Assembly: GCF_032598905.1 (NCBI RefSeq)
Contig: NZ_CP122458.1
Coordinates: 1,922,001 to 1,986,000 of the forward strand
Reading direction: 5' to 3'
DNA from: Streptomyces sp. 11x1
Lineage (GTDB): Bacteria > Actinomycetota > Actinomycetes > Streptomycetales > Streptomycetaceae
DNA length: 64,000 bases
Below the pieces are notes generated by a model. The model was not told the origin of the DNA. It searched no databases and saw only the letters and a program-made list of their open reading frames with translations. The translations under genes and the position numbers were made by a program. Numbering within the stretch: the first letter of the stretch is position 1; each line of letters opens with the position of its first letter. This document shows, piece after piece, positions 1-64,000 of this stretch.

Positions 1-452
1 CCCTGGCCGCGGATCGCCACGGCGAGCCGGTCGAGCGCGGGAGCGTACGTCCAGGAGGCGAGCAGGACCCCACCCTGGGCGAGGGCGACCAGCGTGCAGA
101 ACCCGGGCTCGCCGCGCACGAACTGCCGGGTGCCGTCCACCGGGTCGACGATCCAGACCGGTGCCTGCCCCTGGAGCGCCTCGTACGACGCGGGGTTGGC
201 GTGCACCGCCTCCTCGCCCACCACGACCGATCCGGGCAGCAGCGCAGGGAGCGCCTCCGTGAGGTACGCCTCGGCTTTGCGGTCGGCGTCGGTCACCAGG
301 TCGTGCGGGCCGCTCTTCTGGTCGACCTCGTGCGCGGCGAGCTGCCGGAAGCGCGGCATGATCTCCGTGGCGGCGGCCTTGCGGATCGCTTCCTCGACGT
401 CCGAGGCGTGTCGGGCGAGAAACTCGTCGATGGTTTCGTTGTCTTCGATCAT
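1..452 (-). CDS. Inositol monophosphatase family protein, partial
   Basis: The first 150 residues are visible; the 3' end runs off the left edge. The visible part carries the Mg-dependent sugar phosphatase signature: a GEEAV element near residue 80, then WIVDPVDGTRQF, which matches the family WIxDPxDGT metal-binding and phosphate-binding loop. Members hydrolyse inositol-1-phosphate, histidinol phosphate or fructose-1,6-bisphosphate, and the specific substrate cannot be read from this part. The ATG at 452 is preceded by a GGAGA ribosome site. An upstream ATG in the same stretch runs into a stop after two codons and was rejected. The gene is followed upstream by an oppositely spaced GGT gene on the same strand. 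Confidence 0.85.
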   Translation of the reverse strand, partial: MIEDNETIDEFLARHASDVEEAIRKAAATEIMPRFRQLAAHEVDQKSGPHDLVTDADRKAEAYLTEALPALLPGSVVVGEEAVHANPASYEALQGQAPVWIVDPVDGTRQFVRGEPGFCTLVALAQGGVLLASWTYAPALDRLAVAIRGQ

Positions 453-570
453 GTCTCCATGACAGCACGCGGCACTGACAATCCCCACCCGTTCGGGGCA
501 TTCAGCATGGAATCGCCGTGAATTCCCGGTGCCGGCCGGAGCCCCCGGAAGCGGGAGGAGGCGCCCCGGC

Positions 571-2433
571 TCAGCGCCCGACCGCGTATCCCTGCATGCC
601 GCGCGGGTTCGCCGCCGCCGACAGCACCCCGGTCTCCGGGTCGCGTGCCACCGCGCACAGCCGGCCCTCGGACCAGGCCTCGCCGACGACGACGTCATGG
701 CCGCGCCGGCGCAGTTCCTCGACGACCGCCGGGGGCGTCCGGGACTCGACGGTGACGCTGCCGGGGCGCATGCCGCGCGGGTAGAACGAGCCGGGGAAGC
801 TGTCGTTGTGCCAGTTCGGGGCGTCGATCGCGCCCTGGAGGTCGAGGCCGCCGCGCACGTGCGGACGGAGGGCGACGGCGAGGAAGAAGTGCAGCTGCCA
901 CTGGTCCTGCTGGTCGCCGCCGGGCGTGCCGAAGGCCATGACGGGCACCCCGTCGCGCAGCGCGAGCGACGGGGTGAGCGTGGTGCGCGGGCGTCGGCCC
1001 GGCGTGAGGGAGTTGGGCAGGCCCTCGTCCAGCCAGGCCATCTGCAGCCGGGTGCCGAGCGGGAAGCCCAGCTCGGGCACCACCGGGTTGGACTGCAGCC
1101 AGCCGCCGCTGGGCGTGGCCGCGACCATGTTGCCCCAACGGTCGACGACATCGAGGTGGCAGGTGTCGCCCCGGGTGCCGCCGTCCGCCGCGACCTCCGG
1201 CTCCCCCGGCACCGGCGACCGGGGGCTCTTGGCCACGGTGGGCTCGCCGACACCCCCGAGCCCGCTTGCGACCGTGGGCTCGCCCACACCCAGCGCGCTG
1301 AAGCCCGGCTCCTCGGTGGCCACCACGCGCGCGTGCGCGCTCAGTCGCGGGGTACGGCCGCCCGGGGCGCCCGGCAGCAGGCCGTACGACGCCGTGTCGC
1401 CGACGAGCGCCCGCCGCGCGGTGTTGTACTCGTCGGACAGCAGCTCGGCGAGCGGCACCGGCGCCGCATCCCCGTACCAGGCCTCCCGGTCCGCCATGGC
1501 GAGCTTGCAGCCCTCGACGAGGAGGTGCACGTACTCGGCGGACCCGTACGGGGGCAGGTCGCGCGGCAGCAGGGCGAGTTGCTGGAGGAGGACCGGGCCC
1601 TGGCTCCAAGGGCCCGCCTTGCACAGGGTCCAGCCGTTCCAGTCGTACGTCGCCGGCGCCTCGTAGGTCGCGGACCAGGCGGCCAGGTCGGCCAGGGTGA
1701 GCGTGCCGGTGTGCCGTTCGCCGCTGGTGTCGAGGGTGGGCCGGCCGGCCTGGCGGACGAGGGCCTCGGCGACGAAGCCGGAGCGCCACACCGCGCGCGC
1801 CGCCTCGATCCGGGCCTCCCGGTCCCCGGCCCCCTCGACCTCCGCGAGCAGCCGCCGCCAGGTCGCGGCCAGGGCGGGGTTGCGGAACAGTTCGCCGGGC
1901 CGGGGCGCCCGCCCGTCCGGCAGGTACACCTCCGCCGACGACAGCCACTCCTTCTCGAAGAGGTCCCGCACGGCCTCGACGGTCGCCCCCACGTTCTCCA
2001 CGGGCGCGTGTCCGTCCTCCGCGTACCCGATGGCGTACTTCAGGACGTCGGCGAGGTCCTTGGTGCCGTGGTCCCGCAGGAGGAGCATCCACGCGTCGAA
2101 GGCGCCCGGCACGGCGGCGGCCAGGGGGCCGGTGCCGGGGACGAGTTCGAGGCCGAGCCCCCGGTAGTGCGCGGCGGTCGCCCCGGCGGGTGCCACGCCC
2201 TGTCCGCACAGCACCCGGACCTCGCCGCCGGCCGGGGCGAGCAGGATGGGCACCTCGCCCGCCGGGCCGTTGAGGTGGGGTTCGACGACGTGCAGGACGA
2301 AGCCCGCCGCCACGGCCGCGTCGAACGCGTTGCCGCCGTCCTCCAGCACGGCCATCGCCGACTGCGAGGCGAGCCAGTGCGTGGAGGACACCATGCCGAA
2401 GGTCCCCTGGAGCGTCGGTCGAGTGGTGAACAC
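571..2433 (-). CDS. Gamma-glutamyltransferase family protein (cytoplasmic type)
   Basis: A 620-residue Ntn-hydrolase of the gamma-glutamyltranspeptidase family, which transfers or hydrolyses gamma-glutamyl groups. The N-terminal part has the GGNAFDAAVAAG substrate-pocket signature. The autoprocessing site and nucleophile threonine are in GDTCHLDVVD, and the glycine loop PSGGW follows, as in the small subunit. There is no signal peptide, unlike the second GGT of this window. The GTG at 2433 was chosen because GAGGAG lies 8 bases before it; an upstream GTG at 2448 would place that ribosome site inside the gene. Just before the cleavage site is a low-complexity linker holding two copies of GVGEPTVA, absent from most relatives. 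Confidence 0.88.
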   Translation of the reverse strand: MFTTRPTLQGTFGMVSSTHWLASQSAMAVLEDGGNAFDAAVAAGFVLHVVEPHLNGPAGEVPILLAPAGGEVRVLCGQGVAPAGATAAHYRGLGLELVPGTGPLAAAVPGAFDAWMLLLRDHGTKDLADVLKYAIGYAEDGHAPVENVGATVEAVRDLFEKEWLSSAEVYLPDGRAPRPGELFRNPALAATWRRLLAEVEGAGDREARIEAARAVWRSGFVAEALVRQAGRPTLDTSGERHTGTLTLADLAAWSATYEAPATYDWNGWTLCKAGPWSQGPVLLQQLALLPRDLPPYGSAEYVHLLVEGCKLAMADREAWYGDAAPVPLAELLSDEYNTARRALVGDTASYGLLPGAPGGRTPRLSAHARVVATEEPGFSALGVGEPTVASGLGGVGEPTVAKSPRSPVPGEPEVAADGGTRGDTCHLDVVDRWGNMVAATPSGGWLQSNPVVPELGFPLGTRLQMAWLDEGLPNSLTPGRRPRTTLTPSLALRDGVPVMAFGTPGGDQQDQWQLHFFLAVALRPHVRGGLDLQGAIDAPNWHNDSFPGSFYPRGMRPGSVTVESRTPPAVVEELRRRGHDVVVGEAWSEGRLCAVARDPETGVLSAAANPRGMQGYAVGR

Positions 2434-2497
2434 GGGCGGACTCCTCACTGCGCGGCGGGCGTTCGGTGATCGTACGCAGCGGGCGGCGCACCGCGGT

Positions 2498-3355
2498 TCA
2501 GCAGTGGCCGCCCTCCAGATCCTCTCCCGGCCTCCGCCCCACGGTCAGCACATGTCCGCTCGCCCCCAGCAGCGACGGCTCCGCCTCGATGCGCCGGGTC
2601 GCCGCCAGTACGGCCTCCCGGCGCTCCGGGTCGTCCAGCCACTCCTCCACCCCGCCCATCAGCCAGGCGACGCCCTCGACGCCGTACTGTCCGTCGGGCG
2701 CGAGGCCGGCCTCGGCGAACTCGCCCGGCACGTCCGCGGGATCGGCGAAGTAGGCGGTGGTGAAGTCGGGGTCGGCCGGCGAGTACCGGTGCCTGCCGTG
2801 ATCCGACACGGCGTCGGTGCGCTCGCGGCGCTCGGGGATGAAGTAGTTCCCCTGCCTGAGGCTGTCGTTGAGGCCGGCGAAGCGGTTGATCGTGGCCGCG
2901 ACCACCACACCGCCGGGCCGCACCGCGCGCCGGGCCTCGGCCAACGCCCGTACCCGGTCGGGCCGTTCGGGCAGGTGGTACAGCGGACCGAGGAGCAGCA
3001 CGACGTCGTGTGCGGCGTCCTCGGCGGGCAGCGCGCGGGCGTCCCCGAGCCGGGCGGTGACCCCGGGCAGCCGCCCGGACCGTTCCACGTGCAGCGGAAC
3101 GGGGTCGACGACCTCGACCCGGTGGCCGTCCCCGGCGAGCCACTCGGCGTGGATCCCCGTACCGCCGCCGACGTCGAGCACGCGCGCGGGCGCCCCGGGC
3201 AGCAGTCGGCGGAGGAGGTCCCTGGTGCGCCAGAACTCCAGCCGACCGGCGCCCTCCCGGAGGCGGGTGAGCTCTCCTCCGCGCTCGTAGTAGGCGAGGA
3301 TCTCCTCGGGCAGGGACGGGAGTCGGGGCTCGGTGTCGTACGGTGACCGGCTCAT
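2498..3355 (-). CDS. Class I SAM-dependent methyltransferase
   Basis: A 285-residue Rossmann-fold methyltransferase. SAM motif I reads VLDVGGGTG near residue 60, an acidic residue in VEVVDP follows as motif II, and LLLGPLYHLPERPDR sits at the motif IV position. The C-terminal part is less conserved, and the substrate is not recognisable. The ATG at 3355 begins MSRSPYDTE; a longer reading to 3391 is possible but lacks a better ribosome site. It lies between a GGT gene and a lipoprotein gene on the same strand, with only 4 bases to the lipoprotein's stop if the longer start is used. Confidence 0.82.
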   Translation of the reverse strand: MSRSPYDTEPRLPSLPEEILAYYERGGELTRLREGAGRLEFWRTRDLLRRLLPGAPARVLDVGGGTGIHAEWLAGDGHRVEVVDPVPLHVERSGRLPGVTARLGDARALPAEDAAHDVVLLLGPLYHLPERPDRVRALAEARRAVRPGGVVVAATINRFAGLNDSLRQGNYFIPERRERTDAVSDHGRHRYSPADPDFTTAYFADPADVPGEFAEAGLAPDGQYGVEGVAWLMGGVEEWLDDPERREAVLAATRRIEAEPSLLGASGHVLTVGRRPGEDLEGGHC

Positions 3356-3395
3356 GGTGCCAGGGTGCTGATCACCGTGGAGTACGCGCAAACGG

Positions 3396-4091
3396 TTAGA
3401 AGTCAGGGGCGAATTTCGTCCAGGCCGTCGCGCCGAGGCGGCCCGTGTTGCCCAGGTCGAGGCCGCCGTCGGGGGTGAGGACCTCCGCGGGGCGGCCGGG
3501 GAGCGGGGCGATGCGCAGGGTTTGGGCGTTCACGGCCGGTGCGTCCGCCTCGGTGACCGTGTTGCGCCAGACCAGTGTGGTCCCGGCGGACTCGCCCGGT
3601 TTCAGGGTGACTTGGTGCGGACCGAGGTCGGGCACGGCTGTGGTGACGTCCTGGGGGCCCTGGAGGACACGTACGCCGTCGTGGGGCTCGCCTTCTGCGT
3701 CGAGCAGCTGGATCGACGGGTAGCCCTTGACGGTGTACGTCTTCTCGCCGCAGTTGGTGAGGGTCACGCCCATCGCCCGCAACCCCATCGCCGCCTCCAC
3801 GAGGCCGGGCAGCATACGCACCCCGGAGCTCGGGCAGCCGGCCGTCGTGCCGGGCGAGGTGTCCCCCGTCGGATCCGCCCCCAACTCGCCCTCAAGCGCC
3901 TCGGAAGGCGCCGGGAGACCCGGTCCACCGGGGGCTTCCGTCCCCGCCGACGAGGCCGCGGCCGTGGGCCCGGCACGGTCCGGGTCACGCTCGCGGTCGA
4001 GTTCCTCGGAGAGTCCGCAGCCGCCGACGGCCAGGGTCAGCGCCACCACCACGAGCGCGCGGGAGGCCGTACGGCCGCGTATCGGGATCAT
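3396..4091 (-). CDS. DUF4232-like lipoprotein
   Basis: A 231-residue exported lipoprotein. The N-terminus has a positively charged start, a hydrophobic stretch (ALVVVALTLAVGG) and a lipobox cysteine at LAVGGC, so it should be anchored on the outer face of the membrane. A Ser/Pro/Gly-rich linker to about residue 85 leads into a beta-rich domain with GLRAMGVTLTNCGEKTYTVKGYPSIQLLD, the pattern of the actinobacterial DUF4232 family, including a conserved cysteine pair (Cys in TTAGCPSS and in TNCGEK). No enzymatic function is known for the family. Confidence 0.8.
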   Translation of the reverse strand: MIPIRGRTASRALVVVALTLAVGGCGLSEELDRERDPDRAGPTAAASSAGTEAPGGPGLPAPSEALEGELGADPTGDTSPGTTAGCPSSGVRMLPGLVEAAMGLRAMGVTLTNCGEKTYTVKGYPSIQLLDAEGEPHDGVRVLQGPQDVTTAVPDLGPHQVTLKPGESAGTTLVWRNTVTEADAPAVNAQTLRIAPLPGRPAEVLTPDGGLDLGNTGRLGATAWTKFAPDF

Positions 4092-4283
4092 GGTCCGATC
4101 CTGACACGGACGAGGGCGCGGAGGCCGTGACTCCGCACGGGACGCCGTGACTCCGCACGCGCGGGGACCCTGTCACCGGGTGTGCACGGAGCGAGTTCGC
4201 ACTTTCGTCCCACAGGCAGTCGTGTGACACTGGCGTACCCCATCGCCCGGCGGTACCGCCGCCTCGACCCCGAGAAGTGCGCT

Positions 4284-4955
4284 GTGCGTGATCTCCCTCT
4301 GCCGCTCGCCCTCACCGCGCGACTGATGCCGGTCGCCGTACTCGCCGTCGCGGGCTGGGCGTTGGCGTCCGGTCCGCTGTCCGCGAGCCCGGCCGGGGAG
4401 GACACCGCGCGGGACACGGCGTCGGGCCCCGTCTCGACCGACGAGTCCGCGCCGTCGACGGCGACGGTGACCAAGACGTACGAGAAGGCGCCCTCGCCCT
4501 GCTCCGGCGTCACGGAGAAAACGGTCAAAGCACTTGTTCCCGGCGCGAAGACGGCCGGCAAGGAGATCGCGTCGACCAACGAGTCCGTGCGCCGCACCTG
4601 CTCGTGGAACGCGCTCAAGGGCTTCGACTACCGCTGGCTGGATGTCTCGTACGAAGTCCAGCAGTCGGACGACAAGGCCGAAAGCGCCTACAGGACGCGC
4701 ACCACGGAGAAGAGCGGCGGCGGCGCCGTGCCCGGTCTCGGCGACGAGGCGTACTCCGTGGTGAACCTCACCACGGAGGACAAGCAGCAGACCCGGGAGG
4801 GTGTGGTGTACGTCCGGATGTCCAACGCCCTGGTGGTCGTCACCTACAACGGCAGCGACTTCGAGTCGCGCAAGGCGCCCGGCACGGACGAGATCAACAA
4901 GGGTGCCATCAAGGTTGCGAAGGAGGCGGCGGCCGTGCTGGAGGACTCCCAGTAG
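4284..4955 (+). CDS. Exported DUF3558-like protein
   Basis: A protein of about 223 residues with an N-terminal hydrophobic segment (ARLMPVAVLAVAGWALASG) that acts as signal peptide or anchor. A Thr/Ser-rich linker precedes a domain that begins PCSGVTEKTVKALVPG and contains a second cysteine in RRTCSW, the layout of the DUF3558 family of secreted actinobacterial proteins of unknown role. The start is uncertain. The GTG at 4284 puts the hydrophobic segment near the N-terminus; GTG codons at 4182 and 4224 in the same frame are alternatives. It is divergent from the DUF4232-like lipoprotein gene. Confidence 0.7.
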   Translation: MRDLPLPLALTARLMPVAVLAVAGWALASGPLSASPAGEDTARDTASGPVSTDESAPSTATVTKTYEKAPSPCSGVTEKTVKALVPGAKTAGKEIASTNESVRRTCSWNALKGFDYRWLDVSYEVQQSDDKAESAYRTRTTEKSGGGAVPGLGDEAYSVVNLTTEDKQQTREGVVYVRMSNALVVVTYNGSDFESRKAPGTDEINKGAIKVAKEAAAVLEDSQ

Positions 4956-4997
4956 GGCGTCTCCCCGGCGCCGGCCGCCGCCGCGAGCACGGGCCCG

Positions 4998-6566
<1,569 letters not shown>

Positions 6567-6805
6567 GGGCAGGCCAATCAGGAAGGCGGGACGGGAAGAA
6601 AGGCCGTGCGGAGGCCTTGGGCCCTGCCCTTCCGGGACGGCGGAAGGACAGGAGACAAGGTGTGGGGGGTCTCGGGGGAGGGGCGGGGGGAGGGTGAAGA
6701 AGCAGATCGGAGCGGTTGATTCCGGTTGTCGGGGTGGCCGGATTCTTGCAGTCGGCGGGGCCTTCCGGGAAGCCGGGTCGGCCGGTGACCGCAGGGAAGC
6801 CGGGT

Positions 6806-7825
6806 CTAGCCGTTGACCGCCGGGATGACCGTCGAGCCGTAGGTGTCGATCACCCTCTCCTGCGCGTCGTGCATGTCGTAGACGGCGAACTGGTCCACGC
6901 CGAGGGCCCGCAGCGCGTTCAGCTTCTCGATGTGCATGGCGGGGGTGCCGATGACGCAGAAGCGGTCCACGATCTCGTCGGGCACGAACTGGGTGTCGGG
7001 GTTGTCGGCGCGGCCGTGGTGGGAGTAGTCGTACCCCTCGCGCGCCTTGATGTAGTCCGTCAGCTCCTCCGGTACGGCCGCGGAGTGCTCGCCGTACTTG
7101 GACACCAGGTCGGCGACGTGGTTGCCGACCATCCCGCCGAACCATCGGCACTGTTCGCGGGCATGGGCCAGCGCCTCGGGCGAGTCGTCCTCGGTGACGT
7201 AGGCGGGCGCGGCCACGCAGATCTTCACCTCGGACGGGTCGCGCCCGGCGGCGACGGCCGCGTCCTTGACCGCCTTGACCATGTACTCGGTGAGGTAGAG
7301 GTCGGAGAGCTGGAGGATGAAGCCGTCGGCCTCCTCACCGGTCATCTTCAGGGCCTTGGGGCCGTACGCGGCCATCCAGACCGGAAGTTCGGCGCCCTCC
7401 TTGATCCAGGGGAAGCTGATGACCGTACCGCCGAGGTCGGCCTCTCCCCCGCTGCCCAGCGAGCGGATGACCTTCATCGCCTCGCTGATCCGGGCCAGCG
7501 TGTTGGGCTTGCGGCCCGCGACCCGCATCGCCGAGTCGCCGCGGCCGATGCCGCAGACCGTGCGGTTGCCGAACATGTCGTTGAGGGTGGCGAAGGTCGA
7601 GGCGGTGACCTCCCAGGTGCGGGTGCCCGGGTTGGTGACCATCGGGCCGACCGTCAGTTTCGTGGTGCTGGACAGGATCTGGCTGTAGATCACGAACGGC
7701 TCCTGCCACAGCACGGCGGAGTCGAAGGTCCAGCCGTACGTGAAGCCGTTGTCCTCGGCGCGCTTCATCAGCTCGATGACACGCGAGGCCGGCGGGTCGG
7801 TCTGCAGGACGAGTCCGAAGTCCAT
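6806..7825 (-). CDS. LLM-class flavin/F420-dependent oxidoreductase of the pyrimidine cluster
   Basis: A 339-residue TIM-barrel protein of the bacterial luciferase-like monooxygenase superfamily. The start MDFGLVLQTDPPASR and the segments TVGPMVTNPGTRTWEVTAS, CGIGRGDSAMR and WMAAYGPKALKMTGEEADG fit the subfamily that sits beside hydantoinase/dihydropyrimidinase genes in many bacteria. Family members use FMNH2 or F420. A redox step on the pyrimidine or hydantoin ring is plausible but not shown by the sequence. A strong ribosome site (GGAGTGGAG) precedes the ATG, and only 11 bases separate it from the stop of dihydropyrimidinase, so the two are co-transcribed. Confidence 0.87.
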   Translation of the reverse strand: MDFGLVLQTDPPASRVIELMKRAEDNGFTYGWTFDSAVLWQEPFVIYSQILSSTTKLTVGPMVTNPGTRTWEVTASTFATLNDMFGNRTVCGIGRGDSAMRVAGRKPNTLARISEAMKVIRSLGSGGEADLGGTVISFPWIKEGAELPVWMAAYGPKALKMTGEEADGFILQLSDLYLTEYMVKAVKDAAVAAGRDPSEVKICVAAPAYVTEDDSPEALAHAREQCRWFGGMVGNHVADLVSKYGEHSAAVPEELTDYIKAREGYDYSHHGRADNPDTQFVPDEIVDRFCVIGTPAMHIEKLNALRALGVDQFAVYDMHDAQERVIDTYGSTVIPAVNG

Positions 7826-7836
7826 CTGCTCCACTC

Positions 7837-9240
7837 CTAGTTGAGGTACTGACAGGTGGAGCGGGGGGTGTAGGCGCCGTGCCCGGCGTGCCCGGTGTAC
7901 TCCCGCTCGGTGATGACGAGTTCGCCGCGCGAGAGGACCGTCTCGACCCGGCCGGTGGTGTGCTTGCCCTCGTACGCCGAGTAGTCGACGTTCATGTGGT
8001 GGGTCCGGGCGGACATGACCTGCTCGGCGTGCGGGTCGTAGATGACGATGTCGGCGTCGGCGCCCGGCGCGATGGTGCCCTTCTTCGGGTACATGCCGAA
8101 CATCCGGGCCGGGGTCGCGCAGGCGATCTCGATCCAGCGGCGGCGCGAGATGTGCCCGTCGACGACCGCCTGGTGGAGGAGGTCCATCCGGTTCTCGACG
8201 CCCGGCAGGCCGTTGGGGATCTTGGAGAAGTCGCCGCGGCCGAGTTCCTTCTGCCCGACGAAGCAGAAGGGGCAGTGGTCCGTGGAGACCGCCTGGAGGT
8301 CGTTGGTGCGCAGGCCCTGCCACAGCTTGGCCTGGTGCTCGCGCGGCCGCAGGGGCGTGCTGCACACGTACTTGGAGCCCTCGAAGTCCGGCTCCGCGAG
8401 GTTGTCCGTGGACAGGAACAGATACTGCGGGCAGGTCTCGCCGAAGACGTTGAGCCCCTCGTCCCGTGCGCGGGCCAGCTCGGCGACTGCCTCCATCGCC
8501 GAGACGTGCACGACGTACAGGGGGGCGCCCGCGACCTGGGCGAGCTTGATGGCGCGGTGGGTGGCCTCGGCCTCCAGCAGGGCCTTGCGGACCTCCCCGT
8601 GGTAGCGGGGGTCGGTCTCGCCGCGGGCCAGGGCCTGTTCGACCAGTACGTCGATCGCGATGCCGTTCTCCGCGTGCATCATGATCAGGCCGCCGTTCTC
8701 GGCGGAGCGCTGCATGGCGCGCAGGATCTGGCCGTCGTCGCTGTAGAAGACGCCCGGGTAGGCCATGAACTGCTTGAAGGAAGTGACGCCCTCCTGCACC
8801 AGCAGGTCCATCTCCTTGAGCGTGTCCTGGTTCACGTCCGACACGATCATGTGGAAGCCGTAGTCGATCGCGCAGTTGCCCTCCGCCTTGGCGTGCCAGG
8901 CGTCGAGGCCCTCGCGGAGGGTGTGGCCGACGCTCTGTACGGCGAAGTCGACGATCGTCGTCGTACCGCCCCAGGCGGCGGCGCGGGTGCCGGTCTCGAA
9001 GGTGTCGGAGGCGAAGGTGCCGCCGAAGGGCAACTCCATGTGGGTGTGGGCGTCCACGCCGCCGGGGATCACGTACTTGCCCGTGGCGTCGAGGGTTCGG
9101 TCGGCGGTCCAGGCCTCCGCGGCGGATGTGCCACTTGCCGCCAGAGCGGCGACTCGGCCGTCTTCGATCAGGACGTCGGCATGCAGTTCGTCTGACGCGG
9201 TGATGACGAGACCGCCGCGGATCAGAGTACGGCCGCTCAT
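7837..9240 (-). CDS. hydA: Dihydropyrimidinase / D-hydantoinase
   Basis: A 467-residue cyclic-amide hydrolase that opens 5,6-dihydropyrimidines (or 5-substituted hydantoins) to N-carbamoyl-beta-amino acids. The binuclear metal site is complete by sight: His65 and His67 in GGVDAHTHMELPFGG, Lys156 in TSFKQFMAYPG (carbamylated in the family), His189 in MMHAENG, His245 in YVVHVSAME, and the aspartate in STDHCPF. Length and motif order are normal. It lies between the first beta-ureidopropionase gene and the LLM oxidoreductase gene on the same strand. The product would feed the neighbouring carbamoyl amidohydrolases. Confidence 0.94.
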   Translation of the reverse strand: MSGRTLIRGGLVITASDELHADVLIEDGRVAALAASGTSAAEAWTADRTLDATGKYVIPGGVDAHTHMELPFGGTFASDTFETGTRAAAWGGTTTIVDFAVQSVGHTLREGLDAWHAKAEGNCAIDYGFHMIVSDVNQDTLKEMDLLVQEGVTSFKQFMAYPGVFYSDDGQILRAMQRSAENGGLIMMHAENGIAIDVLVEQALARGETDPRYHGEVRKALLEAEATHRAIKLAQVAGAPLYVVHVSAMEAVAELARARDEGLNVFGETCPQYLFLSTDNLAEPDFEGSKYVCSTPLRPREHQAKLWQGLRTNDLQAVSTDHCPFCFVGQKELGRGDFSKIPNGLPGVENRMDLLHQAVVDGHISRRRWIEIACATPARMFGMYPKKGTIAPGADADIVIYDPHAEQVMSARTHHMNVDYSAYEGKHTTGRVETVLSRGELVITEREYTGHAGHGAYTPRSTCQYLN

Positions 9241-9292
9241 TCGGTCACGCTCCGTTCGGTTGTCGGGAAAGTGCCGGTCGTTCGTGGCTGGT

Positions 9293-9322
9293 CGCGCAGT
9301 TCCCCGCGCCCCTTTGGGGCAC
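9293..9322. repeat. Copy of Streptomyces palindromic intergenic repeat (partial)
   Basis: The stretch CGCGCAGTTCCCCGCGCCCC at 9293-9312 is identical to the left arm of the large inverted repeat at 17434-17550. Here it is followed by its own short hairpin (CCCCTTTGGGG). It lies in the gap between hydA and the first beta-ureidopropionase gene. It is a half copy, not a full palindrome, of a repeat family that appears widely in Streptomyces intergenic regions. Confidence 0.75.
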
Positions 9323-9343
9323 GGGGGTGCTGGACCTCGCTGC

Positions 9344-10186
9344 TTACGGCGCCGTCAGCGGGCCGTACGCGTCCGGTCGGCGGTCGCGGAAGAACTGCCA
9401 GCGGTCGCGGACCTCGCGGAGCTTGGCCAGGTCCAGGTCCCGTACGACGAGTTCGGTCTCCTTGTCGCTCGCGACCTCGCCGACGAACTGGGCCTCGGGG
9501 TCCACGAAGTAGGAGGTGCCGTAGAAGTCGTTGTCGCCGAGTTCCTCGACACCCACCCGGTTGATGGCGCCGATGAAGTACTCGTTGGCGACGGCCGACG
9601 CCGGCTGCTCCAGCTGCCAGAGGTAGCGGGACAGGCCGCGCGAGGTGGCCGAGGGGTTGAAGACGATCTCGGCGCCGCCGAGGCCGAGCGCACGCCAGCC
9701 CTCCGGGAAATGCCGGTCGTAGCAGATGTAGACGCCGATCTTCCCCACGGCGGTGTCGAAGACCGGCCAGCCCGCGTTGCCGGGGCGGAAGTAGAACTTC
9801 TCCCAGAATCCGGGGACTTGAGGGATGTGGTGCTTGCGGTACTTGCCGAGGTACTTGCCGTCCGCGTCGATCACGGCGGCGGTGTTGTAGAGGACCCCCG
9901 GCTGCTCCTCCTCGTACATCGGCAGCACGAGGACCAGGCCGAGTTCCTTGGCGAGCGCCTGGAAGCGCTTGACGATCGGGCCGTCGGGGATCGCTTCCGC
10001 GTACTCGTAGAACGCCTTGTCCTGGACCTGGCAGAAGTAGGGCCCGTAGAACAGCTCCTGGAAGCACATGACCTGCGCGCCCTGGGCCGCCGCGTCGCGG
10101 GCCGCCTGCTCGTGGACCTGGATCATCGACTCCTTGTCGCCGGTCCAGGCCGTCTGGAAGATGGCTGCGCGGATGACTCTGCTCAT
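9344..10186 (-). CDS. Beta-ureidopropionase / N-carbamoyl-beta-alanine amidohydrolase, copy 1
   Basis: A 280-residue nitrilase-superfamily amidohydrolase. The catalytic triad is visible: Glu44 in CFQELFYGPYF, Lys118 in GKYRKHHIPQ and Cys155 in VYICYDRHFPEGWR. The family cleaves N-carbamoyl-beta-alanine, or N-carbamoyl-amino acids, to the amino acid, CO2 and ammonia, which is the step after dihydropyrimidinase. The ATG follows CCGGAGG at good distance. It starts a minus-strand unit running into hydA. Two identical 10-base direct repeats 31 bp apart lie 118-158 bases upstream of the start, and a second paralogue with the same triad lies at 13301-14143. Confidence 0.92.
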   Translation of the reverse strand: MSRVIRAAIFQTAWTGDKESMIQVHEQAARDAAAQGAQVMCFQELFYGPYFCQVQDKAFYEYAEAIPDGPIVKRFQALAKELGLVLVLPMYEEEQPGVLYNTAAVIDADGKYLGKYRKHHIPQVPGFWEKFYFRPGNAGWPVFDTAVGKIGVYICYDRHFPEGWRALGLGGAEIVFNPSATSRGLSRYLWQLEQPASAVANEYFIGAINRVGVEELGDNDFYGTSYFVDPEAQFVGEVASDKETELVVRDLDLAKLREVRDRWQFFRDRRPDAYGPLTAP

Positions 10187-10303
10187 CGGGACCTCCGGTC
10201 ACTCGGTGTGCAGCGAGAGTAGGAAGTCCGCGAAGCCGGTTTGAGTTGCACGGTGTCACGTCTGCGGGCCTTCTCCGTTCCACCGTGTCACCTCTTCGTG
10301 GGC

Positions 10304-10344
10304 GCATGTTTCACCGCTGTTTTCGCAGGTCCCGGCATGTTTCA
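10304..10344 (-). promoter_or_regulatory. Paired direct repeats upstream of beta-ureidopropionase 1 (candidate PucR site)
   Basis: GCATGTTTCA occurs at 10304-10313 and again at 10335-10344, exactly 31 bp apart, with a weaker related TTTTCGCAG between them. The second copy overlaps the stop codon of the PucR-type gene. The beta-ureidopropionase 2 promoter region has another identical pair (CGTTTCGCAC) with the same 31-bp spacing at a similar distance from its start. Binding by the cluster's PucR-type regulator is inference. Confidence 0.45.
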
Positions 10345-11919
10345 GCCCTGTTGCGCGTCGTGCGCGAGCAGGGCGATGTGGACGGAGGCGGCCTGTTCGA
10401 AGTCGTCGAGGTCCACACCGAGGCGGGCCTCTATGGCTTCCAGCCGGCGGTACAGCGCGGGCCGGCTCACATGGTGCAGCTGCGCGGTGTGCGACTTGTT
10501 CCGGCCGGTCGCCAGATAGGTCCGCAGCACGGGCAGCAGATCCTGTTCGGCGTGTCCGTCGCCGCACAGCAGCCCGTCCAACTCCCGCTCGGCGAATGCC
10601 TGGACGTGCGGGTCGTCGCGCAACAGCCGGATCAGGCCGCGCAGATGGACGTCGCGGAGGCGTACGACGACGGGGAGGTCCAGCCCGGTCGCGGCGGACT
10701 GGGCGACGGCGTCCGCCACGTGCCGTGCCTCGCGCAGCCCGCCCGGCACGTCCTCCCACGTGGTGCGCGCCTCGGCGGCGGCCACGACCGTTGTCCGCAC
10801 CCCGGACTCCGACCGCAGCCGGGCCGCGAAGTGCGCGGTGAGCGCGGTCGCGTCCTGGTCCCGGGCCAGGCTGAGGAGTACGGCGGTGGCCCCCTCCGCG
10901 AGCTCGGCGACGAGCCCGGGGAGCCCCAACATCCGCAACACGCGGTCGAGTTGGGCCGGTCCACCGTCGGGTACGACGAGCGGCACGAAGGTACGGCGAT
11001 TGACGGGCAGCCCTGCCGCCCGCGCCCTGGGCAGCAGTTGCCGGGCCGGTACGACCCCGGAGACGAGGTCCGTCAGCAGGCTCTGCGCGGACTGCTCCTC
11101 CCAGGAGTGTGCCGCGCCGCCGAGCATCCGGTGGAGAACGAGCGCTTCGGCGGCCCGGTCGGCGAGCAGCCGCCCGGTGGCGATGTCGCCCCGGTAGCCG
11201 CACAGCACGATCTGCCCCCAGCGTTCCCCGCGCCCGCCCAGCTCGGCCCGGACCCAGCCGTCGCCCTGGGTGCCGCCCGCCTGGCGGGAGATGCGTTCCC
11301 AGTCGCGCAGCACGTCGTCGACCGCCGACCGCTCCCCCGCCGTGGCGAGGACCCGGTGGGCGAGGTTGGTGACGACGAGCGGACAGCCCGCGTGCTGGGC
11401 GATCTCGTCGAGCAGCCGTTGCAGCGGGGCGCCCGCGGTGATGAGCCCGGTCAGGGTGGTGCGGACGGCCTCGGACAGGCTCACGGCCGCGAACTTCCGC
11501 CGTACCAGTCGGGACTGGACCTCCTCGGTCAGGTCGGCGAAGGGGAACGGCCGGTGCAGCACGACCATGGGCAGACCGCACCGCTCCGCCGCCCGCCGCA
11601 TCACGTCGGGCGGTGTCGGGAAGGCCCGCCCGAGGCCGAGGACCACCGCGGCGGCCTCGGACCGGTACAGCGAGCGGATGTACTCGGCCTGGGCGTCCTC
11701 GTCGCCGGCGAGCAGGACCCCGGTGGTGAGGACCATCTCGCCGCCGCTGAGCATCACGCCGACGTCGGGCGCCTCCGCCACGTGCACCCAGCGCACGGGC
11801 CGGTCGAGGTGACCGGCCCCGGCCACCACCTCGGGCTCTCCGGCGAGGACCCGGTCCAGGGCGAGGACCTGGCGTACCGACAGGGCGGGTTCCGGAGCGG
11901 TGGCCGAGGTGGTGGTCAT
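10342..11919 (-). CDS. PucR family transcriptional regulator
   Basis: A 525-residue regulator with the PucR architecture: an N-terminal purine-catabolism-type sensor domain (about residues 15-130), a central GGDEF-like region without the catalytic motif, and a C-terminal helix-turn-helix. The HTH reads LLPVLRTYLATGRNKSHTAQ followed by LHHVSRPALYRRLEAIEARLG near residues 460-510. PucR proteins control purine and pyrimidine-type nitrogen catabolism in response to pathway metabolites. It sits inside the pyrimidine cluster, 31 bases after the aminotransferase gene, so it is the obvious local regulator. Confidence 0.88.
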   Translation of the reverse strand: MTTTSATAPEPALSVRQVLALDRVLAGEPEVVAGAGHLDRPVRWVHVAEAPDVGVMLSGGEMVLTTGVLLAGDEDAQAEYIRSLYRSEAAAVVLGLGRAFPTPPDVMRRAAERCGLPMVVLHRPFPFADLTEEVQSRLVRRKFAAVSLSEAVRTTLTGLITAGAPLQRLLDEIAQHAGCPLVVTNLAHRVLATAGERSAVDDVLRDWERISRQAGGTQGDGWVRAELGGRGERWGQIVLCGYRGDIATGRLLADRAAEALVLHRMLGGAAHSWEEQSAQSLLTDLVSGVVPARQLLPRARAAGLPVNRRTFVPLVVPDGGPAQLDRVLRMLGLPGLVAELAEGATAVLLSLARDQDATALTAHFAARLRSESGVRTTVVAAAEARTTWEDVPGGLREARHVADAVAQSAATGLDLPVVVRLRDVHLRGLIRLLRDDPHVQAFAERELDGLLCGDGHAEQDLLPVLRTYLATGRNKSHTAQLHHVSRPALYRRLEAIEARLGVDLDDFEQAASVHIALLAHDAQQG

Positions 11920-11950
11920 GGCGATGTTCCTCAGATCTGTTCCTCTGGTG

Positions 11951-13237
11951 CTACTGGATGCTCCTCAGAGCCCGTTCGAGGGCGTCGGCGCCCTCCTCGG
12001 CCTCGGCGACGGTCAGCGACAGCGGGGGCGCGATGCGCAGCGCGCTGGTGTTGTGGCCGCCGCCCTTGCCGATCAACAGGCCCTCCCGGCGGGCCGCTTC
12101 GAGAACGGCGGCCGCGGCCTCGGGGTTGGCCTCCTCGGTGCCGGGCTTCACCAGCTCGATGCCGATCATGAGGCCCCGGCCGCGTACCTCCTTGACCGCC
12201 GGGATCTGCGCGGTGATCGCCCGCAGCCGCTCGATGAGCAGCCCGCCGACGCGGCGGGCGTTGCCCTGGAGGTCGTGCTCGACCAGGTAGTTGAGGTTGG
12301 CGAGGCCGGCGGCCATGGTGATCTGGGTGCCGCCGAAGGTCGAGATCGAGTTGCTGTCGAGGCAGTTCATGACCTCGGAGCGTGCGACGACACCGCCGAT
12401 GGACATGCCGTTGCCGATGCCCTTGGCGAAGGTCAGGATGTCCGGCGGCCCGTTCTGGCCGTGCGCCTGCCAGCCCCAGAAGTTGTCGCCGGTGCGGCCC
12501 CAGCCGGTCTGCACCTCGTCGGCGATCCACAGCACGCCGTGCCGCTGGAGCACCTCGCGGAAGGCCGCGTACAGGCCGTCGGGCGGTGAGGTGAAGCCGC
12601 CGACGCCCTGGATCGGTTCGGCGATCAGCGCGGCCGGCGGGCGGCCGTGGCCGAGCAGGTCCTCCAGGTCTGCGACGCAGGCCGTGATGAAGTCGGCGTC
12701 GCTCAGGTCGGCGTACGGGCCGCGGGTGCGGACGCCGCCGTGCACGTACAGCGTCTGCAGCGGGGACAGCGAGGTCGGGGACCAGCCCTTGTTGCCGGTG
12801 ATGCCGACCGCGCTGAAGGAGCGGCCGTGGTAGCTGTTGCGCATCGCCAGGATCTGGTTGCTGCCGCGGTACGTCGTGGCCAGCATCAGGGCGGTGTCGT
12901 TGGCCTCGGTGCCGGAGGTGGTGAAGAAGACGCGGGCGTCCGGGATGCCGGACATCTGCGCGATCCGCTCGGCGAGTTCGACCATCGGCCGGTTGAGGTA
13001 GAGCGTCGAGGAGTGGATGATCCGCCCGGCCTGCTCGCTCACCGCCTTGGTGACCTCGGGCAGGGCGTGCGCCGTCATCGTGGTGAGGATGCCGCCGAAG
13101 AAGTCGAGGTACTTGGTGCCGGCGGCGTCCCAGACGTGGCGCCCCTCGCCGTGCGTGATCTCCAGCGGGTCCGCGTAGTAGAGCGCGAGCCAGTCGGGCA
13201 GTACGGCCTTGTGGCGTCCGAGCAGTTCGTCGGTCAC
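11951..13237 (-). CDS. Class III aminotransferase (beta-alanine/omega-amino acid type)
   Basis: A 428-residue fold-type I PLP enzyme. Family hallmarks are visible: FFTTSGTEANDTALMLA, IADEVQTGWGRTG with the aspartate that pairs with the PLP nitrogen, and the Schiff-base lysine in DILTFAKGIGNGMSIGG. In this setting the expected role is to deaminate beta-alanine (or beta-aminoisobutyrate) released by the beta-ureidopropionases to malonic semialdehyde, or a related amine exchange (inference from context). It starts at a GTG with GGAGTGG upstream and lies between beta-ureidopropionase 2 and the PucR gene. The short upstream gap carries three copies of CTGTACG. Confidence 0.88.
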   Translation of the reverse strand: MTDELLGRHKAVLPDWLALYYADPLEITHGEGRHVWDAAGTKYLDFFGGILTTMTAHALPEVTKAVSEQAGRIIHSSTLYLNRPMVELAERIAQMSGIPDARVFFTTSGTEANDTALMLATTYRGSNQILAMRNSYHGRSFSAVGITGNKGWSPTSLSPLQTLYVHGGVRTRGPYADLSDADFITACVADLEDLLGHGRPPAALIAEPIQGVGGFTSPPDGLYAAFREVLQRHGVLWIADEVQTGWGRTGDNFWGWQAHGQNGPPDILTFAKGIGNGMSIGGVVARSEVMNCLDSNSISTFGGTQITMAAGLANLNYLVEHDLQGNARRVGGLLIERLRAITAQIPAVKEVRGRGLMIGIELVKPGTEEANPEAAAAVLEAARREGLLIGKGGGHNTSALRIAPPLSLTVAEAEEGADALERALRSIQ

Positions 13238-13300
13238 GGCTGCACCACTCCTTTCACTGCTGTACGGGTTCTGCGAGTGTCACGGCTGTACGTGCCCACG

Positions 13301-14143
13301 TCAGGGCTGTACGAGTCCTTCGTACGCGTCGGGCCGGCGGTCCCGGTAGAACGCCCACTGCTGTCGTACGTCCTCGATGAGGTCGAAGTCGAGGTCCCGG
13401 ACGACGAGTTCCTCGCCCTGGTCGCTCGCGACCTCGCCCACGAACTTGCCGCGCGGGTCCACGAAGTAGGAGGTGCCGTAGAAGTCGTTGTCCCCGTACT
13501 CCTCCCGCCCGACGCGGTTGATCGCGGCGACGAAGTACTCGTTGGCGACGGCCGCGGCCGGCTGTTCCAGCTGCCAGAGGTGGGCGGAGAGGCCGCGGTG
13601 GGTGGCCGACGGGTTGTAGACGAGCTGGGCGCCGTTCAGGCCGAGCTGGCGCCAGCCCTCCGGGAAGTGGCGGTCGTAGCAGATGTAGACGCCCACCTTG
13701 CCGACGGCCGTCTCGAACACCGGCCAGCCGAGGTTCCCGGGCTTGAAGTAGTACTTCTCCCAGAACCCCTTGACCTGGGGGATGTGGTGCTTGCGGTACT
13801 TGCCGAGGTAGCTGCCGTCGGCGTCGATCACGGCGGCGGTGTTGTAGTAGAACCCGGACTGCTCGACCTCGAAGACGGGGACGACGATCACCATGCCGGT
13901 CTCGCGGGCCAGCTCCCGCATGCGGGTCACGGTGGGGCCGTCGGGCACGGGTTCCGCCCAGGCGTAGTGCTCCGGTTCCTGGACCTGGCAGAAGTAGGGC
14001 GCGTTGAAGAGTTCCTGGAAGCCGATCACCTTCGCGCCCTGCCGGGCCGCCTCGCGGGCGTGCTCGATGTGCTTGTCGACCATGGACGCGGTGTCTCCGG
14101 TCCAGGTGGCCTGGACCAGGGCGGCGCGTACGACGTTGGTCAT
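13301..14143 (-). CDS. Beta-ureidopropionase / N-carbamoyl-beta-alanine amidohydrolase, copy 2
   Basis: A 280-residue nitrilase-superfamily enzyme that aligns without gaps to copy 1 over its whole length and by eye shares roughly two thirds of residues. The triad Glu44, Lys118 and Cys155 is at identical positions (QELFNAPYF, GKYRKHHIPQ, YICYDRHFPEGWR). Differences cluster in residues 55-100, the region expected to line the substrate entrance, so the two may prefer different N-carbamoyl amino acids (inference). It begins a unit continuing into the aminotransferase and PucR genes. AAGGAG precedes the ATG. Confidence 0.92.
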   Translation of the reverse strand: MTNVVRAALVQATWTGDTASMVDKHIEHAREAARQGAKVIGFQELFNAPYFCQVQEPEHYAWAEPVPDGPTVTRMRELARETGMVIVVPVFEVEQSGFYYNTAAVIDADGSYLGKYRKHHIPQVKGFWEKYYFKPGNLGWPVFETAVGKVGVYICYDRHFPEGWRQLGLNGAQLVYNPSATHRGLSAHLWQLEQPAAAVANEYFVAAINRVGREEYGDNDFYGTSYFVDPRGKFVGEVASDQGEELVVRDLDFDLIEDVRQQWAFYRDRRPDAYEGLVQP

Positions 14144-14174
14144 GTCAGCTGCTCCTTCGACAGGGACGTCAGAG

Positions 14175-14209
14175 AGCCTCTACGCCCGTAGAAGCAGGCC
14201 GTAGAGGCT
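14175..14209. promoter_or_regulatory. Inverted repeat upstream of beta-ureidopropionase 2
   Basis: AGCCTCTACG at 14175-14184 and its exact complement CGTAGAGGCT at 14200-14209 form a 10-bp perfect inverted repeat with a 15-base spacer, 32-66 bases before the ATG at 14143. The position fits an operator over the promoter or a 5'-leader hairpin; which one cannot be told. Confidence 0.5.
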
Positions 14210-14271
14210 TGAAACTAAGCCCCGTCGACGGGCTGGGCAAGACCATCGTCGTCAACCGGCCGAGTCGATCA

Positions 14272-14312
14272 CGTTTCGCACTCCAGTGGGTGATTACACC
14301 TGCGTTTCGCAC
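14272..14312 (-). promoter_or_regulatory. Paired direct repeats upstream of beta-ureidopropionase 2 (candidate PucR site)
   Basis: CGTTTCGCAC occurs at 14272-14281 and at 14303-14312, 31 bp apart, 129-170 bases upstream of the start codon. The pair matches the spacing and placement of the GCATGTTTCA pair before copy 1; the shared core is GTTTC. The rest of the 14144-14561 stretch holds no gene. Confidence 0.45.
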
Positions 14313-14532
14313 CTGGAACCGGACGCACCGGCGACGGCGGCCCGGCTGCGGGCTGGTGGGGCGGGGGTGTCGGGTGGGAGGGGAACCACCGCGGACAGGC
14401 GGGCACGAAGGCGGGCGGAGTTGGGCGTCCAGGGCGTCGGCGGCATCGGCGCGACACCTTCCGGGCGGTACATCGGATCGGCGTCCGGACCGGTGAGGCA
14501 GGGGGCAGGGGGACAGCGGGAACGGGTGGCGT

Positions 14533-14562
14533 CGGGGGTGGGGGTGGGGGTGGGGGTGGGGT
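14533..14562 (+). repeat. G-run array (GGGGGT)n, possible G-quadruplex
   Basis: Five consecutive runs of four or five G separated by single T residues (GGGGGTGGGGGT pattern) lie directly beside the stop codon of the coiled-coil protein gene at 14562. On the + strand this is a textbook G-quadruplex-forming pattern; on the transcribed minus strand the mRNA would carry C-runs. It is the only such array seen in the window. Confidence 0.6.
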
Positions 14563-16046
14563 CAGGTGAGGCCCTGGACTCGTAGGGCGTGGGTGACGTC
14601 TCGGTGGCGTTCCTGCGAGACACCGCGCGCCGCCGCCAGAACGAGGGGCGCGAGCCGCCGAGGATGGGCCTCCACGCTCCGCGCCGCCTCCTCCGGCGTA
14701 CGCACGCGCACATAGACGTCGAGCAGCGCACGCGCCTCCCGATCACGCCCCTGCGCGACGAAGCCGAGCACCGCCTCGCCGATCTCCTCGGCGGGCCTCG
14801 TGACGCCCTGCCGCAGCATCTGCTCCCCGTCCGCGGCGCGACCGACCGCGTTCAGGGCGTCCGCGACCGCGACCAGCCGGTCGGCGGGCAACGACCCGGC
14901 CTCCCACAGCAGGGTCGCCCAGTCGGCGTCCAGCCCCGCGCGGTGCAACTCGGCCGCGAGCAGCGGGAAACGGGCGGCGGGCCAGTGCGCGACCTCCACG
15001 AGGAGGGCGTGCGCCTCCCCGCTGCGGCCTTCCCGGCGCAACCTCACCAGCCGGTGCACGGTCCCGGCGACCTCCTGCCGCGCCTCGTCGTCCAACGCCT
15101 GACGCGCCTGCGGTTGCTGCGGTGCCACGGCCTCGGCCGGCTCCCCGGCCCCGGCGTACCGGGCACCCCGGGGAATCATCCCCTTGCGGCCCCCGCTCGG
15201 CTCCGTCTTGGACTCGGCCGCGGGCTCGACCACGGGCGGTGCCTCCTCGACCTCCACCGCCCCGGCGAAACGGGCACCCCCTCGGGGGCGGCGCTTGGCA
15301 CGCTGCTTGGTCGCCGCGGGGGCGGGTGCGGGGAACTCCTGGGCGGTGGATTCCGGGGCGTGGTCCCGGGGGCCGGGATCGGGCTCGGATTCGGGGGCTG
15401 GGGTGGGTGTGGCGGTGGGGGCGGGGGTGGATACGGGGCGACGGTCGTCCGCCCGCTCCCCCGCCGACGGTACGCGGCGGACGTCCCCGACGGCATCCTC
15501 CTCGACGCGCGCCGCGCCCCGCACGGGGTGGTGCGGGGCGCGGCGGTCGGCGTTCTCGATGCGGGTGCGCAATTCCGCGCAGCGGGCACTGGCGCGTTCG
15601 TGGTCGTTGTGGGCCCAGGCCAGGTCCAGGCGGAGGGAGTCGGCCTCCTCCTGGCTGGTGGCCGCCTGGAGCCTGCGGGTCAGGTCGGCGGTACGGTCGG
15701 CGGCGTAGCGCTGTTCGCGGAGCATGACGTCGAGCCGGTCGCCAAGGGCGTGACGGCCACCGGGCCGGGAGTCGTACGCGGCGAGCGAGGCGCGGTGCAG
15801 CGCGCGGGCCCGCTGGGTCTCCTGGGCGGCCGCGGCGGGTCCGTACGCGGTTTCGAGGTCGTGCATCAGCGCTTCCACGACGTCCCAGGGCGGCACTTCC
15901 AGACCGTCCAGGCACGCGCGCATACCCTCGGGATCCCGCTGCCAGAAGACGGCGCACCAACCGGCGCCCTGGTCGAGCTTGGTCATCAGCTTGTTCAGGT
16001 ATCCCGCGAACTCCCGCACCTGACCCGGGAGTTGATCCACAGCCAT
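14562..16046 (-). CDS. Conserved actinobacterial protein with coiled-coil and disordered linker
   Basis: A 494-residue protein of unknown function. Residues 1-80 form a compact helical start (MAVDQLPGQVREFAGYLNKL). About 90-170 is a heptad-like coiled coil rich in Arg, Glu and Ala. About 180-310 is a Pro/Ala/Glu-rich disordered linker holding two related motifs, GGARFAGA and RGARYAGA. The last 170 residues are alpha-helical repeats resembling TPR or HEAT pairs (AHALLVEVAHWPAARFPLLA). The ATG at 16046 has GGGGAG six bases upstream, better than an ATG-like start at 16085. It lies upstream of, and on the same strand as, the XRE regulator gene. Confidence 0.72.
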   Translation of the reverse strand: MAVDQLPGQVREFAGYLNKLMTKLDQGAGWCAVFWQRDPEGMRACLDGLEVPPWDVVEALMHDLETAYGPAAAAQETQRARALHRASLAAYDSRPGGRHALGDRLDVMLREQRYAADRTADLTRRLQAATSQEEADSLRLDLAWAHNDHERASARCAELRTRIENADRRAPHHPVRGAARVEEDAVGDVRRVPSAGERADDRRPVSTPAPTATPTPAPESEPDPGPRDHAPESTAQEFPAPAPAATKQRAKRRPRGGARFAGAVEVEEAPPVVEPAAESKTEPSGGRKGMIPRGARYAGAGEPAEAVAPQQPQARQALDDEARQEVAGTVHRLVRLRREGRSGEAHALLVEVAHWPAARFPLLAAELHRAGLDADWATLLWEAGSLPADRLVAVADALNAVGRAADGEQMLRQGVTRPAEEIGEAVLGFVAQGRDREARALLDVYVRVRTPEEAARSVEAHPRRLAPLVLAAARGVSQERHRDVTHALRVQGLT

Positions 16047-16226
16047 CGCATACTCCCCGGCCGACTGGAGTGCTCCGGTCCGCAAGAAAACACCAGTTGT
16101 GTTACAGACGGGCTACGTAAAGTTTTCAGAGCGGGCGCAGTGTGCCGTGCGCGCCGCCCCGGTGGCCATGAGCGAGAAGTCCGGCCAGGGCCGGCGAACA
16201 ACTTCGGCCAGGGCGACGATCCACCC

Positions 16227-16529
16227 TCAGGCCACAGCCGCCACCGTCGCCCCCACCGCCGCCGCCGCCGTCGGCGTCTCGGCGTCGACCGGCCCGCAGC
16301 GCGTCACGAGGTCGTCCATGGACAGACCCAGCGCGCGGGCGAGGGCGGCGATCGTGAAGAAGGCCGGGGTGGGGGCACGGCCGGTCTCGATCTTCCGGAG
16401 GGTCTCCGCGGAGATGCCCGCGCCGGCGGCGATCTCAGCCATGCTGCGGCCGCCACGGGCGTCACGCAGCAACCGGCCGAGCCGCTCGCCGCGTTCGCGC
16501 TCTTCGGGGGTGAGAGGGGTGCGCACCAT
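16227..16529 (-). CDS. XRE family HTH regulator
   Basis: A 100-residue DNA-binding protein that is essentially one Cro/CI-type helix-turn-helix domain (residues about 15-75): LGRLLRDARGGRSMAEIAAG, then AGISAETLRKIETGRAPTPA with the recognition helix. It diverges from the methionine aminopeptidase gene across 73 bases containing palindromic ATACCG/CGGTAT elements. A TAGAAT -10-like hexamer ends six bases before the ATG, so the transcript should be leaderless. It probably regulates itself and the aminopeptidase gene (inference). Confidence 0.85.
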   Translation of the reverse strand: MVRTPLTPEERERGERLGRLLRDARGGRSMAEIAAGAGISAETLRKIETGRAPTPAFFTIAALARALGLSMDDLVTRCGPVDAETPTAAAAVGATVAAVA

Positions 16530-16540
16530 GACCCCATTCT

Positions 16541-16592
16541 AATACCGATCCCCTCCGGCGGACCGGTATTAGAATTGGATACCGAGCGGTAT
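16541..16592. promoter_or_regulatory. Divergent leaderless promoters with ATACCG/CGGTAT palindromes
   Basis: Two inverted repeats share the half site ATACCG. One is AATACCG (16541-16547) with CGGTATT (16564-16570). The other is the tight palindrome ATACCGAGCGGTAT (16579-16592). A TATAGT hexamer (16590-16595) lies seven bases before the aminopeptidase ATG, and a TAGAAT on the other strand lies six bases before the XRE ATG, so each palindrome overlaps or abuts a -10 element. This is the expected arrangement for repression of both genes by the XRE protein. Confidence 0.65.
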
Positions 16593-16602
16593 AGTAATTG
16601 GC

Positions 16603-17370
16603 ATGGTGGAACTGAAGACGGATGAGTCGATCGAAGCGATGTACGAGACGGGGCAGGTCGTGGCGCAGGCGCTCACGGCCGTGCGGGACGCCGCCGACGT
16701 GGGGGTCTCCCTGCTCGAACTGGACGAGCTGGCCCACGAGGTGCTGCGGAAGGCGGGCGCCACCTCCCCCTTCCTGGGCTACCACCCCTCCTTCGCGCCC
16801 ACGCCCTTCCCCGCGGTGCTCTGCGCATCCGTGAACGACGCGATCGTGCACGGCATTCCCACGGCGTACCGGCTGCACGACGGTGACCTCGTGTCCCTCG
16901 ACTTCGGCGCGCAACTGGGCGGCTGGGCCGGGGACTCGGCGCTCAGCTTCGTGGTGGGCACGCCGCGCACGGCAGACCTGCGGCTCGTCGCGACGGCCGA
17001 GCGCGCCCTCGCGGCGGGTATCGAGGCGGCCGTCGTGGGCAACCGCATCGGAGACATCGCGCACGCGATCGGCAGCGTCTGCCGGGCCGCCGGGTACGGC
17101 ATCCCCGACGGGTTCGGCGGGCACGGCATCGGGCGCAGGATGCACGAGGATCCGGGGGTGCCGAACGAGGGGCGCCCCGGGCGCGGGATGAAGCTGCGGC
17201 ACGGGATGGTCCTGGCGATCGAGCCGATGGTGATCGGCGGGGGTACGGACGGGTACCACGCGGCCCCGGACGGCTGGACGTTGCGCACGAACGACGGTTC
17301 CCGGGCGGCGCACGCGGAGCACACGGTGGCGATCACGGAGGCGGGGCCGCGCGTGCTGACCGCGCGGTGA
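16603..17370 (+). CDS. map: Type I methionine aminopeptidase
   Basis: A 255-residue M24A metallopeptidase that removes N-terminal methionine from new proteins. The five metal ligands are present: Asp100 (VSLDFGAQ), Asp111 (WAGDSALSF), His174 (GGHGIGRRMHEDP), Glu207 (AIEPMV) and Glu239 (HAEHTVAIT). Length fits the bacterial type I enzyme without an N-terminal extension. It is probably an extra copy, because Streptomyces carry several. The gene has no ribosome site and its ATG lies seven bases after a -10 hexamer, so it should be translated from a leaderless mRNA controlled by the adjacent XRE repressor. Confidence 0.9.
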   Translation: MVELKTDESIEAMYETGQVVAQALTAVRDAADVGVSLLELDELAHEVLRKAGATSPFLGYHPSFAPTPFPAVLCASVNDAIVHGIPTAYRLHDGDLVSLDFGAQLGGWAGDSALSFVVGTPRTADLRLVATAERALAAGIEAAVVGNRIGDIAHAIGSVCRAAGYGIPDGFGGHGIGRRMHEDPGVPNEGRPGRGMKLRHGMVLAIEPMVIGGGTDGYHAAPDGWTLRTNDGSRAAHAEHTVAITEAGPRVLTAR

Positions 17371-17433
17371 CCGTTGTTGCGGAGCACCGTTGCCCGGCCG
17401 GTGATCGGGCGACCACCGGCGCGTGGGGCTTCT

Positions 17434-17550
17434 CGCGCAGTTCCCCGCGCCCCTGAAAGACCAGGCCCCGCGGGCCTGGAGGCGGCGGGGCCGCTGGACG
17501 AAAAGCAGGGGGCGCAGCCCCTGCTTTTCAGGGGCGCGGGGAACTGCGCG
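17434..17550. repeat. Large palindromic Streptomyces repeat (25-bp arms) with inner hairpin
   Basis: A perfect 25-bp inverted repeat has its left arm at 17434-17458 and right arm at 17526-17550; the arms contain CGCGCAGTTCCCCGCGCCCC. Nested inside is a second hairpin, AAAAGCAGGGG paired with CCCCTGCTTTT (17501-17528). It follows the aminopeptidase gene and may also act as a terminator. The rest of the 17371-17983 gap shows no convincing gene. Confidence 0.85.
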
Positions 17551-17983
17551 AACGGCCCCCACTCACCGGCGGCCACCCACGAACCGGAACCCGCCCCCAC
17601 CCCCCGGTGTAGCCCCCCGGTTCTCTCGCCTATTGCCAGCTGTTGCTTCCAGTGTCCCGCCGGGGACCGGTCCCAGCCGCATCACCATGATTCTTGTGGG
17701 CAGCTGCCCGCCGTCTGGTCCGGATGTTCGCTCGATCGGTTGAGCCTGACCGGTGCTCGGGACCGCGTCCGGCCGGCTCCCGGGGCGGCCGACCGGACCC
17801 GCACCTAGTACGAACGCTTCGCCGAGGCGGCGGCCTTCGAGACGCACGCTGTGCCGCCGGTGCATGCGGAGTCACCGAATGCCTCCACGAACTCTGCGTC
17901 GCGGGGACGGAGGCGTACCGGCTCGGCCTGGTCGCCGGGAAGGGGCTCCCCGCGGCGCCTTGAGACAACCCGCGTCCCGACGG

Positions 17984-18676
17984 TCAGGCGCCGCAGGCCC
18001 CGTTTCCGCCGAGGCTGATCATGGCGCGGTACAACTGCTCCTCGGTGAGCGGCGGCGCCGGTAGCGGGTGGGCGCGGTCGGTTCGGAAGCCGTCGAGCAG
18101 AAGGTAAAGGTGGCGGCGCCAGGCGTCCGGGGCGATGGCGTGGGTGGCCTCGGTGACGCGGCTGTGCGACCAGATGACGAAGGCAAGGTCCTCGGGGGTG
18201 AGGTCGGGGCGCAGGCTGCCCTGCTCCTGCGCACGCTCGACGATGTGTACACCGAGTTCGCGGATGCGGGTCTGGGCGCCCGCCAGGCAGGCGCTCTCCG
18301 GCAACCGTATGGAGGCCAGGTCGTTGAACCCCCGGTCCTGTGACTGGAGTTCGCACATGGTCTCCAGGAAGTGGCACAGCCCCGCCCAGGCGTCATCCAT
18401 GCTGACGGCCTTCTCGGCGGCCTCCCGCCAGACGGCCAGCTTCCCGGCGAAGGTTGCCTGCACCAGGTCCAGCCGGGTGGGGAAGTGCCGGTACAGCGTG
18501 CCGATGGCCACCCCGGCCCGCTTTGCCACCTGCTCCAGGGGTGCCTCCATCCCCTGCTCGGCGAAGCAGGAGCGGGCCGCGGTGAGCAGGGCCTCGCGAT
18601 TGCGCTGCGCGTCGCGCCGCAGGGGGCGGACAGGGGCCGGGTTCCAGGCAGAGGCGGACGGACGGTCGATGGCCAT
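17984..18676 (-). CDS. TetR family transcriptional regulator
   Basis: A 230-residue repressor. The N-terminal helix-turn-helix is clear at residues about 22-68: NREALLTAARSCFAEQGMEA, then QVAKRAGVAIGTLYRHFPTR. The C-terminal ligand domain is helical and begins with DLVQATFAGKLAVWREAAEKA. It is divergently transcribed from the SDR/nitroreductase-like pair, and a perfect 19-bp inverted repeat lies in the shared promoter region, so local repression relieved by a small hydrophobic ligand is likely (inference). The effector is unknown. Confidence 0.9.
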   Translation of the reverse strand: MAIDRPSASAWNPAPVRPLRRDAQRNREALLTAARSCFAEQGMEAPLEQVAKRAGVAIGTLYRHFPTRLDLVQATFAGKLAVWREAAEKAVSMDDAWAGLCHFLETMCELQSQDRGFNDLASIRLPESACLAGAQTRIRELGVHIVERAQEQGSLRPDLTPEDLAFVIWSHSRVTEATHAIAPDAWRRHLYLLLDGFRTDRAHPLPAPPLTEEQLYRAMISLGGNGACGA

Positions 18677-18696
18677 GTCACTCAGGCTACCAACCG

Positions 18697-18747
18697 GAGG
18701 GATGCCTCATGTTCTCTGCTACGATCCAAGAACATGAGGCATCCCTC
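18697..18747. promoter_or_regulatory. Perfect 19-bp inverted repeat, TetR operator
   Basis: GAGGGATGCCTCATGTTCT (18697-18715) and its exact complement (18729-18747) flank a 13-base spacer containing a TACGAT -10-like hexamer (18720-18725). It lies between the divergent TetR and SDR genes. Long exact symmetry around a -10 element is the usual form of a TetR-family operator. Confidence 0.8.
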
Positions 18748-18825
18748 GACTTTCAGTCCCGACCGCTGTCGTGGCGGGAGGTGCACCTCATCCGTCCAGC
18801 CCGTCCGACCACAGGAGCACTACCC

Positions 18826-19497
18826 ATGCCCGTCATCGCCGTCATCGGGGCAGGCCCCGGCTTGGGCCTGTCCATCGCCCGCCGCTTCGGAAGGGAAGGT
18901 TTCCAGGTCGCCCTGGTCTCCCGGACCCAGGACAAGCTCGACGCGCTCGCCGCGCGGCTCGCCGAGGACGGCATCGAGGCCGCAGGCTTCGCCGCGGACG
19001 TGACGCGTCCCGACTCGCTGCAGTCGGCGCTCGCCGCGGTCGCCGACCGGTTCGGGGCCGTCGACGTACTGGAGTACTCACCCGCCGACCCCACGTTCGC
19101 CGGCGCCGCCGCCGTCGACGCCACGGCGCAGGACCTCCACAAGCAGCTCGACTACTACCTGTACGGAGCGGTCGCCGCGGTCCGTCAGGTGCTGCCCGCC
19201 ATGCTCGAACGCGGCAGTGGCACCCTGCTGTTCTCCACGGGCGCCTCCTCGGTCCGGCCGCTCGGCGGCGCGTTCGGCAGCATCGGCGTCGCGGCGGCGG
19301 CCCTGCGCAACTACGCCCTGGCCCTGGGCGTCGACCTCGCCGAGCACGGGGTACACACCGCGCACGTGGCCATCGGAGTATTTATCGGCAGCGGTCCCGG
19401 CACCGAGCCCGAGACCATCGCCGAGCACTACTGGGACGCCTACACCAAGCGCGACCAGGCCGAGATCGTCCACACCGTCCCCGGCGGCATCTGGTGA
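18826..19497 (+). CDS. SDR-fold protein lacking the catalytic Tyr-Lys pair
   Basis: A 223-residue Rossmann-fold protein. The cofactor motif is GAGPGLGLSIARRFG, a variant of TGxxxGxG, followed by LVSRTQDKLDALA and FAADVTRPDSL as in short-chain dehydrogenases. The active-site stretch after FSTGASS reads GAFGSIGVAAAALRNYA, where classical enzymes have YxxxK; both tyrosine and lysine are missing. It may bind NAD(P) without being a normal dehydrogenase, or use other residues. CAGGAG precedes the ATG. Its stop overlaps the start of the next gene (GTGA), so the two are translationally coupled. Confidence 0.82.
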   Translation: MPVIAVIGAGPGLGLSIARRFGREGFQVALVSRTQDKLDALAARLAEDGIEAAGFAADVTRPDSLQSALAAVADRFGAVDVLEYSPADPTFAGAAAVDATAQDLHKQLDYYLYGAVAAVRQVLPAMLERGSGTLLFSTGASSVRPLGGAFGSIGVAAAALRNYALALGVDLAEHGVHTAHVAIGVFIGSGPGTEPETIAEHYWDAYTKRDQAEIVHTVPGGIW

Positions 19498-19997
19498 GCA
19501 CCTCCGGCACACCCGCGGGGAACACGACCAGGCCACCCATGGTGAAGATCTTCCGAGCCGCCAACAAGGTCGTACGGCCGCTGCTCGCCTCCCGCTTCCA
19601 CAAGCCGCTGAGCGGGCGCCTGATGCTGCTCACGTACAAGGGGCACAGGACGGGCCGCGAATTCACGGTTCCCATCGGCTACTTCGACTGGGATCCCGGC
19701 ACGGTGCTCGCCATGTCCTCCCAGCTCGGCTGGATCCCCAGCATGCGCGAAGGGTCCGCCGTCCGGCTGCGCATCCGGGGCCAGGACCACGGCGCCGTCC
19801 CGACGGTCGTCGAGGACCCTGAGGAAGTCGCCGCCCTGCTGGGCGAGTTCGGCCGGCGCAAAGGGCCCAAGGCCGCCAAGGGGCTGATGCTCGGCCTCCC
19901 AGGCGACCGGCAGCCCACCGACAACGAGCTGCGCACGGCCGCCGCGAAGACCCGCTTGGTCCGCTTCCGGATGGAGCCCGAGCGGCCGGGCCGGTAG
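19494..19997 (+). CDS. Nitroreductase-family deazaflavin-type oxidoreductase
   Basis: A 167-residue protein of the split-beta-barrel family that includes the F420-dependent nitroreductase Ddn. Family features are RPLLASRFHKPLSGRLMLLT, YKGHRTGREFTVPIGYF and VVEDPEEVAALLGEF. Members bind reduced F420 and reduce quinones or nitro compounds, and the substrate here is unknown. It begins with GTG overlapping the SDR stop codon, so it is the second gene of the TetR-controlled unit. Confidence 0.8.
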   Translation: MSTSGTPAGNTTRPPMVKIFRAANKVVRPLLASRFHKPLSGRLMLLTYKGHRTGREFTVPIGYFDWDPGTVLAMSSQLGWIPSMREGSAVRLRIRGQDHGAVPTVVEDPEEVAALLGEFGRRKGPKAAKGLMLGLPGDRQPTDNELRTAAAKTRLVRFRMEPERPGR

Positions 19998-20108
19998 CAC
20001 TCGACCGGCTGATGCGGTCGACAGAGTTCCCTATCCCAGACACGCATCGCAGTTCTTGTGACACGGACCAGGCTTGGGAAACGGTCAGCGCCGCGACCGC
20101 CTCGCGCG

Positions 20109-20516
20109 TCAGGTGATGCCGGTGGGGAGGCTCCGGACGGGGCTGCGCTGGGTGCTGTTGGCGGTGCGCCGGTCCAGCTCGGTGCGGAGTTCGTGGATGA
20201 CCTGGGCGTAGACGGCGACGTGCTCGCGGAGTCGTTCGTTGTCCTCCCGCAGTGCGCGGGCGGCGGCTTCGGCGTCTACTGCGCGGGCGTGCAGATGCTG
20301 GAACGCGGGCGGGATGCCGTTCACCTCGGACTTTCGGCGGGCGAATTCCTCTTTCAGGTCAACGTGCTTGTGGGTGAGGACCCAGCGCTTGACGCCTGCC
20401 TCGGCGGCGAGTTGCAGCGTGGTGAGCGCCCCGGTGGACCGGGTTGGACGTCCGTCGAGCAGCCGCTGGATCGCTGCGGTGATGGCGTCGCGTTCGGAGT
20501 CGCGGTCAGTGGCCAT
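20109..20516 (-). CDS. DUF6262-like partner protein of a site-specific recombinase
   Basis: A 135-residue helical protein. An N-terminal winged-helix-like part (LTTLQLAAEAGVKRWVLTHKH) is followed by a coiled coil (AVDAEAAARALREDNERLRE). Small coiled-coil proteins of this kind are encoded directly after tyrosine recombinases in Tn554-like and related actinobacterial elements. Its start overlaps the recombinase stop by 11 bases, which supports a joint unit. The gene itself is intact although the recombinase is not. Confidence 0.65.
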   Translation of the reverse strand: MATDRDSERDAITAAIQRLLDGRPTRSTGALTTLQLAAEAGVKRWVLTHKHVDLKEEFARRKSEVNGIPPAFQHLHARAVDAEAAARALREDNERLREHVAVYAQVIHELRTELDRRTANSTQRSPVRSLPTGIT

Positions 20517-22120
20517 CGTGGGGTTCTCCGGTGTGGTCGTGGGCGGTGACGATGCGTTCCAGGCGGTCGAGCTCGTGCTGTTCGCGGGCGTGGCGGAAGG
20601 CGGGGGCCAGCGGGTCGTCGACGAGCGGCCGTAGTCGCTCGATCTGGACGTGGACGTGTTCGATGTCGCCGTGAGCGTGCTCGATCAGCAGCGAGACGTC
20701 CAGGTCCCGGAAAGGCTCCAGGTACGTATCCATCGTGGTGGTCACGTCGACGTGCCCCAGCGGCGTCTTGACCAGATACCAGGTGTCGCCGAACTGGGCG
20801 CGGAGGTCGCGTACCTCCTCAGCGTTCAGGTGCGCGACCTGCCGCTCGTAGAGCAGTCGGCCGACCGCGTACCAGTGCAGAGCAAACGAGTGCCGCATCA
20901 TGTGCGCGTTCGCCTCAAACGAGGTCAGTCCAGCGCGGGCGATCCGCTCGTTGCCGGTGTCGAAGGTGTGCTGCCAGCCGTGCGCCTCGCGTGGCATGCC
21001 GTCCTCGTTCAGCCAGACCGCCAGCGGTTCCAGTCCGGCGGCGGTCCGGCGGCGGTCCGGCGGAACAGCCTCTTGCGGGCGCCGGGGTCCAGCGAGTCCA
21101 GCGACGCGGCCACCTGGCGGCCGCCTGTGTCGCGCATCTCCAGCCGCCGGTTGCGGGTCCTGCGTTCGACCAACAGCAACCGCGGCAGCCGCTCGTAGCG
21201 GCCGTCGCGCTGAGCGCGGCGGACCGCTGCGGCGCGTTCGCCCTCCTCGTAGGCCAGTACGTCGGCCAGCACGCTGCGCGGCATCCAGAACCGGAGCCCG
21301 CGACCGCCCTTGGCGCAGGCCGCTGACAGCCGGCACGTGTAGTAGGTGCGGGCCGCGTCGTCGGCGGGCAGCTCCAGACGCAGGACACTGGCCCACTCAC
21401 TCAGCCGCAGCCCGGTGCCGTAAAGCCCGTCGACGAACGCGCAGTCACGCTGGCTGTTGCGCCCGCGCCACCCGTCGATCTCCCGACCACGCAGGTCCAG
21501 TCCGCGCAGTCCCACGTCGGCCCAACGGGCGTAGCCGGCCGGGTCCAGCCACTTCACGTCCTTGCCGCGCACGATATGCGGACCAGCCTCGAACGACTCC
21601 GTACTCGTGCCCGGATCAGGGCCGGGAACCTGCCGCCGGGCCACCGGATCACTCACTCCGAACCGGGACCCGGCCCAGCGGTAGAACGCGCTGATCGCGA
21701 CCAGGTCGTCCAGCACCGTCCCGCCAGCCACGCGCCGGACGTTGGCCTCGTCGGTCATCCGCCAGAACTTGAACCCGGCGACGTCTTCTTCGTCGGCGTC
21801 GTGCCAGGCCCGGCCCGCCGCGTCAAGGAACCCCAGCCAGACGGCTACTGCGAAGGCGTACTTCCTGCGCGTGCCCGCGCTCGCGTTGCGCATCCGCGCC
21901 GAGGCGAAGAACCGTTGACCTCCGGCACAGACCAACCATCGGCCCGCAGCAGCACCGGCTGTCCCCTCTGCGTGCCGTGCGCGTGCGCCCACTCCGCCAG
22001 CGTCGGCAGGCCCGCCAGCACCGGATCGGCCGCGTACCACGACACCTCCCGCCGCGGGTCGCACCAATGCACCTGCCACCGCGCCAACGGACCGGCTTCC
22101 ACCTCAAGTTCATCGATCAT
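20506..22120 (-). pseudogene. Tyrosine recombinase/integrase with two frameshifts
   Basis: A phage-integrase-type recombinase broken into three reading frames. The start (MIDELEVEAG) is in one frame and switches near 21920 to the frame carrying the core-binding domain (TRRKYAFAVAVWLGFLDAAG) and the first catalytic arginine region (YGTGLRLSEWASVL). That frame ends just after 21050, where an exact 11-bp tandem duplication (21034-21044 and 21045-21055, unit TCCGGCGGCGG) shifts the frame. The last frame holds the catalytic C-terminus (AHMMRHSFALHWYAVGRLLY, then LGHVDVTTTMDTYLEPF with the tyrosine). Removing one 11-bp copy rejoins FRRTAAGLEPLAVWLNEDG. Confidence 0.8.
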
Positions 22121-22259
22121 CAACGAGTAAACGTACAGCCACTAACAGTCACTGAAATCGGCCCCGCTGTCCTAGCCCAGACAACAGCCGCAAAGTAGGT
22201 CTTGAGCAGCAGAACGAGTCCCGTTTCCCCGTCCGGGGCGCCGTCGTTGCTCTGATCGA

Positions 22260-22620
22260 ATGATCGAGGCCAAAGGGGCGGGCGTGCGGCAAGAGTGGTC
22301 GCCAGAGGAGCTGCTGGCGCACTGGACGCTGGTAGACGGCGACTGGAACCTGGTGGCGCACAAGAGCGGGACGACCCGGCTCGGGCGCCCTGACCGGTCC
22401 GGACAAGGAGCACGCCGAATTCGTCGCGACCTCCGGGTGCACCTGGGCCCTGCTTCGACCCGCCTGGGCCAACCGCCCATCGCCGCTTCACCGAGTGGAG
22501 CAAAGCCCGCGTGTGGACCAAGCTCCACCAAGTCGTCCGGACGAACTCGGCCCGCGGGGCGAGCTGGACTGGGCGCGGTGCGCGGTCGACTTGGTGAACG
22601 TGAGAGCCCCGGAGTGAACA
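22260..22620 (+). mobile_element. Transposase debris: Tn3-type N-terminus joined to IS5-type fragment
   Basis: Two unrelated transposase fragments lie head to tail. At 22260-22385 the translation MIEAKGAGVRQEWSPEELLA, then HWTLVDGDWNLVAHKSGTTR, matches the N-terminal domain of Tn3-family transposases and ends abruptly. At about 22395-22615, in broken frames, come FVATSGCTWALL, RRFTEWSKARVWTKLHQVV and DELGPRGELDWARCAVDLVN, the DNA-binding part of an IS5-family transposase. Neither is complete. The remaining bases from 22121 to 22818 show no other gene. Confidence 0.65.
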
Positions 22621-22818
22621 CCCGCCGCAGGAATGCTGTCGTGCGCCCCCGCGTACCCGCGTACCCGGATGAGCGGCTGACCGGCGGGCACGTCGCGAGC
22701 GGCGCGGTACGGGCGGGGTCTGTGGGGGACGAGGAAACGGATTTGTGTCTCGCGCGCGGTTGGGCGGGCGGTTGTCGTTCGGTGTGCTGCCGGACAGGTA
22801 GCGGAGGGAGTTGGCGCG

Positions 22819-24189
22819 GTGGGGGCTCAGCAGGTTCAGCGGGTCGGGGGTGGTGTGCCGTGGTTGGGTCACGTGACCCAGATGGTGCGTGATCCCCTCA
22901 CCTTTCTCAGCTCCCTGCGGGAAGGGCCGGCAGTGGTGAGGGTGCAGCTCGCCGGGCGTGCGGTGTATGTGGTCAATGCGGCGGAGGCAGCGAACCAGGT
23001 GCTGGTGTCGTCGGTGTTCGACAAGGGCGGGCCGTTCATGGACACGGCGCGGGTCCTGGTCGGCAACGGTGTGATCACGTGCAGTAACGCCGACCACCGG
23101 CGTCAGCAGCCGGTGATGCGGCCAGCGTTCCACCGTGACCAGGTCGCCCGGTACGCCCCGGTGATGGGTGACTGCGCCGAGCAGGCGGTCGACGGATGGC
23201 GTGAAGGTGAGCTGCTGGATGTGGAAGCGCGCATGTACGGGCTGGCGGCCCAGGTGGTAGCGCGGACTCTGATCGCGGCCCCCGCCGGCCGCAAGGCAGC
23301 GGACACCATGGCCGCGGCCCTGCCGGTGCTGCTGGAGGGCATGTTCCGCCAGTTGCTGATGCCGTGGCCGCTGCTGCACCGTCTTCCGCTGCCGGCCAAC
23401 CGCCGTTTCCATCAGGCACAGGCCCGCCTGGAGCTGGCCGTCGGTCACGTGATCGCGCAGTACCGGACCGGCGAGGCGCCGGGGGACGACCTGCTGTCCC
23501 TGGTGATGGCCGCCGCCGCCGACGATGGCCGCCCTCTCGACGATACGGAGGTACGTGATCAGGTTCTGTCGGTGCTGGCCGCAGGTGTCGAGACCACCGC
23601 CTCCCTGCTCGCCTGGACCCTGCACGCCCTGGCCGACCACCCGGACGTGGAGAGCCGGCTGTGGGCCGAGCTGGACCGCGAGCTCGCCGGAAACGCTCCC
23701 GCCTTCGCCGACATCGAGCGCCTGCCCTACACGCGCCAGGTCCTCACCGAGGTGCTGCGGCTGTGGCCCCCGACCTGGATGCTCAGCCGCGTCGCCCTTG
23801 AGGAGACTGTGGTCGCCGGTTTCACCGTTCCCACGGGCGCGGATGTGATCGTCTCCCCCTACGCCCTGCAACGCGACCCCGGCATCTTCCCCGACCCGGA
23901 GCGTCTGGATCCGGACCGGTGGCTGCCTGAACGCGTCACCCCCGCCCAGCGCCAGGCGTTCACGGCCTTCGGCGGCGGGCGCCGCAAGTGCCTGGGCGAG
24001 CACTACGGCATGACGGAGACCGTCCTCGCCCTCGCGACGATCAGCAACCGCTGGCAACTACGCAAGGCCAACGCCGCACCCTTACGGCCACTGCCCCGTT
24101 TCCTCCTCACCCCCAAGGCGGGCCCTCTGGTTGCAATCCGCCGTACGGCCTCGCCCGCCGGGTGCCAGAGCGGTAGGGGAGAGCAGTGA
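22819..24189 (+). CDS. Cytochrome P450 of a terpene cluster (bldA-dependent TTA codon)
   Basis: A 456-residue haem-thiolate monooxygenase. Landmarks in order: I-helix oxygen-binding motif LAAGVETTASLLAW, ExxR in LTEVLRLWPP, and the haem loop FTAFGGGRRKCLGE with Cys391 as iron ligand. No membrane anchor is seen, as in soluble bacterial P450s. GGAGGGAG lies eight bases before the GTG. Residue 422 is encoded by the rare codon TTA (24082-24084), so translation should need the bldA tRNA and be delayed to differentiation. The stop overlaps the terpene synthase start, and oxidation of that enzyme's product is the expected role. Confidence 0.92.
   Translation: MGAQQVQRVGGGVPWLGHVTQMVRDPLTFLSSLREGPAVVRVQLAGRAVYVVNAAEAANQVLVSSVFDKGGPFMDTARVLVGNGVITCSNADHRRQQPVMRPAFHRDQVARYAPVMGDCAEQAVDGWREGELLDVEARMYGLAAQVVARTLIAAPAGRKAADTMAAALPVLLEGMFRQLLMPWPLLHRLPLPANRRFHQAQARLELAVGHVIAQYRTGEAPGDDLLSLVMAAAADDGRPLDDTEVRDQVLSVLAAGVETTASLLAWTLHALADHPDVESRLWAELDRELAGNAPAFADIERLPYTRQVLTEVLRLWPPTWMLSRVALEETVVAGFTVPTGADVIVSPYALQRDPGIFPDPERLDPDRWLPERVTPAQRQAFTAFGGGRRKCLGEHYGMTETVLALATISNRWQLRKANAAPLRPLPRFLLTPKAGPLVAIRRTASPAGCQSGRGEQ
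24082..24084 (+). promoter_or_regulatory. In-frame TTA leucine codon in the P450 gene
   Basis: Reading from the GTG at 22819, codon 422 is TTA within the residues NAAPLRPLPRF. In Streptomyces TTA is decoded by the developmentally controlled bldA tRNA. No other in-frame TTA was noticed in the intact genes I looked at. Confidence 0.8.
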
Positions 24190-25355
24190 TGAGAGCCCCC
24201 GGCCACGCAGAGGACGGCGCCCCCTCGGGTACCACAGTCGGGTCGCCCGAGGACCACCCCTGCTTCCGGATGCCGCTCTTCCCCCGGTTCACGCCCGCCC
24301 GGCGCCGCCCCGGACTCCAGGCTCTGGAACAGCGCTGTGCGGCCCGCCTCGCAGCACTCCTGCGCGATGCCTACGACAGCCAGGGGGAGCTGGAGACGTT
24401 CCTGGAACACCGCACCAGCCTGTGGAACCTGCTCACCTATGCCGACGTCCGCGAGGACCGCATCGAACTGGTCTGCGCCTGGATCGACGTCCTGTTCAGC
24501 ATCGACGACGTCTTCGCCCAGGCACCGCCGTCCCGGATCCGGCAGCTGGGCATCCACCAACTGCCTGTCGTCCTCGACGGCAGTCCGCCCGCAGTCGACA
24601 CCGCCTTCACCCGAGCCTTCGGGCATCTGCGGGAGCAGACCCTTCCCCTGGCTTCTGAGCGGGTGTGGCAGCGCTACGCGCGCACCCTGTATGAGTTCCT
24701 GGAGGCCTGCCACGCCGAGCGTGACCTCGTTCAGGACCTCGCGGCACTGGATCTGCCCACCTACGAGACATACCGCAACAGCTCGATCGGGGAGTGCTGC
24801 TTCCCCCTCCTCGAATTCGGCCTCGGCATCGACCTGAGCGACCGCCTGCAAAAGCTGCCCGAACTGCGGCGCCTCAACATGCTGGTGGCACGCCACTGGA
24901 TCGGCGTCAACGACGTCTTCTCCTACCGCAAGGAGCTCTACAGCGGCGACATGATGAACGAGATCCAGCTCGCGCTCGCCGAGAACGGCGGCGACCTACA
25001 GGCAGCCGTCGACCGCATCGCCGCGACCGTCCACCACGCCGAATCCGAGTTCGACCACCTCGCCGCCGAACTGCGCGCCGGCGTGACTGGTCAGGACAGC
25101 GGCCTCCTCACCTACCTGGACGCGCTGGAGGCGATGATCGCCGGAAACCTCGAATGGTCCTACCTCACCCCCCGCTACAACGGCAGCGGCCACCACTGGA
25201 ACGGCCTGACCGACGCCACCGTCATCCTCACCCCCGACCGCACCCTGTACCTACCCCATGAGTGCGCTCCCGCGACGGGCACGGGGCGAGAGAGCCTGCA
25301 CGCGATGGATTCCGCTGAGGACGAGGACATCGAGCAGTACGCCGGCGAGAAGTGA
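24186..25355 (+). CDS. Class I terpene synthase (sesquiterpene-type), modified Asp-rich motif
   Basis: A 389-residue terpene cyclase. The NSE metal-binding triad is intact: Asn242, Ser246 and Glu250 in VNDVFSYRKE. The C-terminal RY pair is Arg330-Tyr331 in LTPRYNG. The first metal motif is unusual: SIDDVFAQ (Asp107-Asp108) lacks the third acidic residue of DDxxD/E or DDxxxD/E. Length and layout fit sesquiterpene cyclases acting on farnesyl diphosphate, and the product is not predictable. The start is GTG at 24186 or ATG at 24189; either overlaps the P450 stop, so the pair is co-translated. Confidence 0.88.
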   Translation: MMRAPGHAEDGAPSGTTVGSPEDHPCFRMPLFPRFTPARRRPGLQALEQRCAARLAALLRDAYDSQGELETFLEHRTSLWNLLTYADVREDRIELVCAWIDVLFSIDDVFAQAPPSRIRQLGIHQLPVVLDGSPPAVDTAFTRAFGHLREQTLPLASERVWQRYARTLYEFLEACHAERDLVQDLAALDLPTYETYRNSSIGECCFPLLEFGLGIDLSDRLQKLPELRRLNMLVARHWIGVNDVFSYRKELYSGDMMNEIQLALAENGGDLQAAVDRIAATVHHAESEFDHLAAELRAGVTGQDSGLLTYLDALEAMIAGNLEWSYLTPRYNGSGHHWNGLTDATVILTPDRTLYLPHECAPATGTGRESLHAMDSAEDEDIEQYAGEK

Positions 25356-25442
25356 CTGGCATCCGCTGACAGACCTGGGCGCGGCTCACCCGCACAGAGG
25401 GTATAGGTCGGGCAGGCGCCCCGGGGCTGTGCCGCCCACCGT

Positions 25443-25667
25443 CTAGTCTTCCTCCTGGTTGCTCTGGGGAGTCAGGTACTCCCTGAGATTGTCCAGGGGC
25501 CCACACACCCGGTAGGACCCTCCGTTGCCGTTGGGCACCCTGATGCAGACGTAGCCATTGTCGCCTTTGTAGATGATCGGTCCGTCTGCTGCGCTGGCTT
25601 CGCTCACCATCGTGGGGGCAGCCCCCGCGAGGACGAGAGCGGCAAGTACGCGCTTGGTGTTGTTCAT
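25443..25667 (-). CDS. Small secreted protein of unknown function
   Basis: A 74-residue protein with a clear signal peptide (MNNTKRVLAALVLAGAAPTM, cleavage probably near SEASAADG), leaving about 46 mature residues. The mature part reads GDNGYVCIRVPNGNGGSYRV then CGPLDNLREYL and contains two cysteines that could form a disulphide after export. No family is recognised. It converges on the terpene synthase gene, 88 bases from its stop. The upstream 25668-25861 stretch is unusually AT-rich for this genome and has no other gene. Confidence 0.6.
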   Translation of the reverse strand: MNNTKRVLAALVLAGAAPTMVSEASAADGPIIYKGDNGYVCIRVPNGNGGSYRVCGPLDNLREYLTPQSNQEED

Positions 25668-25861
25668 GCGACGGCAACGATCTTCGACCCCGTGACGTCA
25701 CGCTCGACACGCAGACACGGTCCGGTTCGAGCTCTTGTCCAGCCCTTGGGCAGCGAGGCAGCTACGGACCCAACGGGGTCGGCGCAATGCTTTCGGACTA
25801 TGCGTCACATTGAGCGACCAAAATCAATCTCGGCGCTACTTCCTGTACGCCAACTCCCCCC

Positions 25862-26017
25862 GACTCAGGGCTGGCCCGGCTCTCCTACGGCCAGGCCCGC
25901 GCACTGCTCGACCAGCACACCACGCTGGCCGGGCCGAGAACCGGCTGGGACCTGCACGAGTGCAACAGTTACTTGTGGCTAGAGACCGCCCGCACACGGG
26001 AACCCGGCGGCGAATGA
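25862..26017 (+). pseudogene. Decayed C-terminal end of a tyrosine integrase
   Basis: The frame reads [18 protein letters not shown] then [20 protein letters not shown] and stops at the ATGA overlap with the ClpC-like gene. The order (LSYxQA...L, then GWDLHE) resembles the catalytic region of actinobacterial integrases, where LHExRHS normally follows; here the arginine-histidine core is destroyed. No start or N-terminal domain remains. Together with the debris at 20.1-22.6 kb it brackets the terpene pair. Confidence 0.4.
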
Positions 26018-28608
26018 ACAGCGGATTCCCGGGGCCCGAGGGCTACGGTCCGGACCCCTTCACTGAGTTCTTCGCCCGTTTCTTCGGCGGCCCGCGCCCG
26101 CAGCGGATCGAGATCGGCCGGCTGATGAGCGGCCAGGCCCGCCAACTGGTGGCCGACGCAGCGGCCTACGCGGCGCGGCACGGCAGCACCGACCTGGACA
26201 CCCAGCATCTGCTGCGCGCCGCGCTGAGCGCCGAACCGACCCGAAGTCTGGTGGCCCGCGCGGGCGCCGACCCCGACGCGCTGGCCGGTGCGATCGACGA
26301 GCGGTCGGGCCCCGAGCGGCACAAACCCGGCCAGGGCCCCGCGCCCGCGTCGCTCGCGCTGACCCCGGCGGTCAAGCGCGCGCTGCTGGACGCGCACGAG
26401 CTGGCCCGGGTCACCGGCTCCGGCCACCTCGGCCCCGAACACGTCCTCAGCGCCCTCGCCGCCAACCCGGACTCGGCCGCCGGTCACATCCTCGGCGCCG
26501 CGCACCTGTCGGCCGGCGCGCTGCCGCCGGACGCGGCGGACCCGTCGGCACCGACGCCGCCCGTGGGCATCCCCCTGCCCGGGTTTCCGCGCTCCGACCT
26601 GCCGCGCCGCTCCGGCAGCGCCACCCCGACCCTCGACAAGTACGGCCGCGACCTGACCGACCTCGCCCTCCAGGGCCGTATCGACCCGGTCATCGGACGG
26701 GAGGCGGAGATCGAGCAGACCGTCGAGGTGCTCTCCCGGCGCGGCAAGAACAACCCGGTGCTGATCGGTGAAGCCGGCGTCGGCAAGACCGCGATCGTGG
26801 AGGGGCTGGCCCAGCGCATCGCCGACGGGGACGTGCCCGATGTGCTGGCCGGGCGCCGGGTGGTCGCCCTGGACCTGTCCGGTGTGGTCGCCGGGACCCG
26901 GTACCGCGGCGACTTCGAGGAGCGGCTCACCGACATCGTCGACGAGATCCGCGCGCACTCCGCCGAACTGGTCGTCTTCATCGACGAGTTGCACACGGTC
27001 GTGGGCGCCGGCTCCGGCGAGGGCAGCGCGCTGGACGCGGGCGACATCCTCAAACCGGCCCTGGCGCGCGGCGAGCTGAACATCGTCGGGGCGACGACGC
27101 TGGAGGAGTACCGGCGGATCGAGCGTGACGCGGCGCTGGCCCGCCGGTTCCAGCCGGTGCTGGTCCCGGAGCCCGACAGCGGTGACGCCCTGGAGATCCT
27201 GCGGGGGCTGCGCGACCGCTACGAGGCCCACCACCAGGTCCGCTACACCGACGAGGCGCTGGCGGCCGCCGTGGAGCTGTCCAACCGGTATCTCACCGAC
27301 CGACGGCTGCCCGACAAGGCCATCGACCTGATGGACCAGGCCGGGGCCCGGGTCCGGCTGCGGGCGCGGACCAAGGGCACGGATGTACGAGCCCTGGAGC
27401 GGGAGATCGAGCAGCTGACCCGTGACAAGGACCAGGCGGTCACCGGTGAGCGGTACGAGCAGGCGACCCGGTTGCGGGACCGGATCGGGGAGTTGCGGCA
27501 GCGGATCGACGCGGGGCGCGACGAGGCGCGGGCCGACGACGGGCAGAGCCTGGAGATCGGTGCCGAGGACATCGCCGAGGTCGTCTCCCGGCAGACCGGC
27601 ATCCCCGTCAGCAGCCTCACCCAGGAAGAGCGGGAACGGCTGCTGGGGCTCGCGGAGCGGCTGCGCCGCCGGGTCGTAGGACAGGACGAGGCGGTGGACG
27701 TGGTGGCGGACGCCGTGCTGCGCTCGCGCGCCGGGCTCGCCAGTCCCGAACGGCCGATCGGCAGCTTCCTGTTCCTGGGCCCGACCGGTGCCGGCAAGAC
27801 GGAGCTGGCCCGGGCGCTCGCGGAGGCCCTCTTCGGCAGCGAGGACCGGATGGTGCGGCTCGACATGAGCGAGTACCAGGAACGGCACACGGTCAGCCGC
27901 CTGGTGGGCGCCCCGCCCGGCTACGTCGGCCACGAGGAGGCCGGTCAGCTGACCGAGACCGTACGACGCCACCCGTACTCGCTGCTGTTGCTGGACGAGG
28001 TGGAGAAGGCCCACCCGGACGTCTTCAACCTGCTGCTCCAGGTCCTCGACGACGGCCGGCTCACCGACTCCCAGGGCCGTACGGTCGACTTCACCAACGC
28101 CGTGGTCGTCATGACGAGCAACCTGGGCTCGGACGCCATCGGCCGGGGCGGGGCGGGGCTCGGTTTCTCGGCGGGCGGCACCGAGGCGCACGAGGAGGAC
28201 CGGCGGGAGCGGATCCTGCGGCCGCTCCGGGAGCACTTCCGGCCCGAGTTCCTCAACCGTATCGACGAGATCGTCGTCTTCCGCCGGCTCGGCGACGACC
28301 AACTGCGGCGGATCACCGATCTGTTGCTGGAGGGGACGCGGCTGCGGCTGCACGCGCGGGGCGTCACGATCGAGTTCGGCGAGCAGGCCGTCGACCATCT
28401 CGCCCGCCACGGCCACCAGCCCGAGTACGGCGCCCGGCCGCTGCGCCGCACGATCCAGCGGGAGGTCGACAACCCGCTGTCGCGGCTGCTGCTCGACGGG
28501 CGGCTGCCGTCCGGCAGCCGGGTGGTGGCGGAGGTGGAGGACGGGCGGCTGGCATTCCGTACGACGCCGCCGCCCGTCTCCAAGGGCGCACCCGGGGGCG
28601 CTACCTGA
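26014..28608 (+). CDS. ClpC-like Hsp100 AAA+ ATPase
   Basis: An 864-residue class I Clp unfoldase. Residues about 30-175 form the double Clp N-domain. AAA module 1 has Walker A GEAGVGKT, Walker [10 protein letters not shown] and arginine finger region [10 protein letters not shown] short UvrB/UvrC-type middle segment ([20 protein letters not shown]) follows. AAA module 2 has Walker [11 protein letters not shown] and Walker [15 protein letters not shown] ClpP-docking-type loop LGFSAGG is present. The start [20 protein letters not shown] is typical of a second, non-essential ClpC-like protein of Streptomyces. No clear ribosome site is seen before the ATG. The 3' end overlaps the convergent GGT gene by eight bases. 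Confidence 0.9.
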
Positions 28609-30406
28609 CGGGGTGCACGACCATCGCCGCGCCGCCGCCGCGCCGTACGGTCTCCGCGGCGGCCAGCCACTTGCCGTTCGGCAGACGCTGGACGGCGGTG
28701 GCCGCGCCGATCTCCGGGTTCTGCCGGAAGCCGTGCCCGATGGCTTCGAGTTCGGTCTTCAACGGGCTGTTCCACAGGCCCGGTTCGAGTTCGGTGGTGG
28801 TCTGGTTGCGCTGGCTGGCGCGCGGCGCGGCGATCGCGTCGACCAGCGGCACCCCCCGGTCGAGGAAGCCGGTCAGGGTCTGCAGCACGGTCGTGATGAT
28901 GGTCGCGCCGCCGGGCGAGCCGAGCGCCACCACGGGCTTGCCATGCCGGTCGAGCACGATCGTCGGTGACATCGATGAACGAGGCCGCTTGCCCGGTCCC
29001 GGCAGGTTGGGGTCGTGCACGGCGGGGTTCGCCGGGGTGAAGGAGAAGTCCGTCAGCTCGTTGTTGAGCAGGAAGCCCCGGCCCGGGACGGTGATGCCGC
29101 TGCCGCCGGTCTGCTCGATGGTCAGGGTGTAGGAGACGACGTTGCCCCACTTGTCGGCGACCGTGAGATGAGTCGTGCTGTCGCCCTCGTACGTCGTCGG
29201 CGCGGCCGTGCCGCCGGTCGCGCAGGGCGCCGGGTTGCGCGGGTCGCCCGGGGCGACGGGGCTGGTGAGCACCGCGTCGTCCTTGATCAGGCACTCGCGG
29301 GAGTCGGCGAACCGCTGCGAGAGCAGTTCCCTCGTCGGTACGTCCTCGAAGGCGGGGTCGCCGACCCAGCGGCCCCGGTCGGCGAACGCGATCCGGCTCG
29401 CCTCGATGTAACGGTGCAGGTACTGGACGTCGTTCGCCTTGGAGAGGTCGGTCCGCTCCAGGATGTTGAGCGCCTCGGCGACCGTCGTGCCGCCGGAGGA
29501 GGAGGGCGCCATGCCGTACACGCCGAGGCCGCGGTACGACGTCTTCGTGGGGGCCTGGCGCTTGGTGCGGTACTGGGCGAGGTCGGCCCTCGTCAGGTCG
29601 CCGGGGCGGGCGTTGTAGCCCGAAGCCGGGTCCACGGGCGGCTTGTTGACCGTGTCGACGATGTCCTGGGCGAGGTCGCCCCGGTAGAGCGCGCCGACGC
29701 CCTTGCGGCCCAACTCGGCGTAGGTGCGGGCCAGATCGGGGTTCTTGAGGGTCGAGCCGACCACCGGGAGACTGCCGCCGGGGAGGTAGAGGTCGACCGT
29801 GGCCGGGAAGTTGCGGAACCGGGCCTCGTTGGAGGCGGTCTGGGCGCGGAAGGTCTCGTCGACCACGAACCCGTCGCGGGCGAGTCTCTCGGCGGGCTTG
29901 AGCAGCTTGCCGAGGGGCTTGCTGCCCCAGCTCTTCAGCGCGGTCCCCCAGGTGGCGGGGGTGCCGGGGGTGCCGACGCTCAGCCCGCTGGTGACGGCCT
30001 CGGCGAACGGGATCGGCTGCCCGTTCTCCAGGAAGAGGTCCTCGCCGGCGCTGAGCGGCGCGGTCTCGCGGCCGTCGACGGTGTGCACCGTGCGGGACTC
30101 GGCGTCGTAGTAGACGAAGTAGCCGCCTCCGCCGATGCCCGCCGAGTAGGGCTCGGTGACGCCGAGGGCGGCGGCCGTGGCGATCGCGGCGTCCACCGCG
30201 TTGCCGCCCTTGCGGAGCACCTCGATGCCTGCGGCGGAGGCGTCCGGGTCGACGCTGGAGACGGCGCCGCCGTAGCCGACGGCGACCGGGCTCTTCGAGG
30301 GGGTGTTCGTCGCCGCTGAGGTCGGCGGGGCCGCCCCCACCGACATCACGGCGGACGTCGCCGCCAGTACAGCCAGTTTCCGCGCGACAGAGCGACGCAG
30401 ACGCAT
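28601..30406 (-). CDS. ggt: Secreted gamma-glutamyltransferase
   Basis: A 601-residue exported gamma-glutamyltranspeptidase. The N-terminus is a signal peptide (RRSVARKLAVLAATSAVMSV, cleavage near PPTSAAT). The large subunit has GGNAVDAAIATAAALGVTEP and GIGGGGYFVYYD. The autoprocessing nucleophile is the second threonine region in GDSTTHLTVADKWGNVVSYT, and GSPGGATIITTVLQ near the C-terminus is the family glycine loop. It would act outside the membrane on glutathione-like or gamma-glutamyl peptides. Length is normal. It differs from the cytoplasmic GGT at 571-2433, and it converges on the ClpC-like gene. Confidence 0.93.
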   Translation of the reverse strand: MRLRRSVARKLAVLAATSAVMSVGAAPPTSAATNTPSKSPVAVGYGGAVSSVDPDASAAGIEVLRKGGNAVDAAIATAAALGVTEPYSAGIGGGGYFVYYDAESRTVHTVDGRETAPLSAGEDLFLENGQPIPFAEAVTSGLSVGTPGTPATWGTALKSWGSKPLGKLLKPAERLARDGFVVDETFRAQTASNEARFRNFPATVDLYLPGGSLPVVGSTLKNPDLARTYAELGRKGVGALYRGDLAQDIVDTVNKPPVDPASGYNARPGDLTRADLAQYRTKRQAPTKTSYRGLGVYGMAPSSSGGTTVAEALNILERTDLSKANDVQYLHRYIEASRIAFADRGRWVGDPAFEDVPTRELLSQRFADSRECLIKDDAVLTSPVAPGDPRNPAPCATGGTAAPTTYEGDSTTHLTVADKWGNVVSYTLTIEQTGGSGITVPGRGFLLNNELTDFSFTPANPAVHDPNLPGPGKRPRSSMSPTIVLDRHGKPVVALGSPGGATIITTVLQTLTGFLDRGVPLVDAIAAPRASQRNQTTTELEPGLWNSPLKTELEAIGHGFRQNPEIGAATAVQRLPNGKWLAAAETVRRGGGAAMVVHPVR

Positions 30407-30537
30407 CCGTACCTCCAGTCAAGGACCGTCCGCGCAGACTAACGCGGCTGCCATGGCCCCGTCAGGAGGCACTCCAGGCCCCGAATCGGACACGGGATTC
30501 GAGCACCGTTCGACGGCGCCCGCTACCATGCGCGGCC

Positions 30538-31299
30538 ATGAATGACGACGTGCGCAATATCGTCCTCGGCGTGATCGCGGCCGGGCTCAGTGCTTCCCTG
30601 GGCTGGTTCTTCCGGACGTACCTGTGGAAGCGGAAGCTCCGCCGCAAGCAGGCGTTCTTCGGGCTGCCGGCGAACTCGGAGTCCCTGCTGGTGGTCAACC
30701 GGGATCCGTCCAGTGCGGACCTGGCGGTCCACCGCTTCGACGTGTTCGCGCTGCTGGAGCTCTCCGCGCTGATCAAGGACTGCGGCTCGCACGCCCAGAT
30801 CATCACCCAGGACGCGGCTCAGCAGGGGTTCGGCGAGCGCACCGAGTTCTGCGTGGGAGGCCCCATTTCAAACCGCCGGATGGCCGCGCACATAGGGGCG
30901 ATGCTGCCCGGCATCACCTTCAACACCGATCCTGAGCCCGGCCCGCACCGGGCGGCCTTCCAGATCGGCAGCGAGCAGTACCGCCTGGAGCCCGGCGTCA
31001 CCGAGCACGTGCTCCTGGCCCGGCTCACCACCGGACAGCCGGACCAGGCCCGGCCGGTCTTCCTCTTCTGCGGCCAGCGCGCCATCACCAACCAGGCCGC
31101 CACGCGCTATCTCGCCCGCAACCACGAGCGCCTGCACCGCAAGTACGGCACGGGCACCTTCGTGCTCCTCCTGAAGGTCGTCAACTCCCAGGCGTACGGC
31201 GCCGACGTGGTCGAGCTCGTCGCGGACGTCACCCGGGCGGCCCAGACCCCGGCACCCGCACCGTCCGCCCCCGCCCAGATCTCCCACCGCGCCTCATAG
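30538..31299 (+). CDS. Membrane-anchored protein of unknown function
   Basis: A 253-residue protein with one N-terminal transmembrane helix (IVLGVIAAGLSASLGWFF) followed by a basic stop-transfer patch (WKRKLRRKQ), so most of the chain should be cytoplasmic. The soluble part has an alternating alpha/beta pattern with VVNRDPSSADLAVHRFDVFALLEL, GGPISNRRMAAHI and VFLFCGQRAITNQAATRYLA, reminiscent of a nucleotide- or ligand-binding fold. No family is recognised with confidence. It stands alone between two genes of other directions. Confidence 0.6.
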   Translation: MNDDVRNIVLGVIAAGLSASLGWFFRTYLWKRKLRRKQAFFGLPANSESLLVVNRDPSSADLAVHRFDVFALLELSALIKDCGSHAQIITQDAAQQGFGERTEFCVGGPISNRRMAAHIGAMLPGITFNTDPEPGPHRAAFQIGSEQYRLEPGVTEHVLLARLTTGQPDQARPVFLFCGQRAITNQAATRYLARNHERLHRKYGTGTFVLLLKVVNSQAYGADVVELVADVTRAAQTPAPAPSAPAQISHRAS

Positions 31300-31312
31300 T
31301 TCACCGCCGAAC

Positions 31313-31368
31313 GTTACCGTCACGTAACTTACCGAGGAGTTACTTCCGGTAAGGGTGTCCGGTTACCG
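31313..31368 (+). promoter_or_regulatory. Cluster of TTACCG half sites before the S15-type hydrolase gene
   Basis: TTACCG occurs at 31314, 31329 and 31363, and inverted as CGGTAA at 31347. This includes the inverted pairs GTTAC/GTAAC (31313-31328) and CTTACCG/CGGTAAG (31328-31353). The repeats fill the 100 bases before the start of the hydrolase gene. They suggest binding of an unidentified regulator. Confidence 0.45.
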
Positions 31369-31406
31369 TCGGGTCACTTTGCACTGACACGAGTGAGGAG
31401 CGACCC

Positions 31407-33005
31407 GTGAGACACCCGCACGGCACCACATCGCGTACGACCAGGGCGCTGCGGACGAGCGCCGTGGGGGCCGTCTCGGCCACCCTGGTCGCCGGTACGG
31501 CCCTCGGTCTCGCCCCCGCCGCCCAGGCCGCGTCCGGCGCCACCGCCACGCCCACCACCCGCTTCGTCGACATCGAGGGCGACGGCGGGACCGTCCTCAA
31601 GGCCAATGTCGTCGCCCCGGCGGACGCCTCCCGCACGTACCCGCTCCTGGTGCTGCCCACGAGCTGGGGCCTGCCCCAGGTCGAATACCTGGCCCAGGCC
31701 CGCAAGCTGGCCGACGCGGGGTACGTCGTGGTCAGTTACAACGTGCGCGGCTTCTGGGAGTCCAGCGGATACATAGAGGTCGCCGGGCCACCCGACACAG
31801 CCGACGCCTCCAAGGTGATCGACTGGGCGCTCGCCAACACCCCGGCCGACGCGGCGCACATCGGCATGGCGGGGCTGTCGTACGGGGCGGGCATCAGTCT
31901 CCTCGCCGCCGCGCACGACAAACGCGTCAAGGCGGTCGCCGCGCTGAGCGGCTGGTCGGACCTGATCGACTCGATCTACGGCGGACGCACCCAGCACCTC
32001 CAGGCCTCCGCCCTGCTCGACGGCGCCGGACGGATCACCGGCCGGCAGAGCCCCGAACTCCAGCAGATCTTCGCGGACTTCTACGCCTCCAACCTCGCCA
32101 AGGAAGGGGACATGATCACCTGGGGGAAGAAACGTTCCCCCAGGACCTATGTGGACCAGCTCAACACCCACGGCACGGCCGTCATGCTCGCCAATGCCTG
32201 GGGCGACTCGATCTTCCCGCCCAACCAGTACGCCGACTTCTACGAGAAGCTCACCGGCCCGAAGCGGCTGGAGTTGCGGCCGGGCGACCACGCCACCACC
32301 GAGATGACCGGTCTGTTCGGCCTCCCCAACGACGTGTGGACGGACACCCGGCGCTGGTTCGACCGCTACCTGAAGGGGACCGCCAACGGCATCGACCGCG
32401 AGCAGCCCGTCCGGCTCAAGTCCCGTACGGGCGGCGCCTTCGAGGGCTACCCGGACTGGAAGTCGGTCACCGCCACCCGCAAGAAGATCACTCTGGCGAA
32501 CTCCACCACGATCCGCGCGAACGTCGACTCGGGCGCGAACGGCGGGGTGGTCTTCCTCTCCAGCATCCTGGACCAGGTGGCCCAACTCCCGCCTGTGGCA
32601 TCGATACCGCTGCTGCCGCGCCGCTGGGCGGCCGTGTGGCAGTCGGAGAAGTACCCGACCTCGCAGGCCGTGCGCGGCACCGCGAAGCTGCACACCACGG
32701 TGACGGCCACCAAGGAGAGCGGCACCCTCGTCGCATACCTCTACGACGTGGGCCCGCTCGGCCTCGGCAAGCTGGTCAGCCACGCGCCGTACACCTTCCA
32801 CGGCGAGACGCCCGGCAAGCCGTTCGGCGTGGACCTGGAGTTGCTCTCCACGGCCTACGACGTTCCGGCGGGCCACCGTCTCGCCCTGGTCGTCGACACG
32901 GTCGACCCGCTCTACATCGAGCACAACCCGACCGGCGCGCAGCTGACCTTCTCCTCGCCGCCGAACGACCCGTCGTACGTGTCGATCCCGCTGCGCGAGC
33001 AGTGA
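31407..33005 (+). CDS. Secreted alpha/beta hydrolase (S15/CocE-like)
   Basis: A 532-residue exported hydrolase. An N-terminal signal with Arg-rich start (RTTRALRTSAVGAVSATLVA) ends near PAAQAASG. The catalytic domain has the nucleophile elbow GLSYGAG and the upstream SYNVRGFWESSGY segment that in X-prolyl dipeptidyl-peptidase/CocE-type enzymes forms the oxyanion region. The acid and base residues lie near GDSIFPPNQYADF and GDHATTEMTG. The C-terminal 170 residues are beta-rich, matching the jelly-roll domain of the family. Substrate could be a peptide or an ester. Repeats in the promoter suggest dedicated regulation. Confidence 0.82.
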   Translation: MRHPHGTTSRTTRALRTSAVGAVSATLVAGTALGLAPAAQAASGATATPTTRFVDIEGDGGTVLKANVVAPADASRTYPLLVLPTSWGLPQVEYLAQARKLADAGYVVVSYNVRGFWESSGYIEVAGPPDTADASKVIDWALANTPADAAHIGMAGLSYGAGISLLAAAHDKRVKAVAALSGWSDLIDSIYGGRTQHLQASALLDGAGRITGRQSPELQQIFADFYASNLAKEGDMITWGKKRSPRTYVDQLNTHGTAVMLANAWGDSIFPPNQYADFYEKLTGPKRLELRPGDHATTEMTGLFGLPNDVWTDTRRWFDRYLKGTANGIDREQPVRLKSRTGGAFEGYPDWKSVTATRKKITLANSTTIRANVDSGANGGVVFLSSILDQVAQLPPVASIPLLPRRWAAVWQSEKYPTSQAVRGTAKLHTTVTATKESGTLVAYLYDVGPLGLGKLVSHAPYTFHGETPGKPFGVDLELLSTAYDVPAGHRLALVVDTVDPLYIEHNPTGAQLTFSSPPNDPSYVSIPLREQ

Positions 33006-33160
33006 TCTCCGGCTGCTGCCGGGCGGGCCTGGCCCCTGGCCGCTGCGCGCCCGGCAGCGGCGTCCCTGTTCGGCCGGGGGTGGCGTCCACGGCCTCGCTC
33101 ACCCCAAGTGGATGAACCGCTCATCGTAGTCGAGGCCCGCACCCGGTCCGGAGCCGGTGG

Positions 33161-33904
33161 TCAGTGCTTGAGGATCTTGGAGAGAAAGTCCTTGGCGCGG
33201 TCGCTCTCCGGGTTCGTGAAGAAAACGTCCGGAGAGCGGTCCTCGACGATGCGGCCGTCCGCCATGAAGACCACCCGGTTGGCGGCCGAGCGGGCGAAAC
33301 CCATCTCATGGGTGACGACGACCATGGTCATGCCCTCACGCGCCAACTGCTGCATCACTTCGAGGACTTCGTTGATCATCTCCGGATCGAGGGCCGAGGT
33401 GGGCTCGTCGAACAGGATGACCTTGGGGTCCATGGCGAGGGCGCGGGCGATGGCGACCCGCTGCTGCTGGCCGCCGGAGAGCTGGGCCGGGTACTTCGGC
33501 GCCTGGTCGGCGAGACCGACCCGGTCCAGGAGTTCGCGGGAGCGCCGGTCCGCCTCCTCCTTCTTCCGTTTGCGCACCTTGACCTGACCGAGCGACACAT
33601 TCTGCAGGACCGTCTTGTGCGCGAAGAGGTTGAAGGACTGGAAGACCATGCCCACGTCCGCGCGGAGAGCCGCCAGGGCCTTGCCCTCGCTCGGCAGCGG
33701 CTGCCCGTCGATCCGGATCGTGCCGGAACGGATGGGCTCCAGCCGGTTGATGGCCCTGCACAGCGTCGATTTCCCCGACCCCGAGGGGCCGATGACCACG
33801 ACCACCTCCCCCTTGCCGACGGTGAGGCCGATGTCCTGGAGGACATGCAGCTCGCCGAAGTACTTGTTCACGTCGTGCATCTCGATCAGCGGATCGACCG
33901 CCAT
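33161..33904 (-). CDS. Polar amino acid ABC transporter ATPase (GluA-like, orphan)
   Basis: A 247-residue ABC ATPase close to the glutamate-uptake GluA type. Walker A is GPSGSGKST, Q-loop VGMVFQSFNLFAHK, signature LSGGQQQRVAIARAL, Walker B VILFDEPTSALDP and the switch histidine in VVTHEMGF. In Streptomyces such genes normally head an operon with a binding protein and two permeases. Here the next gene downstream is a convergent hydrolase and the upstream neighbour is unrelated, so no partner genes are seen. It may serve permeases encoded elsewhere. The 33006-33160 gap holds nothing notable. Confidence 0.9.
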   Translation of the reverse strand: MAVDPLIEMHDVNKYFGELHVLQDIGLTVGKGEVVVVIGPSGSGKSTLCRAINRLEPIRSGTIRIDGQPLPSEGKALAALRADVGMVFQSFNLFAHKTVLQNVSLGQVKVRKRKKEEADRRSRELLDRVGLADQAPKYPAQLSGGQQQRVAIARALAMDPKVILFDEPTSALDPEMINEVLEVMQQLAREGMTMVVVTHEMGFARSAANRVVFMADGRIVEDRSPDVFFTNPESDRAKDFLSKILKH

Positions 33905-34047
33905 GCCCTGCCCGCCCTACTCGCCCTCGACCGTGTGGTGTCGCAGGTGCCGCAAACTATCCGGACGGAGGGGACCTCAGGACGCGACACGCACTCGCGG
34001 GGATTAGCCGTATTGTCGGTCACCGGCCATCGGCCATCGGCCATTGA

Positions 34048-34497
34048 TCACTGCTCGGCGACCTCGGCGTAGAGCTGGGAGAGTTCCGGTGCGCCGCTGG
34101 CGGCCCACGCCTGGCCCGCCTCGACCACGTCGATCTCACGTCCGGAGTCCAGCCGCACCACGGGCTGTCCGTTGGGCCAGATCTCCCAGCGGGCGCCCGG
34201 GACGGTCCGGACGACGACCGTGCCCAGGTAGAGACCCGCGTCGTTCCCGAGCCAGGCCGCGGTCTCCTCGTCGTCGCGCCAGCGCGGGACGAGTTGGTCG
34301 ATCGCCTCCAACGACCCTGCGGAGTCGTCGAGTTCGACGCCGGCCAGCGCCGCCTGCGCGCGCAGCAGTTCGCATTCGGAGAGAAGTTCGGCGAGGCCCT
34401 CGTGACCGTCGTCGTCACCGTCGCCGCCGGTGAACACCGCGACCCCGAACGCGGGGTCACGCCTCTTGCGCCAGTTGCCCAGGAAAGAGATGTTCAT
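34048..34497 (-). CDS. Conserved hypothetical protein, possibly DUF6278
   Basis: A 149-residue soluble protein of unknown function. It begins MNISFLGNWRKRRDPAF, has a short acidic segment (GGDGDDDGHEG), a helical middle part (LAELLSECELLRAQAALAGV) and a beta-rich C-terminal half with LYLGTVVVRTVPGARWEIWP and VRLDSGREIDVV. The composition and small size suit an actinobacterial family of unknown role, and I assign DUF6278 only tentatively. A short tandem repeat of GGCCATC lies just after its stop (34023-34043). Confidence 0.6.
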   Translation of the reverse strand: MNISFLGNWRKRRDPAFGVAVFTGGDGDDDGHEGLAELLSECELLRAQAALAGVELDDSAGSLEAIDQLVPRWRDDEETAAWLGNDAGLYLGTVVVRTVPGARWEIWPNGQPVVRLDSGREIDVVEAGQAWAASGAPELSQLYAEVAEQ

Positions 34498-34591
34498 GGG
34501 CTCAGCGTGTCATTCGCCTCACCCTTCGCACCACAGGCGCGCGGAAACCGCTTGTTCGCCGGGAGTTCGGCCGTGGTTCCCGCCTGCCTCA

Positions 34592-34620
34592 TTGACGGGT
34601 CCCTGACGCCTCTTTAGCTT
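34592..34620 (+). promoter_or_regulatory. Predicted vegetative-type promoter before the SGNH hydrolase gene
   Basis: TTGACG (34592-34597) and TAGCTT (34615-34620) are separated by 17 bases, the spacing of a housekeeping-sigma promoter. The start codon of the downstream gene is 131 bases further on. Confidence 0.4.
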
Positions 34621-34750
34621 CATGGCACATCCGTCGTCATGACACATCGGTCGTCTCGTCGTTGTACCGGTGTCGCACCCGTGGGCGCAGCGATGTCGCG
34701 TCCGTCGGCATCGCCGCCGTCGCGGGTCCAGCGAGCAGAAGGGATCACGC

Positions 34751-36520
34751 GTGCGCCGACGCGTCTGGAGAACGGTCGTCGTCCTGGCACTCCTGGCGGC
34801 GGTCGCACCCGTCGCCACCGCCGAAGCCGCCGCCGGCCCGGAGGCCGAACCGGCCCCGCTGGAACACCTCTTCGACAACAGGGCGGTCAGCGACGACGCG
34901 CGGCCCGCAGAGGCCGACTTCGACGGCTCCGGCCGTTCCCTCTCCGCCACCGACCTGACGTCCGCCGGATGGACGCCGGGGCGCACGCTGACCGTTCAGG
35001 GCGCGCGCCTGACCTGGCCGCGCCGCGCGGCGGGCGAGCCCGACAACGTGCGCGCCGCGGGCCAGGCCGTGCGCGTACGGGGCCGGGGCGACGCCCTCGC
35101 CTTCCTGGTGGCCGCCACGGGTGGTGGCGCCGCGACGGGCGTCGGCACCGTCCGCTACCGGGACGGGGCCCGCTCCCCGTACCGGCTGACCGCCCCCGAC
35201 TGGCGCACCGGACCGCTCGCCACCAAGGCCGTCGCCCTCCCCCATGTGAACTCCCCCGGTGGTCAACTCGCCGAGAAGGCACGGCTGTACGTCGTCACCG
35301 TGCCGCTCGTACGGGGCCGCGAGGTCTCCTCGGTGTCCCTCCCGCGCGTCCCCGACCTGCATGTGTTCGCCCTCTCGGTCCGCCCCGACACCGCTGCCTG
35401 GACCGGCGGTTGGGCCGCTTCCACGTCCGGCTACCCGGCCGTCGGCCCCTGGACGGACCGGACCCTGCGGCTGGTCGTCCACACCTCGGCGGGCGGGCAC
35501 CGGGTGCGGATCCGGCTCGACAACACCTTCGCCTCGGCGCCGGTACGGGTGGGCGGCGCGACGGTGGCGGTGCGGGCGACGGGCGCGAGCGCCCGGAGCA
35601 AGCCGGTGGCCCTGTCCTTCCAGGGTGCGGCCGGCACCGAGATCCCGGCCGGTGCGCAGGCGCTCAGCGATCCGCTGGGCTTCGAGGTGCCGCCGGACAC
35701 CGACCTGCTGGTGAGCTTCCACCTGCCCGGCACCGTGACGGCCGCCCCCGTGCACCGGCTCGCCCGGCAGACGTCGTACGTCAGCGAGCCCGGGAACCAC
35801 GCGGGGGACGCGTCGGCCACGGCGTACACCTCCACGATCTCGTCCTGGCCGCTGCTGACCGGCGTGGACGTGGGTGGCGGACCGGGCTCCGTCGTACTCC
35901 TCGGGGACTCGATCACGGACGGGGAGGCCACGACGGTCGACGCGAACCGGCGGTGGCCGGACGTCCTGGCCCGGCGGCTGCTGAGCCAGGACGAGGTCCC
36001 GCGCTACGGCGTCCTCAACCAGGGGATCTCGGCGAACCGGGTGGTCACCGACCGCTACCCCGGTGACGGTGTCTCCACCGACACGGGCGGCGTCAGTGCC
36101 CTGCACCGCCTCGACCGCGATGTCCTCGCCCAGACCTCCGCCCGTACCGTCGTCGTCTTCCAGGGCGTCAACGACGTCCGCTGGGGTGCCACGGCGGGCG
36201 AGGTCGTCGCCGGGCTGCGGGAGATCGCGGCCCGGGGCCGCGAGCGGGGTCTGCGCGTGCTCGTGGCGACCGTGGCGCCCTGCGAGGGCGAGGCACGCTG
36301 CACGGCCGCCGCCGACGCCCAGCGGGTCGCGGTGAACGAGTGGATCCGGGGCGGCGAGGCGGGCGAGGCGTTCGACGGGGTCCTCGACTTCGACGAGGTG
36401 CTGCGCGACCCGGCTCGTCCGGCCCGGCTGCTCCCCGCGTACGACACCGGGGACCATCTGCACCCCAACGAGGCGGGCCTCGCGGCGCTCGCCGAGTCGG
36501 TGGACCTCGACCTGCTGTGA
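34751..36520 (+). CDS. Secreted SGNH/GDSL hydrolase with N-terminal beta domain
   Basis: A 589-residue exported esterase. The signal peptide (VRRRVWRTVVVLALLAAVAP, cleavage near TAEAAAG) is followed by about 330 residues of beta-rich accessory sequence. The catalytic SGNH domain starts near residue 375: block I LLGDSITDGEA with the nucleophile serine, block II NQGISANRV, block III FQGVNDVRW with the asparagine, and block V DHLHPNEAG with Asp and His. The substrate is likely an acylated polysaccharide or lipid (family knowledge). The GTG at 34751 is chosen because AGAAGGGA lies seven bases upstream. Confidence 0.88.
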   Translation: MRRRVWRTVVVLALLAAVAPVATAEAAAGPEAEPAPLEHLFDNRAVSDDARPAEADFDGSGRSLSATDLTSAGWTPGRTLTVQGARLTWPRRAAGEPDNVRAAGQAVRVRGRGDALAFLVAATGGGAATGVGTVRYRDGARSPYRLTAPDWRTGPLATKAVALPHVNSPGGQLAEKARLYVVTVPLVRGREVSSVSLPRVPDLHVFALSVRPDTAAWTGGWAASTSGYPAVGPWTDRTLRLVVHTSAGGHRVRIRLDNTFASAPVRVGGATVAVRATGASARSKPVALSFQGAAGTEIPAGAQALSDPLGFEVPPDTDLLVSFHLPGTVTAAPVHRLARQTSYVSEPGNHAGDASATAYTSTISSWPLLTGVDVGGGPGSVVLLGDSITDGEATTVDANRRWPDVLARRLLSQDEVPRYGVLNQGISANRVVTDRYPGDGVSTDTGGVSALHRLDRDVLAQTSARTVVVFQGVNDVRWGATAGEVVAGLREIAARGRERGLRVLVATVAPCEGEARCTAAADAQRVAVNEWIRGGEAGEAFDGVLDFDEVLRDPARPARLLPAYDTGDHLHPNEAGLAALAESVDLDLL

Positions 36521-36552
36521 CGGCCCGCGCGGCCCCGGAGGTGTCGCGCGGC

Positions 36553-37332
36553 TCAGACCTCCAGGTCCACCACGACCGGCGCGTGGTCCGAGGCGCCCTT
36601 GCCCTTGCGCTCCTCCCGGTCCACGTACGCGTCGGTGACCGCCTTGGCGAACGGCTCGTTGCCGTAGACGAGGTCGATGCGCATGCCACGGTTCTTCGGG
36701 AAGCAGAGCTGGCGGTAGTCCCAGTACGTGAAGGGGTGCTCGTACTTGAGGGGCCGGGGGACGACGTCGGTCAGGCCCGCCTCGCGCAGGGAGGCCAGTG
36801 CGGCGCGCTCGGCGGGGGTGACGTGGGTGAGGCCCTCGAACGCGGCGACGTCGTACACGTCGTCGTCCGTCGGCGCCACGTTGTAGTCGCCCATGACGGC
36901 GAAGGGGCGGCTGCCGGCCGCGTCACCGGCGACGGCGGCCTTGAGGGCCTCGAACCACTGGAGCTTGTACGCGTAGTGCGGGTGGTCGACCTCGCGGCCG
37001 TTCGGCACGTACACCGACCAGACGCGGACCGGGCCGCAGGTCGCCGAGATCGCGCGGGGCTCCACGGAGCCGTCGTAGCCGGGATCACCGGGCAGGCCTT
37101 TGACGACGTCCTCGATGCCGACGCGGGAGATCACCGCCACGCCGTTCCACCGCCCCGTCGCGTGCACGGCGGCCTCGTAGCCCGCCTCGCGCAAGGCGTC
37201 CAGCGGGAAGCCGTCCTCCGCGATCTTGGCCTCCTGGAGGCAGAGCACGTCCGTGCCGCTGCTCTCCAGCCAGGCGAGGAGCCTCGGGAGGCGGGCGGTG
37301 ATCGAGTTCACGTTCCAGGTCGCGATGCGCAT
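36553..37332 (-). CDS. xthA: Exodeoxyribonuclease III
   Basis: A 259-residue AP endonuclease/3'-5' exonuclease of the ExoIII family, acting in base-excision repair. Motifs: MRIATWNVNSI at the start, CLQEAKIAEDGFP with the metal-binding glutamate, YVPNGREVDHPHYAYK, MGDYNVAPTDDDVYD with the catalytic aspartate and asparagine, FTYWDYR, MRIDLVY and the final GASDHAPVVVDL with the Asp-His pair. Length is normal. The ATG at 37332 starts directly at the first beta-strand; a longer version to 37362 only adds a non-conserved extension. Confidence 0.93.
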   Translation of the reverse strand: MRIATWNVNSITARLPRLLAWLESSGTDVLCLQEAKIAEDGFPLDALREAGYEAAVHATGRWNGVAVISRVGIEDVVKGLPGDPGYDGSVEPRAISATCGPVRVWSVYVPNGREVDHPHYAYKLQWFEALKAAVAGDAAGSRPFAVMGDYNVAPTDDDVYDVAAFEGLTHVTPAERAALASLREAGLTDVVPRPLKYEHPFTYWDYRQLCFPKNRGMRIDLVYGNEPFAKAVTDAYVDREERKGKGASDHAPVVVDLEV

Positions 37333-37429
37333 GCCCCACAACCTACCGGGCGGGTCCGACAACGCCCGTCCCGCCGGTCACGGGCCCGGTGGGGCCCCTG
37401 GTCCCGTGGGCTCCTGGTCCCGTGGGCCG

Positions 37430-38071
37430 CTACACGTCCGCCGAGGCCCCGGGCGCGAGCCGGAGGTGTTCCGCGCCGCCCAGGGCGCCGATCTGGCGGT
37501 CGTAGATGGGGCGGGCGAGGTCGGTGAGGAGGGCGTCGTGGATGTCGTACGCCCGCTGCGGCCCGACCTCGCGGACGTAGTCGATGACCTCGGAGATCTT
37601 GCTCCAGGGGGCCATCACGGGGAGCATCAGCGTCTCGACGGGCCGGCCGGGGACGGTGAGGGCGTCGCCGGGGTGGAAGACGCGGCCGCCGTCGACGAGG
37701 TAGCCGACGTTGGTGATGCGCGGGATGTCCGGGTGGATCACCGCGTGCAGCTCGCCGTGGACCTGCACGTCGAAGCCGGCGGCGGTGAACGTGTCGCCGT
37801 GGCCGACGGTGTGCACCCGGCCCGGGAAGGCGGCGGAGATCTTCTCGGCGACCGAGCGCAGGGTCCAGATCTCGGCGGCCGGGTTGCCCTCCAGGGCCGC
37901 CCGCAGCCGTCCCTCGTCGAAGTGGTCCGGGTGCTCGTGGGTGACCAGCACGGCGTCCGCGCCGAGGGCGGCGTCCTCCTCGCTGAACCCTCCCGGGTCG
38001 ATGACGAGCGTGCGTCCGTCCTTCTCCAGCCGGACGCAGGCGTGCGACTTCTTCGTGAGCTTCATGGTCAT
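37430..38071 (-). CDS. Metallo-beta-lactamase-fold hydrolase (UlaG-like)
   Basis: A 213-residue metal-dependent hydrolase. The metal site is HxHxDH in LVTHEHPDHFDEG, with further ligands in GELHAVIHPDIP and HPGDALTVPG. The short size and the early DPGGFS loop resemble the UlaG/YtnP-like subgroup. The substrate is unknown. It is not related closely to the persulfide dioxygenase fusions further on. A strong ribosome site (GGATGGAG) precedes the ATG. It follows the PcaD-PcaC-like gene on the same strand, 37 bases apart, and may be co-transcribed with it. Confidence 0.82.
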   Translation of the reverse strand: MTMKLTKKSHACVRLEKDGRTLVIDPGGFSEEDAALGADAVLVTHEHPDHFDEGRLRAALEGNPAAEIWTLRSVAEKISAAFPGRVHTVGHGDTFTAAGFDVQVHGELHAVIHPDIPRITNVGYLVDGGRVFHPGDALTVPGRPVETLMLPVMAPWSKISEVIDYVREVGPQRAYDIHDALLTDLARPIYDRQIGALGGAEHLRLAPGASADV

Positions 38072-38108
38072 GACTCCATCCTCCCCCGGGCGGGCGGTCG
38101 GCGGCGGC

Positions 38109-39407
38109 TCACTCCTCGGGGGTGGTCTCCTCGCGGATGACCTGCTGGGCCACGCGGAACGCGCTGTTCGCGGCCGGTACCCCGCAGTAGACGGCCGCCT
38201 GGAGGAGGACTTCCTTGATCTCGTTCGGGGTGAGGCCGTTGCGCAGGGCGGCGCGGGTGTGGAAGGCGAGCTCGTCCAGGTGCCCGCCGGCGACGAGCGC
38301 GGTCAGGGTGACACAGCTGCGGGAACGGCGGTCGAGGCCGGGCCGGTCCCAGATCTCGCCCCAGGCATAGCGGGTGATGAACTCCTGGAAGTCGCCGGAG
38401 AAGTCGTCCGCCGATGCCAGCGCCCGGTCCACGTGCGCGTCGCCGAGCACCTCGCGGCGGACCTTCAGCCCGGCGTCGTACGGGTCCGGTCTGCCCGTCG
38501 CCTCCGGCTGGAGGGCGGGCGGCGCGATCTCGGCGACCGGTCCGGTCTGCGGCAGGACGGCCGCGAGGGCGGGCTTGACCGGGGCGGCCGGAATGGCGAC
38601 CTGGCCGGTGGTCGAGTCGTAGGCGGGCTGCCAGGCGGTGGAGAAGTGGCGGACGAGCAGATCGGTGACGGCGGCGGGCTGCTCCACCGGGACGAGGTGG
38701 GAGGCCCCGGGGACGACCGCGAGCCGGGCGTCCGGGATGCCCGCGACGAGCGTACGGGCCTCGGCGGGGCCGGTGACCTGGTCGTCGGAGCCGACGAGGA
38801 CGAGGGTGGGGACGCCGATCCGGCCGAGTTCGGCGCGCACGTCGAACGAGGCGAGCGCCTCGCAGGCGGCGATGTAGCAGCCGGGGTCGGTGGTGCGGAC
38901 CATCTGCACGGCCCACTCGGTGATGGCGGGCTGCGCCGCCGCGAACCCCGCGGTGAACCAGCGGTCGGGGGACGTCCGCGCGATGGGGTCGAGGCCGTTG
39001 GTCCGCACGATCACCCCGCGCTGGCGGAACTCGTCGGCCGTGCCGAAGCGCGGCGAGGAGGCGATCAGCGCGAGCGAGGCGAGGCGCTCGGGGTGGCGCA
39101 GCGCGAGTTCGGTGCCGATGGCGCCGCCGAGCGCGCAGCCCGCGTAGCCGAACCGCTGCACACCGACCGCGTCCAGCGTGGCCAGCAGACGGGCGGCCAG
39201 TTCGGTGATCGAGCCGCCGGGGTACGCCGGTGCGCCGCCGTGGCCCGGCAGGTCGAAGCGGAAGATCCGCCACTGCTTGGTCAGTTCCGGGATCTGACGG
39301 TCCCACATGTGCCAGGTGGTGCCCAGGGAGGGGCCCAGGATCAGGACGGGAGCCTCTTCTGGCCCGTCAAAGCGGTATTGCAGGGTGTTCGACGGTGTCT
39401 CACTCAC
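38109..39407 (-). CDS. PcaD-PcaC fusion (enol-lactonase/carboxymuconolactone decarboxylase) without nucleophile serine
   Basis: A 432-residue fusion with the PcaL architecture. Residues 1-265 are an alpha/beta-hydrolase like 3-oxoadipate enol-lactonase, and residues about 310-425 are a carboxymuconolactone decarboxylase domain (CVTLTALVAGGHLDELAFHT, and LLQAAVYCGVPAAN). In the hydrolase part the nucleophile elbow, normally GxSxG, reads G90-C-A-L-G94: alanine 92 stands in the serine position, with a cysteine just before it. The acid and histidine positions look intact (LVLVGSDDQVTGP, GASHLVPVEQP). No other protocatechuate genes are nearby, so the assignment to that pathway is uncertain. Start is GTG. 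Confidence 0.8.
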   Translation of the reverse strand: MSETPSNTLQYRFDGPEEAPVLILGPSLGTTWHMWDRQIPELTKQWRIFRFDLPGHGGAPAYPGGSITELAARLLATLDAVGVQRFGYAGCALGGAIGTELALRHPERLASLALIASSPRFGTADEFRQRGVIVRTNGLDPIARTSPDRWFTAGFAAAQPAITEWAVQMVRTTDPGCYIAACEALASFDVRAELGRIGVPTLVLVGSDDQVTGPAEARTLVAGIPDARLAVVPGASHLVPVEQPAAVTDLLVRHFSTAWQPAYDSTTGQVAIPAAPVKPALAAVLPQTGPVAEIAPPALQPEATGRPDPYDAGLKVRREVLGDAHVDRALASADDFSGDFQEFITRYAWGEIWDRPGLDRRSRSCVTLTALVAGGHLDELAFHTRAALRNGLTPNEIKEVLLQAAVYCGVPAANSAFRVAQQVIREETTPEE

Positions 39408-39454
39408 GCCTCAGACCCTCTCACGTATCACGACTTCCCCTGTGCCGGGGGTTG

Positions 39455-39665
39455 CGACTGCACAGTTTGAGCAGGTGGAAGACCTCCCGTGCAACGTAGC
39501 GCTTGAGACTTCGACTGACTCGCACCGGGTTTTGCCCTCTTTGCTGCGGCGTTCGACGTGGTCCTGGGTACGCGGGTCGACGCGCCGTCGGGTTGCACGA
39601 TCCGATGCAGGGCCGAGTTCGCTTCCCGGTCGCCGCCGCGGTTGAGGCGACGGTACTGCCGACTG
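39455..39665 (-). mobile_element. IS110-family transposase C-terminal remnant
   Basis: On the minus strand, in broken frames, come RRLNRGGDREANSALHRIV, then HVERRSKEGKTR, then LKRYVAREVFHLLKLC. This order is the conserved C-terminal end of IS110-family transposases. The N-terminal RuvC-like part is missing and at least two frameshifts are present. It marks the boundary between the chromosomal-looking genes and the accessory segment. Confidence 0.65.
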
Positions 39666-39771
39666 CGAGGCCGATCCCGCACCGCTACGCGCAGCCGTCG
39701 ACGTCGGCTCAGGGCGCGTACCCGCCCTACGTTCAGGACCTCAAGGCCCAGAATGTCGATCCGCAGCGTTG

Positions 39772-39809
39772 AGAGCGGCGTGCCGGTCATGCGCCCGGCA
39801 CGCCGCTCT
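39772..39809. terminator. Strong hairpin, 15-bp perfect stem
   Basis: AGAGCGGCGTGCCGG (39772-39786) pairs exactly with 39795-39809 around an 8-base loop. It lies 15 bases beyond the stop of the truncated minus-strand gene fragment at 39824-39940, so it is probably the terminator of the original gene. Confidence 0.7.
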
Positions 39810-39823
39810 TGTGTGCGCACCGT

Positions 39824-39940
39824 TCAGACACTGTTCCGCGCCGGGAACCGGCTCGGCCCTCCCTCGAGAGTCACGTCGAGGCCGGTTTCGGTGACGTCGA
39901 CCGAGGTGGCCTTGAGGCCCAGCGGATCGGCGATGTCCGA
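39824..39940 (-). pseudogene. C-terminal tail of a truncated gene (possibly DUF2993-like)
   Basis: About 38 residues remain, ending at a TGA (39824-39826): DIADPLGLKATSVDVTETGL followed by DVTLEGGPSRFPARNSV. The short strand pattern resembles the end of actinobacterial DUF2993/LmeA-type lipid-binding proteins, but this is tentative. Upstream the frame is lost at the junction with the histidine kinase remnant. Confidence 0.35.
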
Positions 39941-40290
39941 TCGACGGCCTCGCCGAGAACGCGCTGCGCGTCACACCGGCCGGAAAGCCCCTCGTCCTGG
40001 CCCTGCGCACGGAAGCTCCCGGCGCCGTCCTGGCGGTCCGCGACGGCGGCCCGGGCCTCACCGACGACGACATCGCCGTCGTCTTCGAACGCGGCACCCT
40101 CACCGGACGCTACCGGGGCGTCCGTCCCGTGGGCAGCGGCCTCGGACTCGCGATCGCCCACCGGCCGGCCGGCCGGCTCGGCGCCGCCGTCACCGCCCAC
40201 CGCCCACCGCCACGCACCCGATGGCGGCACCCGCTTCACCGTACGCCTGCCGCCCCACCCCGATCCCGGCTCACCGGACAACCCTGCGCG
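39940..40290 (+). pseudogene. Histidine kinase ATPase-domain remnant
   Basis: Only the HATPase_c domain survives. The N box is DGLAENALRVTP, the G1 box is VRDGGPGLTDDDIAVVFERG and the G2 box is GSGLGLAIAHR; then a frameshift within repeated CCGG (about 40170) leads to GGTRFTVRLPPHPDPG. No sensor, HAMP or dimerisation domain is present upstream, where the sequence switches to the tail of another gene at about 39940. This looks like a deletion scar. The residual 40291-40390 bases hold nothing. Confidence 0.7.
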
Positions 40291-40390
40291 CCGCGTCGTC
40301 GGAAGCCGGTTTCCGACGACGCGCGATGGATGCGATCGAGCGCGGCCTGCCGGACGCCCCGGTCTGAGCACCACACATGCCGACCCGACA

Positions 40391-41080
40391 TCACCTCCCC
40401 ACTTGCGCGGCGATCCAGTCCTCGAACGCCGTCAGGTGCCGCTCGGAGGCGGCGAGCAGGTTTGTGTACACCTGGCGGGTGTCCGGGGCGGTGAGCCCGG
40501 ACAGGGCCTGGGTCAGTGCGGCGATGTCGTCGGTCTCGACCGCGCGGGCCGCTTTCAGGGCTTCGGACAGGCTGTCCTCGCCTTGATTCAGGAGCCGGTC
40601 GTAGGTCGCCTGCACGGCGGGGTCGGTGAACTCACCGGCCTGCTCGCCGGCAGTCGGGTCGGTGACGTCGTAGCGGTTCAGCAGAGTGCGCACGGCGGTC
40701 AGGTGGCTGGTCTCCGCCGCCGCGATCCGCTCGAAGACCCGTGCGTCGTAGCGTGCCGCGAACGCCGTGTAGAGGTCGTGCGCAAGTTTCTCCTCCTCGG
40801 CCATGCCCGCCAGCGTGGCCTTCTGGGAGGCCGTCAGGGTGCCCTGCTCGGCCAGGGCGGCTCCGTTGCAGGTTCCGTCGTGCCGGCGGATGCCGTCCGT
40901 GTCACCGCCGTGGTGGCGCCCCTGGTACTGAGCGTTCTTCAACATGCTCTGGGACGTGGTCTGCGCGGCCGCCGGCGCACCGCCGCCCGTGCCCGCGGTC
41001 ACCGGGCCGACTGCCAGCACTCCGCCGATGGCAAGGGCGGCCGCGGTGACCGCTGTCGCGATCTTGATGTTGCGCTTCAT
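40391..41080 (-). CDS. Exported ferritin-like DUF2202 protein
   Basis: A 229-residue secreted protein. A signal peptide (MKRNIKIATAVTAAALAIGG, cleavage near VTAGTGG) is followed by a linker and a helical DUF2202 domain: MAEEEKLAHDLYTAFAARYD, RIAAAETSHLTAVRTLLNRY and NLLAASERHLTAFEDWIA. The two ExxH-type helices (EEEKLAHDLY, AAAETSHL) look like the metal-binding helices of the ferritin-like superfamily. Function is unknown, with iron or other metal handling as the family guess. GAGGAGG precedes the ATG. It is divergent from the two-component system, which may control it. Confidence 0.82.
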   Translation of the reverse strand: MKRNIKIATAVTAAALAIGGVLAVGPVTAGTGGGAPAAAQTTSQSMLKNAQYQGRHHGGDTDGIRRHDGTCNGAALAEQGTLTASQKATLAGMAEEEKLAHDLYTAFAARYDARVFERIAAAETSHLTAVRTLLNRYDVTDPTAGEQAGEFTDPAVQATYDRLLNQGEDSLSEALKAARAVETDDIAALTQALSGLTAPDTRQVYTNLLAASERHLTAFEDWIAAQVGR

Positions 41081-41100
41081 GGCGAACCTCCTCGGGTCCG

Positions 41101-41121
41101 CGGGAGCGTCTTCCGCTCCCG
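41101..41121. promoter_or_regulatory. Short perfect hairpin between DUF2202 and response regulator genes
   Basis: CGGGAGCG (41101-41108) pairs with CGCTCCCG (41114-41121) around TCTTC. It lies 21 bases upstream of the DUF2202 start codon on the minus strand, so it would be in that gene's leader, or serve as an operator. Confidence 0.4.
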
Positions 41122-41166
41122 CACCATCACCGTCGCCCCGGACCCTGCAGTCGGCGTGCGGTGCGT

Positions 41167-41187
41167 ATGGAGACGGGATGGAGACAA
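41167..41187 (+). promoter_or_regulatory. 11-bp direct repeats, candidate OmpR-type response-regulator box
   Basis: ATGGAGAC occurs at 41167 and again at 41178, exactly 11 bp apart. OmpR/PhoB-family regulators bind tandem half sites with this spacing. The pair lies between the divergent DUF2202 and response-regulator genes. Confidence 0.45.
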
Positions 41188-41252
41188 CCGACGGGCGGGT
41201 TGGGGCTGTTCGGCCCCTCCCCGGGCGTGCGCGGGAGGCGTAGACGTGGGAC

Positions 41253-41948
41253 ATGGCCGCCACCGTGCTCGTCGTCGAGGACGAGAAGGAGATCCGCGAG
41301 CTGCTGCGCCGCTACCTGGAGCGCGCGGGATACGGAGTGCTGACGACCGGCTCGGGTGCAGAGGCGGTGCGGCTTCTCGGTGAGCCAGGGATCGATCTGA
41401 CGCTGCTGGATCTCGGGCTGCCGGACGTGGACGGGGACGAGGTGCTGCGCGAGGCCCGTGAGCGTGGGCGAGTGCCGGTGGTGGTGCTGACTGCGCGTAC
41501 GACCGTCGAGGACCGCATTCATGGGCTGCGGCTGGGTGCCGACGACTATGTGACCAAGCCGTTCAGCCCGACCGAGGTGGTGCTGCGGGTGGGTGCGGTG
41601 CTGCAACGGGCCCGGGGTACGGCGACGGGGGCGGCGCCCGTGGTCTCATACGGCGAGGGACGGCTGCGGATCGACGAAGCTCGGCACGAGGCGGTGCTGG
41701 ACGGCTGTTCTCTCGAGTTGACGCCGACCGAGTGGGGCCTGCTGACCGCGCTGGCGTCGGTACCGGGCCGGGTGTTCTCGCGCTACGAGCTGGTCAACCG
41801 GGTGCGCGGCTACGAGTTCGCCGGGTACGAGCGGACGATCGACTCGCATGTGAAGAACCTGCGCCACAAGCTCGTGGGCGCCGGCCCCGACCTTGTGGAG
41901 ACGGTGCTGGGCGTGGGCTACCGCCTGGGGTGGGCCCGTGACACGTGA
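41253..41948 (+). CDS. OmpR-family response regulator
   Basis: A 231-residue two-component regulator. The receiver domain has the acidic pocket Glu9-Asp10 (LVVEDEKEI), phosphoacceptor Asp53 (LLDLGLPDVDG), Thr80 (VVLTART) and Lys102 (VTKPFSP). The C-terminal winged helix (residues about 135-228) includes LELTPTEWGLLTALASVPGR, RYELVNRVRGY and RTIDSHVKNLRHKL. It overlaps the histidine kinase gene by 11 bases, so the two are translated together. Direct repeats in the upstream region may be its own binding site. The signal is not evident. Confidence 0.92.
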   Translation: MAATVLVVEDEKEIRELLRRYLERAGYGVLTTGSGAEAVRLLGEPGIDLTLLDLGLPDVDGDEVLREARERGRVPVVVLTARTTVEDRIHGLRLGADDYVTKPFSPTEVVLRVGAVLQRARGTATGAAPVVSYGEGRLRIDEARHEAVLDGCSLELTPTEWGLLTALASVPGRVFSRYELVNRVRGYEFAGYERTIDSHVKNLRHKLVGAGPDLVETVLGVGYRLGWARDT

Positions 41949-43416
41949 GCCGCGCTCCGGCGTTCGGCCGTCCGGTGGGCTCGGCCCGCTCGGGCGACGG
42001 CTGTTCGCCGCGTTCGCCTTGGTGGCGCTGGCATCCGTCGCCCTGCTGACGGCCGCGGCGCTCGTCGGAACCGACCGCGGGCTCAGCAGCGCCCATCAGG
42101 CCGACCGGCAGCGGACCGCCGACCGGGTGGCCACGGCCGCCGCCGACGCCTACCGGGCTGCGGGCGGCTGGGCATCGGCTGATCTGTCGGTCGCGCGTTC
42201 CGTCGCGACCGGCGCCGATGTGGTGCTCACGGTGCGCGACGCGGACGCCGAGGTGATTTCCGACGACTCGGGCTCCGGGTCGTCGGACGAGCACGGCATG
42301 CCCGGTTCCGGTCGCGGGCATCAAGGGCAGGGTGCCGGTTCGGGCCCCGGTGTGAGCGCTCCGGTAGTGGTCGACGGCCACACGGTCGGCTCCGTACGCC
42401 TCGTCTTCTCGGCCGGCTCCGCATCGGCGGGCCGGTCCGTCGCCTGGGGCTGGGTGGCCGCGGCCGCTGTTGGCGCGCTGGCTCTGGCGCTGGGCGTGAG
42501 CTGGTTCGTCACCCGGCGCCTGACGGCTCCCGTCGTCCGGGTCGCCGCAACCGCGCGTGCACTGGCCGCCGGGGACCGCGGCGCACGGGCCCGCATCGAC
42601 GCACCCGGTGAACTGGGCGACCTCGCCCACGCCTTCGACGCCATGGCCGACGACGTGAGCCACGCCGAACAGGCCCTCCACCGCCTCGCCGCCGACGTCG
42701 CCCACGAACTGCGCACCCCCCTGGCCTCGCTGCAGGCGGGGCTGGAGGAACTCCGCGACGGCTACACCGAGCCGACCCCGGACCGTCTTGCCTCCCTGCA
42801 CGACCAGGCCCTGCGGCTGGGCCGCATCATCGACGACCTCGGTGAACTCGCCGAGGCCGAGTCCGCCCGGATGTCCCTGCACCTGGCCGAGGTGGACCTG
42901 AACGCCCTGGCCGGCGCCGCCGTGGCCGAGCGGCAGGCCGAGCTGCGCACCGCCGGACTGGCCGTTCACACCGTCCCCGGCCCCGCTCCCCTGCCGGTCC
43001 GCGGTGACGCCGACCGGCTGCACCAGGCCCTCGGCAACCTGCTGAGCAACACCGCCCGTCACTGCCGCCCCGGTGACACCGTCACCGTCACCACGTCCTC
43101 CACGCCCGCCGAAGCCGTCGTCGAGGTGGTCGACACCGGCCCCGGTATCCCCGCCGACGAGTTGCCGCACGTCTTCGACCGGCTGTGGCGCGGGACCCGC
43201 TCTCGTGCCGGAGGCGGCAGCGGCATCGGCCTCGCCGTGGTCAAGGAGCTGGTCACCGCCCACGGCGGCACGGTCACCGCGGAGTCCGGACCGGGCGGCG
43301 GGACGCGGATGACGCTCCGGCTGCCCAGGGCCACGGCTCAGGGGCCACAGCTCGTTTCCGGCCCTGACACAAAGCCGCGCATTGCCTCTCGGGCAAATAC
43401 CCCCAGGGGTATTTGA
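41938..43416 (+). CDS. Sensor histidine kinase
   Basis: A 492-residue membrane kinase. Two transmembrane helices (about residues 22-44 and 169-191) bracket an extracytoplasmic sensor of about 120 residues, which includes a Gly/Ser/His-rich loop (DEHGMPGSGRGHQG) that could bind a metal (inference). HAMP follows, then HisKA with His256 in ADVAHELRTPLASL, then HATPase motifs NLLSNTARH, VDTGPGIPADE and GGGSGIGLAVVKEL. The GTG at 41938 overlaps the regulator's 3' end. The last codons and stop lie inside the first of the ten CstR-like operators (43397-43412), so the kinase end and the sulfur regulon promoter are physically merged. Confidence 0.92.
   Translation: MTREPRSGVRPSGGLGPLGRRLFAAFALVALASVALLTAAALVGTDRGLSSAHQADRQRTADRVATAAADAYRAAGGWASADLSVARSVATGADVVLTVRDADAEVISDDSGSGSSDEHGMPGSGRGHQGQGAGSGPGVSAPVVVDGHTVGSVRLVFSAGSASAGRSVAWGWVAAAAVGALALALGVSWFVTRRLTAPVVRVAATARALAAGDRGARARIDAPGELGDLAHAFDAMADDVSHAEQALHRLAADVAHELRTPLASLQAGLEELRDGYTEPTPDRLASLHDQALRLGRIIDDLGELAEAESARMSLHLAEVDLNALAGAAVAERQAELRTAGLAVHTVPGPAPLPVRGDADRLHQALGNLLSNTARHCRPGDTVTVTTSSTPAEAVVEVVDTGPGIPADELPHVFDRLWRGTRSRAGGGSGIGLAVVKELVTAHGGTVTAESGPGGGTRMTLRLPRATAQGPQLVSGPDTKPRIASRANTPRGI
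43397..43412. promoter_or_regulatory. CsoR/CstR-like operator 1
   Basis: ATACCCCCAGGGGTAT, an almost perfect palindrome, overlaps the histidine kinase stop codon and lies 72 bases before the first rhodanese gene. Confidence 0.8.
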
Positions 43417-43452
43417 CGCTCACCTCCAAACCGCCGTACTCTCGCCAGAGAG

Positions 43453-43468
43453 ATACCCCCGGGGGTAA
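43453..43468. promoter_or_regulatory. CsoR/CstR-like operator 2
   Basis: ATACCCCCGGGGGTAA, with a perfect 14-bp core palindrome, lies 16 bases before the rhodanese start and 56 bp after operator 1. Confidence 0.8.
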
Positions 43469-43484
43469 TTGAGGAGGCAAGGAA

Positions 43485-43811
43485 GTGGCTCGTGAAGTGA
43501 CACAGGAAGCATTCGCGGCGGCCTGGGCCGAGGGAGCGCTCGTGGTCGACGTACGGGAAGCCGACGAGTACGCCGCCGGGCACGTGCCCGGCGCCCGCCT
43601 GATGGCGCTGCGCACCGTCCCCACGCGCTGCGGCGAACTGCCCAGCGGCCGCCCGGTGTTCGTGATCTGCGCCAGCGGAAACCGCAGCAAGTCGGCTGCC
43701 GACTGGATGAACACCTACGGCATCGACGCCTACTCCGTGACCGGCGGCACCGGTGCCTGGGCCCGCGCCGGACGTCCCGTCGCGGCCGGTTCCCACGAGC
43801 ACGCCGCCTGA
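43485..43811 (+). CDS. Single-domain rhodanese
   Basis: A 108-residue sulfurtransferase. The CDC25-like family motif VVDVREADEYAAGHVPGARL is present, and the active-site loop is CASGNRS with Cys62 as persulfide carrier. A normal size for a stand-alone rhodanese that moves sulfane sulfur between thiols. A GTG start follows GAGGAGG closely. It is the first gene behind operators 1 and 2 and is followed after 46 bases by a sulfide:quinone-reductase-like gene, so the two are one unit. Confidence 0.9.
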   Translation: MAREVTQEAFAAAWAEGALVVDVREADEYAAGHVPGARLMALRTVPTRCGELPSGRPVFVICASGNRSKSAADWMNTYGIDAYSVTGGTGAWARAGRPVAAGSHEHAA

Positions 43812-43857
43812 CCCCGCCCGACACCCGTACGACGGCCAGCCGGAAAGGAGCACCGCC

Positions 43858-45087
<1,230 letters not shown>

Positions 45088-45092
45088 CCGGT

Positions 45093-45120
45093 CGGCCCGG
45101 GCCTCCCCCGACCCGGGCCG
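45093..45120 (+). terminator. Hairpin after sqr
   Basis: CGGCCCGGG (45093-45101) and CCCGGGCCG (45112-45120) form a perfect 9-bp stem with a C-rich 10-base loop just after the sqr stop. It separates this unit from operator 3. There is no U-tract, as usual in Streptomyces. Confidence 0.6.
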
Positions 45121-45170
45121 GCCACCATCCCGTCCTCGTCCTCCTGCAAGGGCGGACCAGACCCTTCTAT

Positions 45171-45186
45171 ATACCCCCCTGGGTAT
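45171..45186. promoter_or_regulatory. CsoR/CstR-like operator 3
   Basis: ATACCCCCCTGGGTAT, 31 bases before the persulfide dioxygenase-rhodanese gene start. Confidence 0.8.
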
Positions 45187-45217
45187 TGAACCCAGTCGAC
45201 ACGGAGGTCACCCGACC

Positions 45218-46603
45218 ATGTTCTTCGCCCAGTACTACCTCGACTGCCTCTCCCAGGCGTCTTACATGATCGCCGACGAAAGCACCGGCAAGGCCGTCGT
45301 CGTCGACCCGCGCCGCGACGTCTCCGAATACCTCACCGACGCCGCCGAACACGGTTTCACCATCGAGGCGGTCATCAACACCCACTTCCACGCCGACTTC
45401 CTCGCCGGCCACCTGGAACTCGCCGACCGGACCGGCGCCTGGATCGGCTACGGGCAGCGCGCCGAGGCCGAATACCCCATCCACAAGCTGGTCGACGGCG
45501 AACGCATCACCCTCGGCGACGTCCAGCTCCAGATCCTCGAAACCCCAGGCCACACCCCGGAGTCGATCAGCGTCCTGGTGTACGAGCACGCCGACGACAC
45601 CCTCCCCTACGGGGTGCTGACCGGCGACGCGCTGTTCATCGGCGACGTCGGCCGGCCCGACCTGCTCGCCTCGATCGGCGTCACCGCCGACGAACTCGGC
45701 CGCATGCTCTACAACACCATCCAGCACAAGTTGATGGACCTCCCGGACGCGGTCCGGGTCTTCCCCGCGCACGGCGCCGGATCCGCCTGCGGCAAGAACC
45801 TCTCCACCCAGCGCCAGTCCACCATCGGCGAGCAGCGCGCCACCAACTACGCCTGCCGGCCCATGAGCGAGGAGAAATTCGTGTCGCTGGTGACCGAGGG
45901 CCAGCCGTCCGCGCCCGCCTACTTCGTCTACGACGCCATCCTCAACCGCAAGGAACACGGCCTGTTCGACGCGGCCGCAGCACCCCGCCCGCTGTCCGTG
46001 GAGGAGTTCATGGAGCGGCGCGCGCTCGGAGCGGTCATCCTCGACGCCCGTTCCCCGCAGGACTTCACGCCCGGGTATCTGCGCGGCTCGATCAACGTCC
46101 CCGCCGACGGTCGCTTCGCCGAGCAGTCCGGCATGGTCGTCGCCCCCGAACAGGACGTCCTCGTCATCGCGCCGCAGGACCGCGAGGAGGAGGTCGTCAC
46201 CCGGCTCGCCCGGATCGGCTTCGACAAGGTCGGCGGCTACCTGCGCGAGCCCGAGGGAGCCTTCCCCGCCCTGGCCGACGAGATGGAACAGGCCAGTCGC
46301 CTGACCGCCGACGACCTGCGCCGCCTGCTGGACGGCGACGCACCCCCGCTGGTGCTCGACGTGCGCAACACCGCCGAGCGCGAAGAGGGCTTCATCGAGG
46401 GCTCGTTGCACATCCCGCTGGCCGAACTCGCCCGCCGTATCGAGGAGATCCCGGCCGGCCGGCCGCTGGTCGTCCACTGCGCGGGCGGCCACCGCTCCTC
46501 CATCGCCGCCAGCCTGCTGCGCCACAAGGGCCGCCCCGACGTCTCCGACCTGCTCGGCGGATACGGCGCCTGGCTCGCCCTGCCCGCAGCCGCCGACGTC
46601 TGA
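45218..46603 (+). CDS. cstB: Persulfide dioxygenase-rhodanese fusion (CstB-like) 1
   Basis: A 461-residue, three-domain protein. Residues 1-235 are a metallo-beta-lactamase fold of the ETHE1/persulfide dioxygenase group, with metal residues His56, His58 and Asp60 in NTHFHADF, His112 in ETPGHTPES and His185 in PAHGAG, and Cys191 close by in SACG. A first rhodanese domain (about 255-355) lacks its cysteine (VIAPQDREE), so it is structural. The second (about 362-455) has active Cys421 in VHCAGGHRSS. The layout matches staphylococcal CstB, which oxidises persulfide to thiosulfate. It heads a unit with rhodanese, exporter and CsoR-family genes. Confidence 0.9.
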   Translation: MFFAQYYLDCLSQASYMIADESTGKAVVVDPRRDVSEYLTDAAEHGFTIEAVINTHFHADFLAGHLELADRTGAWIGYGQRAEAEYPIHKLVDGERITLGDVQLQILETPGHTPESISVLVYEHADDTLPYGVLTGDALFIGDVGRPDLLASIGVTADELGRMLYNTIQHKLMDLPDAVRVFPAHGAGSACGKNLSTQRQSTIGEQRATNYACRPMSEEKFVSLVTEGQPSAPAYFVYDAILNRKEHGLFDAAAAPRPLSVEEFMERRALGAVILDARSPQDFTPGYLRGSINVPADGRFAEQSGMVVAPEQDVLVIAPQDREEEVVTRLARIGFDKVGGYLREPEGAFPALADEMEQASRLTADDLRRLLDGDAPPLVLDVRNTAEREEGFIEGSLHIPLAELARRIEEIPAGRPLVVHCAGGHRSSIAASLLRHKGRPDVSDLLGGYGAWLALPAAADV

Positions 46604-46615
46604 CACCCCGCTCCC

Positions 46616-46648
46616 GGGGCGGCGGTCGGGCGAACCGGCCGCCGCCCC
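46616..46648 (+). terminator. GC-rich hairpin after the CstB-like gene
   Basis: GGGGCGGCGG (46616-46625) pairs exactly with CCGCCGCCCC (46639-46648). It lies in the 78-base gap before the membrane rhodanese and may lower, not abolish, read-through. Confidence 0.5.
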
Positions 46649-46681
46649 GCCCGACCGCCACGAAAACACCAGGAAGCCCCG

Positions 46682-47263
46682 ATGAACCTCCGCACCGACA
46701 CACCACGCCTCGAACCCGCCGCCCTGCGCGACCTGACCCGATCCGGCGAGGGCCCGCGCCTGCTGGACGTGCGCACGCCCGGCGAGTTCCGCACCTCCCA
46801 CATCCCCGGCTCCTACAACGTCCCCCTCGACACCCTGCGCGAACACCGCGCCGAACTGCTCCACCACCTCGACGAGGACGTCATACTCATCTGCCGCTCC
46901 GGGGCCCGCGCCGCCCAAGCCGAACAGGCCCTCGCCGAAGCAGGACTGCCCAACCTGCGCGTCCTCGACGGCGGCGTCGTGGCCTGGGAGTCCTGCGGCG
47001 GCCCGCTCACCCGCGGCCCGGAGCGCTGGGACCTGGAACGCCAGGTCCGACTCGTCGCCGGAACCCTCGTCCTGCTGACCGGCGTCGCGGGCCTGTTCGT
47101 GCCCGGACTGCACCTGATCGGCACCGCCGTCGGTGCCGGGCTGACCATCGCCGCGCTCACCAACACCTGCGCCATGGGAATGCTGCTGTCGAAGCTGCCC
47201 TACAACCGCGGCCCGCGCACCGACCTCGACACGGTCGTCGCCGCCCTGCGGGGCACGCCATGA
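46682..47263 (+). CDS. Membrane-anchored rhodanese (rhodanese + DUF2892) 1
   Basis: A 193-residue protein. Residues 10-110 are a rhodanese with LLDVRTPGEFRTSHIPGSYN and Cys71 in ILICRSGARAAQAE. Residues about 122-175 hold two transmembrane helices (VRLVAGTLVLLTGVAGLFVP, HLIGTAVGAGLTIAALTNTC) of the DUF2892 type, ending in ALTNTCAMGMLLSKLPYNR. The same layout is found in E. coli YgaP. It would hold persulfide at the membrane next to the TSUP exporter whose gene overlaps its stop (ATGA). Confidence 0.9.
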   Translation: MNLRTDTPRLEPAALRDLTRSGEGPRLLDVRTPGEFRTSHIPGSYNVPLDTLREHRAELLHHLDEDVILICRSGARAAQAEQALAEAGLPNLRVLDGGVVAWESCGGPLTRGPERWDLERQVRLVAGTLVLLTGVAGLFVPGLHLIGTAVGAGLTIAALTNTCAMGMLLSKLPYNRGPRTDLDTVVAALRGTP

Positions 47264-48231
47264 TCGCCGTCGTCATCGCCGCGTCCCTGCTCATCGGCGT
47301 CAGTCTCGGTGTACTGGGCGGCGGCGGGTCCATCCTGACCGTGCCCATCCTGGTCTACCTGGCCGGCATGGAGACCAAAGAGGCCATCGCCACCTCGCTG
47401 TTCGTCGTCGGCGTCACCAGTGCCGCCGGCGTCGTCTCCCACGCGCGGGCCGGACGCGTCCGCTGGCGTACCGGGCTGCTGTTCGGCCTGGCCGGCATGA
47501 CCGGCGCCTACGCGGGCGGACGGCTCGCCGAGTTCATCCCCGGCGGCATCCTGCTCATCGCCTTCGCCCTCATGATGATCGCCACCGCCGTCGCCATGAT
47601 CCGCGGTCGCCGCCAGACGCCGAAGAAGGCCCACCACGAACTGCCCGTCCCGCATGTCCTGCTCGACGGCATCGTCGTGGGACTGGTCACCGGGCTGGTC
47701 GGCGCCGGTGGAGGCTTCCTCGTCGTCCCCGCGCTCGCCCTGCTCGGCGGGCTGCCGATGACCGTCGCGGTCGGCACCTCCCTGCTGGTCATCGCCATGA
47801 AGTCGTTCGCCGGGCTGGCCGGATACCTCGCGAGCGTGCACATCGACTGGGGCTTCGCCGCCCTCGTCACAGCGACCGCCGTCGTCGGCAGCCTCATCGG
47901 CGGCCTGCTCGCCGGGCGCATCCCGCAGGACGCGCTGCGCAAGTCCTTCGGCTGGTTCGTCGCCGTCATGGGCGTCTTCGTCCTCAGCCAGCAGACCGGC
48001 TCCGATCTGCGCCACACCCTGCTGACCAGCCCCTGGACATGGGCCTCCGTGGCCGCGACGGCAGGGGTCGCGTTCAGCTGGTACATGCTGGGGCGCTCCG
48101 ACCGAACGCCGGAGCGGACGGGCGACACCCCGGCGGTGCCGGATGGCGCAACCGAACCTGTGGTCTCGCTCGCCGTCCGTGCCGAGACCGCGCGCGGCAA
48201 CGGCGTCAGCGCGTCGCCGCAGGACACCTAG
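47260..48231 (+). CDS. TSUP (TauE/SafE) family sulfur-compound exporter 1
   Basis: A 323-residue membrane protein with about eight transmembrane helices. Typical TSUP repeats are VLGGGGSILTVPILVYLAGM at the N-terminus and VGAGGGFLVVPALALLGGLP in the second half. Family members move sulfite, thiosulfate or other sulfur anions. Staphylococcal cst loci carry a TauE partner, which supports export of the oxidation products of the CstB-like enzyme (inference). Its ATG overlaps the membrane-rhodanese stop codon. The C-terminal 50 residues are polar and cytoplasmic. Confidence 0.88.
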   Translation: MIAVVIAASLLIGVSLGVLGGGGSILTVPILVYLAGMETKEAIATSLFVVGVTSAAGVVSHARAGRVRWRTGLLFGLAGMTGAYAGGRLAEFIPGGILLIAFALMMIATAVAMIRGRRQTPKKAHHELPVPHVLLDGIVVGLVTGLVGAGGGFLVVPALALLGGLPMTVAVGTSLLVIAMKSFAGLAGYLASVHIDWGFAALVTATAVVGSLIGGLLAGRIPQDALRKSFGWFVAVMGVFVLSQQTGSDLRHTLLTSPWTWASVAATAGVAFSWYMLGRSDRTPERTGDTPAVPDGATEPVVSLAVRAETARGNGVSASPQDT

Positions 48232-48573
<342 letters not shown>

Positions 48574-48608
48574 CCCGGACGCCGTGATCCCATCTCAGGG
48601 GATGCAAG

Positions 48609-48908
48609 GTGATCTCCCGCGCCGTCGTCACCGACCGGTCCGTCCAGCCCGGCAAACACTGCCCCGACACTCGACCGACCCACCTTCCGGCACCGGCAGC
48701 GGAGCAGCGCGCCCGCCAGGATGTCCAGGAGCGGCTCGCATACCGATTCCCGGACCTCCCGTCCGAGACACCGGCGACGACAGCGACGGAGGCGTTCGCG
48801 TTCTTCGTCGACGCGCACGTACGGCACTACGTTCCCGTCCTGACCTTCAAACGTGCCGCGGGGCAGCTGTCCGAACGCCTCGCCACCCCGGACGAGAGAG
48901 GCGACTAG
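48609..48908 (+). CDS. Small three-helix-bundle protein (DUF3562-like)
   Basis: A 99-residue protein of unknown function. After a variable N-terminus, residues about 30-95 form a predicted three-helix unit (AEQRARQDVQERLAYRF, AFAFFVDAHVRHYVPVLTF, KRAAGQLSERLA) like small actinobacterial proteins with a three-helix dimerisation domain. The GTG follows AGGGGATG. It lies 35 bases after the CsoR-family gene and two bases before the next small gene, in the same direction. Confidence 0.6.
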   Translation: MISRAVVTDRSVQPGKHCPDTRPTHLPAPAAEQRARQDVQERLAYRFPDLPSETPATTATEAFAFFVDAHVRHYVPVLTFKRAAGQLSERLATPDERGD

Positions 48909-48910
48909 AT

Positions 48911-49081
48911 GTGAAACCGACCCCGAAATGCGTACTGGACCGATCCCGCCCCTGCAACGCCTGCATCGCCCCGGACCCCAGCAGCTGTCCTTATCCTTAT
49001 CTGCTCGCGGGGGGGGACGACACGATGGACCCGGACGGCGGCATCGACCCGACCGACGAGCCCGCGCACGCGGAGAAATGA
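48911..49081 (+). CDS. 56-residue four-cysteine mini-protein
   Basis: A very small protein with the pattern CVLDRSRPCNACIAPDPSSC at its N-terminal half: Cys7, Cys15, Cys18 and Cys26, then PYPYLLAG, followed by an acidic tail (DDTMDPDGGIDPTDEPAHAE). The spacing suggests a zinc or persulfide-binding knuckle. Similar small actinobacterial proteins of unknown function have CxxxxxPCxxC and a later cysteine. The GTG start has GAGAGAGG about 10 bases upstream. It fills the space between the three-helix protein and the methyltransferase gene. Confidence 0.55.
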   Translation: MKPTPKCVLDRSRPCNACIAPDPSSCPYPYLLAGGDDTMDPDGGIDPTDEPAHAEK

Positions 49082-49091
49082 GGCGCAGGAC

Positions 49092-49697
49092 ATGGACGCG
49101 GCGACCTGGGACGAGCGCTACCGCGGCAGGGAACTGGTCTGGAAGGCGGAGCCCAACCGCTTCGTCGCCGAGGAGCTGGCCGGTCTGAAGCCGTCCGGAC
49201 GGGCGGTGGACCTCGCCGCCGGCGAAGGCCGCAACGCGGTCTGGCTCGCCGAACAGGGCTGGGAGGTGGACGCAGTCGACTTCTCCGCCGTGGCCCTGGA
49301 GAAGGCCGGGCGGCTGGCCGTCGACCGCGGTGTACGGCTGCACACCGTCCACGCCGATCTCACCCTCTGGGCGCCCGCGGAGGCGACGTATGACCTGGCG
49401 TTGATCGCGTACCTGCACCTGCCGTGGCCAGAGATGGCCGAGGTGCTGCCCCGGGCCGCCGCTGCCGTCCGCTCGGGCGGCACCCTGTTGCTCGTCGGTC
49501 ACGACGCGGCCAACCCCGAGCACGGATACGGCGGCCCGCAGGACCCGCGCGTGCTCTACACCGCCGAGCAGGTCGCCGACCTGTGGCGGCCGTACGCCGA
49601 CATCCTGCGGGCCGAGACGGCCTCCCGGCGGGTGACCGACGCCGAGGGCGGCAGCCGCACGGCCCTCGACGCACTCGTCCACGCCGTGCGGAGATGA
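49092..49697 (+). CDS. Class I SAM-dependent methyltransferase (TehB-like)
   Basis: A 201-residue Rossmann methyltransferase starting MDAATWDERYRGRELVWKAE. SAM motif I is AVDLAAGEGRNAVWLAEQGW, followed by VDAVDFSAVALEKA with the acidic ribose ligand. This start and glycine motif fit the TehB/thiopurine-methyltransferase-like group that often acts on small inorganic or organic thiols, selenium or tellurium species (family knowledge; the substrate here is inference). It begins 10 bases after the four-cysteine protein gene and probably ends the operon that starts at operator 3. Confidence 0.8.
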   Translation: MDAATWDERYRGRELVWKAEPNRFVAEELAGLKPSGRAVDLAAGEGRNAVWLAEQGWEVDAVDFSAVALEKAGRLAVDRGVRLHTVHADLTLWAPAEATYDLALIAYLHLPWPEMAEVLPRAAAAVRSGGTLLLVGHDAANPEHGYGGPQDPRVLYTAEQVADLWRPYADILRAETASRRVTDAEGGSRTALDALVHAVRR

Positions 49698-49766
49698 CAC
49701 CGGTCGGCGCGTCACGACGGCATGTGCACGAGGGGAACAACGCGGCCTCGCCGACTGCTGACGCTT

Positions 49767-49782
49767 ATACCCCTCCGGGTAT
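49767..49782. promoter_or_regulatory. CsoR/CstR-like operator 4
   Basis: ATACCCCTCCGGGTAT, 79 bases before the small hypothetical gene at 49862. Confidence 0.78.
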
Positions 49783-49861
49783 TCAATCATCGACGACACC
49801 TCTGTCGCGGACAACACCCGCCGGGGACCGTCACCCAACCCGGCGGAGGAGCGTGAGGACA

Positions 49862-50152
49862 ATGGCGATGGCAGGACATGACCGACCCCCGGCGAACGAG
49901 GACAGTTGCGTCGTGACCGCCTGCGGGCGCAGGATCGCCGTGCGATTCCTGCGGCTCGCACCCGCGGAGCGACCCATCGGCCGGGTCACCTTGGACGTGG
50001 GCCGCGACCAGGGCGGCGAGCCGGGCGCATGGGCGGCACTCACCGCCGGCGAGGCACGTGACCTGGCCCACCTGCTCCTCCTGCACGCCGGCCTCGCCGA
50101 GCACGGCACCGAACCCGTCGGACCGACACGCGAGGACTCACCCAGGTACTGA
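49862..50152 (+). CDS. Small hypothetical protein under a CstR-like operator
   Basis: A 96-residue protein with no recognised family. It starts MAMAGHDRPPANEDSCVVTA, has a beta-rich middle (RRIAVRFLRLAPAERPIGR, VTLDVGRDQGGEPG) and a helix TAGEARDLAHLLLLHAGLAE. It holds two cysteines early (Cys16, Cys21). GGAGGAG lies about 11 bases upstream of the ATG. Its own operator suggests a role in the sulfur response, but nothing in the sequence tells which. The 3' end overlaps the convergent PIG-L gene by 15 bases. Confidence 0.55.
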   Translation: MAMAGHDRPPANEDSCVVTACGRRIAVRFLRLAPAERPIGRVTLDVGRDQGGEPGAWAALTAGEARDLAHLLLLHAGLAEHGTEPVGPTREDSPRY

Positions 50153-50682
50153 CTCGGGCGCGTGGAGGAAGGACGTACCGAACTCGGTGTCCAGCCGTTC
50201 CTCCACGTCCCGCGGCAGGGTCCACCCCAGGACGACGACGCCCGTCCCGTGGGCGGCGAGCAGCACGGCGCTGGTGGCCCGTTGCTGGTCCCGGTGCCCG
50301 GTGGCGCCCCCCGTGTCGAACACCCGCAGGTGGGTGGGACGGTGCTCGCCGATGAGGCGGGTCACCTCCGCGGCGGGCCGGGGCACCGGCACGTCGTCGA
50401 GCGCCCCGTCCGGGTGCCCGGCCAGTTCCACGCGCTCGACACCCAGTTCCCTTGCCGCGCTGGCGAGTTCGCCCGCCCGCACGGTGCGCAGGTCGCCGGG
50501 CCTGCCGTGCAGGGTGGACGCCTCGCCATGGGTGAAGCAGAGGCGGCCGTGGGCACACCGGAGGCGGACAGCAGGGCGAGCAGGCCACCCAGGCCGAACG
50601 ACTCGTCGTCGGGGTGGGCGACCACCGCCGACACCCGCCGCATCCCGTCCGGCAGGCCGCGCCCGGCACCTGTGCCGGCCAT
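50138..50682 (-). pseudogene. PIG-L family deacetylase, frameshifted
   Basis: A LmbE/PIG-L-type metal-dependent deacetylase in two frames. The first part has the metal motif VVAHPDDESFGLGGLLALL. Near 50545 the frame breaks: one extra base would restore PTAALCFTHGEASTLHGRPG, and the second frame then continues with VRAGELASAARELGVERVEL and HLRVFDTGGATGHRDQQRAT, the usual second metal region. The MshB/mycothiol-conjugate amidase group belongs to this family, which would suit a thiol-stress locus (inference). It begins one base after the DsrE-like gene and would be the last gene of the SQR2 operon. A sequencing error is possible. Confidence 0.75.
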
Positions 50683-50683
50683 C

Positions 50684-51157
50684 TCAGGTGTAGATGATCT
50701 GGCTGCCGGCCGCGTGCTCGTAGAACTCGCCGACGGTGATGATGCCCTGGACCTGCTCGACCAGGTCGTCCTTGTCGAGTTCGAAGAGGTCGACGGATGC
50801 CTTGCAGGCGTAGATGCCCGCGCCGGTGTCGGCGATCATCTCGATGAACTCCGGGATCGGAGGGATGTCGAGCTTGTCCATCTTGCGTTCCATGTAGCGG
50901 GTGACCAGGTCCGGGACCCCCGGCATGCCGCCCAGCAGAGTCGGCAGGTGCAGGCCGGGGTTGCCGACGGTGGCCAGCTTGATGTGCTCCCAGCGCTTCT
51001 TCGTGATGGCGTCCAGGCCGAAGAAGGTGAAGAACAGGTCGGCCTCGATGCCTTCGGCGCGGGCGCCGTTGGCCATGATCAGGGCGGGGTAGATCCCTTC
51101 CAGGGAGCCCTTGGAGACGATGATCGAGACCTTCTCGATCGTGGCGGCACCGGTCAT
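50684..51157 (-). CDS. DsrE/DsrF-like sulfur-transfer protein
   Basis: A 157-residue DsrE-like protein with the DsrE/TusD fold: an N-terminal beta strand and glycine turn (KVSIIVSKGSLEGIYPALIM), then the conserved cysteine Cys118 in GAGIYACKASVDLF. Such proteins carry persulfide and pass it to TusE/DsrC. It is longer than TusD and resembles the DsrE2/peroxiredoxin-like group found beside SQR and rhodanese genes. It is 15 bases downstream of the TusE/DsrC-like gene and co-transcribed with it and SQR2. Confidence 0.85.
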   Translation of the reverse strand: MTGAATIEKVSIIVSKGSLEGIYPALIMANGARAEGIEADLFFTFFGLDAITKKRWEHIKLATVGNPGLHLPTLLGGMPGVPDLVTRYMERKMDKLDIPPIPEFIEMIADTGAGIYACKASVDLFELDKDDLVEQVQGIITVGEFYEHAAGSQIIYT

Positions 51158-51172
51158 GACGGCTCACGCTCC

Positions 51173-51490
51173 TCAGATGCAGCCGCGGGGCTTGGGGATC
51201 CCGGCGATCTTCGCGGCCGTCTTCGCCGGGCCCTTGGGGAAGAGCTGGTAGAGCTCCTTGACGCCTACACCGGATGCCTTGCCGAGGACGCGCACGGTGG
51301 GGCCGGTGCCCTTGGCCGCGTACTGCTCGCGCATGAAGCGGATGACCGTCCAGTGCCGGTCGGTCAACTGCTCGATGCCGGACTCCTTGGCGATCTGTTC
51401 GGCCATCGGCTCGGTCCACCGGTCGGGATCGGTGAAGAAGCCCTCGTCGTCGATCGGGACCGGGGTGTCGGCGTAGGTGATGGTGGGCAT
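51173..51490 (-). CDS. TusE/DsrC-family sulfur carrier with a single C-terminal cysteine
   Basis: A 105-residue DsrC/TusE-family protein: DEGFFTDPDRWTEPMAEQIA near the start, LTDRHWTVIRFMREQY in the middle, and the flexible arm KIAGIPKPRGCI at the end. The penultimate cysteine, Cys104 (CysA), is kept. The second cysteine of true DsrC, 11 residues earlier, is alanine (Ala93), so it matches TusE-type carriers that receive sulfur rather than DsrC substrate of sulfite reductase. Encoded between SQR2 and DsrE-like genes. Confidence 0.88.
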   Translation of the reverse strand: MPTITYADTPVPIDDEGFFTDPDRWTEPMAEQIAKESGIEQLTDRHWTVIRFMREQYAAKGTGPTVRVLGKASGVGVKELYQLFPKGPAKTAAKIAGIPKPRGCI

Positions 51491-51544
51491 GGCGGGGTCC
51501 TCTCCCCTCGAACGGACATGCGGCCTCGGACGGACACATGATTC

Positions 51545-52786
51545 TCAGTCGAATACGCGGCGTTTGCCGTGCTCCGGCATCGCCGAGCCGATCCCGGGCA
51601 GCTCCCGGCCGGGCAGCAGGCTGTGCCAGTACAGCCACTCGAAGGCGAGCTTGCCGAGATGGTTCGCGTGCGACTCCTTCAGCAGCGGCAGACCGACCGG
51701 ACCCGGGAAGTGACCGGGCAGCGGCTCGGTGTCGTAGTTGAAGTCGATCAGCAGCGCCCTGTGGAAGCCGGTCTCCACGAAGCAGTTGGCATGCCCGTCG
51801 AAGGAGGCGTCCAGCGGCTGCCCGGCGAGGAAGCGGCCGATGTTGTGCACCAGCACCTCACCCTCGAAGTGGGCCACCGACCCCGCCTTGGACGCCGGCA
51901 GACCCGCCGCATCGCCGATCGCGAACACCTCGGGACGGCCCGGGAGTTGCAGGGTGTGCGGGTCGACGGGGACGAAGCCGAGTTCGTCGCCCAGACCCTC
52001 GGAACGCTCCACGTACTCCGCGCCCCCGTGCAGCGGCACCACGACGGCCAGGTCGAAGGGCACCTCGCGCTCGTCGTACGACACCAGCCGCCCGCGTTCG
52101 CCGTCGACCTCGCCGAGGGTGAACTCCGTGACCAGCTCGATGCCCTTGTCCCTGAGCAGCCCGCCCAGCGCCCTGGCGGCGACCGGCTTGGTGAACGCCC
52201 CGTCGAGCGGGGTGGCGTACGTCAGCTCGACCTGGCCCCTGATGCCCCGGTGCCGGAAGTACCAGTCGGCCAGGAACGCGAACTCCAAGGGCGCGACGGG
52301 GCACTTGAGGGGCAGGTCGGCGACATCTATTGCCAGGCGGCCACCCTCGAAGCGTTCCAGCGCGTCGTGCAGACCGACGGCGCCGGGCAGGTCGTAGAAG
52401 GTGAAGACCTTCTCACCCCAGCCGGGGCCGGTCAGCCCCTCGGTCTCCTCCGGCAGCAGCCTGGCCCCGGTGGCGACCACGAGGACGTCGTACGGCAGCC
52501 GGATGCCACCGGCGAGGTGCACGGTCCGCGCGTCCAGGTCGACCCGATCGACGCTCGCCTGCTTGTAGTCGACGGCCGCGTCCAACTGCCGGGGACGGGA
52601 ACGCACCAGGTGATGCGGCTGGGCCAGCCCGAACGGCACGAAGAGCAGGCCGGGCTGGTAGACGTGGTCGCCGTCCTGGTCGACCACGGTGATCCGGTGC
52701 TCGCTCGCACCGTGTGTGCGGCACAGCCGGTTCGCCGTCATGGTGCCGGCGGTTCCGCCGCCGAGAACCACTATGTGTTTGCCCAT
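51545..52786 (-). CDS. Sulfide:quinone oxidoreductase-like flavoprotein 2
   Basis: A 413-residue FAD enzyme starting MGKHIVVLGGGTAGTMTANR. The pair of redox cysteines is kept: Cys162 in LPLKCPVAPLEFAFLADWYF and Cys335 in GHANCFVETGFHRALLIDF. The C-terminal FAD segment is FAIGDAAGLPASKAGSVAHF. It differs from SQR1 in length and in the residues around the cysteines, so it is a separate type rather than a recent copy. It is the first gene of a minus-strand unit (SQR2, TusE, DsrE, PIG-L) behind operator 5, which suggests that SQR-made persulfide is loaded onto these carriers. Confidence 0.88.
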   Translation of the reverse strand: MGKHIVVLGGGTAGTMTANRLCRTHGASEHRITVVDQDGDHVYQPGLLFVPFGLAQPHHLVRSRPRQLDAAVDYKQASVDRVDLDARTVHLAGGIRLPYDVLVVATGARLLPEETEGLTGPGWGEKVFTFYDLPGAVGLHDALERFEGGRLAIDVADLPLKCPVAPLEFAFLADWYFRHRGIRGQVELTYATPLDGAFTKPVAARALGGLLRDKGIELVTEFTLGEVDGERGRLVSYDEREVPFDLAVVVPLHGGAEYVERSEGLGDELGFVPVDPHTLQLPGRPEVFAIGDAAGLPASKAGSVAHFEGEVLVHNIGRFLAGQPLDASFDGHANCFVETGFHRALLIDFNYDTEPLPGHFPGPVGLPLLKESHANHLGKLAFEWLYWHSLLPGRELPGIGSAMPEHGKRRVFD

Positions 52787-52843
52787 GCCCCCACTGTCGT
52801 GCGGACGATGACGGACGGTCATGGGCCACTGGTCCCCACCTGA

Positions 52844-52859
52844 GTACCCACCCGGGTAT
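52844..52859. promoter_or_regulatory. CsoR/CstR-like operator 5
   Basis: GTACCCACCCGGGTAT, 57 bases upstream of the SQR2 start on the minus strand. Confidence 0.72.
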
Positions 52860-52919
52860 GTCTTCGACCGGGCCCACTGGCCCCAGGACCCATGTGCCCG
52901 CCGTGAACACCCTGACAAA

Positions 52920-52935
52920 ATACCCAGCAGGGTAT
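52920..52935. promoter_or_regulatory. CsoR/CstR-like operator 6
   Basis: ATACCCAGCAGGGTAT, 76 bp from operator 5 and 126 bases before the OsmC gene. The two sites share the divergent promoter region. Confidence 0.75.
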
Positions 52936-53061
52936 ATTGACGCACCAGCAGGCGCGTGGGCCGAACGGTCCCCGACGCACCCCGTCGGCCCCTCACTCCA
53001 TCCCGCGCTCAGCGGTCGACTGGAGTCCGGAGCAGTCGACACCAGAGAGAGGGGCCCGGCC

Positions 53062-53514
53062 ATGACCGGCAGCACACCTCAGACCCTCGGCACGGGCCAC
53101 CCTCAGTCCGAGGACATGCATCGCATGGAGGTCATTCACGTCGAAGGCGACGCCTACACCGTGGACGTCCGCGGACACCGCCTCCATGTCGACCAGCCCC
53201 TGGAGGCGGGCGGCACGGACACCGCACCCACCCCCACCGAGCTCTTCGCGGTCTCCGTGGCCACCTGCGTGGCGTTCTACGCGGGCCGCTACCTCCACCG
53301 GCACGGCCTGCCCCGCACCGGGCTGCGCGTCCGCACGGACTTCACCATGGCCACCGACCGCCCGGCCCGGGTCGCCTCCCTGCGCCTTGTCATCGTCCCG
53401 CCGCCGGAACTGCCCGAGCAGCGGCGTGCGGCCCTGCTGGCCGTGGCCTCGCACTGCACGGTCCACAACACCCTCCACCAGCCGCCCCAGATCGACATCG
53501 AGCTGACGCCATGA
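53062..53514 (+). CDS. OsmC-family protein
   Basis: A 150-residue OsmC/Ohr-fold protein with both redox cysteines: Cys69 in VSVATCVAFYAGRYL and Cys132 in VASHCTVHNTL. The family reduces organic hydroperoxides and, in some members, handles persulfides or polysulfides. The location in this regulon makes a sulfur role reasonable (inference). An ATG with GAGAGGGG upstream. Its stop codon overlaps the remains of the class V aminotransferase gene (ATGA). Confidence 0.87.
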   Translation: MTGSTPQTLGTGHPQSEDMHRMEVIHVEGDAYTVDVRGHRLHVDQPLEAGGTDTAPTPTELFAVSVATCVAFYAGRYLHRHGLPRTGLRVRTDFTMATDRPARVASLRLVIVPPPELPEQRRAALLAVASHCTVHNTLHQPPQIDIELTP

Positions 53515-54831
53515 GTACGACCTCGGCGACGACGAGATCCTGGAGGGCCCCTACGGCCCGAACCGGATCGCCTACGCCGACTACACCGCATCCGGACGCT
53601 CCCTGGACTTCGTCGAGGACTTCGTCCGTGAGCAGGTGCTGCCGCGCTACGGCAACACCCACACCGAAAGCTCCAGCACCGGGCTGCAGACCACCCGGCT
53701 GCGCGAGGACGCCCGCCGGATCATCCGGGACGCGGTCGGCGGCACCGAGCGCGATCTGGTGATCTTCTGCGGATCAGGGGCCCGGTCAACAAGCTGATCG
53801 GCATCCTCCAGCTGCGCCGCCCGGACCGCCCGGCGCCGGACGAGCGGCCGGTGGTGTTCGTGGGCCCCTACGAGCACCACTCCAACGAACTGCCCTGGCG
53901 CGAATCCATCGCCGACGTCGTGGTCATCGACGAGGACGCCGACGGCCACATCGATCTCACCGAACTCGAAGCAGGGCTACGGCGGTACGCCGACCGTCCA
54001 CTGCTGATCGGCAGCTTCTCCGCCGCGTCCGACGTCACCGGCATCCTCACCGACACCGACCGCATCACGCGTCTGCTGCACGTGTACGGCGCGCCGCCCT
54101 TCTGGGACTACGCGGCGGCGGCACCGTACATCCCGATCCAGCCGAGAGCTCGCCGGGGGCCGGGAACCACAAGGACGCGCTGTCCCTGTCCCCGCACAAG
54201 TTCGTCGGCGGTCCGCAGACCCCGGGGATGCTGGTCGTCCGGCGCGAGCTGGTGCGCAACCGGGTGCCCGCGGCTCCCGGCGGCGGCACGGTCGCCTTCG
54301 TCGACCCGCTCGGCCACCGCTATCTCGACGACCCGGTGGCCCGGGAGGAGGGCGGCACCCCCGCGATCGTGGAGTCCATCCGGGCCGGACTGGTCTTCGC
54401 CCTCAAGCAGGCGGTGGGAACCGAGACCATCCAGGTCGCGGAGGAACGCCACTGGCGGCGCGCGCTCTCGGTCCGGGAGAGCAACCGCGGCATCGAGATC
54501 CTCGGCGACCACCACGCCCGTCGGCTGTCCATCGTCTCTTTCCGGATCCGCCACGGAGAGCACTCCTGTCTGCACCACAACTACGTCGTGGCGACGGCAT
54601 CAAGCCCGGCTGGGCCCGCGTCAACTTCAACTACTCCGCTCCGTCTGCCCGCGATCACCGACTGGGCGAAGAGGCGCCGGCCGGTCAACTCGCCCGTGCC
54701 CGCGCGGTACTGGCCACTCGTCCGACCGGCTCGACGACGGCCCCACCGGGCTGCCGGCCGACTTCGAGCGCATGCGCTGGTTCCCGCTCCCGCCCGCCTG
54801 CGTGGAACAAACCCGCACCGGCACCGGTTGA
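53513..54831 (+). pseudogene. Class V aminotransferase / cysteine-desulfurase-like gene, decayed
   Basis: A PLP-enzyme gene in at least three frames and with an internal deletion. Frame a (53513-53780) reads DLGDDEILEGPYGPNRIAYA and FCGSGA. After a small deletion, frame b (53785-54150) reads VNKLIGILQLRR and FVGPYEHHSNELPWRES. Frame c (about 54165-54590) has the PLP lysine in LSLSPHKFVGGPQTPGM and GEHSCLHHNYVVA. After a missing stretch comes GIKPGWARVNFNYS. The start codon of the original gene is also missing, since the reading begins inside OsmC's stop. The intact ancestor would have been a sulfur-mobilising or related aminotransferase. Confidence 0.8.
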
Positions 54832-54846
54832 ACCGAACAGACACAG

Positions 54847-54862
54847 ATACCCCACCGGGTAT
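54847..54862. promoter_or_regulatory. CsoR/CstR-like operator 7
   Basis: ATACCCCACCGGGTAT, 20 bases before the thioredoxin start codon. Confidence 0.8.
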
Positions 54863-54882
54863 ACAGGAGCGGAGGGAAACCC

Positions 54883-55254
54883 ATGCCGACCGTCGAACTG
54901 ACCAAGGACAACTTCGAGGAGACCGTCACCGGCTCCGACATCCTGCTGATCGACTTCTGGGCCGCCTGGTGCGGACCGTGCCGGATGTTCGGCCCCGTCT
55001 ACGACAAGGCGTCCGAGCGCCACCCGGACATCGTCTTCGGCAAGGTCGACACCGAGGCGCAGCCCGAACTCGCCGGCGCCTTCCGGATCTCCTCCATCCC
55101 CACCCTGATGGCCGTCCGCGACCGGACAGTCCTGTATTCGCAGCCGGGCGCGCTGCCGCCGCAGGCGCTGGAGGAACTCATCGGGAAGATCCGCGCCGTC
55201 GACATGGACGACGTGCGCCGGAAGGCCGCCGCGGGCTCTGCGGAGGCGAGCTGA
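54883..55254 (+). CDS. Thioredoxin
   Basis: A 123-residue thioredoxin with the WCGPC active site (Cys30, Cys33) in LLIDFWAAWCGPCRMFGPVY and the cis-proline loop ISSIPTLMAVRD. The C-terminus has about 15 extra polar residues beyond the fold. Thioredoxins reduce protein persulfides and rhodanese intermediates, which suits its own operator here. GGAGGGAAA lies before the ATG. It is a single-gene unit, with a convergent rhodanese gene 47 bases downstream. Confidence 0.92.
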   Translation: MPTVELTKDNFEETVTGSDILLIDFWAAWCGPCRMFGPVYDKASERHPDIVFGKVDTEAQPELAGAFRISSIPTLMAVRDRTVLYSQPGALPPQALEELIGKIRAVDMDDVRRKAAAGSAEAS

Positions 55255-55301
55255 CGCCCGGGACGCCCGCGAAGCATGAAGGGCGCCCCGGAACGTCGGG
55301 G

Positions 55302-55889
55302 TCAGCGAGTGCGAAGAGCAGCGAGCGCGGCGTCGAGGTCGGCCGCGCGCGGGCGGTTGTGCGGCAGCTTGCCGAGCACGACCGCCATGCCGCAGGTGTC
55401 GGTGAGAGCGGAGAAGACCAGGCCGCCAGCGACACCGGCCGAGATCAGCAGGAGGGCCGGATGCAGGAGCAGGCCGAGGACGAGGCCGAGGAGCACCAGG
55501 GCGCCGGCCGTGAACCGGACCTGGCGTTCCATGCTCCAGCCGGAACGGGTGTCACAGGCCGCCGGTGTGTGCAGATCGTGCCCCTCGGCGGCCCAGGCAC
55601 CGGTGCCGCCGACGAGGGTCGCCGTGGTGACGCCCTGCTCGGCCAGGAGCTTGCAGGCGTTCTCGGAGCGGGCGCCTGAGGCGCACACGACGAGGACGTC
55701 GCCGCGCTCGGCGGCGTGCCGTATCTCCGGCAGCGCCCGTCGGACGTGGTCCAGGGGGATGTTGAGGGCGCCGGGCAGGTGGCCCGAGGCGTACTCGGCG
55801 GGCGTGCGCACGTCGATGACGGTCAGCTCGTGCAGCCGGGTGCGGGCCTGGTCCGCGCCGAGGGCGACGGGAGCGGGGGTGTTCGTCAT
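55302..55889 (-). CDS. Membrane-anchored rhodanese (rhodanese + DUF2892) 2
   Basis: A 195-residue paralogue of the protein at 46682-47263 with the same domain order: rhodanese (TVIDVRTPAEYASGHLPGAL, Cys69 in LVVCASGARSENACKLL) followed by two DUF2892-type transmembrane helices (RFTAGALVLLGLVLGLLLHP, ALLLISAGVAGGLVFSALTD) and the tail CGMAVVLGKLPHNR. It is transcribed away from the CstR gene, and operator 8 lies in the 81-base divergent region, so both should be repressed together. Confidence 0.9.
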   Translation of the reverse strand: MTNTPAPVALGADQARTRLHELTVIDVRTPAEYASGHLPGALNIPLDHVRRALPEIRHAAERGDVLVVCASGARSENACKLLAEQGVTTATLVGGTGAWAAEGHDLHTPAACDTRSGWSMERQVRFTAGALVLLGLVLGLLLHPALLLISAGVAGGLVFSALTDTCGMAVVLGKLPHNRPRAADLDAALAALRTR

Positions 55890-55907
55890 GGCAGGTGTGA
55901 TCCTTAA

Positions 55908-56258
<351 letters not shown>

Positions 56259-56279
56259 AGGTGCTCGCGGCGGCGGCCG

Positions 56280-57026
56280 TCACAGCAGCGCGTCGATCAG
56301 CATGAAGGCCGCCACGGCCAGCAGCACCAGCGCGAAGATCCGCTGCAGCGTGCGCCCGGAGACCTTCACGGCCAGCCGCTTGCCGTCCCAGGCGCCGAGA
56401 ATCGCGGCCCCGATGAACGGGCCGACCACCGCCCAGTCCAGCCCCTCGACCGTGCCGGCCCGCATCGACAGTGCAGCCAGCGAGTTGACGGTGATGACCA
56501 GCAGGCTGGTGCCCACCGCCTCCCGCATCCGCATGCCCAGCACCCCCACCAGCGCCGGTACGGCGAGGAAGCCGCCGCCGACACCCAGGACACCGGTGAC
56601 CGCACCGAGGCCGGCACCGGCCGCAGCCGCCCGCCCCGGCCGTACCGTCACGGCCCCCTCCGTAGCGGGCCGGGACCGCAGCATACGCACGGCGGCCGCT
56701 CCCGCGACGACACCGAACGCGGCCGTGAGTACGCCCGCCGGAACGCGTCCGGCGAGCGCGCCGCCCAGCATCGCCGGGCCGATCCCGGCCGCCGCGAACA
56801 GCAGCCCGGTACGCCAGTTCACGTGCTCGTCGCGAGCGTGCGCGACCAGCGCGGTGACCGAGGTGAGCGTGACGATGACCAGACTCGCGGTCGTCGCCCC
56901 GACCGGGCTGAAGCCGAGCAGGTAGATCAGCGCCGGGACGGCCAGGACACTGCCGCCGCCCCCCAGCGCACCGAGCGCCAGACCGATCACGGCCCCGGCG
57001 CCCAGGGCGAGGAGGAGAGCGCTCAC
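56280..57026 (-). CDS. TSUP (TauE/SafE) family exporter 2
   Basis: A 248-residue membrane protein with about eight helices and the two TSUP repeats (LGALGGGGSVLAVPALIYLL, TGVLGVGGGFLAVPALVGVL). It is shorter than exporter 1 and lacks its polar C-terminal tail. The GTG at 57026 overlaps the stop of the rhodanese gene (GTGA), so the two are translationally coupled. It is the last gene of the unit starting at operator 9 and the likely outlet for sulfur anions from the second dioxygenase module (inference). Confidence 0.87.
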   Translation of the reverse strand: MSALLLALGAGAVIGLALGALGGGGSVLAVPALIYLLGFSPVGATTASLVIVTLTSVTALVAHARDEHVNWRTGLLFAAAGIGPAMLGGALAGRVPAGVLTAAFGVVAGAAAVRMLRSRPATEGAVTVRPGRAAAAGAGLGAVTGVLGVGGGFLAVPALVGVLGMRMREAVGTSLLVITVNSLAALSMRAGTVEGLDWAVVGPFIGAAILGAWDGKRLAVKVSGRTLQRIFALVLLAVAAFMLIDALL

Positions 57027-57409
57027 GCGACCGTGCCGTTCCGACCACCCGCGTCGACCACCGGCAACCCCGCCTTGGCCCACTCCTGCATCCCGCCGAC
57101 CACGTCGACGGCCTCCGAGCCGCGGGCGACGAGCAGTTCGGCGGCCTGCCGGGACCGGTTGCCGGAGCGGCAGATCACGATCAGGGGCCGCGCCTGCGCA
57201 GGTGCGGGCAGCCCCGCCCCGGCGGCCAGCGCCGACAGGGACAGGTGCACGGCGCGCGGCGCATGACCCGCCTGCCACTCGTAGGGCTCGCGCACGTCCA
57301 GCAGTACGGCGTCACCGCCGCCGTCGGCGTTGTCGTGCCCGGTGCGTGCGGCTGCCTCCTGCGCACTCACGCGCCCCGGGCCGCTGCGGGCCCGTCGGAA
57401 GATGCTCAT
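57023..57409 (-). CDS. Single-domain rhodanese 2
   Basis: A 128-residue sulfurtransferase with VLLDVREPYEWQAGHAPRAV and active Cys80 in IVICRSGNRSRQAAELL. The N-terminal 20 residues are a basic extension not seen in the rhodanese at 43485. Located 69 bases after the second persulfide dioxygenase fusion gene and overlapping exporter 2, in the same unit. Confidence 0.9.
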   Translation of the reverse strand: MSIFRRARSGPGRVSAQEAAARTGHDNADGGGDAVLLDVREPYEWQAGHAPRAVHLSLSALAAGAGLPAPAQARPLIVICRSGNRSRQAAELLVARGSEAVDVVGGMQEWAKAGLPVVDAGGRNGTVA

Positions 57410-57478
57410 CTCGGTTTCTGGCTCCTGTTCGTCACGTCGTCAGGGAAGATCGGCCGGCTCCCGCGGCGGCCGGCGTCG

Positions 57479-58834
57479 TCAGGGGGTCCGCAGGGCGAGT
57501 CCCGCCTTCTCGGCCGCGTCGAAGGAGTCGTCCACGGCGACGACGTCACGGCCCGAGGCGGCCAGCAGGGAGGCGGCGATCGCGGCGCGCATTCCGCCCG
57601 CGCAGTGCACCCACACCTGCCCGTCTGGCACCTCGTCGAGACGGCGGTGCAAGGTGTGGACCGGGATGTGCACCGAGCCCTCGACATATCCGTCGGCCCG
57701 CTCCGACGTCCGGCGCACGTCCAGGACGACGACGTCCGCGCCCCGTCCCGCAAGGTCGGCGAAGGTGCCCCTCGGGAAGGAAACCGGCTCCTCGCCCTCG
57801 CGCACCCAGTCGGCCGGGCCGCCCGTGGCCGCGGCGGCGGGGCGGTCGATGCCCACCCGGACCAGCTCCCGCTGGGCGGCGGCGAGTTGCGCGGGCGACT
57901 CGGCGAGCAGCGTGACCGGCTTGCCCCACGGGATCAGCCAGGCCAGATACGTGGCGAGCTGCCCCTCCACCTCGAAGTTGAAGGACCCGGAGACGTGCCC
58001 GGCGGCAAACGCGACCCGGTTGCGCAGATCGACCACCCACTCCCCCGCGTCCAGCCGCTCGGCGATCTCGTCGGCGTCCGCGACGGCGGGCGGGGTCAGG
58101 TCGACGGGCGCGGGTCCGGCGGCGTTGGCCGGGCCCATGTGCGTGTAGTAGGCGGGCACGTCGTCCAGGCCGGCCAGCAGATCGGCGACGAAGCTGTCGA
58201 CATCCCGGGTGAGCGCCTCGTTGGACACCTTCTCCTTGCCGATGGTCGTGTCACTGCCCTCGGCCTGGGAGGACGAGCAGAAGCTGCCGAAGCCGTGCGT
58301 GGGCAGTACGGCGGTGTCGTCCGGGAGCTCGGCGGCCAGCCGGTGCGCGGACGCGTGCTGGGCACGGGCCAGGCGCTCCGTCAGCCGCGGCTCGACCAGG
58401 TCGGGCCGGCCGACGGTGCCGATGAGCAGGGACCCGCCGGTGAACACGGCGACCGCCGTGCCGTTCGCCTCCAGTACGTAGGAGGTGTGGTGCGGGGTGT
58501 GCCCGGGGGTGGCCAGCGCGCGCAGCGCCAGGCCGGTGTCGAGGGCCGTGACATCACCGTCGCGCACAGGTGTCCGCTCGAACGACACCCGCGCCCCGGC
58601 CGGCACGAGGTAGTCCGCACCCGCGATCCGGGCGAGCTCCAGGCCACCGGTGACGTAGTCGTTGTGCACGTGTGTCTCGACCACGTGCGAGATCCGCACC
58701 CCGCGCCGAGCCGCGGCCGCGATCATCTGATCGACGTCGCGGGGCGGATCGACCGCGACGGCCGTTCGCTCACCGCCGGCGAGATAGCCACGGTTGCCGA
58801 GCCCGGACACCTCGATCGTGTCGACGAAGAACAC
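57479..58834 (-). CDS. Persulfide dioxygenase-rhodanese fusion 2
   Basis: A 451-residue protein with the same order as the CstB-like protein at 45218: metallo-beta-lactamase fold with His55, His57 and Asp59 in ETHVHNDYVTGG and PTHGFGSFCS, an inactive rhodanese domain (TLLAESPAQLAAAQRE), and an active one with Cys411 in VWVHCAGGMRAAIAA. The overall similarity to copy 1 is moderate, and the active-site loops differ (HVHNDY rather than HFHADF), so these are distinct subtypes. A GTG start, 24 bases from operator 9. First gene of a unit with rhodanese 2 and TSUP exporter 2. Confidence 0.88.
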   Translation of the reverse strand: MFFVDTIEVSGLGNRGYLAGGERTAVAVDPPRDVDQMIAAAARRGVRISHVVETHVHNDYVTGGLELARIAGADYLVPAGARVSFERTPVRDGDVTALDTGLALRALATPGHTPHHTSYVLEANGTAVAVFTGGSLLIGTVGRPDLVEPRLTERLARAQHASAHRLAAELPDDTAVLPTHGFGSFCSSSQAEGSDTTIGKEKVSNEALTRDVDSFVADLLAGLDDVPAYYTHMGPANAAGPAPVDLTPPAVADADEIAERLDAGEWVVDLRNRVAFAAGHVSGSFNFEVEGQLATYLAWLIPWGKPVTLLAESPAQLAAAQRELVRVGIDRPAAAATGGPADWVREGEEPVSFPRGTFADLAGRGADVVVLDVRRTSERADGYVEGSVHIPVHTLHRRLDEVPDGQVWVHCAGGMRAAIAASLLAASGRDVVAVDDSFDAAEKAGLALRTP

Positions 58835-58858
58835 GCTGTGCTCCCTTCCAGCGAAGAA

Positions 58859-58874
58859 TTACCCCAGGGGGTAT
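58859..58874. promoter_or_regulatory. CsoR/CstR-like operator 9
   Basis: TTACCCCAGGGGGTAT, 24 bases upstream of the second dioxygenase fusion (minus strand). Confidence 0.78.
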
Positions 58875-58893
58875 GCCTCCGAAGGTAACACAA

Positions 58894-58909
58894 GTACCCC
58901 GGGGGGTAT
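58894..58909. promoter_or_regulatory. CsoR/CstR-like operator 10
   Basis: GTACCCCGGGGGGTAT, 35 bp from operator 9 and 100 bases before the DUF302 gene; together they cover the divergent promoter region. Confidence 0.8.
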
Positions 58910-59009
58910 TTCCAAGGGCAGGAAAGACCCGGAAACGCCCTACGAGTACCTCGCACAGGGCCGGACACTCGTCCCGCCCCGCTCAAGCCGCCGAGAAGGG
59001 GCCTCGCCC

Positions 59010-59414
59010 ATGCGCCACGACCGCACAGTCCGCCTCGACACCGACTTCGCCACCGCCGTCGCCCGCACCCGCGACGCCCTCGCCGACCAGGGCTTCGGCA
59101 TCCTCACCGAGATCGACGTCACCGCCACTCTCAAGGCCAAGCTCGACCATGACATGGAGGACTACGTCATCCTCGGCGCCTGCAACCCACCCCTCGCCCA
59201 CCGTGCCCTGGACACCGACCGTTCCATCGGCCTGCTGCTGCCGTGCAACGTGGTCGTCCGCCGCGACGGCGACAGCACGGCCGTACAGGCCCTGGACCCC
59301 GGCACGATGGTCGCCCTCACCGAACTCGACACCCTGCGCCCGGTTGCCGAGGAGGCCACCCGCCGCCTCGACGCCGCTCTCGCCGCCCTCACCGCAGGCG
59401 AGACGGAAGGCTGA
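59010..59414 (+). CDS. DUF302 protein
   Basis: A 134-residue protein of the DUF302 family, common next to sulfide-oxidation and metal genes. Family features are DFATAVARTRDALADQGFGI, LTEIDVTATLKAKLD, YVILGACNPPLAHRALDTD and GLLLPCNVVV with two conserved cysteines. The fold is known, the function is not. GAGAAGGGG before the ATG supports this start. It is the first gene of a unit continuing toward the P-type ATPase under operator 10. Confidence 0.87.
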   Translation: MRHDRTVRLDTDFATAVARTRDALADQGFGILTEIDVTATLKAKLDHDMEDYVILGACNPPLAHRALDTDRSIGLLLPCNVVVRRDGDSTAVQALDPGTMVALTELDTLRPVAEEATRRLDAALAALTAGETEG

Positions 59415-59481
59415 GCAGCCGACCGGACCAAGCCGGACCGCACCGCCGGCCCAATGATCGTGAGCCCGATGCGACGCGTCC

Positions 59482-59646
59482 GTGCGCCGCGCAGCGGTCG
59501 CCGAGAGGCTCGGCGCCGACTGGGTGGCGTACGCCACCCACACCCCCGCCTTCCGGGCCCGCCACGGAAAGCGCCACGGCCACTCGCCCATGTCGCATGG
59601 CGACCAGCCGCCCGCGCCTCAGCATCACACCAGCGCCCGGAGGTGA
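59482..59646 (+). CDS. Short His-rich reading frame, possibly a remnant
   Basis: A 54-residue frame between the DUF302 and membrane protein genes: VRRAAVAERLGADWVAYATH then a His-rich tail (RHGKRHGHSPMSHGD, PQHHTSARR). The first half resembles the end of isoprenylcysteine-methyltransferase-like membrane proteins, so it may be the fragment of a lost gene. A real metal-binding peptide cannot be excluded. No clear ribosome site. Confidence 0.3.
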   Translation: MRRAAVAERLGADWVAYATHTPAFRARHGKRHGHSPMSHGDQPPAPQHHTSARR

Positions 59647-59651
59647 CAGCC

Positions 59652-60110
59652 GTGATCGCCATGGCCTGGACCCTGATCGCTGTCCAACTTCTCGTCACCG
59701 GGCACAGCGCCTTCCACCTCAGGCGTGTGCGCCATCGCTGCGTGACCAAGGCGTACCGCTCCCGGAGCGCGACGTCGGCACTCGTGATCGTCTGTGTACT
59801 CCCGCTCGTCCCGCTCCTGGCCACCGACGCACCAGCCGCGGCCTGGGGGCCCTGGGGAGTCGGCTGCACCGCCGCCGCCCTGGTGCACGCGTTCGTCGAC
59901 GCCTTCGGCGACACCCCCAGCGGCACACCGGCGGCCACCAGCCGACCACCGCCTCCGCGAACTCCAGGAGGACCCGTTCTTCCCACGGACCACGCCTCCC
60001 CGTCCCCGACGCCACCGGATGCCGCCGAGGCAAAGCCGCCGTTGTGTTGCTGCCGGCCCTCCTTTCGCGCACCGTCGAAATATGGGTGCCCCAACCCGAA
60101 GGGCCACTGA
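59652..60110 (+). CDS. Two-helix membrane protein of unknown function
   Basis: A 152-residue protein. Two hydrophobic helices (AMAWTLIAVQLLVTGHSAFH, TSALVIVCVLPLVPLLATD) are followed by a third short one (WGPWGVGCTAAALVHAFVDA) and a Pro/Ser-rich tail with a cysteine cluster (PPLCCCRPS). No family is recognised. GGAGGTGA stands six bases before the GTG at 59652, which is a better start than upstream ones. It overlaps the next gene (TGATG), so the two are coupled, and both precede the P-type ATPase gene. Confidence 0.5.
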   Translation: MIAMAWTLIAVQLLVTGHSAFHLRRVRHRCVTKAYRSRSATSALVIVCVLPLVPLLATDAPAAAWGPWGVGCTAAALVHAFVDAFGDTPSGTPAATSRPPPPRTPGGPVLPTDHASPSPTPPDAAEAKPPLCCCRPSFRAPSKYGCPNPKGH

Positions 60111-60388
60111 TGAACGCCGCCCACCACTCTGACTCGCGTGTCGACGCCCTTCGCGCCCGGCGCTGGTTCTGGGCGATGACCATGCTGGCTGTGCCGACCA
60201 TGGGCGCGCTGTACCAGACGCCGCGCTCCCAGCCCGGGCTCGGCTCCGGAATTCTCGTACTCGTCAGCGCGCTCGCCCTGATCGCCACCGGCGTCCAGGC
60301 GGCCCGGATCGTGACCGCCCTCGCCGGTCCGCCACGCATCCCTCGACCTTGGGAGGGTGCCACTGCCCGCCCTGCGAAGGAGAAGTGA
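60110..60388 (+). CDS. Small two-helix membrane protein upstream of the P-type ATPase
   Basis: A 92-residue protein with two transmembrane helices ([40 protein letters not shown]) and a short cytoplasmic tail ending [13 protein letters not shown]. The ATG overlaps the upstream stop codon, and the ATPase start lies two bases downstream, so it is tightly coupled to both. It may be an accessory subunit of the transporter (inference). Confidence 0.6.
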
Positions 60389-60390
60389 CC

Positions 60391-62973
60391 GTGCACGACC
60401 ATCACACGGAACACCAAGGCCATGAGGGTCACGCCAGCCCCTCCGAGCCCCGGTACGCCCGTACTCCCAAGGAATGCAGTACCGCGGTGCTGGACGTACG
60501 GGGTCTCAACTGGGCCTCCCAGCAGAGCGCTGTCACCGCCGTACTGGGGCGACGGCCCGGCGTGCTCGATGTCGAGGCAAACCCGGTGGCGCAGACGGCG
60601 ACGGTGGTCTTCGACCCAAGGCGCACGTCCCTGGCGGAGCTGCGCGACTGGGTGCAGGAGTGCGGCCTGCACTGCGCGGGTCAGTCCGTCCCGGCCCATG
60701 TCTGCGATCCGATGGCCGAGCCGGAGCCGCCCGCCCCGACCGCAACGGCACCGAGCGCGCCGCCGCCGGGCGTGCACGCGGGCCCCGCGAACGTGCGGCC
60801 CGAGACGACAGCCGCGCCTCACGTCCACGAACCGGCCGCGCCCGCGGACCACGCCGCCCACGAGCACGAGGAAGCGACGCCCTCGCCCCACGAGGTGATG
60901 GGCCACGGCGGGCACGGCGCCATGTCGATGGCGGCCATGGTGGCCGACATGCGCAACCGCTTCCTGGTCGCGGCGCTGTTCTCGATCCCCATCGTGATCT
61001 GGTCGCCGATCGGCGAGGACGTCTTCCACCTGGACGTGCCCGTCCCGTTCGGGCTGCGGGAGGACGTGTGGGCGCTGCTGCTGAGCCTTCCGGTGATCTT
61101 CTACTCGTGCGTGATCTTCTTCGACGGTGCGCTACGGGCCCTGCGGGCCCGCACCCTGGACATGATGGTGCTGGTGGCGGTCGCCGTGGGCTCCGGCTGG
61201 CTGTACTCCCTGATCGTCACGCTCACCGGCGGCGGAGACGTCTTCTACGAGGCGGCCACCGTGCTGACCTCCTTCGTCCTGCTCGGCCACTGGTTCGAGA
61301 TGCGTGCCCGCGGCGGCGCCAACGACGCCATCCGCGCCCTCCTCGACCTGGCCCCGCCCAAGGCGCTCGTGCTGCGCGACGGCGAGCCGGTCGAGGTGCC
61401 CACCGCCGAGGTGGTCGTCGGCGACCTGCTGCTGGTCCGCCCCGGCGCGAAGATCGCCGTCGACGGCGTGGTCGAGGAAGGCAGCAGCGAGGTCGACGAG
61501 TCGACGGTCACGGGCGAGAGTCTGCCCGTGCACAAGGAGCCGGGCTCGCAGGTCGTGGGTGCCACCATCAACGCCAACGGCACGCTGCGCGTGCGGGCGA
61601 CGAAGGTCGGCACGGACACCGCCCTGGCCCAGATCGTCAAGCTGGTCCAGCAGGCCCAGAACTCCAAGGCCCCGGGACAGCGGCTCGCGGACCGGGCGGC
61701 GTTCTGGCTGGTCTTCGTCGCGCTGATCGGCGGGGCCGCGACGCTGGCCGTCTGGCTGCTGGCCACCGACCGCTCCCTCGGTGCCGCCATGCTGTTCGCC
61801 ATCACGGTCGTGGTCATCACCTGCCCGGACGCGCTCGGGCTGGCCACGCCCACCGCGATCATGGTGGGCACCGGTCTGGGCGCCAAGCGCGGCGTGCTGT
61901 TCAAGAGCGCCATGGGGCTGGAGACCTCCGCCCGCATCCAGACCGTCGTCATGGACAAGACCGGCACGCTCACCAAGGGCGAGCCGGAAGTCACCGACGT
62001 GGTCACCGCTCGCGGCTTCCACGAAGGCGAGCTGCTGCGCCTGGTCGCGGCGGTGGAGCGGGAGTCCGAACACCCGCTCGCCGAAGCCGTCGTACGCCAT
62101 GCGGAGGCGACGCAGCACGTGACGGAATTCGCGGCGGGCTTCGCGAGCGTCCCCGGTCACGGAGCCATCGCCACCGTGTCCGGCCACCGGATCGTGGTCG
62201 GCAACCGCCGCCTGGCCGAACGCGAGAACGTCGACCTGACGGAACTAGCGGCGAAGCGGGAGGAGTTGGCCGCCACCGGCCGTACGGTCGTGATCGCCGC
62301 CGTCGACGGGCGAGCTGCCGGCCTGATCGGCATCGCCGACGCACCCCGGGAGACCTCCGCCACCGCCGTGGCCGAGCTGCACGCCCTCGGCATCGAAGTG
62401 GTCATGCTCACCGGCGACAACCGGGCTACCGCCGAGCGGATCGCCGAGCAGCTGGGCATCGACACGGTGATCGCCGAGGTCCTGCCGGGCGACAAGGCCG
62501 CCAAGGTCTCCGAACTGCAGGCCACCGGCCGCACGGTCGCCATGGTCGGCGACGGCGTCAACGACGCCCCGGCCCTGGCCCGGGCCGACCTCGGCATCGC
62601 CATCGGCGCGGGCACCGACGTCGCCATCGAGACCGCCGACCTGGTCCTGATGCGCTCCGACCCGCTGGACGTGCCCACCGCCCTGCGCATCGGCCGCGGC
62701 ACCCTGCGCAAGATGCGCCAGAACCTGGGCTGGGCCATCGGCTACAACGCCCTCGCTCTGCCGATCGCCGCCGGGGTGTTCGAACCCGCCTTCGGCCTGG
62801 TCCTCCGGCCCGAGATCGCCGCCCTGTCCATGTCCGGCTCCAGCGTCATCGTGGCCGTGAACGCACTCGCGCTGAAACGCCTGCGTCTGCCGATCGCTCT
62901 TCCCGGCCGCGTTCCCGCCCCGCCGGCACCGGCCGCCGTCAGCGCCGACGAGCCCGTCCGCCGAGCCGCCTGA
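60391..62973 (+). CDS. P1B-type metal ATPase with CPD motif and degenerate HMA domain
   Basis: An 860-residue heavy-metal ATPase. A His-rich start ([16 protein letters not shown]) leads to a ferredoxin-like HMA domain (about 30-100) whose metal motif, normally GMTCxxC, reads GLNWASQ without cysteine. A second His-rich linker (about 130-180) precedes the membrane core. The transmembrane metal site is [11 protein letters not shown]: Cys478-Pro-Asp (61822-61830) instead of CPC. Catalytic Asp522 in [24 protein letters not shown] and [13 protein letters not shown] are intact, and YNALALP and [17 protein letters not shown] match the copper group. Selectivity is probably altered. GTG at 60391 has GAAGGAGAA upstream. 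Confidence 0.9.
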
Positions 62974-63074
62974 CCCGCGCGGCGGCGCTCGACAGCCCTT
63001 CCCTGTCGATCCCGACTCCCCCGAGAGCGCAGGGGTCCCAGCCGCGGATGCGGGCATGGGGCCGCTGATGAAGC

Positions 63075-63096
63075 TTCTACTATGGGGCTGCGTAGT
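63075..63096 (+). promoter_or_regulatory. Possible BlaI/CopY-type operator
   Basis: CTACTATGGGGCTGCGTAG (63077-63095) has the CTAC...GTAG half-site arrangement of BlaI-type operators. It lies just before the stub of a BlaI/CopY-like regulator gene (ATG at 63118). Confidence 0.35.
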
Positions 63097-63117
63097 GCAG
63101 CGAAAGGGAGCGACGGC

Positions 63118-63153
63118 ATGCGGCTGGGGGACCTCGAGGCAGAGATCATGTAA
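63118..63153 (+). pseudogene. BlaI/MecI/CopY-like regulator stub (11 codons)
   Basis: ATG followed by RLGDLEAEIM and a TAA. This is the characteristic N-terminus of BlaI/MecI-family repressors, where MDxLW would follow. A ribosome site (AAGGGAG) stands before it. The rest of the gene is gone and the sequence switches directly to an NlpC/P60 fragment, so it is the scar of a deletion or recombination. Confidence 0.5.
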
Positions 63154-63390
63154 CAACGGCCCCGCCAGCGGACGCCCGCACCGCCATCGAGTTCGCCTAC
63201 GCCCAGCTCGGCAAGCCGTACGAGTGGGGGGCGACCGGACCGGGCTCCTACGACTGCTCCGGACTGACGGGCGCGGCGTGGCGTGCCGCCGGAGTTTCGC
63301 TGCCGCACACCGTGCAGCAGCAGTACTCGGCCGGCCGGAAGGTCTCGCGGTCGGACCTCCAGCCCGGTGACATCATCGAACGGCCGGATA
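63154..63390 (+). pseudogene. NlpC/P60 peptidase fragment
   Basis: About 75 residues of an NlpC/P60 cell-wall peptidase domain: TAIEFAYAQLGKPYEWGATG, GSYDCSGLTGAAWRAAGVSL with the catalytic cysteine, and SRSDLQPGDII. The sequence stops being recognisable right after LQPGDII, so the catalytic histidine part is missing, and no start or signal peptide remains upstream. Confidence 0.75.
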
Positions 63391-63443
63391 TCGACACCAA
63401 CGCACGACGCCGAAGCACCCGCGCGCTGCGTGTCCCAGGTGCT

Positions 63444-64000
63444 TCACAGCCCGATGGCGCCGCCTTCGATGAGGATGAGCAGGCCGAGGGCGATCAGGAG
63501 CAGCGGCAGCAGGATGTGCCCCCACCGAGCGAGGGCTTTGGCAACGAGGGGGCGGGTCGCGAAGAAGCGGCCGACGAAACACCACACGCCCACCAGAACG
63601 AGGAACACCAGGGCGTACACGCTCATCCCGCCGATGCCGCGGTGGCGAACACCGGCACGTAGACGCCGATGTTGTCGCCTCCGTTGGCGAAGGTGACCGC
63701 GGCGACTTCCAGCGGGCTGGGGCCGCCCTCCTTGGCCTGGGCCTCCTCTTCGTCCGCACTGCCCTCGCGGTGATCCTTCCATGCCTGCCAGGCCGCCTTG
63801 AGGCCGAGGGCGAGAGGCAGCAGGCCGAGACAGGGGATGGCCGACTCGGGCAGGAAGGTCGCTCCGAACGCGGCGGCCACCGCCACGGCGAGGATCGCGG
63901 CGAAGCCCACATACCGGCCCAGCACGATGCGGCGGGTGGAGCCGCGGTGACCGGCTCCCCGGGCGAAGAACAGCGCCAGGATCAGGATGTCGTCGATGTT
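63444..64000 (-). pseudogene. CadD-like cadmium resistance transporter, frameshifted and cut by window end
   Basis: A membrane protein of the cadmium resistance transporter family. The visible part begins with NIDDILILALFFARGA at the window end and continues with RYVGFAAILAVAVAAAFGAT, then FANGGDNIGVYVPVFATA. There, near 63635-63645, one missing G shifts the frame. The second frame continues GIGGMSVYALVFLVLVGVWC and RWGHILLPLLLIALGLLILI to the stop at 63444. Restoring one base gives a complete family C-terminus. It could be a recent mutation or a sequencing error. The N-terminus lies beyond 64000. Confidence 0.8.

Follow-up and report, generated by a model that had tools for sequence, protein, structure and literature searches.

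The cst operon of Staphylococcus aureus follows a CstR, TauE, CstA, CstB, and SQR logic that is common to the locus described here, with a smaller gene set and a fused CstA; we know of no TusE/type III SQR cassette, OsmC, or DUF302 in that operon. A closer precedent is the ScCsoR (SCO0620) circuit of Streptomyces coelicolor, in which a CsoR-family repressor with Cys37 and Cys66 recognizes the operator ATACC-N6-GGTAT and is released upon exposure to polysulfide (PMC7533328). As published, this circuit comprises four genes and lacks an SQR; it includes a persulfide dioxygenase (PDO)-rhodanese fusion, TauE, and rhodanese, with two operators before pdo, and ScPDO has been examined for PDO activity as a purified protein (PMC7533328). 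In the YrkD/NreBC system of Bacillus licheniformis, a CstR-like repressor controls DsrE, rhodanese, two PDOs, TauE, thioredoxin, and SQR, but the system is described as using TusA instead of TusE, NreBC amplification and one 11-gene cluster, and OsmC and DUF302 are absent from its published gene list (PMC9918477).

We propose, with a probability of about 0.86, that a locus within the 64-kb stretch of DNA analyzed here (the window), from the soil bacterium Streptomyces sp. 11x1, represents an expanded CstR-type persulfide regulon of Streptomyces, in which CsoR1 is predicted to control 16-bp operators and, through them, an SQR/TusE-DsrE2/PDO/TSUP/Trx response (Table 1). Judged by its published description, the ScCsoR circuit resembles the locus in its repressor with Cys37/Cys66, the 16-bp ATACCn6GGTAT operator, the genes for a PDO-rhodanese fusion, TauE, and rhodanese, and the paired operators before a pdo gene (58859/58894 in the window). 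It exceeds that circuit by two SQRs, two PDOs, TusE, DsrE2, Trx, OsmC, DUF302, and small96, and by ten units plus a second cluster in one genome. A CstR-type regulon larger than the staphylococcal one had been claimed in the preliminary description; the greater size holds, but the closest precedent is ScCsoR, which shares the same 16-bp operator. The core circuit is already published for S. coelicolor (PMC7533328), and it is the extent of the set that is new. Membership of DsrE and thioredoxin is not new in kind because the YrkD cluster, as described, already has both (PMC9918477); candidate new members are the TusE/DsrE2 relay, DUF302, OsmC, and the small Cys protein. A published four-gene circuit would thereby become a defined regulon that is predictable from sequence. 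Both sporulation and antibiotic production of S. coelicolor are described as affected by sulfane sulfur (PMC7533328), which makes the larger gene set relevant to these processes.

Table 1. Operators and genes of the locus, in window positions
Feature	Positions	Strand	Remarks
operator 1 ATACCCCCAGGGGTAT	43397..43412	.	72 bp upstream of rhod1
operator 2 ATACCCCCGGGGGTAA	43453..43468	.	16 bp upstream of rhod1
rhod1, single-domain rhodanese	43485..43811	+	PF00581
sqr1, human-SQOR-like sulfide:quinone oxidoreductase	43858..45087	+	PF07992; 342 bits to 6mp5_A
operator 3 ATACCCCCCTGGGTAT	45171..45186	.	31 bp upstream of pdo1
pdo1, persulfide dioxygenase-rhodanese fusion	45218..46603	+	PF00753+PF00581
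rhodTM1, rhodanese + YgaP-like membrane segment	46682..47263	+	PF00581, PF11127
tsup1, TauE/SafE-family exporter	47260..48231	+	PF01925
csoR2, CsoR-family paralog	48277..48573	+	PF02583
SAM methyltransferase	49092..49697	+	PF13649
operator 4 ATACCCCTCCGGGTAT	49767..49782	.	79 bp upstream of small96
small96, ~96-aa protein	49862..50152	+	invariant Cys21
dsrE2, DsrE2-like sulfur carrier	50684..51157	-	PF13686, 104 bits, cut-off 25
tusE, TusE/DsrC-family carrier	51173..51490	-	PF04358; TIGR03342
sqr2, type III SQR	51545..52786	-	NF049943
operator 5 GTACCCACCCGGGTAT	52844..52859	.	sqr2/osmC intergenic
operator 6 ATACCCAGCAGGGTAT	52920..52935	.	sqr2/osmC intergenic
osmC, OsmC-like thiol protein	53062..53514	+	PF02566
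class-V aminotransferase / SufS-like relic, broken	53512..54831	+	intact paralog in second cluster
operator 7 ATACCCCACCGGGTAT	54847..54862	.	20 bp upstream of trx
trx, thioredoxin	54883..55254	+	PF00085
rhodTM2, rhodanese + YgaP-like membrane segment	55302..55889	-	PF00581, PF11127
operator 8 GTACCCCGAGGGGTAT	55939..55954	.	rhodTM2/csoR1 intergenic
csoR1, CstR/ScCsoR-type repressor (predicted)	55971..56258	+	PF02583
tsup2, TauE/SafE-family exporter	56280..57026	-	PF01925
rhod2, rhodanese	57023..57409	-	PF00581
pdo2, persulfide dioxygenase-rhodanese fusion	57479..58834	-	PF00753+PF00581
operator 9 TTACCCCAGGGGGTAT	58859..58874	.	pdo2/duf302 intergenic
operator 10 GTACCCCGGGGGGTAT	58894..58909	.	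pdo2/duf302 intergenic
duf302 protein	59010..59414	+	PF03625
P-type ATPase (HMA)	60391-62973		membership unsupported

The architecture of the operators, their conservation, and their co-occurrence with a regulator were established by computation. All ten 16-bp palindromes of the preliminary description are present at the positions it gives, and ten gene starts have their nearest operator 16-126 bp upstream, compared with the "at least seven units" of that description. Six palindromes match RTACCCCNNNGGGTAT exactly (43397, 45171, 49767, 54847, 55939, and 58894) and four with one mismatch (43453, 52844, 52920, and 58859). At up to two mismatches, the window contains 21 matches on both strands, compared with a mean of 1.0 in 100 shuffles (maximum 5); the palindromes account for 20 of these, and the remaining one, at 2023, lies outside the locus. 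Operator 1 overlaps the 3' end of a histidine-kinase ORF lying upstream. A sigma-70 scan found no promoter-like pairs, which counts against the proposed regulon.

In the whole 10.67-Mb genome, ATACCCN4GGGTAT with at most one mismatch occurs at 19 sites, as opposed to two for the reversed pattern. These matches are not confined to the window locus, a point that the preliminary description had put up for checking: ten lie in the window, five in a second cluster 1.4 Mb away (C1:532570-540911), one at 2462126 beside a third CstR-like gene, and three are scattered. The second cluster (L016) encodes a small96 paralog and an intact class-V aminotransferase paralog (L016:12418-14112) that is SufS-like, yet scores under the SufS cut-offs. 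Judged by eye, the cluster resembles a partial copy, with an SQR2-like fragment.

CsoR1 belongs to the CsoR/DUF156 family (PF02583, 86 bits, cut-off 22.8) and has cysteines at positions 37 and 66 of the ScCsoR numbering; among its relatives, Cys37 is present in 80/81 and both cysteines in 78/81. None of the NCBIfam models compared with CsoR1 names CstR, the best being RicR (46 bits, cut-off 175). As expected of a CsoR1 regulon, 16-bp ATACCn6GGTAT operators stand before pdo, csoR, and rhodanese genes. Of 199 Streptomyces genomes, 119 have a CstR-type regulator, and 97 of these contain the exact motif, versus 3 of the 80 that lack such a regulator (Fisher p ~1e-30); the other 22 regulator-bearing genomes have no exact site. 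The genome of Streptomyces sp. 11x1 contains five CsoR-family matches, so that CsoR1 is a candidate rather than an assured occupant of each operator.

The second CsoR-family protein, proposed earlier as a further regulator of these sites, needs correction. CsoR2 retains Cys66 but is not filed as a persulfide sensor because Arg replaces the sensor Cys37. We consider it somewhat probable that CsoR2 is a decaying paralog without a role: dN/dS of the window copy is relaxed (0.36-0.82), the L020 copy is damaged by a stop codon in the matched frame and by the loss of 20 residues that include position 37, and the homologs P0068 and P0101 carry in-frame losses. Decay is at odds, however, with a clade of 24 sequences (support 100/99; among the best 120 of 419 homologs) in which none has Cys37, Arg occupies this position in 23 and Gly in one, Cys66 is kept in all, and most other residues are conserved. 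The same clade, a dN/dS of 0.23-0.43 among its members other than the window copy, and the report that the C37S variant of ScCsoR retains DNA binding yet resists release by polysulfide (PMC7533328) speak for a functional, persulfide-blind repressor that is induced, binds the same operators, and, being unreleasable, acts as a brake on induction. This role is doubtful, since constraint is weaker than in Cys-type paralogs (0.01-0.31, 28 pairs), the window copy combines its higher dN/dS with a Pro in the region of the second helix, the L020 copy is damaged as described above, two homologs lack the segment with position 37 and one lacks Cys66 (best 120 of 419), and the Arg type is rare, at 3 of the 30 matched places covered (of 34) from 392 genomes.

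Conservation of the operators was surveyed in the best 80 of 532 Streptomyces loci, with the reversed pattern as control and 350 bp upstream as the range for a site; all locus counts in this paragraph refer to these 80. They hold 249 sites, compared with one for the control, and for 242 of the sites the start of one of 24 reference genes follows within 350 bp (random positions, 9.6%). Sites precede csoR1 in 75/80 copies, pdo2 in 40/40, rhodTM2 in 45/53, trx in 11/11, pdo1 and small96 in 9/10 each, osmC in 8/9, sqr2 in 6/6, duf302 in 15/19, and rhod1 in 6/7 (control 0 each). Genes internal to units rarely have their own site (tsup2 3/46, rhod2 4/37, amtV 2/9, sqr1 2/5, hyp99 1/3), and none was found before mtase (0/6), csoR2 (0/3), or the P-type ATPase (0/2). 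TusE/DsrE and DUF302, suggested earlier as members, are thus borne out by the sites at sqr2 and duf302, the ATPase unit is unsupported, and membership of the SAM methyltransferase is uncertain. In alignments of seven regions, the operator columns form conservation islands (0.91-0.99 identity versus 0.51-0.76): 0.96 versus 0.58 for operators 1+2 (7 sequences), 0.94 versus 0.51 for operator 3 (11), 0.91 versus 0.63 for operator 4 (9), 0.98 versus 0.74 for operators 5+6 (7), 0.99 versus 0.68 for operator 7 (12), 0.97 versus 0.76 for operator 8 (47), and 0.97 versus 0.72 for operators 9+10 (14). The window holds two broken genes; one is the class-V aminotransferase copy downstream of osmC, a relic. 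These two genes and the copy-like second cluster could indicate that the outer units (trx, osmC, duf302, and small96) are passengers whose sites are duplication leftovers within a sulfur island, but this is improbable given the conserved islands before these genes, the sites kept at trx and osmC, and their retention despite shuffled gene order (L053, L151).

The gene inventory of the preliminary description is correct, with two SQR-like proteins, two metallo-beta-lactamase/rhodanese fusions, four further rhodaneses, two TauE/TSUP proteins, DsrC/TusE, DsrE2, thioredoxin, OsmC, DUF302, and two CsoR-family proteins. Its sqr2-tusE-dsrE2 cassette is class-wide and recurs in 27/30 tusE loci; the Streptomyces sites lie before sqr2, with tusE and dsrE2 downstream, and outside Streptomyces 4/28 tusE loci have a site upstream of the cassette. 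SQR2 is a type III SQR (NF049943, 559 bits, cut-off 525) and represents the Cys variant of a family that takes its name from a selenoprotein, with HxxC in an open frame and no selenocysteine; this position would correspond to the HxxU tabulated in PMC13188914. DsrE2 is filed as DsrE2-like only, because it misses the NF047629 cut-off (90.6 bits, cut-off 210) while matching PF13686. TusE belongs to the TusE/DsrC family (TIGR03342, 101 bits, cut-off 53.5) and ends in PRGCI with a penultimate Cys, its single C-terminal one; what we take to be the position of the upstream DsrC Cys is Ala. A tRNA-thiolation TusE was rejected (NF008562, 83.7 bits, cut-off 191), as was a Dsr sulfur-oxidation system: the dsrA and dsrB models gave one weak match each in the genome, none above cut-off (38.7 bits, cut-off 392.85; 31.6 bits, cut-off 341.5). 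The cassette places a member of the TusE family in a setting distinct from both DsrAB and tRNA thiolation.

The Cu(I) ligand set of copper-sensing CsoR is Cys-His-Cys. The copper CsoR of S. lividans is of the same protein family and uses nearly the same half-sites (ATACCC/GGGTAT), but it senses Cu(I), has a consensus spacer of five bases, and targets copZA and csoR (PMC3902906). The window operators have a spacer of four; five exact N4 sites and no exact N5 site were found in the window, and exact half-sites in the best 80 of 532 loci have spacers N4 (63) and N5 (1), with none among the other spacers from 0 to 10. That the sites are copper-CsoR operators of a copper/metal-stress island, as the half-sites, the adjoining HMA ATPase, DUF302, and two-component genes, and a copZ-copA and multicopper oxidase set with ATACCC-N5-GGGTAT sites 2.6-3.5 kb past the window end might suggest, is very improbable, because the spacer differs, N5 occurs in 199/199 Streptomyces genomes whereas N4 follows the CstR-type protein, and the N4 sites accompany sulfur genes rather than the ATPase. 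Since N5 sites are present in all 199 genomes and in Streptomyces sp. 11x1 partly lie upstream of copper genes, a single base may be what distinguishes persulfide control from copper control, and spacing probably keeps the persulfide regulon apart from the copper regulator. Whether one spacer base separates two paralogous sensors within one cell is the question that this poses. We give even odds to an actinomycete one-base spacer code for paralogous CsoR-family repressors (four bases for persulfide, five for copper), with a conserved SQR-TusE-DsrE2 relay wired onto the four-base code in part of the class and passing sulfane sulfur to protein carriers without DsrAB.

For the enlarged CstR-type regulon, binding of CsoR1 to the operators, its effector, and the enzyme activities are predicted. 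CsoR1 would bind the ATACCC-N4-GGGTAT operators and keep about ten transcription units off until its Cys37 is modified by sulfane sulfur and the repressor dissociates, as published for ScCsoR (PMC7533328). SQR1 and SQR2 would then convert H2S to persulfide, with sulfane sulfur handed on through rhodaneses and through an SQR2-linked TusE-DsrE2 relay. PDO1 and PDO2 may oxidize low-molecular-weight persulfides to sulfite, TSUP1 and TSUP2 export sulfite or thiosulfate, and Trx and OsmC, possibly with DUF302 and small96, repair thiols. SQR1, for which we chose a TTG start codon, matches human SQOR chain 6mp5_A full-length with residues 15-407, the type presumably named type II. PDO2 activity is uncertain from sequence because its TGGSLLIG motif has Gly at the expected metal-ligand Asp, which is absent in 39/40 copies (best 80 of 532 Streptomyces loci); pdo1 encodes the TGDALFIG metal loop also found in relatives. 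The small96 protein had no match in a Pfam search and its AF2 model is of low confidence; in a 51-row alignment, Cys21 is invariant within T-C-G-R, and all named source organisms of the family are Streptomyces.

The core of the proposed persulfide regulon is of a type already known from this genus; its new parts are an enlarged membership, the contrast in operator spacing with the copper system, and an SQR-TusE-DsrE2 cassette found across the class. All functional statements made here are based on homology and comparative genomics. A pattern scan of the window confirmed the ten palindromes (ATACCC-N4-GGGTAT) at the positions of the preliminary description, whose operator string is matched exactly by six of the ten sites and with one mismatch by four. 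With up to two mismatches on both strands the window gave 21 matches, 20 of which represent the ten palindromes, whereas 100 shuffled versions yielded 1.0 on average. For ten gene starts in the window the nearest operator lies 16-126 bp upstream; a promoter scan found nothing.

Features discussed in the text, in window positions or, where marked G000:C1, in positions of the window's genome
Feature	Coordinates	Strand	Remark
Ten operators	43397..58909		
csoR2	48277-48573		second CsoR-family gene
small96	49862-50152		no Pfam match
PIG-L/LmbE gene	50138-50682		behind dsrE2; broken
sqr2-tusE-dsrE2 cassette	50684-52786	-	
Class-V aminotransferase gene (amtV)	53512-54831		broken
csoR1	55971-56258		CstR/ScCsoR-type repressor
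pdo2	57482-58834		
P-type ATPase gene	60391-62973		HMA domain; TCPDALG motif
L016, second cluster	G000:C1:526000-545000		
Five operators of L016	G000:C1:532570-540911		
Short SQR2-like fragment (by eye)	L016:11820-12035		
L097, third CstR-like gene	G000:C1:2459600-2464600		site at 2462126
L103, N5 site	G000:C1:5643955		

The expectation that such sites would be confined to this locus did not hold. At up to one mismatch the 10.67-Mb genome, in which the window occupies G000:C1:1922001-1986000, contains 19 sites, compared with two for the reversed pattern: ten in the window, five clustered in L016, one adjoining the third CstR-like gene, and three scattered. The sites are thus concentrated at the locus without being exclusive to it. 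L016 carries a small96 paralog, an intact SufS-like aminotransferase, a CsoR, a DUF302 protein, and the SQR2-like fragment besides its five operators, and appears to be a second, partial copy of the regulon. The third CstR-like protein, encoded in L097, has both cysteines and adjoins a rhodanese and an MMPL transporter, the start of which is overlapped by a one-mismatch operator.

Conservation of the operators was followed in the best 80 of 532 loci around csoR1 relatives, which were chosen by nearness to csoR1, all derive from Streptomyces records, and in a few cases share a strain or species. These 80 loci hold 249 sites, versus one with the reversed control, and 242 of the 249 stand upstream of one of 24 reference genes (9.6% for random positions); four of 178 site clusters had no reference gene nearby. 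Within these best 80 of 532 loci, a site was present within 350 bp upstream of csoR1 (75/80), rhodTM2 (45/53), pdo2 (40/40), duf302 (15/19), trx (11/11), pdo1 and small96 (9/10 each), osmC (8/9), rhod1 (6/7), and sqr2 (6/6). Second or later genes of units in the same loci rarely had a site of their own (tsup2 3/46, rhod2 4/37, amtV 2/9, sqr1 2/5, hyp99 1/3) or had none (rhodTM1, dsrE2, tusE, and mtase 0/6 each, tsup1 0/5, csoR2 0/3), and none was found for hk (0/4) and rr (0/6). Across seven promoter regions, operator columns were 0.91-0.99 identical compared with 0.51-0.76 elsewhere, and units retained their operators where gene order was shuffled (L053, L151). The ATPase unit, proposed as a member in the preliminary description, has no operator of its own (0/2 copies in the best 80 of 532 loci), rarely adjoins the locus, and was rejected.

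Co-occurrence points to a CstR-type protein as the probable regulator of these sites. Among 199 Streptomyces genomes, the window's own included, 119 encode a CstR-type protein (best E <1e-20, a cut chosen after a gap between about 1e-26 and 2e-11 was visible), 79 have no more than a distant relative from the family, and one has none. The exact N4 motif was present in 97 of the 119 genomes with a CstR-type protein versus 3 of the 80 without (248 versus 3 sites; Fisher p ~1e-30). According to PMC7533328, ScCsoR of S. coelicolor recognises ATACCn6GGTAT upstream of pdo as well as in the interval that separates csoR from a rhodanese gene; polysulfide frees it from DNA via Cys37, with Cys66 helping. 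In CsoR1 the two cysteines occupy precisely positions 37 and 66, and Cys37 is retained in 80 of 81 CsoR1 relatives. Thermus TTHA1953 was considered as the nearest model and dismissed, as it has a different operator (TACNNTACNNNNGTANNGTA; PMC10318464). AdpA together with trx genes in S. coelicolor (PMC9952706) appears to form a layer of its own.

CsoR2, in which Arg occupies the position of Cys37, could be a persulfide-blind brake. On the basis of the C37S result from S. coelicolor (PMC7533328), it should bind the operators without letting go. Within the best 120 of 419 homologs, CsoR2 falls into one clade of 24 (support 100/99), every member of which retains Cys66 but has another residue at position 37 (Arg in 23, Gly in one). 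The tree leaves out P0007, P0014, P0026, P0068, and P0101, and the single clade was read from the printed tree; the label test gave two changes because the Arg-bearing P0012 stood unlabelled. However, constraint on CsoR2 is weaker than on the Cys-type paralogs: pairwise dN/dS was 0.23-0.43 without and 0.36-0.82 with the window copy, compared with 0.01-0.31 in 28 Cys-type pairs and 0.05-0.23 for csoR1. The copy in L020 is damaged, and in 392 Streptomyces genomes with 34 places at E <1e-30, the Arg type made up 3 of the 30 read. Because of this weak constraint, decay of CsoR2 is the likelier reading, and the brake is kept as a rival only.

That the sites form a copper regulon, whose operators share the half-sites, was rejected in view of spacer and co-occurrence. 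The copper CsoR of S. lividans has five bases between the same half-sites, according to PMC3902906. Exact half-sites in the best 80 of 532 loci were spaced by four bases 63 times, by five once, and never by any other distance from 0 to 10. At spacing 5 and up to one mismatch, the window's genome has six sites (control, one), three of which adjoin clear copper-family genes: two stand before copZ-copA and one beside a multicopper oxidase. The others precede a His-rich DUF4396 protein, a secreted-looking familyless protein (by eye), and, in L103 at a distance of about 156 bp, a PhoU/Pit-like pair (by eye); the identical 17-mer of L103 recurs in G013. N5 sites occur in all 199 Streptomyces genomes, N4 sites almost only together with CstR. 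We infer that a single base of spacing would divide the persulfide and copper systems, a separation not stated in the titles and abstract openings searched, which cover the literature in part.

Pfam bore out the gene inventory originally proposed: rhod1, sqr1, pdo1, rhodTM1, tsup1, csoR2, a methyltransferase, the 96-aa protein without any family, dsrE2, and tusE, followed by sqr2, osmC, trx, rhodTM2, csoR1, tsup2, rhod2, pdo2, and duf302. SQR1 closely resembles human SQOR (342 bits). In 39 of 40 copies PDO2 has Gly at the position where a metal-ligand Asp is expected (TGGSLL..G), while PDO1 keeps TGDALF in 10 of 11; one copy of each was unreadable by pattern. The small96 family (about 96 aa, 121 homologs) is restricted to Streptomyces among sources naming an organism, and a 51-row alignment shows a single invariant Cys, within T-C-G-R; its predicted fold (mean pLDDT 62) was too low in confidence for a fold search. 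The intact aminotransferase of L016, a paralog of the broken window gene, reaches 98 bits with a cysteine desulfurase of solved structure and 117 bits against the SufS model, short of the cut-off of 475; the GCSCAGP motif is kept in eight of nine relatives. The PIG-L/LmbE gene has a 226-aa open frame in L041. Some mycothiol enzymes belong to the PIG-L proteins, so the gene may be connected with mycothiol persulfide. Copper pumps usually have a CPC or CPH motif, and the P-type ATPase has TCPDALG.

SQR2 matches NF049943, 'type III sulfide quinone reductase, selenoprotein subtype', with 559 bits (curated cut-off 525), and has HxxC versus the published selenoprotein motif HxxU. DsrE2 and TusE both score under the cut-offs of their NCBIfam equivalog models, and are therefore considered family members rather than the named equivalogs. 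The TusE tail has a single Cys. The window's genome gave no match above cut-off for DsrA or DsrB, and a single one for TusA, located far from the cassette. Of 296 genomes of the class, 31 gave a TusE match, one of them weak. Counted by order and strand, sqr2, tusE, and dsrE2 follow one another on one strand in 27 of the 30 loci taken; the short loci L120 and L135 show tusE-dsrE2 only, and in L136 this pair adjoins a CsoR gene. An N4 site (up to one mismatch) was found in 5 of 28 non-Streptomyces 3-kb tusE loci (control 0; no N5 site), located upstream of the cassette in L111, L112, L116, and L136 and between dsrE2 and trx in L127. By these counts the cassette is class-wide, and outside Streptomyces a CstR-type operator accompanies a minority. 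Twelve larger regions, hand-picked from the 28 and partly for known sites, so that 5/28 is the unbiased count, had an N4 site in eight (control 0), of which seven carry it next to genes of the regulon type: it immediately precedes the cassette in L141, L142, L144, and L147, and precedes neighbouring units in L145, L146, and L148. With a looser pattern the reversed control matched once in these regions (L139). L148 combines tsup, pdo, rhodanese, two sites, trx, duf302, CsoR, sqr2, tusE, and dsrE2, and L145 combines CsoR, rhodanese, pdo, osmC, dsrE2, tusE, and sqr2. Searches for SQR with TusE, DsrE, or selenoprotein returned nothing on this cassette in the partially covered literature.

In the Streptomyces loci L041 and L055, a peroxiredoxin-like ORF (by eye), absent from the window, is oriented divergently to small96, with the operators lying between the two, and is a candidate for an additional regulon member.
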